Origin: Branchiostoma floridae
Taxonomy: Eukaryota; Chordata; Leptocardii; Amphioxiformes; Branchiostomatidae
Length of the DNA: 64,000 bases
NCBI RefSeq assembly: GCF_000003815.2
Contig: NC_049987.1
Location: 12,766,700 to 12,830,699 of the forward strand
Direction: 5' to 3'
The position numbers and the translations under genes are program-made. Under the pieces are notes generated by a model, which saw only the letters and a list, made by a program, of their open reading frames with translations, did no database searches and was not told where the DNA came from. Positions 1-64,000 of the stretch are shown one piece after another; positions within the stretch are counted from its first letter, which is position 1; each line of letters begins with the position of its first letter.

Positions 1-24
1 GACTGTGTGGTCCATTGACAGTAC

Positions 25-236
25 CTTTCAGTGACTGGCGTCTGTCCATCCAGCCGTACATATTTGTACTTGCGCCGCTTCAGGTACGGCTCCACGATGT
101 CCAGCATCATGGTCAGCTGGCTGAACAGCAGCACGCGGTCACCACGCTCCGCCATCTCGGGCAGCAGCCGGTCCAGCAAGCGGAACTTTCCTGAGTCCAG
201 CAGCAGGTCAGGTGGCAGGGTGTACTCATTCAGACT
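25..236 (-). CDS. SMARCAD1: SMARCAD1 exon: start of helicase C-lobe
   Basis: The translation includes [33 protein letters not shown] and [12 protein letters not shown], which are motif IV and the segment before motif V of SNF2 ATPases. Acceptor and donor are canonical and the exon ends in phase 2. The remaining C-lobe exons lie to the left of the window. Confidence 0.93.
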
Positions 237-3200
237 CTGTGGAGGTAAGATATTGAGATGTGTGCTGTATTTCTATGATAATAGACAAAACAAGGACTCT
301 CTTTGACCGGATGTACCAGAGGTACATTACTGCTTACCGCTTACCGGTCCCGTGACATAGCTGCAGTTAATTGTGTCATGTTTCTTCCTGTCGGTATTGT
401 GGAACCCTCTCCCAACCATGCGCCCGTTCTTCGCGCAATTCCGCAGTGTGTTACAATAGCGATATTCCATTTTTAGCAGGACAAGACAGACAAAGAAGAT
501 GCACAGAAGAAGAAGCAAGGGTGAGCTGTAACAGCAAAATATTACTGTGGAAAATGATACGTTGATTATTTGTCAAATTACCATCACTTTAGAAATCGCA
601 GTAAACATTGCGGTATTATGGTAATGAGTGTTAATATTTTTCACTTCCAATATGTCTAATTTTCGGCCTACCAAGCTTTTGCCCCATGAAAAAGGAGGAG
701 TCATTGAGGGAGAAACCATTGTGAAAAACTAGAAAAATAAAAGCTGAGAAGTAGTAAAAGTGTTTTTCCTTACCGCATACATCTTGCACAGGTTGTTTAA
801 CTCAAAGTCTGACATGACTTCCATGTCTTCAAATATCAGGTCAGCATTAGCATCATGGTGAGTCGGCTCCTGTGGGTGAGGCACAATGTCTGGTTAACCA
901 CAAAGAGACACACGTAGGTACAAATAGAGTAAAAGAAGTTTGCTTGAGGCAATCCCATCTGAAGCACTGACTGTACTATCCATAGCACTAACACCTGTCT
1001 TTGGTACTTCATATACTATCCATAGCATTAACAACTGTCCTTGGTGCTGACTATGCTATCCATAGCACTAACACCTGTCATTGGTACTGCATGTACAATT
1101 CATGGCACTAACCACTGTCCTTGTTAATGACTGTACTATCCATAGCACAAACCATGCTGGCCTNNNNNNNNNNNNNNNNNNNNNNNNNNNNNNNNNNNNN
1201 NNNNNNNNNNNNNNNNNNNNNNNNNNNNNNNNNNNNNNNNNNNNNNNNNNNNNNNNNNNNNNNGATTGTGTCCAGCGTGTAGTATGCCCTGTATACATGA
1301 TGGGTATTACTAACCTTGAGCATGAGTTTAGACATGTCCCTGAGTGTGTCTAGTGTGTAGTATGTCCTGTATACATGATGTGTGTAGTACTAACCTTGAG
1401 CATGAGTTTAGACATGTCCCTGAGTGTGTCTAGTGTGTAGTATGCCCTGTACACATTATGTGTAGTACTAACCTTGAGCATGAGTTTAGACATGTCCCTG
1501 AGTGTGTCTAGTGTGTAGTATGCCCTGTACACATTATGTGTAGTACTAACCTTGAGCATGAGTTTAGACATGTCCCTGAGTGTGTCCAGTGTGTAGTATG
1601 TTCTGTGGAGGAGGGGATGATTGGCCATCTTCCTCAGCTGCATCATGGCACCACTGAAGGTCGACGACCCATCCTCTGTCTTCAAGGATCGAGACAACTT
1701 TGCCTGGAACAGCAGAACACAAGAATCAATCTTCAGCTACAAGTGCACATCATGTCATATTGTTGGCATCTTTCAGTCTCGTGAGACAATGGCGGTTCGT
1801 GCCATGGTCTGCTCAGTTCAGTTTGTTGTTGGGTTACAGCGCCTGGTACAGACTGTCCTATCCATGGCACTAACAACACTGTCCTTGGTGCTGACTGTAC
1901 CATCCATAACACTAACAACACTGTCCTTGGTGCTGACTGCACTATCCATAGCATTGCCCCCGTGCTGTCCTTGGTGCCGATTGTACTTAGCACTAAGCAC
2001 TGTACTTGGTACTGACTGTACTATCCACAGTACTAACCCCTGTCCTTGGTGCTGACTGTAGTATCCATAGTACTAACCACACACTGTCCTTGGCATTAAC
2101 TTAACTATCCATACTAGTCATAATAATATCCTAATAATGTCCCATTTGGATATCAGTACAAAGACAAGTGTCTATGCTTCTGATAGACTAAAAGACATTT
2201 CTAATCTATTTGACTGAAAGTCAGCTATATTTCTTCCTTTCTTCACGACATTAAGAAGACAGTACCTTAAGATCAGCGTACAGTTCCACTTGTTTGTCCG
2301 TCATGGGGCAGTGCTCCACTTGCTCGTGTTTCTTGGGCAGCTGAGTCAGCACGTCTCGCTTCAACCTCCGCAGGACGAACGGCTGCATGATACGCTTCGC
2401 GTGCTCGATTCTCTCCCTCTGGAACTTACTCTCTGATTTCCCTTTCTGTGAAGTTGACAACAGAAAAATTATTTGTTCTCTTTGTTCCCTTCCAAAATTA
2501 ACTATCTGTTCATCTTAAAGACGAGTCTAAGTAACTAAAATGCCATTTCATAACAAGAACTAATGAACAAGTAAGAAGTGTGTAATAGAATTCAGATCTG
2601 ATGGTCTTGAACCGTGGCATGACGTACCGAGACTGAAGCAAACATCCTTCGGAGCTCTGTGGTCCGTGCGCTGAACATGTCAGGCATGATGAAGTTCAGG
2701 AGTGACATCAACTCCAGCAGGTTGTTCTGGATGGGAGTTCCTGTCAACAGCAGTCTTCTCTCACTCTGGGGAGGGTGGACACAAATAGGGACAGCCTCAT
2801 AACCATGGTGGTTAATAATGTAATTTTTTCAATGTACTTGTATGTTCACGGTTTTCACGGTGACAACTGTAACATGAACTTATCCCTAATTTTACGTGCA
2901 CCTACTGCTTCAGTGAACATTTAGTTCAGAGAAAAAGCTACATTTTCTCAGACTGTGAAAGTGTGGTACCGACAATACAAAGTGAATTACAGTAGTTTTA
3001 TTCCCAGTCTACTCGTGTTCACAAGACTAGTATCCCACTAGAAAGAATTTCACACTTTGAAGGCTGCTATTAGTCACCATCCACTGTTTTTCACTCCCCG
3101 AAAAGACTAGGACTAAGAGAATCAAAAGGCTGTGGTATACTGTAAATGCATTTGAGATCGCAGGGATTTAATTTCGCGGCAGCTGGAAAATGGAGTGTAT

Positions 3201-6200
3201 CAAAAGGCTGTGGTATACTGTAAATGCATTTGAGATCGCAGGGATTTAATTTCGCGGCAGCTGGAAAATGGAGTGTCTGCAGTGGTTTTGAGTTCGTGGT
3301 AACGCCATACACTGTAGTCACATACTGTAATGGAAAACTGTAGTTCCTTGTGATATATATATCTACTCATAAAGATGTAGTTACAAGTGAACTGACCCTA
3401 ATCCTGAGGAGTTGTTGGTAGCGTTGAGTCTGCATGTTCTTCAGCATGTGTCCCTCGTCCAGGATGGCGTAGTGAAAGGCCACTTTCTTATTGAACAAGG
3501 TTCTGTCAGTGGCCGAGCCGACACAGCACTGGTACCTGTGGGGTTGTTTTCAGACTCTTCAGTATAGTACATTGGGAAGCACGGGGACATGTGTATGAAG
3601 TCAGAGTCACAAATTGCATAATAGAATTGTCACTTGTATTGGAGTGCATCCAAATTTACTGCCAATTAAGTTTCAGGATTTACAGAAAATTTTGCAGATT
3701 TCACACTTAACAAAAACAAATCTCCACACAACTTAAATCAAAGGAACCAACAATAAATAGCTCAGAATCCAAAAGCGTTGTTAGTCAGACTTGTTCGTTT
3801 GACTTTTATGAGAATATAAAAGTAATTCGGTAATGTTCTACTCACGTTGTGACGAGAACATGGAAGTCCTCCACTCCCTCCAGGATGTCATCTCTCATGG
3901 CCTGTCTGTCCATCTGGCTACCGTAGTAAATCAGCACCTGTGGGGTACACATTTAGTTACGGTAAGTCCACTCAAAGCATGAGGAGGGTGCACTGACTGC
4001 ACTCAAAAAAGGTCTATCCTTACCCCACTCATTACAGTTGCGATTTCTTTTGTGATCATATTTTCAGATCTCTCCTGTTGTTTTCAGAGAGTCTTTTATC
4101 CTGGAAACATTGGAAAAGTCATGCTTATGATTTCAGAAATCTTACAGAAACCAGGCTGATGTAATTTCTGCTGTTCTTCATATGTATAGTCTGTCTTCTA
4201 ATCCAGGGAGCATCAAGTAACATTGAAAGCCATTTAAATGTCAAAACAATAAAACAAGCAAGCTACCTTGAGATCAGGGCACCATTGTGCCAGTTCCCGT
4301 ACCCAGTTGTCTAGTGTGGAGGATGGCACAATGATGAGATGGGGTCCGTCGTCACCCTGCTCTAGCAGGTACGCGAGGAAGGAGATGGCCTGGGCAGTCT
4401 TACCAAGACCCTGCAGGAATGAACAATGATTGTTGGGACATTGCAGGTCTGCATCTCATAAAACCCTATAGCAACCTGTCTACTCTGCTTGGGGTGAGAA
4501 AAGGTTTTGGACAAAGGATGCTGAGTCACTCAATATAAGACAAGTGGCATCCCTGGTCAATCACAACTTCATGCCTGTCAGAGGATCTATTGCATCCAAT
4601 TTCTTGTTATTTTAATAAAAGTGTGTCCAGATGACACCATGATGCATGCCTAAGTAAAAGCCTGCCAACCAGAAAGGTTGATTTACTGCAAATACATAGG
4701 ATTCAGGATTCATGTGTTGTATTACATTATGTACACTTTACCATTTCATCAGCCAGAATCCCGTTGGTTCCCTGGGAGTGGAGAAGAGCCAGCCAGTTCA
4801 GCCCCACCAGCTGGTACGGCTTCAGCTGCATTGATTGGTTCACGTTCCCTGGCTGTTCCGTTAGCTGGATGTCCCCCTCGTCATCCTCATGCTCCAGGCT
4901 CCGCCCCATCTGGGACGTCACAATCCGCTGGTGGGCCTATGGACATAAGGGATGTTATCATTTTTTAAAAACCAGGTAACAGGTCTTGTGGCTTCTAGTT
5001 TTTTGTCTTCAAACTGCATTACAAATTACAAGCATGCAAACTGTACTGCAATTATGAAGGCACAGAAGTCCATCAAAACATGAGAAGCTAACATTGACAG
5101 ACTAGTCAAACCTTTATGTGTCTATATAGGCATACCAGAAGATCCATTAAGGTACAACATACAGAACCAAATAGCATCCAAACAAATATTGGTGACCTTT
5201 GAACCCCTTGGCCTACAAGTGACAACATTCAAACTCTCTTCTATGGTGTTCCAAATACCCCAAACATGCCCAACAGCCCTTACCTGTAACGTATACAGCT
5301 CCAAAATACCAAAATTTTCAAATAAAAAGACTTTTCACTTTGTTGGACTGATGTAGAGAATCAAAATTGACCTTCTGCAGCTGGGTTAATAGTTGATCCT
5401 TGCCCATAACCAGTAAGGGTTTTGATATATATAGAAGAACTAGCAAGCACTGTCTCACAGACACAACCTGAAGTTAACTGGCCTAACCTTGGAGATCTTG
5501 TGACACTGGTCCATGAGTCGTTTGATAACCTGTCTCTCCTTCAGCAGCACCTGACCGCTCCACAGGATGGTCAAGCTCAACCCTGCAGTCGTACTGAACT
5601 TATCAACCTGGGGAAGTGATATGTGTGGATTAATTGAAGTCAAATGATTTAGGATTTGCAATCTTTTCATAGTATACTATAGAGTGGAACTTGTTACGTT
5701 ACATTTAGGTACAACTGGAAGTATTTAACAATATGTGAAGTTAGAAATGCAGGTTTGTGACAAGTTTTTACATTTGAGTGAGTTTAACATGAGAAGTTAC
5801 CATTAGATTGATACTGGTAGAGGCCTAGGCACATGTGATTGATACTGGTTAAGGCACTTGTCATCACATGTGATTGTGTGGTAGAGGCATACTGAAACCT
5901 AAATTCCAGAAATTCAAAATTTGGATGCACAACATGTTTGAAAACTCACAATGTTTTTCCAGTTCTTGAAAGGCCGAGCAGCCATGATGACCTCAGCTTT
6001 CTTCTTGGAGCAGCCAGGAACGGTCATCAGCTCCTCCAGCGTAGACTCGCTGAACAGGGACAGCAGCGCCACCTAGCGTACATTTGGGAAGCACAACATT
6101 TAGCGTTGTATTGGGAGGAGTGATGAAACAACATTCAAAATCCTAGTAATCAACAGTCATTGCCTTGACAAAAGCACACATGTATCATGGCATTTTGAAC

Positions 6201-9200
6201 TCTTTTTGAAGTACATTGTACCAGTATATAAATAACTACCTGTTTCTCTGAAGGCATGTCCTCTGCATCTTCATCATCCTCCCCAAAACTGTCATCTAAG
6301 TCATCATCTGAACCATAAGCATCACCATCATCATCATCATCAGAATCTGCATACTTAGGCTTCTTCGTGCTAGGGCGCCAAAATGAAAAATATCTTCATG
6401 AACTTGTTGAAGTAAAAATGTAAGAACTTTACAGTATTCCGTCAACTCTATATCATGGTGGCTTTCATATAACCAATAGCAATTTCAATGTGAAATCTCT
6501 ACAGCGTTTTTAGAACAAATCACGAAATACATTTCAGAAAGCAGTTTCAGGAAGGATACCATGTGTGTTCTTAACATGACTCACCTTGGCTTTGGCTTCT
6601 TCTTTTGTTTACTAGTCCCTGCTACTGTTTCTGCAGGAGGCTCCTTTCTTGGGTTCAGTTTCTGTTTTCTTCTACTTGGGCGTTCTAATTGAAAGAAAGA
6701 GTACAAAGAGTTGCTTTAGTCCATGACAAATATTATACAAATAACGTGTACATGATTTTGGAATCAGAAAACAAGGAACATATAACATCAATTCTCATAA
6801 TGTCACCACATGAGAAAAAATTATTTTAAAGTGAATCAAAATAATGTGCTAATATAGCATGAGTAATCCTGATATGCACTTCAGACTTGGGTGTTCAATC
6901 TTGGGAAAGCTGCTATTATTATTAGTTTTTCTTTTATATGGCAGCATTACGGCATCTGGTGGAATTATAACAGTTGATGTTACATGCAGATGTAGGATGC
7001 TCCCTAAGCCACCATATGCTGGACAACAAGCTATCACCTATGTCATCATGTCATAGACATTAGTCACAATAGTGCTGGATTGCAATTCAGTACAATTAGC
7101 CTGTACCATTAACTTCTTGGTCTTTTTCCATCCTATACGACAAACTGCTGGCTGCTGCCTCCTGGTCCCAGTTCTCTGCTTCCAGAGCTGCAACAATGTC
7201 CTAACAAAACAGAAAGAAGTGTCAACAACTGCCTAACCCATGCCACTAAAACTTTTCAGTATACTGGTAAAACCTGTGCACTATAGTCAAACTCCTAGAA
7301 AGCTACAGGTTAATTTCATTTGTGAAAAATAATCCTGTATATACTAGCCTACACTTTGAGAAGTACTTTCATATACTTGTGAATCTGTCCATACCCTCAA
7401 ATTCTCCACGTATCCATCTAAGTCATTCATAAAGCAAACAAATAATTTTACATGGAATGCATGCTTTACCTCCTTAGGCATATCTGGGAAGAACTCCTGT
7501 AACTCTCCCACCAGCATCTCCCTGGCCTGGCTGTCAATCTCTGTCACATCCGAGTCCTGTGTCTCCCTAGGGCTGTCTTTCTCATTCCTGTCTTCAATAC
7601 GTATACAGCGCAAAACAGAGTTTGGGCTACTCGGCCTGGTCAGTGTTGATGACTTAAGTTTATGATTGGAGGGTTCTGAATCCCCGTCTGTCTTCTTATC
7701 TCCTTCCTCGTCGCTTTCGTCAAAGACAGCCACACGCAACTTCCGTAGCTTTGATCCATGTTTAATTGGGGTGCCAGGACTATCACACTTTTCTTCCTTC
7801 ATTGGAGTTGAGTCAGATAGTCCCTGAGAGCTGCTACTTGCACCCTCTTCTGTCAAATCTACTGGTACGTCAAATCTGAACTTCCTGAGTTTGGCAGAGA
7901 CACTGGCTTTCTTCCTACTTCCCTCAGTGTTTCCTTCTGTTTTTTTGAGGGGGGTACACTGCTTCTTGCTANNNNNNNNNNNNNNNNNNNNNNNNNNNNN
8001 NNNNNNNNNNNNNNNNNNNNNNNNNNNNNNNNNNNNNNNNNNNNNNNNNNNNNNNNNNNNNNNNNNNNNNNTTCTACGCTATCATTGGATTCTTGAGATT
8101 CCACACGTTGTCTTTTCCTTCTTGTAGGAGCTGCATGTAGGAGACAACAGATCAAACAGTTAAACTTAAACTGAATTCTACAGAGGATAAAAAATTGCTT
8201 CCACCCAAGAAATGAGATATGAAAGGCTGCAAAGCAAGAAAAGTTTTGTTTGTCACAACAGTTTTCTAATAAATTTTTTCTTCAGCTACAAAAACCCTAT
8301 ATTGCATAACACAGTTTAAAAGCAGGCTTGTACATCAAGCAATGACTATATTGGTAGCTGAAGTTATCATGTGAAACCTGGTAGTATCACAAATCATAGA
8401 CATTCAATGATTAAAACCTTTCATTCAGTATGTAGGCATTTTACCAGTGACTGTGACAAAATACAATAATCATGCACCGTAAGTTGGCTCATCATCGTTT
8501 GAGAACAGTTTGAATGCAGCAGCCACTGCAGACTCCAGACATGATGTATCCAGGATGACCTGCAGTTACAACAACATGGGATTCTCACGTTTGTATCCAA
8601 AACATTTGTCAACAACAAAAATAGACATCAAAATGTCAAGGATGTAGTACAGGTATCTGACTCTAGTATGAGACAGATCTTTACTCATACCACAGAACTA
8701 TAAACTTAAAATTCCTTTTTTATTACATTGGCCTTATATGATCATTTCCCAATGTTTTAAATCATGTGACCTTCCCCTTTGATTTTAAATACCCAGTTAA
8801 AACCGAATACTGGTGACCTTTGACCCCAATAAATGTCAATTATTGCCAACTTGACGACAGTTAGATATAAATGGGAGAAAAAAAGAAACTGTTATAATTT
8901 TGGTATAGCCGCTTTCAAAAGGCGTCTTCTGACACCTGTTCCACCATACCTTCCATTGTATATGAAGAAGCTCAATAAATAAATAATCATAAATAAAACC
9001 AAACAGAATTGTGCTGTTACCTCCAACAGTTCCTCCCTAGACTGTTCAGGGAAGATTTCCTGCAGGTGTGAGACTTTGTCCTCTGTTTCCCTGGCAACAG
9101 CCCCACCCTCACCATTGGAGCAGTATCCTGAAGTTGAGCTGGAAGGTCGCCCTGCAACTGGCAGTGTTGTCTTATCTTCCTCATCATCTTCATCAGCAGC

Positions 9201-10391
9201 ATCATTGTCACTGGACTCATCATCAGAAACCACAACAGCTGCATGGTTCCTTCAACACAAAACAATTTAGCATTAGTTTTCACAAAAGACTTCTCCAAAT
9301 CAAACCACAAGTCACGTTGCTAGCAGATACTCAGAAGATCATAAAATTGGCTGATGATTGACACTTGACCTCCTACTAGACCTCTGTGCACCCCGACCAA
9401 TACAATGGGGACATTCCTCGGGAATGTGTACAATTCTCTAGAAAAGCGGACAATCCTCGTTGGGCTAACGGCTGATTCCACGGGCCAGCGGGGGTGTCAC
9501 TGGAATGTCCGCATTCCCCAAGAACTGTACCGATTCCAGAAGACTGCCCGCTTATATAGGGAGGAACGTCCGCTTTTTAAGAGAACTGTTACAGAATCAG
9601 TTGTCATATCGATTTCTTGAACACACCTTGGCTTCTTCTTGGCTGCAATGAAAACAGGGCTGGCTGGACTGGGCTGCTGGGACTGAGGGGTCTCTGGGAT
9701 ACAATCCACGTCTGGAGCAAAATGCAGCAAAAATGAGATGAGCAAATATTAATGATTTATTGCTGTGTGTACTGGGCCCCATTGAAAATCAATTCAACAG
9801 AATTGAATGAGCCACCCAGCTGTTTGCAAATTCACTGTAGCAACAAATACATTTGCAAACCTGCTGACAGTTGCAAACCTGTAACAGTAAGNNNNNNNNN
9901 NNNNNNNNNNNNNNNNNNNNNNNNNNNNNNNNNNNNNNNNNNNNNNNNNNNNNNNNNNNNNNNNNNNNNNNNNNNNNNNNNNNNNNNNNNNCATCATTTT
10001 CCAACTAACCAACTAAGCTAATCTACTATAGAAGCACTCCAAATCAACATACCAGAATAACTGTTTGTCACGAATGCAGTTGACATGACAAAAACTGAAA
10101 AAGTGACCCTCCAGAGTTGGCAACAGGAACATCTATGGATGCAGTTGCCATGGCAATCACAGGTGGCCAATCAATTATGATGCATGAGATCATGACATGA
10201 ATATACAGGAATGTAGCAAATCACTTACTGCACCACTTTGTTTTCATAATCCAGCATTTAAAGACATCTAAAATCTCACCTATCAAGTTTTCAGGAGTGC
10301 ATGGCCGGCTGTCCGAACCCTCTCCCTGGTCTTGGCCCGGTTTGCCCTTCTTGTGGAAGCGGAACCGATCCAGTGTCATCTGTAGGCTCAT
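25..10391 (-). CDS. SMARCAD1: SMARCAD1, SNF2-family chromatin remodeller (3' end outside window)
   Basis: This is an ATP-dependent nucleosome remodeller of the Fun30/SMARCAD1 group, which acts in heterochromatin maintenance, replication and DNA end resection in the nucleus. Exons in transcription order: 10391-10280, 9711-9627, 9249-9021, 8559-8478, 8130-7470 (contains an N gap), 7200-7107, 6684-6585, 6369-6240, 6072-5950, 5607-5488, 5398-5372 (tentative), 4936-4742, 4410-4267, 3937-3846, 3535-3397, 2765-2628, 2445-2266, 1703-1551, 869-774 and 236-25. The start [12 protein letters not shown] resembles the vertebrate N-terminus, which has LDRFRF near its start. Two CUE-like modules, an acidic stretch, a complete SNF2 N-lobe and the start of the helicase C-lobe follow. 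Splice sites are GT-AG and phases agree throughout. Helicase motifs V and VI and the stop lie beyond position 1. The tandem duplication at 1264-1606 and the coding gap at 7972-8071 are odd. Confidence 0.95.
965..1163. repeat. Degenerate ~44-bp minisatellite, block 1
   Basis: Diverged copies of a unit containing CTATCCATAGCACTAAC followed by TGTCCTTGGT repeat four or five times up to the N gap. The same family forms a second block at 1846-2110, so the two blocks flank SMARCAD1 exon 1551-1703. It lies in intron sequence and has no coding potential. Confidence 0.75.
1164..1263. other. Assembly gap (100 N)
   Basis: Exactly 100 undetermined bases, a placeholder length. It separates two tandem repeat families, so the assembly probably broke on repeats. 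Confidence 0.99.
1264..1606. repeat. 78-bp tandem array copying a SMARCAD1 exon end and its splice donor
   Basis: The last 48 or so bases of SMARCAD1 exon 1551-1703 plus about 30 bases of the following intron are repeated head to tail. Donors (read on the minus strand) sit at 1550, 1472, 1394 and 1314, that is, spaced 78, 78 and 80. Two of the three copies beyond the real exon are nearly perfect. The 100-N gap abuts the array, so more copies may be hidden. The reading frame stays open through the 78-bp units, so a downstream donor would add 26 residues per unit. Confidence 0.9.
1846..2110. repeat. Degenerate ~44-bp minisatellite, block 2
   Basis: About six copies of the block 1 unit (CTGTCCTTGGTGCTGACTG and ATCCATAGCACTAAC) lie in the intron upstream, in transcription order, of SMARCAD1 exon 1551-1703. 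Short open frames across it are by-products of the repeat. Confidence 0.75.
3130..3355. repeat. TGTAAATGCA-type MITE copy with an internal 79-bp tandem duplication
   Basis: The sequence contains TACTGTAAATGCATTT and GGATTTAATTTCGCGG, the signature shared with the better-preserved copy at 38743-38950. Its first ~79 bases are present twice in direct tandem with near identity. It lies in a SMARCAD1 intron. Confidence 0.7.
3397..3535 (-). CDS. SMARCAD1: SMARCAD1 exon with DEGH box (motif II)
   Basis: The exon encodes [24 protein letters not shown] in place of the usual DEAH is characteristic of the SMARCAD1/Fun30 group. The following exon (2765-2628) carries motif [23 protein letters not shown]. 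Both match the family closely, so the ATPase N-lobe appears intact. Confidence 0.92.
4267..4936 (-). CDS. SMARCAD1: SMARCAD1 exons with motif I (Walker A) split by an intron
   Basis: Exon 4936-4742 ends in [16 protein letters not shown]...NGILADEM, and exon 4410-4267 begins [18 protein letters not shown]. Together they make the SNF2 Q-like motif and the nucleotide-binding P-loop (DEMGLGKT), with a phase-0 intron exactly before GLGKT. Motif Ia follows ([13 protein letters not shown]). The Lys and Thr of GLGKT, which contact ATP and Mg in this family, are present. Confidence 0.92.
5372..5398 (-). CDS. SMARCAD1: Tentative 27-nt SMARCAD1 micro-exon
   Basis: Between the exon ending CHKISK and the exon starting AHQRIV, a short open stretch encodes DQLLTQLQK. 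It is flanked by an AG acceptor and a weak donor (gtcaat). It is phase 0 on both sides and would fill the position of a short coiled segment that vertebrate proteins have here. A shorter 9-nt version (LQK) using a second AG is equally possible. No expression evidence is available. Confidence 0.42.
7470..8130 (-). CDS. SMARCAD1: SMARCAD1 exon 5: basic and acidic linker plus first half of CUE2, interrupted by an assembly gap
   Basis: The exon opens with a basic cluster (APTRRKRQR) that could act as a nuclear localisation signal. After the gap it continues with [20 protein letters not shown] and ends in [15 protein letters not shown], the first helix of a second CUE-like module completed in exon 7107-7200 ([20 protein letters not shown]). 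The acceptor at 8131 and the donor at 7469 are canonical. The true gap length must leave remainder 2 when divided by 3, because the reading frames on the two sides disagree with the 100-N placeholder. Confidence 0.85.
7972..8071. other. Assembly gap (100 N) inside SMARCAD1 exon 5
   Basis: A placeholder inside coding sequence. From the flanking frames the real length should be 2 modulo 3. Confidence 0.99.
9021..9249 (-). CDS. SMARCAD1: SMARCAD1 exon 3: acidic serine-rich stretch and first half of CUE1
   Basis: The translation is rich in Asp, Glu and Ser (for example [18 protein letters not shown]) and ends in [18 protein letters not shown], the first helix of a CUE-like ubiquitin-binding fold. 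The next exon, 8478-8559, completes it with [19 protein letters not shown]. In vertebrate SMARCAD1 the first CUE domain contacts KAP1/TRIM28; the same role here is inferred from homology. Confidence 0.85.
9395..9600. repeat. GC-rich intron segment with three diverged direct repeats
   Basis: Motifs of the type ATTCC..GAA.TGTAC..ATTC..GAA..GC recur around 9412, 9511 and 9565 within SMARCAD1 intron 2. The segment has more CpG than its surroundings. A 71-codon open frame crosses it but has no recognisable similarity, so I treat it as an uncharacterised repeat. Confidence 0.35.
9892..9991. other. Assembly gap (100 N) in SMARCAD1 intron 1
   Basis: A placeholder gap in the first intron of SMARCAD1. 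No feature depends on it. Confidence 0.99.
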
Positions 10392-11151
10392 GTTCGCTCA
10401 GGCACTTGTCGCACGTTCCGTGTGAAATAGAGTGGAGTACAGTAGGTCTAAAATACACCTAAAACCCGGAAGACGTTCCGTATAACATATGCCACTTGCC
10501 CAGACCTGCGTGCAACCGGCTCAGCTGATTATGAAAGGCAACGTGTGACACAAACCGGTTCTTAGTCCGGTTTGCGACGACCAGGGTCAAGGGACAGCTT
10601 GTTGGAAAGCACTGCCTCTACCTGACGATAAGGATCAGGAGGGACGCTTCCTCTCTTCTTTGGCGACAAGGTAAGATCAAAGGACAGTTTGCATTAAATT
10701 TTAAAGTAATTAATTGTGGTAAAATGACGTACAAACTGTCCGATTATTTCCCGCGCCCCGGCTTAGTTGTACGACGCATGCGCACTGGAGTACCGGAAGT
10801 GAACTCCCTTTCCCAGCATTCCTTGTGGGCGGCGGCCACACAGACCGCATTCAAAGGCGAAACAAATATTTACTGACCAAAATGCAAAAAAATATAAGCC
10901 AATCATCACAATATTAAGTGAAGGAAGCCAATAAATTGTTATGTTATAAGTGTTTCCATACATTAGTGTAAATACTCGTCATATATGAAGTTTGGGTTTC
11001 TTGCATTTTCCACATTCTGCTGTGTTTACGAGATCACGTGACATCCTGAGCTGGAGCTCAAGTTTGCAGCTAACTTTATTTTCTTCCCAGTTTGCCGCTA
11101 AAAATCCTTTCCAGACCGGGATCGATCCACTACCACGGGAAGGAATGAACC
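10392..11151. promoter_or_regulatory. Bidirectional promoter between SMARCAD1 and the CD2AP-type gene
   Basis: Only about 760 bp separate the two divergent start codons. The segment is rich in CpG relative to the introns. It holds an NRF1-like palindrome CGCATGCGCAC at 10775-10785 and an ETS/GABP-like site ACCGGAAGTGA at 10792-10802. No TATA box is obvious, as is usual for housekeeping promoters. A possible untranslated exon ending at 10670 has a good donor (GACAAG|gtaaga) on the plus strand. Confidence 0.65.
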
Positions 11152-14100
11152 ATGGGTGAGTCTCCGAACCATTCTGCGGGTGGGCAGCGAGACGGGAGGG
11201 GAGGGGAGCGGTGGGGAAGGGTTGTGGGGAGGGGGAGGCCACTTCCTGGTTTCCAAGAGGGCAGGCAGGTTGGGGCAAGAAGTCCTAAGAAATGACACAT
11301 TTTCTTGGATTCAGGTGCAATGACGTTATGTAGGACAGGTTCACATTGTAAAGAGCCAAATTTACATAAATAGTATAACAGATTTTGCGACAAGGACTCG
11401 AACGCAAGACCAGAGAAGTGGTGTCTTGGATTTAAGATTCTCAAGGACTCAGGTGTGTTGTGGGTCTTGAACCGAGACAGGTACAAATCTATCAATCGGT
11501 TACCGTTACACCTTTCTTAGCTTGATGGCTGATCATTAGACCTACATTCCTATCAACCAGAATATCTCTAATTAATAATAGATATGATATAATGGTGTTG
11601 ACCCCTCTGGTTGGGATTTCAATACCAAATGACAGGTTCAGAGACATACATCACCCAAGGGACCATATAAACATGTGCAGGTACATGGATGCATTGTTGG
11701 GATTTAAGCATGTCTGCAAGGTGAAATGCAATATACTAGTCATCAAAGCAGCTGTTGTATAACTTGTAAGTTGCATGTAGCAATGCAAATATGCACCTGC
11801 TAGGATGAAGGAATTCCACACTTGTTACTTACATGTAGCAGCTGTTCCATAGTTAAGACACACCTCTTAAGAAAAAGTAACGTTAGCCAAAAAATATTTA
11901 GAAAAGGAAGTGTTGACTTGGTTGCATCTTATCCTCTTGGTTTTCTCTTTTTTGGGTATTCCTGATGTGCATTTCATATAAAGATTTGTTTGAATGTCTG
12001 ACAGAGCTGACACATTGCTGTAACTGTAACTAAATGATTGGCATTGGAATTTGGTGATACTGATGATGTAAGCAATTTTTGTCTTCACCAAAATCAGTAG
12101 GCCACAGTGATTGACAGTTGCTATAGATGTCTTCGAGACAAATAACGAACATCTTCCCCTTTCAGTCAAAGAGGAAGTGAAACTGTATTTTAAGAATGCT
12201 TACAATAATGGGATCTGTTATTTCAAGGTTCTATTTCCTCAATCTCCCATGGAAGATACATTACAGTGCATGTCTCCTATGTGTTTATGAAGTCTCAGCC
12301 CTGTAGGATCTGAATCATGTACAAGTTTTTCAGGAAACAACTGTTTCCTGCCCACTTCAGCAGCATAAAACTGGAATAATGCAGAGCATTAGGCTACATG
12401 TTAAAACAAAGAGGAAGCCTTTTTATGTGAATTGTAAGGTCTTCAACTCGTAATGGATGATGTATTACTTGGAGGAAAACAGCATTCATATGAAGTTAAG
12501 TCAGACGTTTTTCTGTTGTCAGAATGCTATTGCAACAATGTTTTATTAGCATACAAATATACAAGTTAAATGAAAGATAGAGAAAGGATTATTTTACAAA
12601 TATACGTGGTTGAAGAGGGTGTATTAGATATTAGCTGACTACAAAATAAGAAGTCATTTCTAACATTTGAGCCTGTTTTGAGGTACAAATAATATAACCA
12701 TATGCATACCACAAGTCTGACACAGAACCAGTATGTATTGGATCAATAGTTAAGGTAACAGCTGGTGCGTGTAGCCGGGTAGTGCATACACAGTGTAAAA
12801 GGTCAGACAGAATAGCTGAGTTTCTTCTTATCTGTGTGCAACATGGCAGGTTTGTGTGAGGGGACAGATGTCTGTAGTCTTGGATAGTTCATCAGAAGTA
12901 TGTTAGTTTTAAATTAGATGAACCCTTAAAACATGTAGTTGACAAAGGTATACCTTATAAATTTTTTATCAGCATTTCAGGCTGTTTCAAGGACTGAGAA
13001 AACATTACAAGAAAGGCTAGGGGCCACTTTGAATATACATGTACATTCTTGCAGTCAACGAGCAGTTGTTTTGTTATTCATATGGAGAAATGTGTGGGAG
13101 TGTAAAGCTCCCACTTATAAGAATTTCAAAATACAGTAACAAGTCTGGCACAGATTTGCCGACTGCTGGCATTTAAGGTCACGGACGTGAAAGATTTAAC
13201 TCAGAAAAAATATCAAACACATTTCAAGAAACTGGAGTGAACAATGGGTATGTTTAATAATTTACAAAACGTCCCTCTGCCATAGCCAAATATTGATTGT
13301 CTGAATGGTGAAATTCTTGTGTAGAGCTGTAATAAAATTTGCTGGATGAAAGGTGCTGTCTTCCAGGTGACTTGGTAGGCAGGAATGTTTGCATAATTGA
13401 TTAGGTGTGAAAGTGTTGTTTTCAGTGGGGCAGCGCACTTGTCGAGGTCAATTAAGGTAGACCCCTGAGGTTATCATTACCAATCTTGCTTTGTGCTATA
13501 ATATTTCATATTATTGACAGGTCATTGGAGACTATTTTTAGAAAAACATAACAAGAAATTGAAAGAAATCCTTTGATACAAAGGAAAGTGCATATAGAAT
13601 GTTGTAGTGTGCTGCCGGACACGTTCTGCGTTTGCCTGAGGATGAGCCTGTCAGTCTGTATGCACTTTACGTCCCTCCTCATGGCAGACGTAGACGGGGA
13701 CGCCAACCTACTACTTATCTACAGTACGTCCAGCGACTAATGGGAGACCATCATGGCCAGATCACCCCCAGGCAGCTTCGCCAGCTCGCTGCTGATAGGC
13801 GGAACTTTAGAAGGCTTGCAGTCGCCTGCGCTGCAGCCGAACGATGATGATGAGTGTGCTGCCGTAAAAACAAAGTGCCATGTAATTATATTTGATTGAA
13901 AGCCAGAACGTCAACAATGCCCACATTGTATTAACTAATTAACTAGTAACAGAAAAAGTGTGCTCAAAATATGATGCAAAATAATTTAATCTTAGTACTA
14001 CTAATGTTAGTGGAATAGCTGTTGATGTCTTGACAGAAAACAGAACATTTAGCTACAAGCAACCATATTGACTATTGCTATCAGTGAATTGAGAGGACAG

Positions 14101-17100
14101 TGGAAAAACGAAGACTTACTGTTAAGTCATTCATTTTTGCAAGGATTTAATTTCCTGGTAGAAGTGTTTTTGTTAGTAGATTTTCCTGGTTCAAGTTTGT
14201 GCCTCAAAAAATATTATTGAAGCACATATGATTTTGCAGAAGTTAAGCACAACGAAAGCTGCTAAAATAAAACCATCATAAACATTTGAAGATGTACAGT
14301 ATATGAAGACAGATAAAGACAGAGCGTTATCTTGTAGCAGGTCAAAGGGCAGTGTAAAGTTGAGAAACAAACAGCATTGTATTACTTACATGGTGTGGAA
14401 CAATGGACAGTACAGGTACCGTTTGTGTGTTTTTACAGTCTTTCACGTAGCTATGTGTTTAGCTTCTCAGTTGCATAGTATAGATTTAAGGCAGAATAGC
14501 TTACTCCATTTACTTACACTTTACTGAGTTTACAGCAGAGGATAATCCGATTGCTGCAACTGTAATTTGGTGTATTGGCTACATGTACTCGGTTGGGTAT
14601 CAAGAAAGTGTTTCGGAGCTGGATAGCATAAACGAGTAGTGTTGCATGTTTATTCAAGTGATGACAGATACTTTTGGCATGGTAACTGAACTGAATCAGT
14701 GATTGGGAGATCTTATTCAGCTACAGTACAAGCTCAAGTGTATAGAAATGTATGTTTTCACAACAGTAGGAAGATAAATATTGACCACCCCCCACCCTCA
14801 CCCCCTTCATCTATTTTGGAGTAGACCCAATCGGAAGTTATCATGGATACTGTACTATTGGGACATATAGGTGTGTAAACCTGTTCCTGTACAACTCTTG
14901 TTCTAATTGTCTGCGTTTCATTCCAGCTACTTGCTATCTTTGTCGGCTTTATATCAAATCCTTATATGATTACAGCTTTGTACAATAGATATGTGCTTCC
15001 TACTTTCCTACAATTTGCTTACTTTATTTTCATGTAATCAAATGTATGTGTAACTAAAGCAATATATTAAAGGCTACCAACTGTTATCAGTTAATATCTC
15101 AGATCGATTGTGGTTTGTTCGCTCCTCTATTATTTATGAGTACTACCAGCAGCTCTGGTGGGATCACTAAGGGAACATGCAAAAATGTGAAGGGGTGGGA
15201 GGGTCATGACACTTTGTAATCATTTTTACATAGAAATGTACCTGTACTTTCAAGCAGCCAGACTGAAATTTGTGTTTTTTCTTTGCATGAATCATTGAAT
15301 CAATGAGAAATCCCTGGATAGTAATCACTGTATTGCCAATCTTATGCAGCCGCTGTCTATAAGCTGTCAGTTTTTATAGCTCTGGACAGCAGAAGGGGGT
15401 AATGTGTTGCCATGGTGATAACAAGTATCCAGGAGCAGGGTCAGTGATGGGTTGGCTGAATTAGTACTGTACACATGTCAGAATGTAGAGGATGGGCTTC
15501 CATGGGATTGTGTGTGTTTTGTGTGTGTGTGTGTGTGTCGCTACTTCACAATCTAATGTACCAAAAGGGGGTCACTAGGGGTGAAAATTCAACTTCATTT
15601 TATTCTTTTTTTGTTATTAGCAGTTCAAAGGTACACAGCTTGGGCATACTATCCTAAAGGATCTCCGCACAACGAGCTTTTATAACTTTGGTACATGGGC
15701 TTTTATAAAAGGATCACTAAGGGGGTACGGACGCTACAACTGTAGAATAACTGGAACTGCAGCATACTGTATATTCAACATTAGAACAGAAAATGGGTGT
15801 TTTATCCTTATCTTCTTGTATAATTAGCATTTGCTATGCTAGAAAATCAACTTAAGTTGCAGTATGACTATGCTAGGTCCTTTTCTGGTCATCTGTTACT
15901 AAAGCAGCTATAATGATATGCGGGTATTTGGGCTTGAAGCAAAGATCAAATACTATAATTCTTCATCCAGGCACCATAGTAGCTAAATTTTGGTGGTTAT
16001 CTATCCTTATTGGGCTTCTACATGAAATTACAGCAGATATAGTGTATAACATAACATAGAATCTTTCATATGACCATTAATGAACAGCTCAAGGGGGGTA
16101 CGGACGCTACACAATTATAGTAAAGACTGGTAGTGAACAATGGAATTAGCCCACAGAACATGTCTATTTTCTGATAATTGTTAACTATTTATTAATTGAA
16201 GCATCCATTAATGCTACTGTGGCATTTTAAGAAAGAAAATGGGAGTATAAATATGCCAGTTGAGATTCCTCCCAGTTGGATCTGTACGTTTTAAGAACAG
16301 GCCTAATGGAAGATTTTACAGAATCTGATAAAGAAGTGAAGGTTTACATAAAAGAATATAACACAGTGCTTTCCAAGTCATCAAATCAGCAATATATACT
16401 TGCATCTTTCTTGAATACATGCTACATAGTTAGTTTGGAAATGAGAAACAGTAGTGCAGGGGGTACGGACGCTACACATTACATACTATGTAATACTATG
16501 TTAACGTTATGCCTTGTATAATGTAGATCTACCAATCTGGTGTTCTTATATCAGCTAAACTCATGGGGGAATATCAAACATCATCTCACATCCATCTTTG
16601 GCTGCTTTGGAATGGACCACTTAATGAAGTCTGAGGGGGTGTAGCAAATGTGGATTTGTGGAGGAAACCTCAGAAAAATGCAGCTCAAATTCATTGAAAA
16701 GTCACATTTTTAGAGAAAAAAGTTAACCAATCATATCTGTAAGAACTGTAATTAATGTATTGAATCACAATTGTAGCAGTTGGACAGTAATTTTAACAGC
16801 ATTTTGCTAAAAAACCTCAAATGGGGGTACGGACGCTACAGGTGGGGGTACGGACGCTACAGGGGGTACGGACGCTACATTTTGATGTTTATGATGCTAT
16901 GCTAGGTAGAGTTTTCAGGACAGCAATGGTTTAAAGGGTGTTCTAGTATGTGGTAATAGAGACCTCAAAACTGTCATAATCACAAGCTTGTGGGATTTAC
17001 TTAATACACAAATTAAGGGGGGGTACGGACGCTACAGATTTTTTTCGGAAAATGACATCCTGGACATTGCTTGTAAATAATATGTCATAAGAATGTGCTA

Positions 17101-20100
17101 CTGATCTTATTCTACTTCTGACCTTATATACACATAATACCTTACATTTACATACAAAGACAACACCAATATTAGCAAACAATTAGCTTCTACAGACTCA
17201 GATATATCCAGTTGAAATAACATCGGAAACTGTCAACATGTTGGTAAAATGGGAAAATTGTCCCTATGGAACCAAAAAATGGTCATATCCTTAAAAAAAG
17301 CATAAAATCACTAGTAGTCACATGACTGCATATCAAAAGCAAGTGGTTTCTAACTTCCAACTACAATTTTTCTGTTAGGTCAAAGGTTTAAGAATTAGTA
17401 AAAACTGAATGGTCCCCGATAACGCTTAAAATTGAGCATTTTTAGGTCATACTTTGGTCAATATTTTCGCCAAATATTGACCGATTTACAAAATTCTTTT
17501 GGTGACATGTTCCTTGTTGTACCAGGTTTGGGGAAATGAATTTATAAAACAGCTATAGGCTGTGTATTTTTTGCTATCAACTGATAACATGTCAGAAAAA
17601 AAATGGGTACATTAGATTGTGAAGTAGCCGGTGTGTGTGCCTGTCTGTATGTGTGTGTGTTTGTGTGTGTGTATGTGTGAGTGTGTGTGTATTTGTGTGT
17701 GTTACAAGAGTAAGAACCATCACAATTTACAATTCATTTGCTTTTCAGAACAGTTATCTACATTCTAAGACATTTCAGTGTATGTATTTTTGTCGTCTAT
17801 GTTTACCCCGAGAATGAACCATGTATATCCGTCTAATATAAGTATGTTAGTCCAGGAAATGTACTAAAGAAGGTAGGCACATTTAGTCATTTGTTTTGCC
17901 ATAGTTCTGTTATAGTGACATTGTGCACAATGTAGTTTCACACAAAGCAGTGAGGAAATGTAGATAAGCAGGTGACAAGCCACACTTAAGAAGGAGGATG
18001 TGTGATAATGTGTATGTTGAACAGTTCTGGAGACAGTGATCTGATGACTATACTATGTAGGTCAGGTCACAACCTCCAATTTGTCTGCAAAAAATCTAGC
18101 TGAGGTAAATATAGTAGTTTAGAACCTAGATATGCCAGTCAAAATGTTTGAGGCTAGAACAATGTCAGTGCAAGGAGGTTAAAAAAATCAACCTCCTTGG
18201 TCAGTGTTATATGGAGAACTATGACCTATAGCTAATACTCCAGCAAAACTCCAAGTCCAACATGCTGGTATTACAAATTCTATTTCAACAACAAATCCCA
18301 TTCATTACTTCCCTATCCATAATATTTGATATTTGTAGCACACTTCAACCTCCACTTTATAGTTTAATAATAATAGTAATTTTCTTTAGGTACCTGATTA
18401 CAGGTAGAAATTCTTGTAAGCAGGTGACTTGACTGTATCAATATATACACCTATAACCTTAGACAAACAAGTTTTTTTTTTTAGGATAAAAACTCAACAA
18501 TGACTGTCCAGATTTTTTAATCCATATGCACCCTACAGAGTAAAGGACAAGCTTTCGTGATATTCCAAAATTTTCCCATGTACATGTAGTGAGGTAATGC
18601 CCATATAAGGCCAGGAGGTAGTGTTTGTGTGGGAGGGAGGAAGCCTGCCTGCCCCAGAGGAAACCACCAGGACTGGGGATGCTGTGATAAGGACTGATTA
18701 CTCATGATAAGGGCTGAAAACTGGGAAACTCTACCAATACATACCAGGGCTCGAAATACTGGGTGCATGTGCACCCAGGTGCACCCAAAATTGGAACTGT
18801 GCACCCAATTTTTTTCAGTGGGTGCACAGGGTGCACCCAAATATTTTCATAGGTTTATGTATGGAAAGATATCAAGTATGCTAGTATACATGATATTCTT
18901 GACATCTAAGTGTTAGAAAGATAATAAAAATGTCTGTCATGTTACTTGTATTAGAATTTGATAGCTTGTAACTAAATTTTGTTATTAGGTTTTCTTGACA
19001 TTCTACTTAAATTTAAGTTGTGCACCAAATTTGTTAAGCTGGGTGCACCAGTGCACCTAATCCCAAAAATGAATTTCGAGCCCTGCATACTGTAAACATA
19101 CAGGGGTATAGTGGTCATGCAATTAAAGATTGATACTGTTATAAAAGTACAAATTTGGCAATGTTTAAGCAGTGCCACATAAGTAATGTGATCTAGTGGT
19201 TAGCAATCCTTCTTTTGACCAAAAGGGCTTTAGTGCTTTAATACCCACTTTTCAAAAGTGCAAGGTCATTCAAAAATGTTTCTACATCCAACTTTTCCCC
19301 TCCAGCATTTTTCTGCCACGATCTTCTCTGCCATTTCTATTTCCAGTATTGAACTTGAATTTGAAGTTTATGATCATTCTTGGTCTTTACTTTCCACAAT
19401 GGTACAAAGAGCAAATGTCTATTCTATCATATTCTATTTTTACATTTAATTGAATGTTACAAGTGGATGTTTTTACACTTTTATTGTTGCATCAATAAAC
19501 TCAATAAATGGCTGCACTGGTAATAGCACTTCAAGCACTTAACTGTATTCCTGTCCTCATGTAATGTTCTATAGTCATTGCACAAATGAACAGAGGTATA
19601 CATTTGGGTGAAAGTCCTGTTAGTTATAAATACAAGTTTTGTTGTGGAGTACATCATGTAAACCTGCTATTTCCCCTACAGTTGAGGTACGGGTGGAGTT
19701 TGATTATGAAGCAGAGCTGGATGACGAGCTGTCGTTAAAGATTGGTGACATCATCACCAACGTGAAGCAGCAAGATGGCGGCTGGTGGGAGGGCGAACTG
19801 AACGGGAAGAAGGGCGTGTTCCCCGACAACTTTGTCAAGGTCAGGCAAGGAGAGGGGGGCTGTAGTATGGTATTTTTGACTTGGAAAAAAAAATGTTCAC
19901 GGCATTGATAAATATTTCCTTAGTTAATAGCATGTAAATGAATTATTTGTTTTGTTTTCTCGTGTTTAATTCAAGTAGTACTGTATGTTACGTGGATCAT
20001 TAGATGGTTCATCTTCATGTAAAGCCAGGTAGCACTGCACATTAACCACCACTGTCTTGTTAATCACCCACAAGCTGCTCTCACCAGGTAATGAGGACGG

Positions 20101-23100
20101 GGTTCGTGTCACAGTTTCATGCACAGCTCCTTTTTTTTCCTAGCATGGTTTTAACACTTCTGGGTTCTGGAATAAAGATGATAGGCTTCAATGATCAACA
20201 TGTTGATAAGATATTTTAAAGCCTTATATATTTTCATTTCGTGAAATTCTGGCTAAAACACTGTGTCTATTGCACCTTTTGAACCTGTACCAAGTCATGC
20301 GTATATCTGTTATTTCCAGCTGCAACTTTGCTATTTTTGGTGTAAAACAGATGTTGTAAACCTGGTATGCACACCTGGTATGTCCTATTGAAAGAAATAT
20401 GCTAGGAAGAGCACCATGACATTCAAATGTTCATGGTCCTGGATCTTTGTTTGTTTAACCAGTTTATATTTCAATCCTTTCCTTTCCTTTTTTATTTTTT
20501 ATTTTTTTAATTTTCATTCTGTTTTCTTTAGCCAGGGTAGCCCAACTCAGTGTATCACACTGCTTTACAGTGGGCCCTTTGTGTGAAATCATTCTCTTTC
20601 TTTGGCTATGGACCTTGAATTGCTGTCGGCACTCTATTGGTATTCATCAAAAAATTGTTGCTAAATGTATATGTATTTTCCACAGGTGATAAAGAAAGGA
20701 TCTCCCCCGGCCAAACCATCAGACAAGACAAACAGCCAAGATAAGGACGAGGGGGGCAACGTGGCCAAGCTGGCGTCCCGGCTGAGCATGAGGGGGGTCC
20801 CCCTGGCAGGCATGGCCCCTCCTGGAGAGGGGGGTGTCACGAGAAGACGTAAGTATACAGATAAATGTACATTTTTCTCAGAGTAATTGATCACAGCAGG
20901 GTCTTAGATTTAGAACAGAGCCTTATTCCTTATCATGACATTGTTTTTGTCAACATTTGTTTCTGTTGTGTGTAATTTGTAACATGTTACCCTAACCAGT
21001 CCTTAGAGTTAGACAACCAGGCACACTCTAACCATTCCATCCCTAAGCTTTTGTCTTGGCTGCGACGTGCAAACCCCTCCTCCCATCGTCCAGATGACAT
21101 TACACCCCTCCCTCCTTCAAGTGGATATCTCTTCTGTAACCATAACAGACCTGTCTTGGTTGTCTTGATGTGACTGTTTTGTCTATTGTGTCATTTGTGC
21201 AGCATTTGTGCCCAAGTGAAACCCAGGCAAGTGGAGCAACAGACAGGCATAATATACCAGCCTCTGACAGTTTAGCCTATCTAACTCTGAATCTACACAT
21301 CCACCTGGCCAATTACTGTCATAAGATCTTGAAATCATGTGTCAGATCCCTTCGCATGGTCTCATTCTTATTTAGATCATTTTCCTAATATTTGACTTAG
21401 AGAGTTGGGAAGATGTTCTATGTCTGACTCAAACTCAAGGTAATGTCATTTGTTATGAGAGTGAGCATGAACAGAACATCCTCTCTTTCAAGAACTGCTG
21501 CCGACTGAAGCATGCAGCATGCTGGTATAGTGTGACTGGGAGTAGAGCTTACTGATAGAAGAGCTGCTGCTGCTCCATCATGTAGTCTTTCTCCCTCTGC
21601 CAGTTTAGACTTAGAGCACATGACTGAATAACGATTCACACTACTCATGAAATAGGTTTTTGTGTTATTTAACCTGAATCTTTATCGTCCTAAATCACAG
21701 CCACTGTGCAGAGGAGAGACCCAGGCAAGTCTAACATAAACAACAGGTTCCTTCTCAAAATGGATCATAGGTCATAGAAGGCATAGGTCAAATGTAAAAG
21801 GTCATTCCTCTATTTGCTGGGGCTGGGACATCTGTCAATCATTAGTCATCAACTTGTAGCTGTGAAAATGACACAGATATTCTCATGATTAAAATTGTTG
21901 CTGTATAGTGTCTTCTGTATCTATATTGCGAGTATAACTGCCCTTCGGTGTAACACACCGGTTTTGCCACCATGTAGTGGTTCCAAGACTATTGAAAGTT
22001 GACCTATGGCTTGTGACCTTACAAAATTGAACTTCTGAGATGAGCAGGTTAATGATTTGGCCTCAAGATTCTTCATCTACGAATTCGAATACTTCAAATT
22101 AATGTATCATCAATGTGACAGGATAATACTCTTGAAATGGGAATTTTGCTATAACCTATTGTATGTTCCCCCAGTTATTTGTTTTATTCAACAAAACAAA
22201 GGTATAATCTGTGAATGAAATTTCATGAAATCTTCATAGCCTACTAAATCAATGATTTATGAAGATTATCAGATTTGTGTAGTTTTTAACTTCATACTGC
22301 AATTTGAAAGAAACAATAAATGGATCGGAATTCTCTCATTTTTCTTGTTAGCTTGAACATCACAAGGCTTTGTAAATAATAAAAAAATCCTCATTTTCTA
22401 ACCCTATCTTTGAACGGAATGAGGGCCAAGTAATCACAATGTCTTCTATATTGAAGTACAAAAAGGATGACCTTTGTGTATGTCTTCTTTTTTAGCCCAA
22501 GCAGAAAAGACCAGAAAGCTGCGCTGCAAAGCCCAGTACAGCTACGCCCCAGAAAACATGGACGAGCTTCGTCTGGAGGTGGGGGACGTGATTGAGATCC
22601 TGAAACAGGAGGAGGAGGGGTGGTGGGAGGGGTCGCTGAACGGCAAGTCTGGCGTCTTCCCATCCAACTTTGTCGAAGTCATCAAGGAAGAGGATAAGGA
22701 GAACATTGAGGAGCATCAGAAGGAAAAACCTACTGGTAAGACAAAACTGTTGTGATCTATTGACCAATCCATCTTGACTACATCCATAATAATTAGCAAT
22801 TCAACCAATGATAGCATGGCAATTAGCAGTTTGACCAATGAGACATTGGTTATGTCAAAAAGCAGCTACTCAAGCAACTGGATATGATTTTGGAAAAATT
22901 CATATCCCAAATCATATCCAGTTGCTTGAGTAGGTACTTTTTGGCGTATCTTTTACCCCGTTGTCTAACCTTCTTCAGTGATTGAATATCCGCCAAATAC
23001 TTGCATTTTTATTTTGCACTTTTAAGTTTTGTCGGAGATGGGCAAGGATGAGGGATCAGTCTATTACCTTTTTTTCTAGTAGTAGCTCTATTGATATGTC

Positions 23101-26100
23101 TGGTTGATTTTATGTATGTGTAAATAATGTAGTGCTAAATCTTGAATTGTTGAAATGCAACATTCATGAATCATATTTCAATAGTGGCTATCTCCCACTG
23201 CTATGATAAAGCTTCCATATAAACAAATTGGTGCCAAACGTTTCTTATTTTGATTTCTGTACTCTTCAGCTCCACCACCTCAGCAAGAAGAAAAGAATGG
23301 CCCAAGTGGTGAACCCCCGCAGCAACTCAAACAACCCAAGAAAGTACGAGGGGTCGGGCTGGGGGACATCTTTGGCAACAGTCCTCTCACGCTGCGTACA
23401 AAGGCTACAGACTCTGTCCACGAGAAAGACAAACACTCACATACAGACCACATTGCCAAGGTGAGGGACACTGCAAAAACTGCAAAACATAAAATCACAA
23501 TGAACATACAGTACTGTATGTCACTTCTGTCACTTTGTGTAGGTCAGGATGAACGTACAGTAGAACATCCATAATATGTACTTTAACCATGACATTTTGG
23601 CGGTAAAGTATCTTTGTTAGATATCTATACAACTACTTCCTTGCGTCTTATGTTTTGGTGTTGTGTTTCCAGAGTGGCTCACTGAAAAAGAAAGCTCCGC
23701 CTGTCCCAAGTGAACCCCCAGCTAAGGATGAAAAAGGTAAGAAAAGGGATTTTTCTGCATTGATCAGTGCCTGACGGTGTAAGACTGACCAACATTGTTA
23801 AGGGGATCAACATATTAAAAACTATTAAGAGAAATTCACAAAAATATTTTCGGGATCCAGATCCATATCTTTTCTATATAATCCTGTAGCTGAGGCCTTG
23901 GACCACCAGAAAAGTATTCAGTTACATACAGACCAACAAAAATCTGTTCCTTGACTTAAAAGGTGCTCAGTCATGTCTAATGAGTTCTATCTTCTTATCA
24001 GCGCCCAAGCCAGTAGAAAAGGCGAAAGTTCTCTTCGACTACACGGCAGAGAACGAGGATGAGCTGACGTTAAAGGTCGGGGAGGTCATCATCATCAGGA
24101 GTAAGGAGAGTGTGGACAGTGGTTGGTGGGAGGGAGAGGTCGGCGGCAGGGTCGGAGTCTTCCCCGACAACTTCGTGGAACTGCTGCCACCAGAGGAGGT
24201 TTGTTTTCACTTCCATAGTGGTTTAATCAAGATTTAAACTATTTCAGGTATCATTTTGTTTTTTTATTTGAAGTCAAGAAATTGTGATGTCTCTGTATCA
24301 GAATTTGTTTAAAACAGGTTAAAATTTAGATACAAGTTTTCCAAGGTAAAAAGGTTCCAAATTTGGTGCGTCTAGACAAGTCTGCACAATTTTTGTGATT
24401 TTTCCAGCCATACCGCTGGACTGGAAACTGTTTAACAATTTTATGGACAATGACGATATAGAAGGATTCAGTGGAGAGATGTTTTAACTGAAATTTATGA
24501 AAATTATGTCTATTATAAGAAAAATTGTTGAGATTTCTTTTTTATATTCTTGCAAGCTCAATCTTTAGCTTTCTCCCTGCTGCCTAACTAATCAACATTT
24601 GATTACCAAAGGAGGCAGGGAGAAAGTTAATAGCATTTTCCTCACTTGTAGTGGCAAGTCTATAATAGAATGAATTGCTATGTAAGATGCCTTTTCAGGC
24701 CAATTTTGAGCTATACACATACTTCACAGTTAGAAATCAGAAAATGCAAGGAAATGGCCATTTTGCTTTTAAATGCCTCTTATAAGCCTGTTTTATCATG
24801 ACATCAGACTTGACTGCAGCTTTGTCTCCTGTTAAACAAGACAACATTTTGGCTTGCACCACCTTTGCCCAGCACCTGCCAGCTTTTTTTGCACCCAGCA
24901 CAGATTTGTTTTTACTACAAATGTAGCTGTTTATGTTGTTTTTGTTACCCTGTAGCAGGGGCCAGACGTGCCGCCTAGACAGGTACTACGGAAAGTTCTT
25001 GTAAGCATTCTCACAGACACTGATTTCAAATGACAAAAGAATAACCCAATGACTGCTTCTGTTGGTGATCCTAATGTAAGGGTCGTGGTGGCTGGATGTA
25101 AGGTTATTTTAACACAGATAAATAATCCAGATTGATGCTTTTTAAGTGTTTCAGTGATGGCAAGTTGCAAAGCAAAGATTAAAGATTGAAAGTTTCTTCA
25201 CAATGTATGGCAAATATAATACAACTGTATGGACTATACATTACTGGCATACATATACTGCTCAAGTGTTAAAGGTGGTGGGATGGGTTTAGCAATGTTG
25301 TCTCAATTGTTCATCGCAGTTCCTTTGATATTGACTAACTGACAAAACTTAGGAGAACAAAACAGTACAGTGACATTCATACAGTCAACTACAAACTACA
25401 AAATAGAAATAAAAACTAATTCTTACACCCGTAATACCCATGATATCATGTTACAAACAGGAAGGGCTTCATTATCTTTTCTAATAACAAAGCAATCTTT
25501 TATGTATTTCCCTAATTTTGCATAATGAGATTTATTCATTAGGTACATGCAAGAAAACACTGTAAGTCTGAAAAGCAATGGAAACAAGAAAATCATTGCA
25601 ATAACTAACTTACAGCAAGTGACTGCTAAACTTCAGCAAAAAAAACTGAACTGAAGGCTATTCCATTTCAAAAAACAAGTGAGTGGGGCACTTCAGAAAT
25701 TTTGCCCAAGATTAGGGGTATAGGAGCCTCAGTAGTCAGTACACTTTGATACTACACGTACAATGATGGAGGTAGATAGGCAATAAAGACTCCCCCCGCA
25801 ACCTTTTGAATAGAATGACCCAAACACTATCATCACTATTTGTTAACATTATTTGCTGAGTAATGTAAACTGTTGTGACTATGATACCAGGTAGGATGTC
25901 TACACAATACCTTTCATAACTTTCTCCTGTTGTTTTTCAGCCTCCTCGACCAAAGAAGCCGCCACCACCATCGGCCTCAGTCAAACCTGTAGGAGGTAAA
26001 CAGAAGAATCTCAGATATATCAGAAAGTAGAAATATTTATTGTAATGCACTATTTAAGTTTTTCTTACGAGGGGCGTGCAATAAGTAATGGTCCTGACCC

Positions 26101-29100
26101 AGTTGTCTGATCTAAATGAAATTTTGTATGTGTAATAATTCATATCTCTATGGGTTATGTTGCAAAAGACAGCTCTGAACTAATTGTGGTTTCTGATTTA
26201 CTGGTGTTTGAACTTAGTCAGGTGCGAAATGGACCAGGTGTGAAATGGAACCAGTTGAGTGTCGCGCATTGATCCGGTTTTTGTATTTGAAAGGACGCAC
26301 ACCAAAGAAGACTTTTGATGAAATAAATGAAACTTATGGTGATGATGCCCCATCATATGACCTTGTAAAACGCTGGCATCCTGAATTCAAACGTGGCTGG
26401 AAGTCTGTGGAAACAGCTCCCAGACCTGGTCGTCCCTCTTGTGCCATTGATGAGGCATCAGTTGGAGGACCAACCTGGGGTGTCCTACAAAATCGGTGTC
26501 CAGAGCTGCATCAAACGATGGGAGAAATGCATAACTCTGGGTGATTCCTATGAAGAGAAAGACTAATAACTGTGCCAAGTTTCATTAATCTCCTGCTATG
26601 GGAAATGGGTCAGGACCATTACTAATTGCACGCCCCTCGTATAGCAGGTTCTATGAATATGATCATCATTTTGTTTTAGTTTCTTTCCCCTTTCTGTTTT
26701 ATGCATGGCTTAGTTTCTATCAATAATCATGCCCCCTTGATTTTAGGTACATGTCCATGCAGCTATGATTACATGTATTGGTGCTGTCAACAATTTCAGT
26801 ATGGATTTCAGGGTCTCCATTTTTAGGAGGAGATGGAAGTACATTTGTATCATCAAATTAACCTTTGAATCGGCCATTCTTGGCTGAAAATCCTGTTCTA
26901 AAACTTTTTTAAGTTTGACATGTTTATACCAAGTTAGTGAGTGACCTCCTCATACAGATGCTCCTCTTAATTTGTTCTTTGAAATTTCACAAATTGGTGA
27001 GGACATATGCCTATTGGGGAGAGGGGATAATGTTACAGGTAGCCATGTAAATGACAGTGATTTCACTGCCTATTGTTAACAGCCTTGCATGTATACCCAA
27101 TCCCTTTTCTTTTCTTTTCTTAGTAACAAACCAAGTACCTCCCTTTCATCAACATTACATTTTTACCTTCTCTTTCCTTCTTTCTATCTTCCCCTTCCTT
27201 CCTTTCTTACTTTGTTTCCCCTGCCATTCCCTTTTCCTGAGTTATGTGCAAATATTTGTTGGACGTATGGTCGCACAACAACATTGCGAATGTAAGTAAA
27301 GATAGTGAAAGGAAATCCATATGTTTCTTGTTTCCATTTCTTTCTGGTTTGCAGTATTTTGGCAGCTTTCTCCTACTTTCCCACCTCCTGCTTGCAGAGC
27401 TAGAGTATAATTAGAAGACTCTCGAGTATGATATGCAGACCATTCAGTGATTGTGACAGTTGCAGTAGATATTTGTAAGCCCACAAAAAGGACTAAATGA
27501 AAAGGCTGTCTGCATGCTACAACATACATTGTCATAACTTATACATGTATGTATGTGTAGCTCCAAATGTTGTATTTTGTTACCTGGGACTTGCCAAATG
27601 TTAAATGTTCATTGAGAAATTGAAAAACTGAAAAAGTTGAAACTTCAGTTGCTGCAATGGTCTGCTGCAGTGAAGTTTAATGGAAAACAATGTAGTGTAA
27701 TTTAGATATACTAGAAAATCAATAGATTTGTAAGATATTGTGACAATGTACTTTATTCACTGTCCTTACTGCTTTTCTATGCTTATGCCACTGCTATGAC
27801 AATCAGTTGATCTCCTTAAGTGTGTTTCTCTACTGCGACTCTTGTGTCTGTAAGCACCAGTAGGAGCTGTGCCTAACACTGTCTATTCCACCTCTCAGCT
27901 CTGTCCTCCTCGCTAACCCTGCCTGGCTACACCAGGTAATGCTTCACTCCTTCTCCGGACATATGACAGGATGCATGTTTTTTCATCTCCAAATATATTT
28001 CAAGCTGGGACTGCTGGTTATGATAGCTTATATCTTATAGCAATCTATCTGCAATGAGTGGAAATGATGCCTAAGTATCGTAATCACATGAATGTCAGCT
28101 GAACAATATCAATCATGTACAATAAAGAAAACAGAGAGAACTTGTGTTACATTGAATGTAAATGGTTTACTGTGATTCTTTTGACAAAAGAATGTGTTTT
28201 TGATGACTATTTTTGTTGTTGTTTATTCCCTGTCAGGTCCAAACAAGCTTTCTCACGACAAGAAGCATGAAGAGAAACATGACGAGAAAGGTGGGTGGGA
28301 TAGAGAGTGGTGTACTTGGGCTCATAGTGTTACACAAAACACATATAGAAATGGCTTCATAAACATGTTTGGCAGTAGACCAAAGATCGGTCATCTATAC
28401 ATTTGTATATAACTAGCTTATGATAAGTCTATATTTTACTTATAAGGGTACCATTTACATTGTCCCTATTATGCAAATGAGGTACATGGACAGACAGAAG
28501 TGTATACTTCTTTGATTTTTGCAATTGTTTTCTTACTAATGGTATTTTATTTTGTTTTGTTTATACTTAAGCTGCTGATCTGTGATGTTAACATTGTTGT
28601 GGAAGCTTCTCTCACTTACTAAACAAAAACAATATCATGTTAACTTGTACAGTTATAACTTAACATAGTGGCTTCTCATAGCCATATTATTATGTCTATC
28701 CCCTAACATTATTAACACTTTCCTAAGTTAAATAACAATTACCATAATATGACAGCCCTGAAGCAGTATTATCGACCAAGCCCACTATCTGAACTGACCT
28801 CCAACAACAAAATGTAAACTTACCTGAGGTTCTCTCGTGTCTTTTCATACCAAATATGAATGACACAAATTGTCATTTCCTCCAACTTTATCTACTACTG
28901 GCATAGAAAAACTGATTTCTTGGCTTTGATTACTGACTGACTGCTTTAACACATGCATATTTCACTAACCCAACACCTGTATCTATTCCCACCTCTCTGG
29001 AACCTTTGGTGTGTACTAGCTTGTTAGTGCTTGTCTTCGCTACTTCCTTCTGTCTGTGTTATTTTTATGATTTGCAATGATTTGTAAGAGCTGTAATTGC

Positions 29101-32100
29101 TGTGCTTGTCTGAGGGTGTTGCTTACAATACAATGTTCCTGTCTGTTTCTGCACTGCTGGTGTGGCGCACACAGCTGAAAAAAAGGAGCACACAGACAAA
29201 CCAACCAACAAACCCGACGATCTCCCTGCCAGGCACCTGGGTAGTCTGGGTAGAAAACCTGGCACACTACCCCCCAAACCTTCAGGTGAGAGGGTTTCAG
29301 GGGGGTGTCCTTTGTTGTTCCATGCTCCCATCCATCCATCCATCCATCCATCCAATCATTCATCCTTCCATTCATCCATCTCTCCAGCCACTTTTCATCT
29401 TGTCATCACTCCGTCCATCCTTCATTCATTCTTCATTCCATAAAATATGTGTTCAGTGTGAAAGAATGTGTCAAATCAAATGAACAATATCTCAACTTGC
29501 TCTGCCCCTCGTGTTTTCCCACCCCATTTTGTGACACTTTGGACTGTATTACAGCAGCTTCAGAAAGTTTGGGTTGAAATTTGGGCCACCCCTGCAGAAT
29601 TGTCATCCCTGACATGTATCCTGTGCAGAACGGTTGTAGTCCTGGGGAGAGGCTGTTGCAAGTTGCCAGTCACTTGTACAAATACAAGCTCCTGCGCCAT
29701 GTTAAATATTCTACCACAGGTCTTTGAAAGAGTGGCCCTGGTGTGAGCGGATTGAAAAGTTGCAGTCTAGCTACACTTGGGCAGTCATATTTAGTCATCT
29801 GAGTTTAATAGTACCAGGTTTTTATGTCCAAATACAAAAGTCAATGTATATGTAGAAAATATCTGGCTCTCATACATTTTGTACCAGCTACAGGAAGGTA
29901 TTACAATAAGGAAACACTGACTTGCATCCCTAGCTGTACTGACGGCCACCAGAGTATTGTAGATACAGATCTCTTTATTGTATGTATACATTTGTGTATG
30001 TAGCTAATCACTTATCTAGATACAGTAATTTGATGCACAAGGTTCCTCTCTCTCCAAGGTTCCATTGAGGAAAAGTTAGACAAAAAGTCGGCCACCCTCC
30101 CGATCATTCCTCCTAAGAAGCCGGGTCCTCCAACCACAGCCAAGAAACCAACCTTCGCAAAAAGTACAGAATCTCTCAACTCTACATCATCCACTGAACA
30201 AAATGCAGACGGTGGTAGGTTTATCTAGATAAAATGTTATGTATAATATGTCAGGTAGTTGTTAATGACGATTTAACATTGTATTGCAGTGTTCAAATTG
30301 GATGATGATTATTGATATCCTACAAAAGTCACAGTAAAGATGCACCTCTTCCCATATCATCATGAATTAATCACGGCATCTTTCCTGGGCCATAAATTAA
30401 TCAGGACTTGGAAAGGACATCATGAATTAATGAATGATTTTATCAGAATGTTTTCAGCTTGTGAGATCCGTTGTCAATTCTTACCAGACTGAGTATTCCT
30501 TGTACTATGAACCATAAGGGTAAGAAAGGGAGTGTCGTTTTGAGTACAGACAGTTATTGTCATTGTGTGTAGATTTGGAGTGTAGATTTGGAGTGTAGAT
30601 TTTCACGTATCTTTTTGATCCCACGTGATGCCAACTGTGTTTTTTTTTCTGTCATTTTGCAGAGCTTGGTAACTTTGACCACATTCAGGTGTCCCCAGAC
30701 AAACTGACACACCTGACAGCACAGAGAGCCAAACATCCCAACAGGAGACCCCCCTCCATGTTCGCCTCTCCTAAGGTGAGGCCTAGGGGGAGTGTACATG
30801 TGTGTGTTTTTTTTCATTGTCTATGAGTGTAATGCTCAATTTACAGGGTTTAACAGAACTATTGATGTAAACGATTGAGTGTAATGAGAAGGTGATTTCT
30901 TGATGTAGTATATATTCTATAATTTTTTTCATGTGGGTTGGCCCTAGAGCCTGCGCTGGGGGCTTTTTTAGGTGGGAGATGGTGTCAACCATATCACAGT
31001 GTATTGAAACAAACATTTGGTGTCCCCATGTATTATATCAAGATACACAGTCACATTTAATAAAGATAGGAACCAGGAGGTATGTAGATTATATACAGTG
31101 ATGAGTACGTATGCATCACATTGCTGTAGGAAGATGAGACTGCTTGAATTTGAAAAATGGCTCATTCCATGTTTGCTAGGCCTCAACTTGACTTTCAGAG
31201 CACAAAACAGTCCTGATAACTTCTGGATGTGAATATTTCATTGTTCTCTGCAACATTGGCTTGATATTCCACTCAAACATCTTACTTTGATTCCTACCAT
31301 ACCATACATGTATATATGGTTGAAAGAAAGACAATCATATCTTGCTCACTTGCAAAGAAGTCCTTCCTTCTCTACTCCTAAACATTGAGACTCCCTTCCG
31401 CCAATGTCTTCCGCAGTTTGCCTCAGCTTGCACATATTTGGAGGTACGTGTTGAACACAGTCAGCACACCTCCCATGTATTGTTGTGTTGCTTGTTGCAT
31501 GATACAGCCTGTATCTACCTGGAAGAAAAATAATAAAGGGAGGCGACCTATACAACATGTAGCTACTGGTGGTTTTCTGAACTGGGTGGTAAGTTCCTGC
31601 AGTTATGAAATACACAGAAAAGGTTGCAAGTGCCTTCAAGCTGCTTTCACAAACATAACTACTTCTGAAAATACTAACAGCAGGCTTTTGACCAGCACTT
31701 AGACAGTCATGATGTATAAAAGCACCATAAAAATCATCTGCTACTTGTCAGGTTTTGTACAGTTCTAACTTCATCCTTAGTGATTAGATCTGTTAGGGTT
31801 GACCATAGTTCTGTAACTGTAACCATTGAAGATGCATGATTACATTAGATCTACTTTGTCACTAGTAACATTGCAAAAGTTGGGTCATGTGGAAAAAATT
31901 AATGTAGATTGATATAGTCCACCTTTTATTAGTGATGCAGTATGCATATTGAAGAGAAATGACTCCTTATAACCATGAACAAATTAAAAAAAACTACTTT
32001 GTACTTTGTACCACCAAAAATATTAATACATGTAGCAACTTTGCTCAGATTCAAGTATGTTAATATGGTATAATTTCTTAAAGAGTGATTTGTAGGAAAA

Positions 32101-34639
32101 TGATATTCGGCAGCAATAACGTCTTGTCCCTGTGTTGTTCACTCATAATGCACATGAATGATATTTGATGAATTGAAGTGTCAGTGGCAATATCTGTATT
32201 AGACATCTTAAACCATTTGCACAATTGGAGTATTGTTTCTGCACTTGACTTTAACAGTTGTACAGCCATGTGACACCATCGTAACAAATGTAATATCCAA
32301 ACACATATTAGTGAAGGTAGATGTCTTTTTCAACCAAAGCAGCCTTGGGATTATGTGCTAAAGACAAACAACAGAAAACTGAACATGCTTTTCTTGCTGG
32401 ACTCAGTCAGAGTTGCTGGAAAGCCACAACCTTTTTATTTTTAGTTAAGAGTCATTGAAACATGCGTCATATTTTCTTGTCACCTCCAGGCTGAGAATGG
32501 GAATGAAGTGGAGGAGAGCAGGACAGAAACGGTGGAGAAAAAACAACCCGAGGTAATAAAAGAAAAATTGAAAGAAGAAAAGGAAGAAAAGGAGGAAGTT
32601 GTCCAGCCCCCCTGGGCTAAGGATATCCGTAAGGGGGCCTCTCTCAGGAGGGGGGTGATACCCCCTACTACAAAGGAGGTGAGAAAGTTTATGTCATCAG
32701 CATATTGTATTTTTGTTCTTTGAGTCACACAGCATTTTGTCAAATTGGAGCCATTGAGGATTTTAGGATTGCAGCAGATTTTTAAGTTTTACATGCAGTG
32801 TCTCTCTTTCTTTATTTTGTGACAATAAACTTTTCCATGATTTAAAATGGATGAACTTTATTGCTGGTATAATGTACATGTATTACATCAATGACAAAAC
32901 AATCAATACGATGAGTCTCGACTATTCTAAAAACTAAATGGACTGTGGTGTGTGTTTGTGATTGCTTGAGGTGATGTGATTTTTGGTTCACCTTTTCAAT
33001 GAACGGATATTTTTTTCTGCACACCAGGAGCCTCTGCCTGAGAAGAGACCACCACCTCCTGCTGTTCACAGGGCAAAACCAACCCTGCCGCTCCAAACAC
33101 CCGCAAAACCAGACAGCAAACCTACCACCCCTACAGAAACTCCTGTAACCACACCAGGTAAGCAAACCTACCACAACTACAGAAACTCCTGTAACCACAC
33201 CAGGTAAGCAAACCTACCACACCTACAGAAACTCCTGTAACCACACCAGGTAAGCAAACCTACCACTCCTACAGAAACTCCTGTAACCACACCAGGTAAG
33301 CAAACCTACCACTCCTACAGAAACTCCTGTAACCACACCAGGTAAGCAAACCTACCACTCTACAGAAACTCCTGTAACCACACCAGGTCAGCAAACCTAC
33401 CACTCCTACAGAAACTCCTGTAACTACTCCAGGTAAGCAAACCTACCACCCCTACAGAAACTCCTGTAACCACACCAGGTAAGCAAACCTACCACACCTA
33501 CAGAAACTCCTGTAACCATACCAGGTAAGCAAACCTACCACTCCTACAGAAACTCCTGTAACCACACAAGGTAAGCAAACCTACCACTCTACAGAAACTC
33601 CTGTAACCACTCCAGGTAAGCAAACTACTCGGTAAGCAAACCTACCACTCCTGTAACCACACCAGGTAAGCAAACCTACCACTCCTACAGAAACTCCTGT
33701 AACCACTCCAGGTAAGCAAACCTACCACTCCTACAGAAACTCCTGTAACCACTCCAGGTAAGCAAACTACTCGGTAAGCAAACCTACCACTCCTGTAACC
33801 ACACCAGGTAAGCAAACCTACCACTCCTACAGAAACTCCTGTAACCACTCCAGGTAAGTAAACCTACCACCCCTACAGAAACTCCTGTAACCACTCCAGG
33901 TAAGCAAACCTACCACTCCTACAGAAACTCCTGTAACCACACCAGGTAAGCAAACCTACCACGCCTACAGAAACTCCTGTAACCACACCAGGTAAGCAAA
34001 CCTACCACTCATACAGAAACTCCTGTAACCACACCAGGTAAGTAAACCTACCACCCCTACAGAAACTCCTGTAACCACACCAGGTAAGTAAACCTACCAC
34101 CCCTACAGAAACTCCTGTAACCACTCCAGGTAAGCAAACCTACAGAGCCACATGTAACCATTCCTATAGAACACCCTGTAACCACATCTATAGAACCACC
34201 TGTAACCACTCCTACAGAACCATCTGTAACCACTCCTATAGAAACATCTGTAACCATATTGGGTAAGCAAAAAGAAAGCTCATTGTATCTGGTAGAGTGT
34301 TTCATCATATAGTAATATCGTATATGGGACTAGGGACTTAATTCACCATATATCAAAGGGAAGCCATTGCTTCAGCAGTCCACGCTTGTTCCAGAAGTGG
34401 TCAGTTCATGACATGTGTAACAACGCCTCCTTCCTTCTCCCACAGGAACTCCATTAGACTCGAAGGCAGTAGAGGAGCTCCGTGGTGAGGTCCGGACGCT
34501 GAAGGAACAGATGAACAAGATGCAGTCGGACCAGAGACGCAGAATGAACGAGCTCCTGAACGAGATTGACGAGGAGAAGAAGGTGCGCATGGCCATGCAG
34601 GTTGAGCTGGACAGACTCAAGAAGCTGGTCATGTCATAA
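11152..34639 (+). CDS. CD2AP/SH3KBP1 (CIN85)-type three-SH3 adaptor, 720 residues
   Basis: This is a cytoplasmic scaffold that in animals links receptor endocytosis (Cbl-type partners) to cortical actin. Exons: 11152-11155, 19682-19839, 20686-20848, 22496-22735, 23270-23460, 23673-23736, 24002-24198, 24956-24982, 25941-25995, 28237-28290, 29175-29285, 30059-30214, 30663-30775, 32490-32678, 33028-33157, 34146-34262 and 34446-34639. They sum to 2163 nt, exactly 721 codons with the stop, and all phases agree. The order is SH3A (about 1-57), SH3B (about 115-175), the motif [14 protein letters not shown]3C (about 275-335), a proline-rich linker, the capping-protein motif (about 485-505) and a coiled coil (about 660-720). 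The linker [18 protein letters not shown] resembles CD2AP, while the first SH3 resembles CIN85, as expected for the single pre-duplication gene. The first coding exon holds only ATGG. An extra in-frame mini-exon array lies at 33158-34145. Confidence 0.93.
11194..11238 (+). other. G-rich tract with quadruplex potential at the start of intron 1
   Basis: Six or more runs of three to five G lie within 45 bases on the coding strand, about 40 bases past the first donor of the CD2AP-type gene. The pattern meets the usual G3+N1-7 quadruplex rule. Its position just downstream of a promoter suggests a transcriptional or R-loop role, which is inference. Confidence 0.5.
11240..13605. other. Intron 1 of the CD2AP-type gene, first part
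   Basis: AT-rich intron sequence with no exon, repeat or RNA that I can support. Confidence 0.6.
13618..13852 (+). mobile_element. 5'-truncated non-LTR retrotransposon (LINE) tail with target-site duplication
   Basis: The open frame from 13618 reads [33 protein letters not shown] and [19 protein letters not shown], then a stop. This is the typical extreme C-terminus of LINE reverse transcriptases (GHVLRM...GRRRRGRP...DR..WR). It ends in a GATGATGATG tail. The 12-mer AGTGTGCTGCCG occurs directly before (13606-13617) and after (13853-13864), a target-site duplication. Only the last 75 or so codons survive. Confidence 0.88.
13865..15508. other. Intron 1, second part
   Basis: It contains a weak relic of the TGTAAATGCA-type repeat near 14119-14215 (GCAAGGATTTAATTTCCTGG). 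Otherwise I see nothing. Confidence 0.45.
15509..15538. repeat. (GT)n microsatellite
   Basis: GT dinucleotide run with a short TTTT interruption. Open frames over it are low-complexity by-products. Confidence 0.9.
15721..17036 (+). repeat. Seven perfect copies of the 18-mer GGGGGTACGGACGCTACA
   Basis: Perfect copies start at 15721, 16094, 16459, 16823, 16844, 16862 and 17019, all on the plus strand, with three clustered at 16823-16879. The first three intervals are similar (373, 365 and 364 bp), but the DNA between copies shows no obvious repetition. Diverged relatives may exist, for example GAGGGGGTGTAGC near 16634. The element lies within intron 1 of the CD2AP-type gene, with no coding potential. 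I know no family with this word. Confidence 0.9.
17631..17702. repeat. Imperfect (GT)n microsatellite
   Basis: GT-rich low-complexity tract. The Cys/Val-rich open frame across it is not a gene. Confidence 0.85.
18172..18204. repeat. Short palindrome with AAGGAGGTT/AACCTCCTT arms
   Basis: CAAGGAGGTT and AACCTCCTTG flank a loop of about nine bases. The same arms occur almost back to back at 61853-61875, so this is probably a remnant of a dispersed element. Confidence 0.55.
18745..19085. mobile_element. CAGGGCTCGAAAT MITE, copy 1
   Basis: A 341-bp element with terminal inverted repeats CAGGGCTCGAAAT and ATTTCGAGCCCTG and internal GGGTGCAC/GTGCACCC palindromes. The flanking pentamer CATAC is duplicated on both sides. 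It is non-coding; the Cys-rich peptide read across it recurs in copy 3 because the DNA is repeated. Confidence 0.88.
19682..19839 (+). CDS. Exon 2: first SH3 domain (SH3A)
   Basis: The exon encodes [19 protein letters not shown] and [20 protein letters not shown]. It holds the ALYDY-equivalent, the acidic RT loop, the paired tryptophans and the FPDNFV strand of a functional SH3. The first base pair of the exon completes codon 2 (Val) across an 8.5-kb intron, giving [10 protein letters not shown], close to the CIN85 start. Confidence 0.95.
20849..22495. other. Intron 3 of the CD2AP-type gene
   Basis: I see nothing beyond ordinary intron sequence. Confidence 0.5.
22496..22735 (+). CDS. Exon 4: second SH3 domain (SH3B)
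   Basis: It encodes [20 protein letters not shown] and [20 protein letters not shown], a complete SH3 followed by a Glu/Lys-rich tail. The spacing from SH3A and the FPSNF variant both match SH3B of CIN85 and CD2AP. Confidence 0.95.
22854..22945. repeat. Foldback (long inverted repeat)
   Basis: The arms are near-perfect over about 35 bases, with a perfect core CTACTCAAGCAACTGGATAT, and are separated by about 20 bases. The transcript of intron 4 would form a stable hairpin. It resembles a short foldback MITE, but no clear target duplication is visible. Confidence 0.8.
24002..24198 (+). CDS. Exon 7: third SH3 domain (SH3C)
   Basis: It encodes [20 protein letters not shown] and [20 protein letters not shown], ending ELLPPEE. 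This matches SH3C of CIN85, whose exon also ends in LLPP. All residues that form the SH3 specificity pocket appear to be present. Confidence 0.95.
24568..24628. repeat. Imperfect inverted repeat around a CTTTCTCCCTG arm
   Basis: CTTTCTCCCTG...GCCT and AGG..GGCAGGGAGAAAG lie about 30 bases apart and can pair. It is in an intron of the CD2AP-type gene; function unknown. Confidence 0.6.
24956..24982 (+). CDS. 27-nt micro-exon encoding a PxxxPR motif
   Basis: Flanked by tgtag acceptor and gtacta donor, it encodes [15 protein letters not shown] fits the PxxxPR consensus bound by CIN85/CD2AP SH3 domains. It is phase 0 on both sides and so can be skipped without a frame change. The next exon continues [12 protein letters not shown], which matches the CIN85 linker. 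Confidence 0.75.
26068..26639 (+). mobile_element. Internally deleted mariner element with intact terminal repeats
   Basis: The 33-bp terminal inverted repeats begin CGAGGGGCGTGCAAT and differ at one position. They are flanked by TA on both sides (26066-26067 and 26640-26641), the mariner/Tc1 target. The element is 572 bp, less than half a full mariner, and sits in an intron of the CD2AP-type gene. Confidence 0.93.
26245..26544 (+). pseudogene. Truncated mariner transposase
   Basis: The frame starts [20 protein letters not shown] and continues with a mariner-type helix-turn-helix ([18 protein letters not shown], then the conserved TAPRPGRPS). After about 75 residues the sequence jumps to the C-terminal end, with [14 protein letters not shown] readable in another frame. 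The catalytic Asp-containing middle is therefore deleted, and the product cannot be an active transposase. Confidence 0.9.
26642..28236. other. Intron 9 of the CD2AP-type gene, after the mariner
   Basis: A pyrimidine-rich stretch lies near 27100-27240. No additional exon is supported. Confidence 0.5.
29328..29390. repeat. (CATC)n microsatellite
   Basis: A CATCCATC run just after the exon 29175-29285 donor. Open frames such as a Met-Asp-Gly-Trp repeat on the minus strand are artefacts of it. Confidence 0.9.
30663..30775 (+). CDS. Exon 13: capping-protein-interaction (CPI) motif
   Basis: It encodes [20 protein letters not shown]. The family CPI pattern is LxHxTxxRPK. Here the Pro is replaced by Ala (RAK), while Leu, His, Thr, Arg and Lys are kept. 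This region binds actin capping protein in CD2AP and CIN85. Confidence 0.85.
30776..32489. other. Intron 13 of the CD2AP-type gene
   Basis: No exon, RNA or mobile element that I can support. Confidence 0.5.
33158..34145 (+). repeat. ~46-bp minisatellite of mini-exon plus 25-nt GT-AG spacer
   Basis: About 20 head-to-tail units follow exon 33028-33157. A standard unit is a 25-nt spacer starting gtaagcaaacc and ending ctacag, then 21 nt that would encode ETPVTTP in the phase required by the flanking exons (phase 1 in and out). Some units carry gtaagt or gtcagc donors, some are 45 bp, and two have a short 16-nt or 34-nt form. A block of about 146 bp around 33600-33830 is itself duplicated. Exon 34146-34262 continues the same theme as purely coding 24-nt repeats ([16 protein letters not shown]). 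Confidence 0.92.
34146..34262 (+). CDS. Exon 16: coding Thr/Pro octapeptide repeat
   Basis: The exon encodes about four copies of an 8-residue unit ([32 protein letters not shown]) and ends in a gtaagc donor. It is symmetric (phase 1). The acceptor used here (cctacag at 34139-34145) has the same sequence as in the array just upstream, so any array acceptor could compete with it. Confidence 0.65.
34446..34639 (+). CDS. Last exon: C-terminal coiled coil and stop
   Basis: It encodes [20 protein letters not shown] followed by heptad-like Leu/Met spacing to LKKLVMS and a TAA stop. It aligns with the trimerising coiled coil of CIN85 (VEELRTQVRELRSIIETMKD region). Confidence 0.93.
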
Positions 34640-37600
34640 CACTGCGGCCTTGTGGGAAGACTGAAAGGAATTGTGGGAGTTTGGGTGAACGTGACCACCT
34701 CGGTGCTGTATTCTGTGTGTATAGAGAGAGACTATGGGGGAAAATAGGAAATTAGAATCAATCACTTATGCCTTGTTATGTCTGTTCAATCCTATGATAT
34801 TTAGCAAGAAAAAAGGTGGTGAAATCACCATTTTGATAATCATATATTACCAGGTCATTGTCATTTGAATATTTCCTTAGAGCTGTGTCAGCCTTTGCTC
34901 GTAGCTACTGCTTATGAAATGATTGAAATTCTTGGTGACTTCACTCACAAAACTAGCAACAAACAGCAACTACATGTAGTTTCTAAGGTCTCAGAGATAA
35001 TAAACTATCCAGTTCCAATGCAAACAATTTTTATGAAGGTGCAACATTCTTTAGGTAATACTTGTTCACCTTTATCTGCAGGGCAACCCACATCCGTTGT
35101 TTTTAAAAACGGTACTTGGTGATTTCAAGTCAACTATTTCAAATTGCAATATTTTCAAAATATTGCATTTTTTAAAACAACTGTATGCATCATTTAACTT
35201 GATATGTCTAAGAACCCTGTTTTTAAAAACAACGGATGTAGGTTACCCCACGGATAAAGGTGAGCTAATGTTAATTACTATGGTTAAAGTTTAACCCTCA
35301 GCACTCCAAGGGTGCCCTTAATCAATACATGGTATCTACATGTACATTTGTATGTACCTGGCACCTCATTAGAGAGAGGACTTAAGGTTAATAGACAGCA
35401 GAAGCAGCTTGTCTTTACCTTTCCTAGAACTTCTTAACCACATGTCAGTGAAACACTTCAGGTAGACTACAACTCTCATTTTCAAAGGACTTTCATTTCT
35501 GTAAAGTCTTCTGTACGAAATCAAGCAGTCTAAAATATCCAGAGGAAGTACTTGAACTTGGCAGAAAATTTATTTTGTGTACTCATCAGTTATACTCATC
35601 AGTTATGTTCAGAAGATAACATTGTGTTCCTGCCAAATCAAAGCATTCTATAGTAAGATGCATTTGTAAATTGTATGACATGATACACTGTACAGAGGCT
35701 ACTAGAGGCTAGAAGTCAGCACATAAAAGTACATTTAACAATGCTGCAAACCAATGAACAACATTTATATAGATGTGTTTCTATGTACATTTACTGTATC
35801 ACTAGCAAATCTACACTTTATGTATACTTAAACCTAAGTGCTCATTAAAATGAAGGACACTATTAGTTGATAATTGTGTAGTTTTGGGGTCTCACACCAG
35901 AGTACCTCTGCACTCCAAAACAAAACAATATATGGGCATACTTCTGTATAGTCACATCAAATGGTATGTTCCCAAAGGAACCATTCTGGTTGGTTGAGAG
36001 TATGTTGAGGTTTCATACAATGTTATTGGCTGTAAATGTCAACTCTGCACTACACAGGACAGTGCATATTGTAGTCTTTATGCAAGGTTCTAAAAGCAAT
36101 ATTAGTCAATGCCTTAGTACTCTGTGGTTTTCTCCTGATGATGCCATGGGCAGTTACACACCTGCACTGTCCGCTAGCCCTTATGTCCACCTAGGTAATC
36201 TCCAAGCAGATCTTTGGAGGGCAAACTCATAACTGACACAGTGGGCAGTGCAACAGATCTTGGTCAGCAGATTGCCCCCAGAACTTCTTTGAGATTAGAC
36301 CTAGACACAAGAAAATGTTTGAATCCCAAAGAATTCTGCTGGCTGCAAAACATTTAAATGTATTTTCTTCATATTTGGTTCCCACGAATGTAAGCAATGG
36401 GTAGAATTGGTGCTGGTGCCTTTTGCAACAAGACTTAATTGACAAGCAATTACTGGAAGTTTCTGGTAGCTTACTCTTTTGGTGTTCCAGAGGTTTTAAG
36501 TTTGTCATGCAGCAAAGTAGATTCTATTGTAGAAACAGCAAAGTGAAAGAATGCATTACATCGCATCACATAAGATTTTATTTCTGTGTCAGATTACTTT
36601 GCTGGTTACAGTTGATCATTAGCCAATGAAAACACTTTCCCATTTTCATGAGCCAATCAGAACAAGTGTGACAATGCCTTATACATAGTGACATGCTCTT
36701 ATGGCTCTCTGTCGACTGTTTTGATTTGTCGATAGCTTGTTGTCTGTAATTTGTTTAAATGCTGCAGACTTCTGACTCATGAGAACTAGCTATACAAGTT
36801 ATAATTCTATTGTTATCAATATGGGGCCTTCATTCAATGAGTAATTTTTTTGTGTATTTTGATGTTATTTGTATCATTTAAATGGGGCTGTTGTACAGCA
36901 CTATATACTACAAGTATCAGCCTAGATGATCTTTATAGTACTTTATGGCATCTATTATATAGTTTTTCTTTATATATTGTAGACGAAATATGAATATTTT
37001 CCTTCTGATTTAGAGTTTGCATCTGCCTTTAAATATATAATGTACTTATGCCTAATTATGATGACTGTGTCTGATTTTTTTTGTAATACATGTATGTTTT
37101 CAATGTTGTTGCATGGAAGTCTGTATCTCTGAACATTATATCTTCAATACAGAACTTTGAAAGACTAGAGGGGGGTGGGTAGAAATCAGATACCATCACA
37201 CCACTAGTCCTTGCTTTCTTAATTACGGTAGGTACTTACCAACTAAGACCAAGAGACTTCACAACTCCCCTTTTCTTTTCTTTTTTATTACTGACCGTTT
37301 CAAAAGCAAAACGAAATATATGTAAAAGTCACATCATTTTTTGCTCAGTTCCTAAAGCTATATCAAGTAATAAAATAAAGGGCTTTCTGGCTTGCCATTG
37401 CCCTCAGAGCAAAATGTTAGTACCAAATTTGTATTGCGTAGTTAGTGGGATCAAATTGTCTTCATGAAGATACATACATGACATAGACAGAATATCTTTA
37501 GGAGGTAATGAGTATACTTTAAACCTGCACATTTTTCTAAATTTCTACTTGTGCACATCTTATAGCAACTATTTAGCCCTGCATACTAAATATCAATGGT

Positions 37601-38103
37601 CACAATGTCTTTCTCAAAGTTGACTCCAAATAATTAATATCCAGACCAATCTTCAAAAACTTTGATACATGCGTGATCAATGCCTTTGGTAGTCTATTAT
37701 TACTAACGTTACATCTAATGATAACAAAGTCCTGTAAACTGGCTTCTTGATCTAAATGCCATAAAATCAACATCATGGTTTGGAATAGCATGACAACATC
37801 ATGACTTGGGATCCCACTAAGTTGTTAGTGCACACATGTCTTAAGTATCCATAACAAGTATAATCTCTAGATGGCACAATAGGAGAGAAGGTAATTTTTG
37901 AACCTCTGGCAAAAGCCTAAAAAAAGTATTACTTCTACAAAAGGAAATATTGGAGCCCTTCCTCTGTCTTATAATGACTTTGCTACACAGAAATAAGCAT
38001 GATGATACCCTCTCATGACCATAGACTGGTACCATAAATGATTTAAAAGATGGGTGGCTGGTGAATGATGATGATGATGACCTCCCCTCCCCCTGGACGT
38101 CCC
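34640..38103. other. 3' UTR of the CD2AP-type gene and convergent intergenic space with TIMM13
   Basis: Candidate poly(A) signals AATAAA on the plus strand lie near 34999 and at 37369-37379. The true ends of the two convergent transcripts cannot be fixed from sequence. The segment holds the inverted-repeat element at 35066-35263 and nothing else recognisable. Confidence 0.5.
35066..35263. mobile_element. 198-bp element with ~45-bp terminal inverted repeats
   Basis: The left end TCACCTTTATCTGCAGGGCA and the inverted right end match over about 45 bases with a few changes. The inner part CATCCGTTGTTTTTAAAAAC is perfect in both arms. The layout fits a MITE. No convincing target-site duplication is visible. 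It would lie in the 3' UTR of the CD2AP-type gene if that extends past 35.3 kb. Confidence 0.75.
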
Positions 38104-39497
38104 TCAGAGCTTCCCACGTTCCCGCTGTAACCTGGTGCTGTAGGTTCTGGAGACGATGTTCCAGGCATCCATGTACCGGTCCATACACATCGCTATACAC
38201 TTCTGTAAACACAAACAGGTTACATGTACCGGTCCATACACATCGCTATACACTTCTGTAAACACAAACAGGTTACATGTACCGGTCCATACACATCGCT
38301 ATACACTTCTGTAAACACAAATAGGTTACATGTACCAGTCCATACACATCGCTATACACTTCTGTAAACACAAACAGGTTACATGTACCGGTCCATACAC
38401 ATCGCTATACACTTCTGTAAACACAAACAGGTTACATGTACCAGTCCATACACATCGCTATACACTTCTGTAAACACAAATAGGTTATATAAAAATATGC
38501 TAGCCATACACATGACATACATTTCTGGTGTGGACACGGAAAGTTACAGTGTAAGGCAGACACAATAAAAGAGAGTATAACTTACATAGAAGAAAAGACT
38601 TCATTGTGTCCATTTTGCCAATTTGGTTTTATCAACACGCAAGGTATCTAAAAGTCTCATTGACGAATAAAAATTACTGCGAGAAATTGTGAAACCCATT
38701 ATTCTTCCAAATATATGAACATGAAACAGAACCAAGAAGTGTTATAGTACTGTAAATGCATTTAAGTTCACGGGGATTTAATTTCGCGGTAGCAGGAAAA
38801 AGGAGTGGTTTTAAGTTTGTGGTAGCACCATGCACTGTAGTCTCTTAATGCCATGGAAAATGTTCGCGGTGGTTTTAAATTCGCAGTGAAGCCGCAACCG
38901 CGAACATTAAACCACCGCGAAAGTTTCTGCATTTACACTATTATAGTATACAGAACTCACCTGTTCTGAGTTGTCCAGAGATGTTCCTGGTTTGGTCACA
39001 CACTTCTTGAAACATTTGTCTGACATTTTCTGCAGAAGATCAAGACAAATTTTCAGGTCAACAATAATTCCACAAATTATCACAGATGAGAAAAAGTAGG
39101 AAAGGCACAACAGATCTAGAAACAGTAAAAATAGACTCAGTAAAGATTATCATTTTTGACTAGTTAGAGCTTATACGGTCGGTATCTGCATCTGCATAAG
39201 TCACACACTTCGAATTTTATACGCAATGTCTTATTCTCTTAAATCCATTGGTGCCACATCATATTCGTTTACTTTGCAATAATTCCTAACAAACGATTCC
39301 CAAAAGACATGAAGCAATGTGCCCATGGGGGAGGGGGGCAAGTTAAAAGCCAGCCATGCGTTTGCCGGTTCCTAGAAACTAAATTTTACCTGCAATAATT
39401 CTTGTGCGTTCGCGATAGCGATCTGAGACTTGACTTGGTCCATGAGTTCATCTCTATTCACACCGGATCCACCGGCTGGAGGGCTGCCAAAATCCAT
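38104..39497 (-). CDS. TIMM13: TIMM13, mitochondrial intermembrane-space chaperone, 91 residues
   Basis: With Tim8, Tim13 forms a hexameric chaperone that escorts hydrophobic carrier and TIM23-type precursors across the intermembrane space. Exons: 39497-39390, 39029-38961 and 38202-38104, giving 36 + 23 + 32 residues, all phase 0. The twin CX3C motif is intact (CFKKC and CIAMC). Further matches are [27 protein letters not shown] and [14 protein letters not shown], each close to vertebrate TIMM13. The length is near the usual 95. The third exon is preceded by five extra copies of its own acceptor (38168-38488). Confidence 0.95.
38168..38488. repeat. 53-bp tandem array copying the TIMM13 exon 3 acceptor
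   Basis: Six acceptor copies (one real, five upstream in transcription) are spaced 53 bp apart. Each unit, on the minus strand, contains a tract TGTTTGTGTTTACAG followed by the first 33 nt of exon 3 ([11 protein letters not shown], or CMDWYM in some copies) and then an in-frame TAA. Units differ at only one or two positions. A splice into any upstream copy would give a truncated Tim13 that keeps both CX3C motifs but loses the outer helix. Confidence 0.93.
38743..38950. mobile_element. TGTAAATGCA MITE, well-preserved copy
   Basis: Terminal inverted repeats TATAGTACTGTAAATGCA and TGCATTTACACTATTATA enclose CpG-rich inner hairpins (TTCGCGGTGGTTTTAA with TTAAACCACCGCGAA). It ends about 10 bp from TIMM13 exon 2, inside the intron. 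A related copy lies at 3130-3355. Confidence 0.75.
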
Positions 39498-39705
39498 CTT
39501 TGTTTCAAAATCGACGGAGAAGTGGACACACGTGAAGATCTCTCTCCCTTTCACAAGGACGACTGACCTGACCTTTCACACTAGCGCCGTAGAGCAGTAC
39601 AGAAGCGCCTCCTAGCGGAATTCATCAGTATTGTTGCAGTTTGGCGCAGTCCAAATTTTCCTTGGAGCTGACCTCTGCCCTCAGTGAACGTCGTCAACAG
39701 AGATC
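39498..39705. promoter_or_regulatory. Bidirectional promoter of TIMM13 and the 39.7-kb gene
   Basis: The divergent AUGs are only 208 bp apart, so both 5' UTRs and the core promoter share this stretch. It contains several CpG sites and no TATA box. Confidence 0.7.
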
Positions 39706-42700
39706 ATGGCGGAGTTTGTTCAGTTGTAGAGACAGTTCACCCGAATTAACGATCAATATGTGGCCAACATGAAAGGCAAGGCAGAAGAAAACAGACCTCC
39801 AGGTAACAACAACACATTTCTCTTCGCTCTAGACGCCCCTGGCGACCGGTAACAGCTTGTGAAGCGTGTTGTTACCATAGTTTGGCGGGGGCCTTGATGT
39901 GATTTGTACGATCAAAGACCGGTTGCTGACGTGATCATAAGCAGTAATACCTGGGACGTGAGTTGTAAGTAAGATAGGGATGTGTACAAGTTGTTGGCAA
40001 ACTCTTGGTGTCAGAACTACTTTAGAAAAAAATTCTCTATTGGTTATTATTGATTTTATTATTTATTGTTTCAAGCAAGGCCAAGTAAATAGGTTTTGGG
40101 ACCATAATTTTAGTCAACTCAATATGGCTATTCTTAAGTCGTCTTAATACGATCCTGACCAGTCTTAAGACTCTTGACCCATGACCAGCAAGACTTTTGT
40201 GTTCTTAAAGGAGACAAGGAGACTTAAGAAATGGCATTGATTAATTTTGCAAGGTCCATAATAAAAAATAAAGTCTTCACAATAAATTCAGGAGGATCAC
40301 CTTTAACCAGGGGATTACACTAAATTCAGAATAGCATTTACATTAAATGCACTTTAAAAATTTCAGTTAAAATTATGAGAAACCAAAACTGCTTCCTTAC
40401 AGAAATGGGACACGCAGACACAAAATGCTATAATATGTAGCTTCAACTTTTCAAGTTTTCAACTATTAGTCCAGTAGTGCAGGACTCCATAGTTTCAAAG
40501 ATTGACATTCTTTGAGTGCCAGGTAATATAACGTTGTCATCAATCCTTGATACATGTAGTTAGTTATTGCTTGAAGGTTAAAGTCATAGAGAGATTGGTT
40601 ATTGATTACACCAGTCCTGTGGTTTGGTGGCTGGTGTGGGGTTTGCCAGGGTGAGCTTATAAAAGATTAATGAGCCATTGTTCAAACCACCATGGAAGCT
40701 AATCATGACCAGCACAATAAATTGAATAATCTGTGTTCATGTACCTCCAGGGTAAATCATGCTGGTATACTACAAGTTTCAGAAAGTCTACTTCAAACTA
40801 TAATAGGTCAAAATCCTTGATTTGTCCCCCCCCCCCCCCCAAAAAAAACAGACTAGCACAGAAAAAATATTTTATTCTGAATATTGAATTTACAAATGTA
40901 GTAAAAACTGCTGAAGATGGCCACTCATCAAGGGACTGATAACATCTGGTCTATGTCAAGAGGTGGTCCCTGTAGACAGTACCTAACCACCAAAAAGTGG
41001 TCACAATGGCTAGATGGTCCTTGGAAAGAGGTGGTCTTACAGTATACATGTAGGTGTGACTGTACTCTTAGTCTTTACATTTATATGGTATCAGAATCTG
41101 AAGCGCAGAAATCAACATCTTTAATAGCTCACTCCAGACAATTCCCCTGCAGGGCACAAACACAGGCTTGCTTTGATGCCGTAGTCTTGTTCAGTTGTGT
41201 GGACAACATTGGAACTAATGTCAGACAATGGAAAAACAAAACCCTTGTACACTTTCTTTCAAACCTCGTTTCCGACAAGACTTTGATAGGTTTACTTATA
41301 TGTATTGAATCCTAGTGAANNNNNNNNNNNNNNNNNNNNNNNNNNNNNNNNNNNNNNNNNNNNNNNNNNNNNNNNNNNNNNNNNNNNNNNNNNNNNNNNN
41401 NNNNNNNNNNNNNNNNNNNATTTTCTTGTATTGTAAGATGAAACTTTTTTGAGGCCCTCTCCAACCTAAACCTCTGGTACAGGAAAACACTGTAATCTTC
41501 CCAGATTAACTGTACTCAGTGTAAAAGACCAGAAAGAAGCCACACAGGACATCATTACAGAAACCTCTTCTGCCCACCTGTAAAATAACCTGCTTAAAGA
41601 ACCCAGCTTAACGAGCCACTTAATTACACACCCCATCTACCATGCAGGTTCCAGGGCTCAGTTGGTTTTAACTCCTTTGTAAAACTAAAAGACAAACCTT
41701 TGGCTTTTATCTTTCAATGTGCACATGAAACCTCATTTCCTAAGCCCAGCTTTGACTGAAACGGTACATACATGTTTTGATGTTGTTTTATGTTGAAACA
41801 CAAACTGAATTAAGGAGGGGGGAGTTCGTCATAGCGGTGTTTCATGCGGGTCATCCCCGTGGTAACCATTACTGTAATGTACAGTAGCTAGGCCTGAGGG
41901 ATAATGAGATGTTTGTACTTATAAAACCCCTGTGGCTTACTGTAATGATGTGGCTGGCTAGCTATGTGAATCAAATTACCTCACAGAAGTGTTTCAAAAC
42001 TCAAATGTTCTCTACAAACGCCTATACTATACGGGCTATTGCAAAAAAATATTTGCATACTTGTAAAAGCATAAGATAGTAGGATATTAGAATCCTTAAA
42101 CATTGATGAGTCAGTTTTAAAAATACTTGTGATTTCCATTGTAACTTAATGTAAGTTTTTTTTCCACTTGTTATTTCAGCCACCTGTTGTAGTCAGATGA
42201 TTTTGTAGACAAATATATGTTGAAGGTCATATTCTAAATATGCTCCTATGTGGATGATTAAGCCAAAGGTATTGACAAACCAAGCATTTTAATCACCTTT
42301 CGTTGTCCTCAAATAGCCCTCAATATAACAGTGAGAGGAGGTCATTTATTGTGAACACTTACATGGTACATTGAATGGGATATATAGAAAGATATGTAGA
42401 TGGCCTTGTATACATACATTTTGTATACCATTATCAATGTTTCAAAAAGCAAACTTCAACTAAGATCACTAAGTTTAGCCCTTTGCTTTTAAGACCTTAA
42501 TAGCCTGTTACACTGATAATGACATAAAAAAATGAATTCCTGGAAATTAAAACCTATCTTTCTGAGAGTCGTAAAACCATCATCATGTCTAACTGTTGTC
42601 CCCTACTCAACACAGAGTATTGGTATCATCCTCAACACTGCATGGCTAAAGGCAGCTCTTCCCTTAGTGGTTGCCATGGTAACTAATATGCAGTATGAAG

Positions 42701-45700
42701 CATATGTCAGACTCCGTACTTATGTTCTCCTAAGCAGGCCTTATTTGGCAGCCACAGATGCGTGAAGTGCTCTAGGATTACCCACGATGCAAGTGTAACC
42801 AGTACCTGGATATATCTGTGGGTTTTAACAACAGGATGTGGGGCATTGACTCCTGTTGACTACAGCTCTGTAACCAGTCAAAACACTTTCTCATCAGTAT
42901 TTTAGGTAGGATACTTTCGTGGGCAAGTCTGTTATTACTTGAAGCATTTTGTAAGCTCTTCTAAGGAATACATCCGTTTCTAAATCTGTGAATCTAGAGA
43001 AAAAAACAAAGGATGCTGAACAATAAGAAAGGTAAGTCTTGATATGCTATCATCATATGCTTACCCTGAAAAGACTTTTATTTGCATTTATGATTAGATT
43101 TTAAAAAATAACTTTATGTTTGGCTCCAAAATTTTTGCTCCTCCAATCTCTTACCTGTACAAAATGTACATATGATATTCCTATAAGCTGGGAGATTTAG
43201 TATAGATAAAGCACAAAGTACAATTTGTGTATTACAATTAGAATCCATATTTGTTTGTCCATATAGTCACATTTTATACACATGTATATATATATGTATA
43301 TTCATTAGTCCAAAAATTTGTAATATTTTCCAGTATTTCTTGTATTGTTGTAATGAAGTTATGTAGTGAATTAGGGTTGGTTCCAGTAAGTGATATGCTA
43401 CTTGTGTTGTGTGAATCATCTGCATGGCCAGTAGACCAGAGTTGTGTGTACAGTGTACCATGTGTGATATCCAGCCTCTGGTTACCTGTGTGGAACAGCA
43501 GTAGGCAGGTGTGCAGCTAAGGTTACTGTTATTCTGATGGCAACACACAAGACTCAAAATACTGGTCAGGACTTTACTAGACTTCAGGCTGGATCAGTTA
43601 TCACGGGAGGAGACGAAAGGTCGGGGAAATGTACCTGTAGATTGTCTGCATTAATGATAATTAAACTGTGGTATCTTTCTCATTAATCAAGACATCACGA
43701 ATTTAATTAAAAAATGGAGATAAAGATTGATATACAGTTTGATATACTGACATGCTTTTTGTGAGATTGCTAATTATAGAATATGTGACATTTGCATAAA
43801 ATGGCATCCAATTGCAGGGCTCGAAATACTGGGTGCATGTGCACCCAAAATTGGAGCTGTGCACCCAAATATTTTCTTAGGTTTTTGTATGTACAGATAT
43901 CAAAGGATACGAGTATATAACATATTCTTGACATCTAAGTTAGAAAGAGGATGGAAATGTCTGTCATGGTACTTGTTTAAGAATTTGATAGCTTGTAACT
44001 AAGTTTTATTATTTAAGTTATTACTTAGATGGTGCACCCCAAAAATTTTTAGTGCACCCAATTTTTAAGCTGGGTGCACCAGTGCAGTGCACCTAATCCC
44101 AAAAATGAATTTCGAGCCCTGAATTGTTTAGGCCTAGGAAAAATGTTGTGTTTCCTGTTTCCCTACGTACCTAGTCCCTACAAAAACCTGCCAACCCTAG
44201 ACTTTTATTGGGGGGGGGGGGGGGGGGTCACATGGCTTCCTACTGGCCTTACCTTGTTATGTGAAAATGTATTATCTAGCTATCTGCCTGTCCAATAAAG
44301 ATACTGTCCATGTTTTCCTTGCTGGGATACATCATACAAGGCTCTTGACTTGTGTATCATTGCTGTTTGTGTTGGTGGGAATATTGACTAAGGGTTACTT
44401 TATAACGTGTCTGTAGATAGTGGTTCTGCATACAGATTTGTACAATGCATGGTCATGAAAGTACTAGTAGGTTATGGTTGGTGATAGTAATACCCTTTTT
44501 TCATTACTAGTAACAAGGCTGAAGACTACATGTACAGTTGGCATTCAGCAAACATTGGTGGTATTTTAGTCAATCAAAGTCTCTTGTTTATCCTTTTGCT
44601 TTAGGGCATAACCAGGAATATCTAAATTCTAATGTTAGAAAACCCATTTCTGTCTTACGTCTGATTGGAAAAACCAAGACTCTCAAGTAGCTTTGCATTA
44701 TGCATTTGTATGTATAATCATGGGAAATGACGTCAATGATTACAGATTCTTGCACTAGTTTCAAGTACATACAATGTACAGTTATGACTTTCTTGATACC
44801 GAGAATATTTCAGTCTAACAGATATAATCTTTGACCATTAATGAAAGGTTTTCCAATTTGTTGATGCTCTTAGCTGCTTGGTTACATGTACTTCATTGCT
44901 TTTTAATTCTAATCCTAGACATAAACTAGCATACCTTACGAGATCTAAATCTCCTTACAACAAAGCAATGTGAATTCTCAGTGCCAGGTACGTGGCCAGG
45001 TATGTGTTCCTGTCTAGTCCAGCTGACATTTGTGATTGACACATTTGTACATTTGTTAACCTCCAGATGTTACCTCTGACTTTCAGGCTCTAATAGCTCC
45101 AATAGAATCTTGCTGAAAGGAATGGCCTTGTAGCTACACTGCTGTTCTTTACAATTGTTATAGAGGAACAGAACCAGACGAAACAACATCTGCAGTCTTT
45201 TCTTCTCCCAATCAATGAACAGAAGCAGAATTTCAACACATGTTTTTCTATCATGCTGGTGTTAACCAGTTTAGGATGCTTTTTGCAAAGAGCAGAAACT
45301 TAAAAACAAACAATACAACCATACAAGCCTAAACGTGTTATTTTTTGTAGCATTCATTGTTTTCCTCAGTTTGGGTAATAAATGACCTTAGATCTTGCAA
45401 TTGGATTGGGTAGTGACTAGATACATATAATGTAATAATGTGGCATAGCATAAGTCTTCTAATAACGACCTGGCAACACAAATCTTGCCGGCTCCCAGCG
45501 CTCCACTTCCTTTACCAACAACGTTATCTGCCTAACCAATCAGCAATAGCGATAACGGGGTCGTGCGGAAAGTTGTGATTTCTGACCCACCACTCAGCAA
45601 ACACTGCTGCGACCGATCAAACAGTGAAGAGTCATTGAGGTGGTTGTTGTAGGATGGTAGGGACGGCCATGGGGAGGGTCCTGGTGTGCTAGTTGTGTTG

Positions 45701-48700
45701 GTGGGTCTCACAATGACATGGAACAAAAAACAGCTCAACGTAAAGGTAGGCACTTGTAGTCTATCTGTAGTTCAGGTGTTGATCCTAGACCAGGTGTTAT
45801 GTGTAAGTGTTTAAAGAATAAGAGGAAATAGAAATATCATTGGGCGCACATGCATGTATGTCTGCTGCTGATTGGAATTGAAATATGGCAGCAACATTTT
45901 ACATGTTGGTAAAATGTCATAGAGGCATGGACTATAGAATGTCCTTGGTCTGAAATAATGTCACTAAAATTAGTTAACCTCTCTTGCCAGTACTAGGCTA
46001 TGGTGTGTTTTAGTAATGGTATTGTGAGTAGGCCGTAGTGACAAAATATATGTTAGAGGGTTTTAGTTTACATCCTTCAAAACAAGCAGAGTAACTAAGT
46101 ACTAGACTTGTTTTGTTTTGTTTTGCCACATTTCCAAACATGCTTTTAGTTTGTGCTGTAAGGTTGGACAAATTTAGACAGCAGTTTGATGATTTGATCT
46201 TAATTTTAAGTTTTATATATATAGAACCTTAGCATGCTTCCAGGTACATATCATTCATATTAAACTTTCTGTGGAAGATTAGTATTTGGCTAAATAGACA
46301 ATATAAGAATCCTAGTGGGCCCTAAAGATGAAATAAAAAATCTTCTCTTGTATAATGTAATTGTAATTGAGAATGTCTGCCTTTCACTGTTTCAGTAGGC
46401 CGACTAGGAGCTATGGTAATACAAAAGTGAAATAGTAGACTCCTTGGCACCAGTTCAGCTTCCAGAGCCATTGTTCCTGCCTTTGTTCCACTCTTGCCCT
46501 TGACTTTCACTAGCAGGAAAATCAATGTCAGCTGAATACATGGATGCTTTCTGAAGTATAGATTTTCTGTAGTCCTGCAAATAACCAAGAATTTGCATGT
46601 ATATAAAATTCTATGAAGTACTATGTGCACTCCACACGAAGGACCCATGGCAGTTTTGGGTAAACTTGGATTTATACCAAATCTTGCCAAATATTAGGAA
46701 ATCCAAATCTTTACCCAGGAAACTGGTATGTCCAGACTTTGGGTTGGTCTCTTAACTGTTTACGGAGTACGCACTGGTTCATGGTATCATAATTCTTCTG
46801 GTATTACCTTTTAATGCAAGGACCTGTATAACTTTGAACTACATGTATTTATTGCAAGAAGCAAATATGTTCTGTACCTATGTCTATACTCATTGTCTAA
46901 ATTTCCTGGTATTCACAGTGTTTACCACATCATGTAAATGTAATATCGTCTGAGTGAAAGTGGATTCAAACTCATAAATCTTCCTTTATTCCCCCGGGTC
47001 CCATAAATTACGTCCTGATCACACTTTCCCTCTATAAACAGGTGGTCCCAGCTCAGATTACATCTGCTTTCATTAACAGGTGAACTTCTGGACCCCTCAT
47101 TATTAACCCTCACCCTACTGCCTGACCTGGTGACCAATAAAAACTTGATGCCAGAAGGCTATCTTAGGAAGTTGAAGGTTAAACAGTTCCACCTGTTAAG
47201 TCTTTCATGTTTGAGAACATGTTAGTCGTACAAAGTACATGTAGTATTATGTGTTTTGTTCGTGTAGTTACTGTGTTACACTGTCATATGAAAATTGAAT
47301 ATGGTACATGTATTTACAAATTTTGGTCCTGCCATTCCAATTTTTCAGCATTTAGTCAAACTCCTCTACAGTGAAAACTACAGATCTTGTTTGAATTTAA
47401 ATATTTGAACTATTCTGGGTAGATGCTGGTTACACCCATGAACAAGTGTAATTGATTCTAATAGATACAGCCAAATAGAAGAAACAGATTTGTCAACAGG
47501 AAATGTCAGTATTTCTGACCTGTCCCTAAGAAAACACACGGATTGCTAACAAGCTTTCCTGCCACTGCCAGACACGGTCCTTGATAGGACTAAAAAGGTT
47601 AGTCCACTTGAGCATTAGTGGCCACAGACCACATCATTAGCCATTGTGTGGTGTGATGTTTGGAGCAGGCTTGTGCCGTAACCATGGAGACTATTGACTC
47701 TCTTTATGGACCCCTGACTTGACCCCTGACCTGTGGGCGGTACATTTGGTAGAACCACTTCAGCATACTGAAAAGGGCATTGACCTTCAGATCATTATTT
47801 TAGTGGCCAATTCTACTAGATAAAAAAATGCCATAATGCATTATTTCAAGTCACAAGAAATATAAGGAATTCATTAAAAAAACTCACTGAGTGACAATTT
47901 CGAGGAGAATTTATTAGTGTCAAACCTCTTCTTGCAATTTTGCTAGAAAAAGACAACTTTTCTATGAATTATACATTATAGAATAGTGTGTTTGCAATTG
48001 GCGTAACGCTTACATTACAAGGAAGATGCATGAATATGAACAGGAAGAGATTTTATTGTGTTATACCTGCCAATGTAGGTAGACATTTACATGAGGCTGT
48101 AATGTAGCCTCAGGTCTTCAATTGCCTGAATACACTTAGAAGTCAAAACCTGTTCCCACCATGCAGGTCCGACCAAGAAGTTCCTGTACCGAGGTCCCAA
48201 CAGACCAGCTGAGGAAGACGAGGATGCTCACCCAGACTTCCCTCCGCGGAAACGCTCCATTCCTACAGGTGGGTCTCATCAATTAACCCTTTCCTTGCCG
48301 AGGCTGTCTTTGCCACCAGACATGTATTGAATACAGGCTTGGGCAGTTGGGAAAAGGTTAAATAATGGAATCAAGTATTGATTTCTAAGTTAGTTGTAAA
48401 CTCTAAATTTTACTTGTTTACTACTGAAGAATATTTATTGTGTGCTGAAGATAATGTGTAACCATCAGATGAAAGCTCCTTGGTGAAACAAAGTCTGTTT
48501 TCACTGCCTTTATAGGAAGCTTTAATTGTGGATACCACAGGTTATGCATATAGAATAGATATATAACAGCTATAGAATAGATATACATGTATATGAGCTA
48601 CATTTTGTATATTTCTGTGAAAATATTTATTCTCTTTTTGCTGTAGGTTTTGATTTTGACCTTGATGAAGTGTGGAGTATAAAGAAGAACATCCCCATCC

Positions 48701-50902
48701 CTCCCCGCACCCCTCGTGGACTGGGCAGTCAGGTGGGCACCAAGATCACCTCTACAGGGTTCTACTCAAGACATACTAATGTGAAGAAAGGTACGTTCTC
48801 CATGTTTGAGAAGATTAACCGTAAACCTTCAAATATTTTGTGGATTTTATTTTCAGAGGGACTTCTCCACAGCAAATACATGTAAATTGTATGTCTGTCC
48901 AATGTATTACTACAGTAACTGTACTACATAATTGTTTCAGTTTAGAATATAAAACAATCCAAAACCTCATTTTCCCTAATACCTGCAAAATAATACCAGC
49001 AGAAAAGTAAGTCAATATACAGTATTAGTGTGTTTTGTACAACTTGTGAAGCTTTACCAGAACCAGTCTTTTCATGAGCAGTCATACCTATAACCTAACA
49101 AGGCACAAACATGGCATCACATTCTGCTAATGGCAAAGTAAGTAAAGTGCCTTTGTGTTGTGGGACTGGACTACGTCTGATGTTGACAGTAGGAGTCGGT
49201 CTACAGCACCACAGTTTGGGATGAACTAGACTGTGTCTTTACATTTTATGCTTGTGGGGCTTGTATATTGGATTTCAGTATTTTCTTTAAAAGGAGGTGG
49301 CATGTACTTGTTTACCACATCAGTTACCTTGAAGTTCATCTTTTTTTTGTTCATATTCAAAGAATTTTTGTAGGACTTTTCTGGTGAGGTTTTAATTAGA
49401 AGTTTAGAATTTTTTTAGAAACTTTAAGACACCTGCACTGTTTGATGTGCTGGAGGCAGATGACCTGATTTCTATTACCCAAACACGAGCGACGAATTGC
49501 AATTTATTTACAACAACAAGTTGTCTCCTTTGTGTACCGATGTCTGCCTTTGAGGCCTGCGTATACATCAGACCGCGTACATGCGGTGGTAAAACAGAAC
49601 ACGACAAACCACCCCACCTCCTTTCAGACGCTTATTGTACGTCGCTGAATACTTCATGTTGCCATCCAAAACAGTCCCGTTTTACCGTGCGTAACACAAC
49701 ACCTCGTGTACAGTCACATGATCTCGTTTGCGACGATCTGATCTTCTTTAGAGGCCAAAGCTTGTTTGTTTACGCTCCAGGTAAACACGTTGTGTTTTGT
49801 TAGCAACTCTCCTCAAACTTACTACACCATGAAGACCTTTTCCTTCAGTTTCCAATTCTCAAAGACATTGTACTCTGTCTTGGTGTCACAAGCCTCAAAG
49901 ATACTGCAAGTCCTGACCCCAGGTCTTTTAAAACATCTCTTCAGCGCTTCTATGTACAGTGGCCAACCATTGTTAGTGCACCAGGATTCCATCTTGGTGG
50001 CATTCTCTTGTCAGTATTCTTTACAAAGAGGGTATTCAGTTATTTGATTACTCGGTAGGTTTGTCTTTCATGTGAGCCACGCAGGCCTCACAAATGACTT
50101 GGTCTGCTCTAATCCCTGCTTTTATGGTCCATCAATGAGCCTGTCAGAGATATGATTGATGTGATTGACAAGATGTCATCCATCCGTCTTGACTGATATA
50201 TATCCTGTATCGTATCTTGTATTGAAAACCATTTAGTGTGTAATATTTTGTCCTGGTGGTTAACGTTAATTGTCCTGATAGAAAAATATTGACTCTTGTT
50301 ACAAAAAAAAATGTACGTGTGTTTTTCCTATAAATGAACTGAGAAGTTCACTTTAATAAGTGATTAGAATTCCAGACAAGTAAGGCAAGAAACTGATTTT
50401 ATAGATGTTTCTAAGAGGTATTATTCTAGCAACATGACAGAAAGTTACACTCATGTCATATCATTTTTATATTCTACAGATGCAAAGCCTGACCCACTGG
50501 GGATGGGAAACACTGGAAGAACAGGCCTGCTGAAAGCTCAAGGTAAACTTTGAAATGGCAACTGTTTATTCTTATTCAATGTATAGCAACACACCTACGT
50601 AAAACACCTTATAGCTGTATGCAAATAGCTTTTGACAGCTCTATATTTTAGATTGTTTGGTGATATGATAGTGCATATGTTTGATACTGCGTAATAAGAA
50701 TTTATGTTTTTTATCCCTGACAGAAACAACTCCTACATGGAAATCTCGGTCTCCAGGGTTTGGAGGACAGCCGTCACCAAGAGGGAGTGCGGACGATGAT
50801 TTTGACTTTGACGATGACATATTTGGTCCACCCACTGGTTCAAAAACGACCAACCATATGGATAGAAAAAATGCAGGATGGAAAGGGTCATACGGGCTTT
50901 AG
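39706..50902 (+). CDS. Unrecognised five-exon gene; 173 residues from the second in-frame AUG
   Basis: Exons: 39706-39802 (coding from AUG 39769), 48167-48268, 48647-48790, 50480-50542 and 50724-50902, all joined in phase 1. The product from 39769 starts MKGKAEENRPPGPTKKFLYR and includes FDFDLDEVWSIKKNIPIPPR, RGLGSQVGTKITSTGFYSRH and DDDFDFDDDIFGPPTG, ending GWKGSYGL. It is hydrophilic, with clusters of Pro/Arg and Asp/Phe, and has no signal peptide or membrane segment. It looks like a disordered adaptor, but I do not recognise a family. An upstream AUG at 39706 is in frame but is interrupted by TAG at 39727. Total coding length 522 nt is a whole number of codons. Confidence 0.8.
41320..41419. 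other. Assembly gap (100 N) in the large intron of the 39.7-50.9 kb gene
   Basis: A placeholder gap within intron 1. Nothing is recognisable on either side. Confidence 0.99.
43815..44121. mobile_element. CAGGGCTCGAAAT MITE, copy 2
   Basis: It has the same ends and internal palindromes as copy 1, but is shorter (307 bp) because one GTGCACCC segment near the left end is missing. The flanking AATTG is duplicated on both sides. Confidence 0.88.
45480..45745 (+). promoter_or_regulatory. Candidate internal promoter and alternative first exon
   Basis: A locally CpG-rich stretch inside the 8.4-kb intron holds a CCAAT-box sequence CTAACCAATCAGC near 45534. It is followed by AUG 45718, which opens MEQKTAQRK and stops at a good donor (TAAAG|gtaggc) at 45745. 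The coding part is 28 nt, so it ends in phase 1, exactly as exon 48167-48268 requires, giving MEQKTAQRKGPTKKFLYR. This would bypass the nonsense codon of the distal exon. Confidence 0.5.
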
Positions 50903-52125
50903 AACAAAACGAAAAACTTCTAAAAAGTTTGTTATGATCTTGATAATCTGCAACTGATCCATGACATTGATGATTCTTGTATAATTACAGATTTCATCAT
51001 CTTAGAATTAGATGTATCACATTTCTTTCAGTGCTTGATACCTTACTTTACTCAGAATGAATTCAACTAGTATTGCTTACATTGACTACACTGATACAAT
51101 GAAGGGATATTCGTTTGTACCAGTTAGGATTATTGGCTGATTTGTTAATCTAAAGAATAAGATGAATTCAGAAACTTGCAATAAGAGTTAACTAGATATC
51201 AATTATATGAAAAGGTTATATCACCATGGTAACAGCTATATTAACCAATAGAATTTTCCCTCTTTGAAATTGGGCAATCTGATTGGTTATGGCTTAAAGT
51301 TCATGTCATCTTTGAGGGCATTTTTTGTTTGTGGATGTACTTTGTTCATTACTTGACGATGGGAACACTGTATTTCTACTTACATGTATTGTTTATCTTA
51401 ATCCATCATTCCTAAACGAACAAAACTAAGCGTCTGTATAATGTATTTTCTTACTGTTGTATCTACCTAAGTGCAGTTATGTAAATATGTAGTAGTTTAG
51501 GAAGTAGCAGACCTCTTATTGCTTTAGATATGTTTTTCTAGTCCAAGTGTTGGATATTGTTTGTAAATTATTCTACTGTTGTATATAGTGATACTGGTGA
51601 GGCAGATGTACATGTAATTTGCTGTACAGTTTTGCTCTGTATGTAATGTAATCAACCCAAACATTGCAAGATGTTCACTAATTGTTTGAAAGGGTGAAAT
51701 GGAAAGTTAAGGATATATCCATCCTTAAGGTGGTCTTAAGGTTTAAGAAAAGCTTGACTACTTGAACAATCTTTGTCTCGGCTTTGAATAGTTCCTTTGT
51801 TTAAGGGAAGAAATACAGTCAAATGTTCTGTATGAAAGAAAAAAAACTTAGAAGTTTAGAGGTATTTCATCATAGCCCTGTATCGCTGAATAGTTTATAT
51901 ATACATGTGTATTTAGCGCTATGCACTAATACAGTTTTGTATGTTATCATGCAGTTTGATATTAAGCACTTCAACATACCAGAGTTTCTTATTATCATTC
52001 CTCCTTTTGACATGTTGAAAATTTCTGACAAAAACTGTTTGAATGGAGTTGAGTCATAATTCTAACATTTCCGTCCAATGTTTTGAGGTCGCACCATGTT
52101 GTCAATAAAGTCTTTGTTGAAGCAC
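50903..52125 (+). terminator. 3' UTR with poly(A) signal of the unrecognised gene
   Basis: Downstream of the TAG at 50900-50902 the sequence is AT-rich and non-coding. A canonical AATAAA at 52104-52109 is followed by a T/G-rich stretch (GTCTTTGTTG, then GATGTCGTGTC), the usual layout of a cleavage site. Confidence 0.6.
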
Positions 52126-54235
52126 ATCTGATGTCGTGTCACTAACACTTTAAACAAACTTAGTTCCAATCCAGTTTTGAAATTGTGACATTTGCACATA
52201 AGATGTTAGAGATGCCTGGTAATCTATGCCTTTGTAGTTATCCGGTCTTTGGCGTCTGTTTTGTCAATACTAGACACAGGAGTGGTGGTAGAGATCCCAT
52301 TGCCACAATAGTGATGTATGCTTGGCTAGTAAAGAGTACTTTCATTCAGAAAATACATTCCTCTCACTTAACTTGTCAATAAGGTGTGCCAAAGAAACCA
52401 AAGGAATTTTTCTGATGTTTAGAAGATACCCCTGTGGTTCCACAACAAGCTGCTAGGGGGACCAAGCCAACTTTTTTCTCACATCAAAACCTAGCTGCCA
52501 CCAAAACATCAACACCACAACATGCCCAGGACAAAAGATTTAAGAAATGTAGGATCTGCACAGTGCGAAGGTCATGCACTAGCTATCGACCTTGACCTTC
52601 GTCTTACCCACGTATCAAATATTATCACAATCCATCCAGCGGTTCTGCAAAAATATTCGGAAACAAGGCAGAAACACAGACGCCCAAAACAATACCTTTC
52701 TTTTTCATGGAGGTAACAAGTACGAACAACAACAATTTGCAACGAACGTCCTGGTCGTTGCAGTGTTCACATTCAAAGATATGGTGTGACGTTATGTAGT
52801 AGTCTGCCAAAAGTAGGCTGTACGTGATTTTGGATAAATGATCAATCAACAAGTGTCAACAACGCCATTAATATTCACATAAATATATGCTAATAATAAA
52901 TGTATTAAACAATGAAAAAGGCGGTAAGAACAATATTGTGTACAAATGTATTTCATTCCCATACATGTGGTATGTAGTGTGAAGGATCACGAGAAAGGTA
53001 TAACCACACAGACGGTTGCAATTTACATGTTTCCTTTAATTATTGTAGCTGAATTTTAGCATCAATTATTGTAGATGTATACACTTTCCCATCTGTAATT
53101 GTGCGCATTTATGAAGTCTGAGAAGTACAGACTCTGAGCCTGTTCTCCCCCACAATTTACATTAGAAGCGCCCCATATTAACCTGGAATCTCATCATTCT
53201 CATTTCATCTCTTCCTATTTATACAACTAAATTCTCTCTTCATGATGTTATATTACAACAGAAAATGGCCAGTGGTACAATGGAAAAAGGCAATAGTGCC
53301 TGCTATTGAGAAGTGTCCATCAGCAGCGTAGATATGTCGATTGTACCATACAAATGTACACATGTACCCATTATTGCTGTCAAATGTTCTTGCCAGTGCT
53401 GTATATCTAGAGAACCAGAATGGAAGAATTAAAAAAGCAATGTTTCTGACTCAGATCCCTGTACACTTATCAAGCTCTACTTACACACACTGGGGTTATA
53501 TTTTGAATTGGAAGTTTCTGGATATTCACATGCTACTGGTACACAGAGCAGAACCTCTTGAACTTGTTCAAACAAAGTCACCACTTGCTATGTTGGGAAG
53601 TCATTGCTCGGAATCATGTACTTCTCATGATTTAGTTTCCTTCTACCTTCTATATTGGTGTTAAATTTCACATATATGAAGCAAGTACATATTAGTTATA
53701 AATCTTGGTGTTGTATATGTAACATTCCAAATACAACTACCATAGGTATTATTTAAAATTTGTACATGGGCAATAGCAGATTCTCCACAATGGACAACCA
53801 CATCAAAGAGTCATGATCAGAAACCGACTTCTCTTAGCAATATCAACAAATTCAATAAATCAGCAAATCATTGTTTGCAACATGATGAAAGCTCCTTGAC
53901 CTCATTCATACATTTTATAATCCTGAATAAAATCCAGATATAATCTTCTACTATGTTGAAAAATAGCCCTTACCATTCCCGCATACTGCAGCTGTAGTCA
54001 TGCATTATTGTTTAGATGTATGCTAGTGCATGAATCTCTACCACACAACTTTACCAGGCACTAGCACATAATTGGTTCAGAAGATTTGCTTGTCAGTATA
54101 AGCATTCTGACTCTATGACCTCTTTATACAAAGTTAGGATGCCAACACCTTTTCACCTTCAACTCCCCTTTCCTGTTGAATACACATGTATGTCCCCCAC
54201 CTACTATACTAAGTACCCCGTCCTCCAGGACCCCC
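52126..54235. other. Convergent intergenic space and MLYCD 3' UTR
   Basis: No gene or clear repeat is seen. The 3' end of MLYCD (minus strand) lies somewhere here, but I cannot place its poly(A) signal. Confidence 0.5.
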
Positions 54236-57200
54236 CTACAGATTACTCTTCCCAGCTGGACTGTCCGCCCCCCCTGCAGCCTGTGCGAGGTCGATGACCT
54301 GCTGGGAGGCCTCGATGTGCTGTTCCTCCATGTAGCGCTGGCTGTTCCTCATCGTGTCCCCCAGGAAATATCTGTGGGGAATACACAATAACAGCACATT
54401 TCACCTTCAGCATGCTAGGGAAACATATTTGATGCAGAAATGATATCTGTCTGCAGTCATGCCATGTTGATTTGATTATATAGATGACATACGCATGTGC
54501 ATCAATTTTCAACATGCTTAAAGTTAATTCCTACAAAGCAGCTGCAAAAGGAGCAAATATATATGCTGTAGATGAAAAATATGTACTATACATGTACATC
54601 TACATGTATAATGGTAAACATATCCTAATGTCAACGTCAAGTCCAAGGTCAAAAAAGAAGATGTGAAAATTAAAATGAAGAATCTATTGTTCCTTATTCA
54701 AAACTCTGTGTGTGTGGTCATTTGTTCAACCTTCCAGACCACTTACATGTAAATTTCACAATGAAGGCAACTCTTTTTACCAATTTTTTTTTTTGCATGC
54801 TCGCATCAGTTTTGGAGTTCTCAGAAGATGTCATCCATATAATCAAATCAATGTGGCCTTATGTATATCAAAAGTCTATGTCTGAAAAGAAAGTGGACAT
54901 AACAATTGGAGTGATTTGCCATGCAAGTAACCAAAGTGCTTGAAGCACCAATACTGTTTTGTACAATTACTCCACCTTGTGGCCTCTCCCATTACTGCAC
55001 CTACCTTGCTTACAGGGAAGTTTTCTACTTATAACATGTATCAAGTTAATACCAACTTGGTATACAAACTAAGAATATGCCAAACTGTGATTTCATTTGT
55101 TGTGCCTAAAGGAGAACTACTCCAAATGTTGAATTGTTAATATAATGGACAGGAAAGAATATTGTACAGTTACTACAAACAAAACAAGTCATATCATGAA
55201 TTGGTAGTGACACACAAGCTGACCTGTAGTTGACCATGACCCCACATGACTGACTGATGCCACGGGGACCCGTGTCCGCCTGCCAGTTCAGCCTCCACAG
55301 AACCGCCCCGTTTCTCAAGTGGAAATTAGCTGGGGAAACAGCACGAATGTCACAGTAGCCTTCACATGGCTGACACAAACAGCTTCGAATCTATAGTAGC
55401 ACCAACTGAGACAAGAAAAAGTAAGTCGACTATGATCATTAAAATTGTTATTTGTTATGATTGATATTCAAAACAAGCTGGCTCCAACTATGACGAGATC
55501 TGTACAACTTTCACCTACCTACAGGATTGACGGCATATCCTCTCCTCTTCTCAAGATACAGATACCTGGAATATGAGGAATATCTCAATCTATACACCAA
55601 CTTATAATTATGATTTTTTTTTCCATGAAAGATTGATCACCAGCTTTTGTATACTAAAAGTCAACATCCCCTGAAGCACTGACACCACTGGTCAGAATAC
55701 ATGTATCAAAGAGACTCAAAAACATGATGATCTTTGTTAAAGAAATGTAGCCTTACTCACTAATAACCACTTTTGGAGGTTACACTTGTAGAACTGTGGA
55801 CTTCTACTAGCCTAGGTGCCAGCATTGTTGGAACATTTTTACTCCTGGCTGGCACCCAGGATACTTTAACAACAAAGGACATTTCTAAAAAAAGGTATGA
55901 AGTGGAATTCTTTTTATTGCAGAATAGTTTGACAAAATTATGAAGACTGCAGGAGAAAACTTATTCCCTCACCTTGCACATAATCTCATAAGTGGATCCT
56001 TCAGTACCTCCACCATGGACTCTGCTCCCATCCACTGGTTGGTCTGTAGAAGTTTCTTCAGTGTGACCAATGGTGACACATCTTCCTTCCCTGCAATCTC
56101 CGCCACCTTCTGAAGCTCAGCTGAAGTCAGGAGGGTTGGAGCTGTAGATGAAGGACCATCAACCCCACTGTCTTCTGATGAGGAAGACTCTGAAATTGTT
56201 GGAAGGATATTGTTGGGTAACAAACTGTGGTATAAGACTCTTAAAATGGATGTGAAGCATGACAGCTTGTGTACAGACAGTGGATAGGGTCTGAAACTTA
56301 TTTTTAGAAATAGGTGCATACTAGCCTCAAAATTTAGGTGCACCTAAAAACATAGAATAAAGTGGAATGTCAGCAAAACCTATGGAAATCACAAATCCTA
56401 TTGCCTCTCCTTGGAGTTTGAATCTGAAATTCTATACTGTACAGTACCGGTAACTTTAACTTTTAATTACAAAACATACAAAAATTTTGAACAAGTAACA
56501 AAATAAAGGTTTCATCTTGAATGTAAGTTCATCTGTGATGGTAGTCAACATTATGTTACAATTTTAAGACCATAAATCTGTGCACAGAATAAAGCGCTTA
56601 CCAACAAGCTTTTGATCAGTCCTCTGAAAGGTTTTATCATTTCTGTCTGACACCTTTAAGTCAAGGATATGCTGGATATATATACTGCAGTACTTTCACC
56701 TACATATAACCAAATACAAATATATAGCTACACTGGTGCACCTACAGCAACAATTAGGTCCACAGCTCTAATTTTGAGAGCACATAGGGGCAGTAGTTTG
56801 AGCCCTGGTGGACATAGAAACTACAAAAGCACTTTATGCTGTTTATTTGCAAAAATTAGTACATACAAAAGTACAAGCCTACATCATTTTGTGCTCACCT
56901 GTAGAGCCTAGCACCTTGTTGATCTCTCCAACCAACCAATCACGGAAGCCGGGGATGGGGGAGAGGGACGAGAACTGGGTCATCTTAGGAAACTCTGCCT
57001 GCAGTTCCCGTACAACCCGCTTGATGAGGTAGTTTCCAAGTTCAACTCCCTGGAGACCTGTTGGGTCAATATTCAAGGTCAACAAGCAGTATAACTAGTA
57101 TGAATCAAATGGTTGAAGTTCAATATAAGATTTAAGAATGAGCCTGCTACATGAATGCTTCTGAAATGCTTTATGTATTAAGTATTATTAAGTAGCCTCT

Positions 57201-60200
57201 TTTTACAACAATGTTAATCACTGTTCATTGTCACATGTATGTCATGAACTTGCAATTAGCCTCTGGACATGAACTAGCAAAAATAAAACCCTATCAATAT
57301 TATTTTGTAGCAGGATTTTTTACTTAGAGAATCAATTTTCTAAAGCCCAGATAAGTAGTGATGTCTTCCTGACCTTTCTGTGTAGAGGTGATGGAGTAAA
57401 AGATGGCAGTGTTGATGTTGTCCACATCCTCCTCATCCAGGATGGGGGTTGATACAATGGTCTGGAAACAAGGGAGATGTTGAGTTTTTGGGCTGCAATA
57501 GTTTCACTTCTTGTTGGAAGTGAACTTATAACCAGCGCATGTAACCGTCATCATTATAAGCAGGTATACAGGGGGACCATGATATGAGGATTAGCATGAC
57601 ATGAGCTTCCTCAATCTACGTCTTACAGCATGACACATGCAATTGCTCCCATGCTGACATGAACAGTTAATAATTAATACAAAAAATGTCAAAACTTCTT
57701 AAAGATAGATGATGGGAACGGGTTGCCAACACATACAATATCAAGCAAACACAAAAATTATATTCTCCTAAAAGAATTCCAACACTCTTCGCACTCTTCG
57801 TCGTAAGTTATTTGTAAAGAAGTAATTATCTTCTACTCATTTGGCATCGCTGAGATCTGATTGGTCTGTGTAATTCACCTGGATGTTATCTGAGATCTGA
57901 TTGGTGAGTGCTGTGTGCAGGACCACCATAGGTTCCCTGGGCATGGTGCTGTGAGTGAAGATGAAGCACCTCCTGTAGGGCCCCACCCTCCGCTTCAGGT
58001 CCGACCAGTTCCTCATGGGGTGGACAGCCTCGTACTCACTAATCTGTGCAGGGGGAGAGATGTCTTATTTTGCAGTCAACATTTCTATACTGAGAGCTCA
58101 CAGTGTAGCCTGCTATCCAGCCGTATTATAGCTCCTGAGTCTCTTCTGTCCTCTCCACAAATTTCATACCAGGCTACTCACCGGGACCTCTTTTTATGTG
58201 CAGCAAATTCTTACTGTAGGTTCATCTGTCAAAGGGTCTACAATCTGATTACAATGTTAACTTTTCCTTTTCCTATCAGTCATGTTATCAATAAAATGCA
58301 TGGGCAGGGATTGGGCCACACACAGTCACAACTCGAGCTGTGACTATGTGGCTTGGAACAAAACACTTAATGCTTGCTATGGGGAAAATTTACAGGACCC
58401 AGAAGAAGTTACCATTGGGTGGACCTTGCAAGGTGGTCAGTTCAGCAGTTTTGACTGCACATTTTTTTGTTTTCTCATAGAAAACAGTTATGTTTGTCAG
58501 TTTGTTTGTATTGCATATCCAGTGCCTAATGGCATAACACACCAGGTTTGTGCTGAACAGTACATGCTGCATTATATCCGGACAGATTCTATGTTATCAG
58601 TAAAATGCAGTGACCATACCTTCTGTAGGATATCACATGATGACTCCCATGTTATCCTCTGAAGATGTAGCAGCCCTGCTGAGAACCAATGAGACAGCAT
58701 CTCTCTCAAACACGAGCTGAAGCTCCGCAGCTCTGCACTGTCTTTTACTGAAGACAGGAGGTCCTGTAAAAACAGTGCATGGTTTTCTACTCATCCTGTT
58801 TGCAAACAACCATGCAAATAAAATGAACAGTGAGTAGACTTCTGACGAATTTGTGGCGTCATGTGGCACAAACGGTAAGGTGTTTGACCCAGACCTCAGA
58901 GATAACAGGTTTGTTTTTCCCGACGTTGTGCCCTTAGGAAAGGCACTGTACACGACTTTCCTCACTTCACTCAAGCAAATGAGTGCTTAGTTTTGGTTAG
59001 GGCCATCTCTCTGATAGGTCCTACAGTCCCATGGCGGCACCTGGGGAAATTACTGTCATATTGAGGGTCACCTGAGTGGCGCGGAATGGCAGCTCAATCC
59101 AGACCCTTGCGATTTAGCCTTGTCTATTGTAAGGTAAGGTAATTGTAAGCTCCTCGCAATTCTGGCTGCAAAGAGGGAGTAGTCAGCCCACCCAATAACA
59201 ATAACTACACAATATCCCCGTATCCCACCTACCAGTGTGTCTGCTCTCATGTCCACCAGATGTTTGACTCCGCCCTCCAGTCGACCGATCTGCACAAACA
59301 GGTCATGGTACCTGGGTACCAGCGCTGCCTGTAGTCTCTCCTCCGCCTTCAGCAAGGCACCTTCACTTTTCTCCTATGGTACAGCAAGGGCATAGTCAAT
59401 CTTATGGCAAAAAAACTTGCACTGAGTTCTCATCAAAATACGTGTATAGGAGTACCGTATATTCTCGATTTAAGTACGCACTTTTTAAACTTTTCAAAAT
59501 TCAAAAAGTGTCCCAAGTCATTGCCAAAGTCGGGGTGCGTACTTTATTTGAGGTTGGCTTCCGGACAAAATGGGAAAAGGAGCTGAAATTCGCGTAACAT
59601 ACAGCACACATGGCCCGTGTTACTAAGCTGGAAACGCATCCTTCTTGCCTGAAAACAACAGCTCGTTTCTGCAGGAAGCAGCTCGATTTACAATGCCACA
59701 TGGCACTGGAGCCCTGCCGAAAATGACCATGTCATTTTTAAGCCGTGGAGTCATCGATTTTGGATGATAATAGGCGAATAAAATGGATTGTTTACGTGCG
59801 CGCGTGACCGGGTGGATCTATTCCAAGATGGCGCTGGGGTTATTGGGGTCATTGGGACAGACTACTATTGTATGGGTAGAACTTTTCTGAGGGGTGATTA
59901 TTTCTTACTTAAACCGTCGAAATTTTTTTGTTATTGTCATTTGAATAAAGGTGATAGATGTTGAAAAAAAGTTGATTGTAAGTTTATCAATTTTAAAAAT
60001 ATAATGCATTTGTGTATTTTTGTCAACAAACAGCATGGTTACCCATGCTACGAATGGAACATCACATGCAGCAGTCGACGTCTCCAGAAGCATTTCGGCG
60101 GCAATTTCTTCACAAAAGACGGTCGGAAAGTACAAACATCGTTTTCTTTGAAGTGGATCAAGATCAAGACCAGTTCTGGGAAGGATGGAGTACTATTCAG

Positions 60201-61423
60201 GATGTTTTCATGTTCAAATGAACTGTAAATCAGGCGCTGCAGTGCCAAATTTGAGAACTTTGTTACTTGCCGTAGCCGATTTACAAGTTTGCAGAGACGG
60301 ATAATTTGCCGGCGGAGAAGTTTTCATAAATTTATAAGTCCTTGATTTAGGCAAAATTACTATTGGAAAAGAGATTAAACACTATGAATTTACAATTTGT
60401 CTGGTGCAAAAGGTGTTCCAGATCGCTGGAGAAGGGGTGCGTACTTTATTCAGGTTTTTCCATTTTACGTTTCAGTGAGGCAAATTTGTCTGAGACTTGC
60501 CCCAAATCGGGGGTGCGTACTTTAATTGGGGTGCGTACTTAAATCGAGAATATACGGTATGTGGTGTTTCAAAATCACCTCATCTTAACTATGTTACCTA
60601 TATTTAACTATATCAACTACAAAATTTTAGAAAAGGCAATTTGATAGAGCACATGGGAAGTGTAGTTAACCATGCAGTACATGATTCCACTGTGTTGGAC
60701 GTACCTTTGCTTGTGGTAGACCCTCTGCAGCCTTCAGTACTTCATCGTGATCTGTACCAAACTGCTGTGAGACTACCCGTAGGAACGTCGCCTTGTCTTC
60801 TGTTGACAGGGAGTTGTACACATCGCATAAGTGCCTGGTTTTCCCCTGTTGAGAGAAAGAAATCAGATTTGGGGACTTCTATGACACCAAATAAATGCCT
60901 GCTGTACAATGTTAAGATTTAAAGCGATAGAAGATTAATTAAAGTCTTAAAACTAATAATATAAAAGAATGAAATTTTGACAAGACAGCAGCCACCTTCA
61001 CCTGGTATTTATCCTATTCTTGGCTAGTACTACTGCTCTTCTGTTTAATTCTATGCAGTTCAACCTGGCCCCATCACCAATAAAATGTTTGGTCTTTACA
61101 TTCTGAAATATTTCCCAAATTAAATATTTCTTGGAGTAATGGCAGTTTGAACCCAATATGAGGACAATCAGGTAAATATTCAAATGCCTATAATTTCTCT
61201 ATCAATGGCGCCAGACCATTCTGCATATAGGTAACCAGAGAAGCAAGCCTGAGAAAGAAAACTATACCTCAGGTATCGTTGGCTTTTTCAGTCCAGCTTC
61301 TTTAGGTCCGATGATCTCCGTGACCATCTGTGAGATGGTTGCCGTGAACATCGACGGCGAGGACACACCCGACTCCGCCCCATCTGCAGAGTTCTGCAGA
61401 CCAGAGATGTTGTGGGCATAAAT
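54236..61423 (-). CDS. MLYCD: MLYCD, malonyl-CoA decarboxylase (first exon not placed)
   Basis: The enzyme converts malonyl-CoA to acetyl-CoA and CO2, controlling fatty-acid oxidation in mitochondria, peroxisomes and cytosol. Exons: 61423-61268, 60845-60705, 59373-59233, 58763-58620, 58043-57879, 57461-57374, 57057-56899, 56189-55973, 55565-55519, 55329-55224 and 54371-54236. They sum to 1500 nt (499 residues plus stop). The helical N-terminal domain covers about 30-190 and the catalytic GNAT-like domain the rest. [10 protein letters not shown] contains the catalytic Ser and [12 protein letters not shown] the catalytic His of the family. The C-terminus is KSNL, a variant of the peroxisomal SKL. 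An in-frame TAG directly before the first exon's acceptor shows that the 5' end is spliced on from elsewhere, unless translation starts at the internal Met ([10 protein letters not shown]). Confidence 0.95.
55224..55329 (-). CDS. MLYCD: MLYCD exon with the catalytic histidine
   Basis: Joined to the preceding exon it reads [20 protein letters not shown], with the conserved HLxNGA histidine, then GVMVNYR. It is close to the vertebrate enzymes. Confidence 0.95.
56899..57057 (-). CDS. MLYCD: MLYCD exon with the catalytic serine
   Basis: It encodes [18 protein letters not shown] and [20 protein letters not shown]. The [10 protein letters not shown] block is nearly invariant in malonyl-CoA decarboxylases and contains the Ser that acts with His in catalysis. 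Confidence 0.95.
59455..60557. mobile_element. 1.1-kb non-autonomous TIR transposon in an MLYCD intron
   Basis: The terminal inverted repeats are perfect over at least 26 bases (they begin CCGTATATTCTCGATTTAAG) and are flanked by TA on both sides. The ends are lined with sub-terminal copies of GGGTGCGTACTTTA (near 59531, 60435, 60508 and 60527). No transposase is recognisable; the short open frames inside have no similarity I can name. Family not assigned. Confidence 0.9.
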
Positions 61424-61852
61424 CTATAGGAAGGAAAAAAGAAAGTCTCGTTACTGTTATCTACACAATCATGTGAACAGATGGAGCAGACTGCCTGGAA
61501 CAGACCAATGCAAAGTTGTACATTTTGGAGAACCCTTCTTCTGTGCTGTCATTTTGCCTTTAAGCTACAATATTTGAGTGATACATATTGAACACACAAA
61601 AATAGTACACCTAACTACAGCAACTAGAGAAATGATTTTTTTCATTATTGTACATAATACTGTAACAGAATAAAGTGAGAAGAGCATATAGTCAGGGACA
61701 GACTACTGAAAAGTTTTGTACATGTATTTGGAATATTTCACTTTCCTCTGTTTTAACATCTCTGGTAATTACTAGAGACACTGACCCTCTCAACTTCAGC
61801 TTCTTGACCTGCTTTGTTTGAGTAACACATACTACACACAAAGGAATGATGT

Positions 61853-61875
61853 AAGGAGGTTATAACCTCCTTGGT
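61853..61875. repeat. Palindrome AAGGAGGTTATAACCTCCTT
   Basis: A perfect 20-bp palindrome that shares its arms with the hairpin at 18172-18204. Confidence 0.7.
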
Positions 61876-62365
61876 ACATGTACACATGTAACTACTAACT
61901 AGAGTACAAAAGCTTAATCCTGACAGTGACAACATTACCTTCAGCCTCTGCCAATGAAGAGTCCCCTTTAACATATTTTTGGACCAATAAAACTTGTCAC
62001 TGTAACTGCATGTGTACAGACTCACATATATCAGACACAGCAGTCAACAGCATATCCTTCAGTGTCCTCTAGAGTGTTAACCTTATACAGAAATGACCTC
62101 TGAACCCAAGCCATCTGTGTTTACCAAACATCCACCATGCCTGTCCTACTAATGAAGGATTCTAGTACACTTTCTGAGTTAATTAATCTAAAGCTCACTA
62201 AATATCTTGTCATAGAAAATGTACAGATTTAAGAACAATTTCCTACATTATCAAAATTATGTACTGCGTATGATAACCTTTTGATGGATCACATATTTAA
62301 ATGCTTATTCTAATCATCATCATTATTGTAGTTGTCAAAGATAAGCAAAGGAGCACTACCAGTAG

Positions 62366-62720
62366 CAGGGCTCGAAATACTGGGTGCATGTGCACCCAGG
62401 TGCACCCAAAATTGGAGCTGTGCACCCAATTATTTTCTGTGGGTGCACAGGGTGCACCCAAATATTTTCTTAGGTTTATGTACGTAAAGATATCAAAGTA
62501 CTAGTATACAACATATTCCTGACATCTAAGTTAGAAAGATAATAAAAATGTCTGTCATGGTACTTGTTTAAGAATTTGATAGCTTGTAACTAAGTTTTAT
62601 TATCAGGATATTACCCGGTACTTAAATTTAAGTGGTGCACCCAAAATTTTTTTGGTGCACCCAATTTTTTAAGCTGGGTGCACCAGTGCACCTAATCCCC
62701 AAAATGAATTTCGAGCCCTG
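62366..62720. mobile_element. CAGGGCTCGAAAT MITE, copy 3
   Basis: A 355-bp copy with the same ends as copies 1 and 2 and close internal similarity to copy 1. CAGTAG is present on both flanks. Confidence 0.88.
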
Positions 62721-64000
62721 CAGTAGTATTAAAGCCAATCATGATAGCATTGTATAATATATATATAATATATTATATTTTATGTTATAAGAGAAGTAAT
62801 TTGCAATTCACATATGAATATAATCCCACCCCCGATCATGAAGACCTGATTACTTGACAGGCACTCACCTTTTCTGTGTCTTTCTTTTCTTTTTTGAAAC
62901 AGAAAATAATAATGCAGGAATTTTCAAATGCTATATTATATTTGGAAACAGATGGATCATATACTTTTTATCATTGAAGTGTGCAATTATTCGCCATCAT
63001 ATTAGAAGTGCAAACTTGATGAACTGATACATGATTACTCTACATGTACAGATGGATTCATTAGTGACAAGGTGACCTTAATTAACCTTTAGCTTCCACT
63101 AGGTATACCACACTAACAAGTCAGTGCTAATTCACTGGTAACTCTGCATTAAAAGGGTTAAACAACAATAATATTTCTATAAATGTAAAATGGACTCCAT
63201 CTTAATATGTAAGACAGATGCTATGTTTCTCAACTCCTCTATATTGCAGACCACAATACTATTGCCTTAGTTTTAATAGCTATTGCCTTAAATCTCTAGG
63301 TCAAAATTCATATGCAAGACATGTATAGGATGATTATTTGAAATTATGGATGGCAATAAATAAGGCAACTTGGTAAACTGTCATTTCATCATTTCATTAT
63401 TTTAAAATGATTTAAAAGCACAAGGTTCAATCTTGAATGAATATAAAGAAGTGAACATAATACATGTGTATGAATAATTTCATAAACACCGAAACATGGT
63501 ACCTTTCTAAGCTTCTGCCAGGAAAATCCTCCTTGGAACATATTCCTTCATACAGAAGCCCGCACATGAAAAACCTTAGATAAATCTTCCATGCCCAGGG
63601 GAGCTATGATTATGAATGTGCTGTGGAGGGATTCCCACAACATGCATATCAACAAGCTTCACTGTGATGACCCACTCACTGGTGTTGCTACAGCATTCAA
63701 TCTTCCTCCTTTGTGATGTCATCAGTTTCACAGCCAATCAACAGCTACCAGGCATTGTCAACCCTTGTTTCATCATCTGATGAAGATTGTGCAGTTTTCA
63801 ACATCAGTTTTTCAGTGATGTCAGCTTTAGTTCTAGAATGTGATTTTAGCAGTGACCACTAGATCAAATATATTGTATACAGTCAATATTATTACATCAT
63901 TGCTATTTAACATATGCAGTTATTGAGGATAGTTTACTAAAGCTTTGTTTGATGCTGGTTTCAACCAATAACTGAATAACAATTGACGGTTCAACTAATG

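What the first reader, a model, noticed from the sequence alone, without database searches (positions are those of the whole stretch)
1264..38488. Three unrelated genes each carry a minisatellite that spans a real splice junction
The arrays at 1264-1606 (SMARCAD1 donor, 78 bp), 33158-34145 (CD2AP-type gene, donor plus acceptor, 46 bp) and 38168-38488 (TIMM13 acceptor, 53 bp) all start from coding exon ends and multiply the adjacent splice site. Most minisatellites would miss exon edges, so three in one 38-kb stretch is notable. It suggests a process that preferentially duplicates or retains DNA at exon-intron borders, related to ideas of intron or exon origin by tandem duplication. The link to such a process is inference.
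Basis: partly seen in the sequence, partly recalled or inferred. Interest (0 to 1): 0.85.

Follow-up and report, generated by a model that had tools for sequence, protein, structure and literature searches.

The report
Minisatellites that copy exon ends
Three neighbouring genes carry short DNA repeats that copy the edge of an exon together with its splice site; such repeats are already described in lancelets as 'mirages', but searches of this genome suggest that they are common and gather around one splice-site-like word, which is unexplained.

Summary
Arrays at 1267-1600 (78 bp, donor, SMARCAD1), 33115-34143 (46 bp, 24 donor-like sites, SH3-domain gene) and 38170-38487 (53 bp, six acceptors, TIMM13) each copy an exon end. 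Protein alignments leave room for one copy only at SMARCAD1 and TIMM13. This is a known kind: amphioxus "mirages" (PMC3087553, PMC3902484). The new part is scale. In the window's own 513-Mb genome, tandem triples of the donor words CAGGTAAG and CAGGTGAG give 1596 and 2310 matches; the same words backwards give 11 and 10, other non-donor words 4-146. Of 11 CAGGTAAG loci examined, 8 lie at exon ends and 3 are one dispersed repeat; 5 of 13 arrays sampled with a non-donor word lie at modelled exon junctions. But AAGGTGAG, a common donor here, gives only 157 matches, an acceptor word 99 against 61. So the bias follows a CAGGT core as much as exon ends. A bias is supported; its mechanism, and any link to intron origin, are not shown.

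The parts
1264..1606 (-). 78-bp minisatellite spanning the donor end of a SMARCAD1 exon; donors (G of GT) at 1550, 1472, 1394, 1314
   Evidence: exon joined to the next exon aligns gaplessly to SMARCAD1 9jao_C
1551..1703 (-). SMARCAD1 exon whose last 50 bp are copied in the array
   Evidence: start from the exon model
774..869 (-). next SMARCAD1 exon ([18 protein letters not shown]...)
1164..1263 (.). 100-N gap abutting the 78-bp array; array length is a lower bound
33028..33157 (+). exon of a gene with three SH3 domains (CD2AP-type, name inferred); its last 43 bp are copied in the array
   Evidence: SH3 exons upstream; exon model
33115..34143 (+). 46-bp minisatellite, 22.2 copies, 24 donor-like sites, mostly CCAG|GTAAGC
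34139..34256 (+). 24-bp in-frame repeat (PxEPPVTT-like) downstream of the 46-bp array, followed by another donor-like site at 34263
34446..34639 (+). last coding exon of the same gene
   Evidence: open frame and exon model
38170..38487 (-). 53-bp minisatellite spanning the acceptor of the last TIMM13 exon; first exon bases at 38467, 38414, 38361, 38308, 38255, 38202
38104..38202 (-). last coding exon of TIMM13; its first 33 bp are copied in the array
   Evidence: Tim10/DDP zinc finger; match to TIM13 3cjh_A
38961..39029 (-). preceding TIMM13 exon ([23 protein letters not shown])

Best explanation
The arrays are amphioxus-type 'mirages'. A segment of about 35-90 bp that straddled an exon end was duplicated in tandem, then multiplied and homogenised like any minisatellite. 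Extra copies fall on the intron side and are spliced away, so they are nearly neutral: the exon-proximal copy supplies the protein, the rest are spare sites. Such arrays are common in this genome because minisatellite birth or growth is biased towards sequence around CAGGTRAG, a word that is both the consensus 5' splice site and an enriched core of this genome's minisatellites. Shown: the arrays, splice sites in each copy, room for one copy only at two loci, different units in two copies of the SMARCAD1 region, genome-wide over-representation of CAGGTRAG. Inferred: which copy is spliced, neutrality, the species. Not known: why CAGGTRAG.
For: Anatomy. Protein alignments over the SMARCAD1 and TIMM13 junctions leave no room for a second copy. 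Units of 46 and 53 bp are not multiples of 3, and the C8 copy of SMARCAD1 has unit spacings 88, 88, 78, 80, 78 (last unit without donor) where C9 has 78, 78, 80; exon-near units differ, the two distal ones correspond, so no selected reading frame. Genome: CAGGTAAG 1596 vs 11 backwards, CAGGTGAG 2310 vs 10. 8 of 11 CAGGTAAG loci at exon ends, 3 a dispersed repeat. 5 of 13 arrays (4 of 12 independent) found with CAGGAAAG at modelled exon junctions. Literature passages: globin and Adh3 mirages are spliced normally and vary in length (PMC3087553).
Against: AAGGTGAG is 4 of 37 modelled window donors (CAGGTGAG 2, CAGGTAAG 1) yet gives only 157 array matches, so exon-end position alone does not explain the bias. 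SMARCAD1 (AAG|GTTAG) and TIMM13 (acceptor) do not carry CAGGTRAG as their splice site. Row counts are inflated by long arrays; by locus the CAGGTAAG excess is nearer 5-fold on contig C1. In arrays chosen without a donor word the effect is mild: strong donors in 10 of 54 units against 2.7 expected (letters backwards: 3 of 54), CAGGT 3-fold enriched in 64 arrays. One CAGGTGAG array whose flanks are held (L038) has no exon called. Random 200 kb: 1 clear case in 6 array places. No RNA was available.
Confidence: 0.72

Rival explanations
1. Motif hot spot: a CAGGT/ACAGG core promotes slippage or recombination on either strand, and exon ends are hit only because the consensus donor contains the core. 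Splicing plays no part in the birth of the arrays.
For: CAGGTRAG far above AAGGTGAG although AAG precedes GT in 14 and CAG in 7 of 37 modelled window donors; ACAGG 23 vs 7.1 and CAGGT 22 vs 7.5 expected in 64 arrays; L028 was found by CAGGTAAG on the strand opposite to its gene, at an acceptor; a dispersed family carries CAGGTAAG arrays without exons (L033-L035, L037); L038 carries a CAGGTGAG array with no exon called.
Against: 7 of the 8 non-dispersed CAGGTAAG arrays start in sense at an exon's donor (in L026 and L032 the exon-proximal donor itself is CAGGTGAG and CAGGTATG), although a Markov model gives 16.2 chance sites per Mb-strand of 19.2 observed, so most CAGGTAAG sites should not be donors. 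Arrays without CAGGTRAG also lie at exon edges (SMARCAD1, TIMM13).
Confidence: 0.4
2. Transcription- or splicing-coupled duplication (R-loops, U1 pairing, breaks at exon-intron borders) makes tandem copies at 5' splice sites.
For: Strong bias to two donor words, weak bias to an acceptor word (99 vs 61); sense orientation in 7 of 8 loci.
Against: AAG|GTGAG donors should also pair well with U1 (recalled) yet are seldom in arrays. TIMM13, L028 and L042 are acceptor arrays. No transcription data.
Confidence: 0.2
3. The arrays made the introns (Rogers model): tandem duplication of AG|GT-bearing exon sequence created new introns that are still made of repeats.
For: Proposed for globin mirages in PMC3087553. 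In the 46-bp array the donor's +4 to +6 bases coincide with the start of the copied exon sequence.
Against: At the three loci the introns continue beyond the arrays. Intron positions in other animals could not be compared.
Confidence: 0.1
4. Ratchet arrays: CAG|GTRAG acts as acceptor and donor, so the array is removed stepwise by recursive splicing and is therefore tolerated.
For: Would explain CAG over AAG before GT.
Against: Junctions of nine donor arrays score as acceptors at a median of 2.7, below the 3.7 of ordinary CAGGT and far below 8.4 for window exon acceptors.
Confidence: 0.04
5. Assembly artefact.
For: A 100-N gap abuts the 78-bp array; PMC3087553 reports that one globin mirage was wrongly assembled in a genome draft.
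Against: Copies carry distinct point differences and similar arrays lie within assembled sequence at many loci; resequencing argued against assembly error for PGBD5 (PMC3902484 passage).
Confidence: 0.03

Closest known systems
Amphioxus 'mirages' (Adh3; globins BflGb6, BflGb9; troponin C; PGBD5)
   Same: Tandem repeats of about 10 to 160 bp spanning an exon-intron boundary, donor or acceptor, with splice signals in many copies and, where two haplotypes were seen, different copy numbers (passages of PMC3087553 and PMC3902484).
   Different: The published cases found are single genes; here three further genes in one window plus a genome-level word count and a check of flanks.
Intron gain by tandem duplication of AG|GT segments (Rogers 1989, as cited in PMC3087553; potato RdRp, PMC4974935)
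   Same: The duplicated segment contains a splice site.
   Different: Here many copies and introns longer than the array; no evidence that the intron is new. PMC4974935 was seen in a search listing only.
Core-motif minisatellites (recalled: the human GGGCAGGANG core)
   Same: A short shared word (ACAGGT/CAGGT) is enriched across unrelated arrays.
   Different: The word here coincides with the consensus 5' splice site; the human core is from memory, not tested.

Membership tests
amphioxus mirage | tandem repeat spans an exon-intron boundary | tested here: met
   for the SH3 gene the boundary rests on an open frame and an exon model
amphioxus mirage | minisatellite-sized units (10-160 bp in the passages) | tested here: met
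   78, 46, 53 bp
amphioxus mirage | copy number differs between haplotypes | tested here: inconclusive
   the SMARCAD1 array differs between contigs C9 and C8, but the C8 copy may be a retained haplotype or a paralogue, and the C9 array abuts a gap; a 501-bp query downstream of the 46-bp array found only its own locus; the TIMM13 search did not complete
amphioxus mirage | normal mRNA despite the array | not testable with these tools
   no RNA; indirect support from protein alignments
amphioxus mirage | host is a cephalochordate | tested here: inconclusive
   513 Mb in 431 contigs; the record is unnamed, species inferred
Rogers-type new intron | intron consists of the duplicated repeats | tested here: not met
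   introns at the three loci extend beyond the arrays
Rogers-type new intron | intron position absent from relatives | not testable with these tools
   no other animal genome was available to me
recursive (ratchet) splice sites | junction scores as an acceptor as well as a donor | tested here: not met
   median 2.7 for nine arrays against 8.4 for window exon acceptors

The most novel reading that the evidence does not exclude
In this genome the birth of minisatellites is directed by a word identical to the consensus 5' splice site, so that a sizeable share of all minisatellites, perhaps a third (3 of 7 in the window, 1 of 6 in the random sample, 4 of 12 in the CAGGAAAG sample), are multiplied exon ends. 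Exon-end duplication would then be a continuous, genome-wide mutational input into exon and intron boundaries, and a live supply of spare splice sites.
Probability: 0.4. Interest if true: 0.8.

Novelty: new member of a known kind. Interest (0 to 1): 0.6.

Why it matters
Tandem duplication of splice sites is a proposed route to new introns and exons, usually argued from few cases. If one genome holds hundreds of such arrays, birth rates, decay, copy-number variation and splicing consequences become measurable. The finding also asks why a minisatellite core should look like a 5' splice site.

Tried and rejected
Ratchet (recursive splicing) arrays: tested by acceptor score and not supported. Selected 26-aa extensions from the 78-bp array (open frame): rejected because the C8 copy has 88-bp units. 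Two 40-42-bp arrays (966-1152, 1844-2093) are intronic in my model and do not cross an exon edge. The 194-bp array of L009/L052 has a donor-like word but no exon was found; not counted as a case. L021 has a 28-bp array that starts 2 bp inside an intron; not counted because it has 2.9 copies. A planned 1-Mb random sample was not possible; only 20 stretches of 10 kb were obtained, so the genome figures come from word counts and 26 flanking stretches (12, 14). My exon finder is crude and trained on this window; of its many predictions I hand-picked 45 exons. Rows merged or dropped before counting: two TTTTACAG loci (C6:632220, C10:3807632) and C143:71991 were merged with look-alike families, seven CTGGAGAA loci of one dispersed family were counted once, and one search dropped one of the twin loci L049/L050 and left out the window's 21-bp array and the L011 satellite. 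The k-mer list is contaminated at the top by remnants of the three query words; only words not contained in them are quoted. In one search the L030 row used the wrong donor and is not quoted. TAGGTGAG, meant to test the ratchet idea, did not complete. Literature searches for a genome-wide survey of mirages showed none in their listings of the held library; the original Adh3 paper was not held.
Full report
WHAT WAS CHECKED. Tandem Repeats Finder gives the three arrays at 1267-1600 (78 bp, 4.3 copies), 33115-34143 (46 bp, 22.2 copies) and 38170-38487 (53 bp, 6.0 copies). Reading the copies shows a splice site in them: four AAG|GTTAGT donors on the minus strand, 24 donor-like sites in the 46-bp array (23 GTAAG, one GTCAG), six TTTACAG|AAGTG acceptors on the minus strand.

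GENES. The first array lies in SMARCAD1: the peptide joined across the junction aligns without a gap to PDB 9jao_C (E 1.3e-28). The third lies in TIMM13: the joined peptide matches yeast TIM13, 3cjh_A (E 5.4e-14), with a 3-residue gap beside the junction, and TIM8 without a gap there; both exons match the Tim10/DDP family. The second lies in a gene with three SH3 domains; the name CD2AP-type is inference. At SMARCAD1 and TIMM13 the protein has room for one copy only.

ANATOMY. The copied exon part is 50 of 78, 43 of 46 and 33 of 53 bp. In the 46-bp array the copy begins inside the exon, and the donor's bases +4 to +6 coincide with the start of the copied exon sequence. Units of 46 and 53 bp would shift the frame. 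The 78-bp unit is open in frame, but a second copy of the SMARCAD1 region on contig C8 (93% over the array; 95-99% in the flanks) has unit spacings 88, 88, 78, 80, 78 where C9 has 78, 78, 80: exon-near units differ, the two distal units correspond, and the last unit on C8 has lost its donor. This is minisatellite turnover, not a conserved coding repeat. Whether C8 holds an allele or a paralogue is not known, and the C9 array abuts a gap.

CHANCE IN THE WINDOW. With 45 hand-picked modelled exons (1.4 edges per kb) and 7 arrays of at least 3 copies and period 20 or more, 0.40 units are expected to hold an exon edge; P(3 or more) = 0.005, or 0.003 for the five arrays of period 40 or more. The test is post hoc and the exon list crude.

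GENOME-WIDE WORD TEST. The window's genome has 513,431,437 bases in 431 contigs. I counted three exact copies of an 8-letter word at spacings that give periods of 30-60 bp; the tool also counts the word read backwards. Donor words: CAGGTAAG 1596 (backwards 11); CAGGTGAG 2310 (10); AAGGTGAG 157 (36). Others: near-miss CAGGAAAG 146 (27); acceptor-like TTTTACAG 99 (61); CTGGAGAA 79 (4). Single-word frequencies in 264 kb (per Mb-strand) are similar for CAGGTAAG (19.2), its reverse (23.4), CAGGTGAG (23.4), CAGGAAAG (21.3), AAGGTGAG (25.5) and CTGGAGAA (14.9); TTTTACAG is 42.6. Rows overcount long arrays. By locus, grouped by eye: CAGGTAAG 11 loci in the listed rows, which reach 29 Mb of contig C1, three of them one dispersed family; CAGGTGAG 15 loci in the listed rows, which reach 5.9 Mb; on the whole of C1 (35 Mb) AAGGTGAG 4, CTGGAGAA 4, CAGGAAAG 2, TTTTACAG 0.

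ARE THEY AT EXON ENDS? I fetched 12 stretches for all 11 listed CAGGTAAG loci. Four stretches (three loci: L033, L034/L035, L037) share one flank and are a dispersed repeat in which I saw no exon. The other 8 loci lie at an exon end: seven in sense at a donor (in L026 and L032 the exon-proximal donor itself is CAGGTGAG and CAGGTATG), one (L028) at an acceptor with the word on the opposite strand. Protein support: dynein heavy chain for L026, L027, L031 and, below the Pfam cut-off, L028; TMEM237 for L036; TPR (L030) and SPATA7 (L032) matches below cut-off; L029 rests on an open frame and acceptor. Less biased sample: the 13 loci in the listed part of 146 CAGGAAAG rows (stretches): 5 at a modelled exon junction (L042 acceptor; L044, L046, L049, L050 donor, the last two the same exon, so 4 of 12 independent), 2 coding repeats (L043, L048), 6 with no exon called at the array. 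Outside support for these five: a C2 domain in the exon upstream of L042 and an Hsp110-like match for L046; L044 and L049/L050 matched no Pfam family and rest on the exon finder. About 7% would be expected from the window's edge density (my arithmetic). In 20 random 10-kb stretches six places hold arrays of 3 or more copies and period 20 or more (L007, L008, L009, L011, L012, L019); one is a clear case: L008, 26 copies of 50 bp directly after an exon-like open frame.

WHAT THE BIAS FOLLOWS. If position at a donor were all, AAG|GTGAG arrays should be common: of 37 modelled window donors 4 are AAGGTGAG, 2 CAGGTGAG and 1 CAGGTAAG, the last being the array gene itself. They are not. In 64 arrays chosen without a donor word (53 from the three non-donor words, 11 from the window and the random sample), ACAGG occurs in 23 (7.1 expected), CAGGT in 22 (7.5), ACAGGT in 12 (2.9) (words overlapping the three queries are disregarded). 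Strong donors occur in 10 of 54 units against 2.7 expected and 3 with the letters reversed: 4 of 13 CAGGAAAG, 1 of 22 TTTTACAG and 5 of 19 CTGGAGAA units. So a CAGGT core is part of the cause. The idea that CAG|GT arrays are tolerated as recursive splice sites was tested and not supported.

EXPLANATION. Most likely: ordinary minisatellite birth and turnover, biased towards CAGGTRAG-like sequence, with copies that cross an exon end tolerated because splicing needs one copy. Shown: anatomy, single-copy need at two loci, word bias, exon-end position of sampled loci. Inferred: neutrality, which copy is used, species. Open: motif hot spot or splicing/transcription-coupled duplication.

KNOWN OR NEW. 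[quoted passage not shown] A passage of PMC3902484 adds PGBD5 and troponin C. The original Adh3 paper is not held. The listings of searches showed no genome-wide survey in the held library. The three arrays are new members of a known kind; the word bias is not mentioned in what I saw.

The TIMM13 alignment had been called gapless; it has a 3-residue gap beside the junction. Family searches of the CAGGAAAG-sample exons were added.

Noticed in passing
L002 (G000:C8:10977823-10981177): A second copy of the SMARCAD1 region on another chromosome-sized contig, 95-99% alike in the flanks; retained haplotype or segmental duplicate.
   Followed up: partly
window 966-1152 and 1844-2093: Two arrays of the same 40-42-bp unit family flank the SMARCAD1 exon and its 78-bp array on both sides.
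   Followed up: no
window 3121-3276 and about 38745-38940: A perfect 78-bp tandem duplication of a sequence (TACTGTAAATGCATTT...TTCGCGG) that has a relative near 38.8 kb; looks like a dispersed element.
   Followed up: no
G000:C1:221145-244541: Six arrays with donor words within 23 kb (221145, 222125, 229970, 231001, 238755, 244378); the three that were fetched lie at dynein heavy-chain exons (L026-L028).
   Followed up: partly
L033, L034, L035, L037: A dispersed repeat family with shared flanks that carries its own CAGGTAAG array (CAGGTAAGTAAGGTGTGTTTCCTTTTATA...), with no exon seen nearby.
   Followed up: no
L009 9186-10000 and L052: A 194-bp satellite of more than 2 kb whose unit holds CCCAGGTGAGT; no exon found.
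   Followed up: partly
L021 6731-6811: A 28-bp array starting 2 bp inside an intron, directly after an exon-like open frame.
   Followed up: no
L049 and L050 (G000:C10, about 0.4 Mb apart): The same exon with a similar donor array occurs twice on one contig: another duplicated or unmerged region.
   Followed up: no
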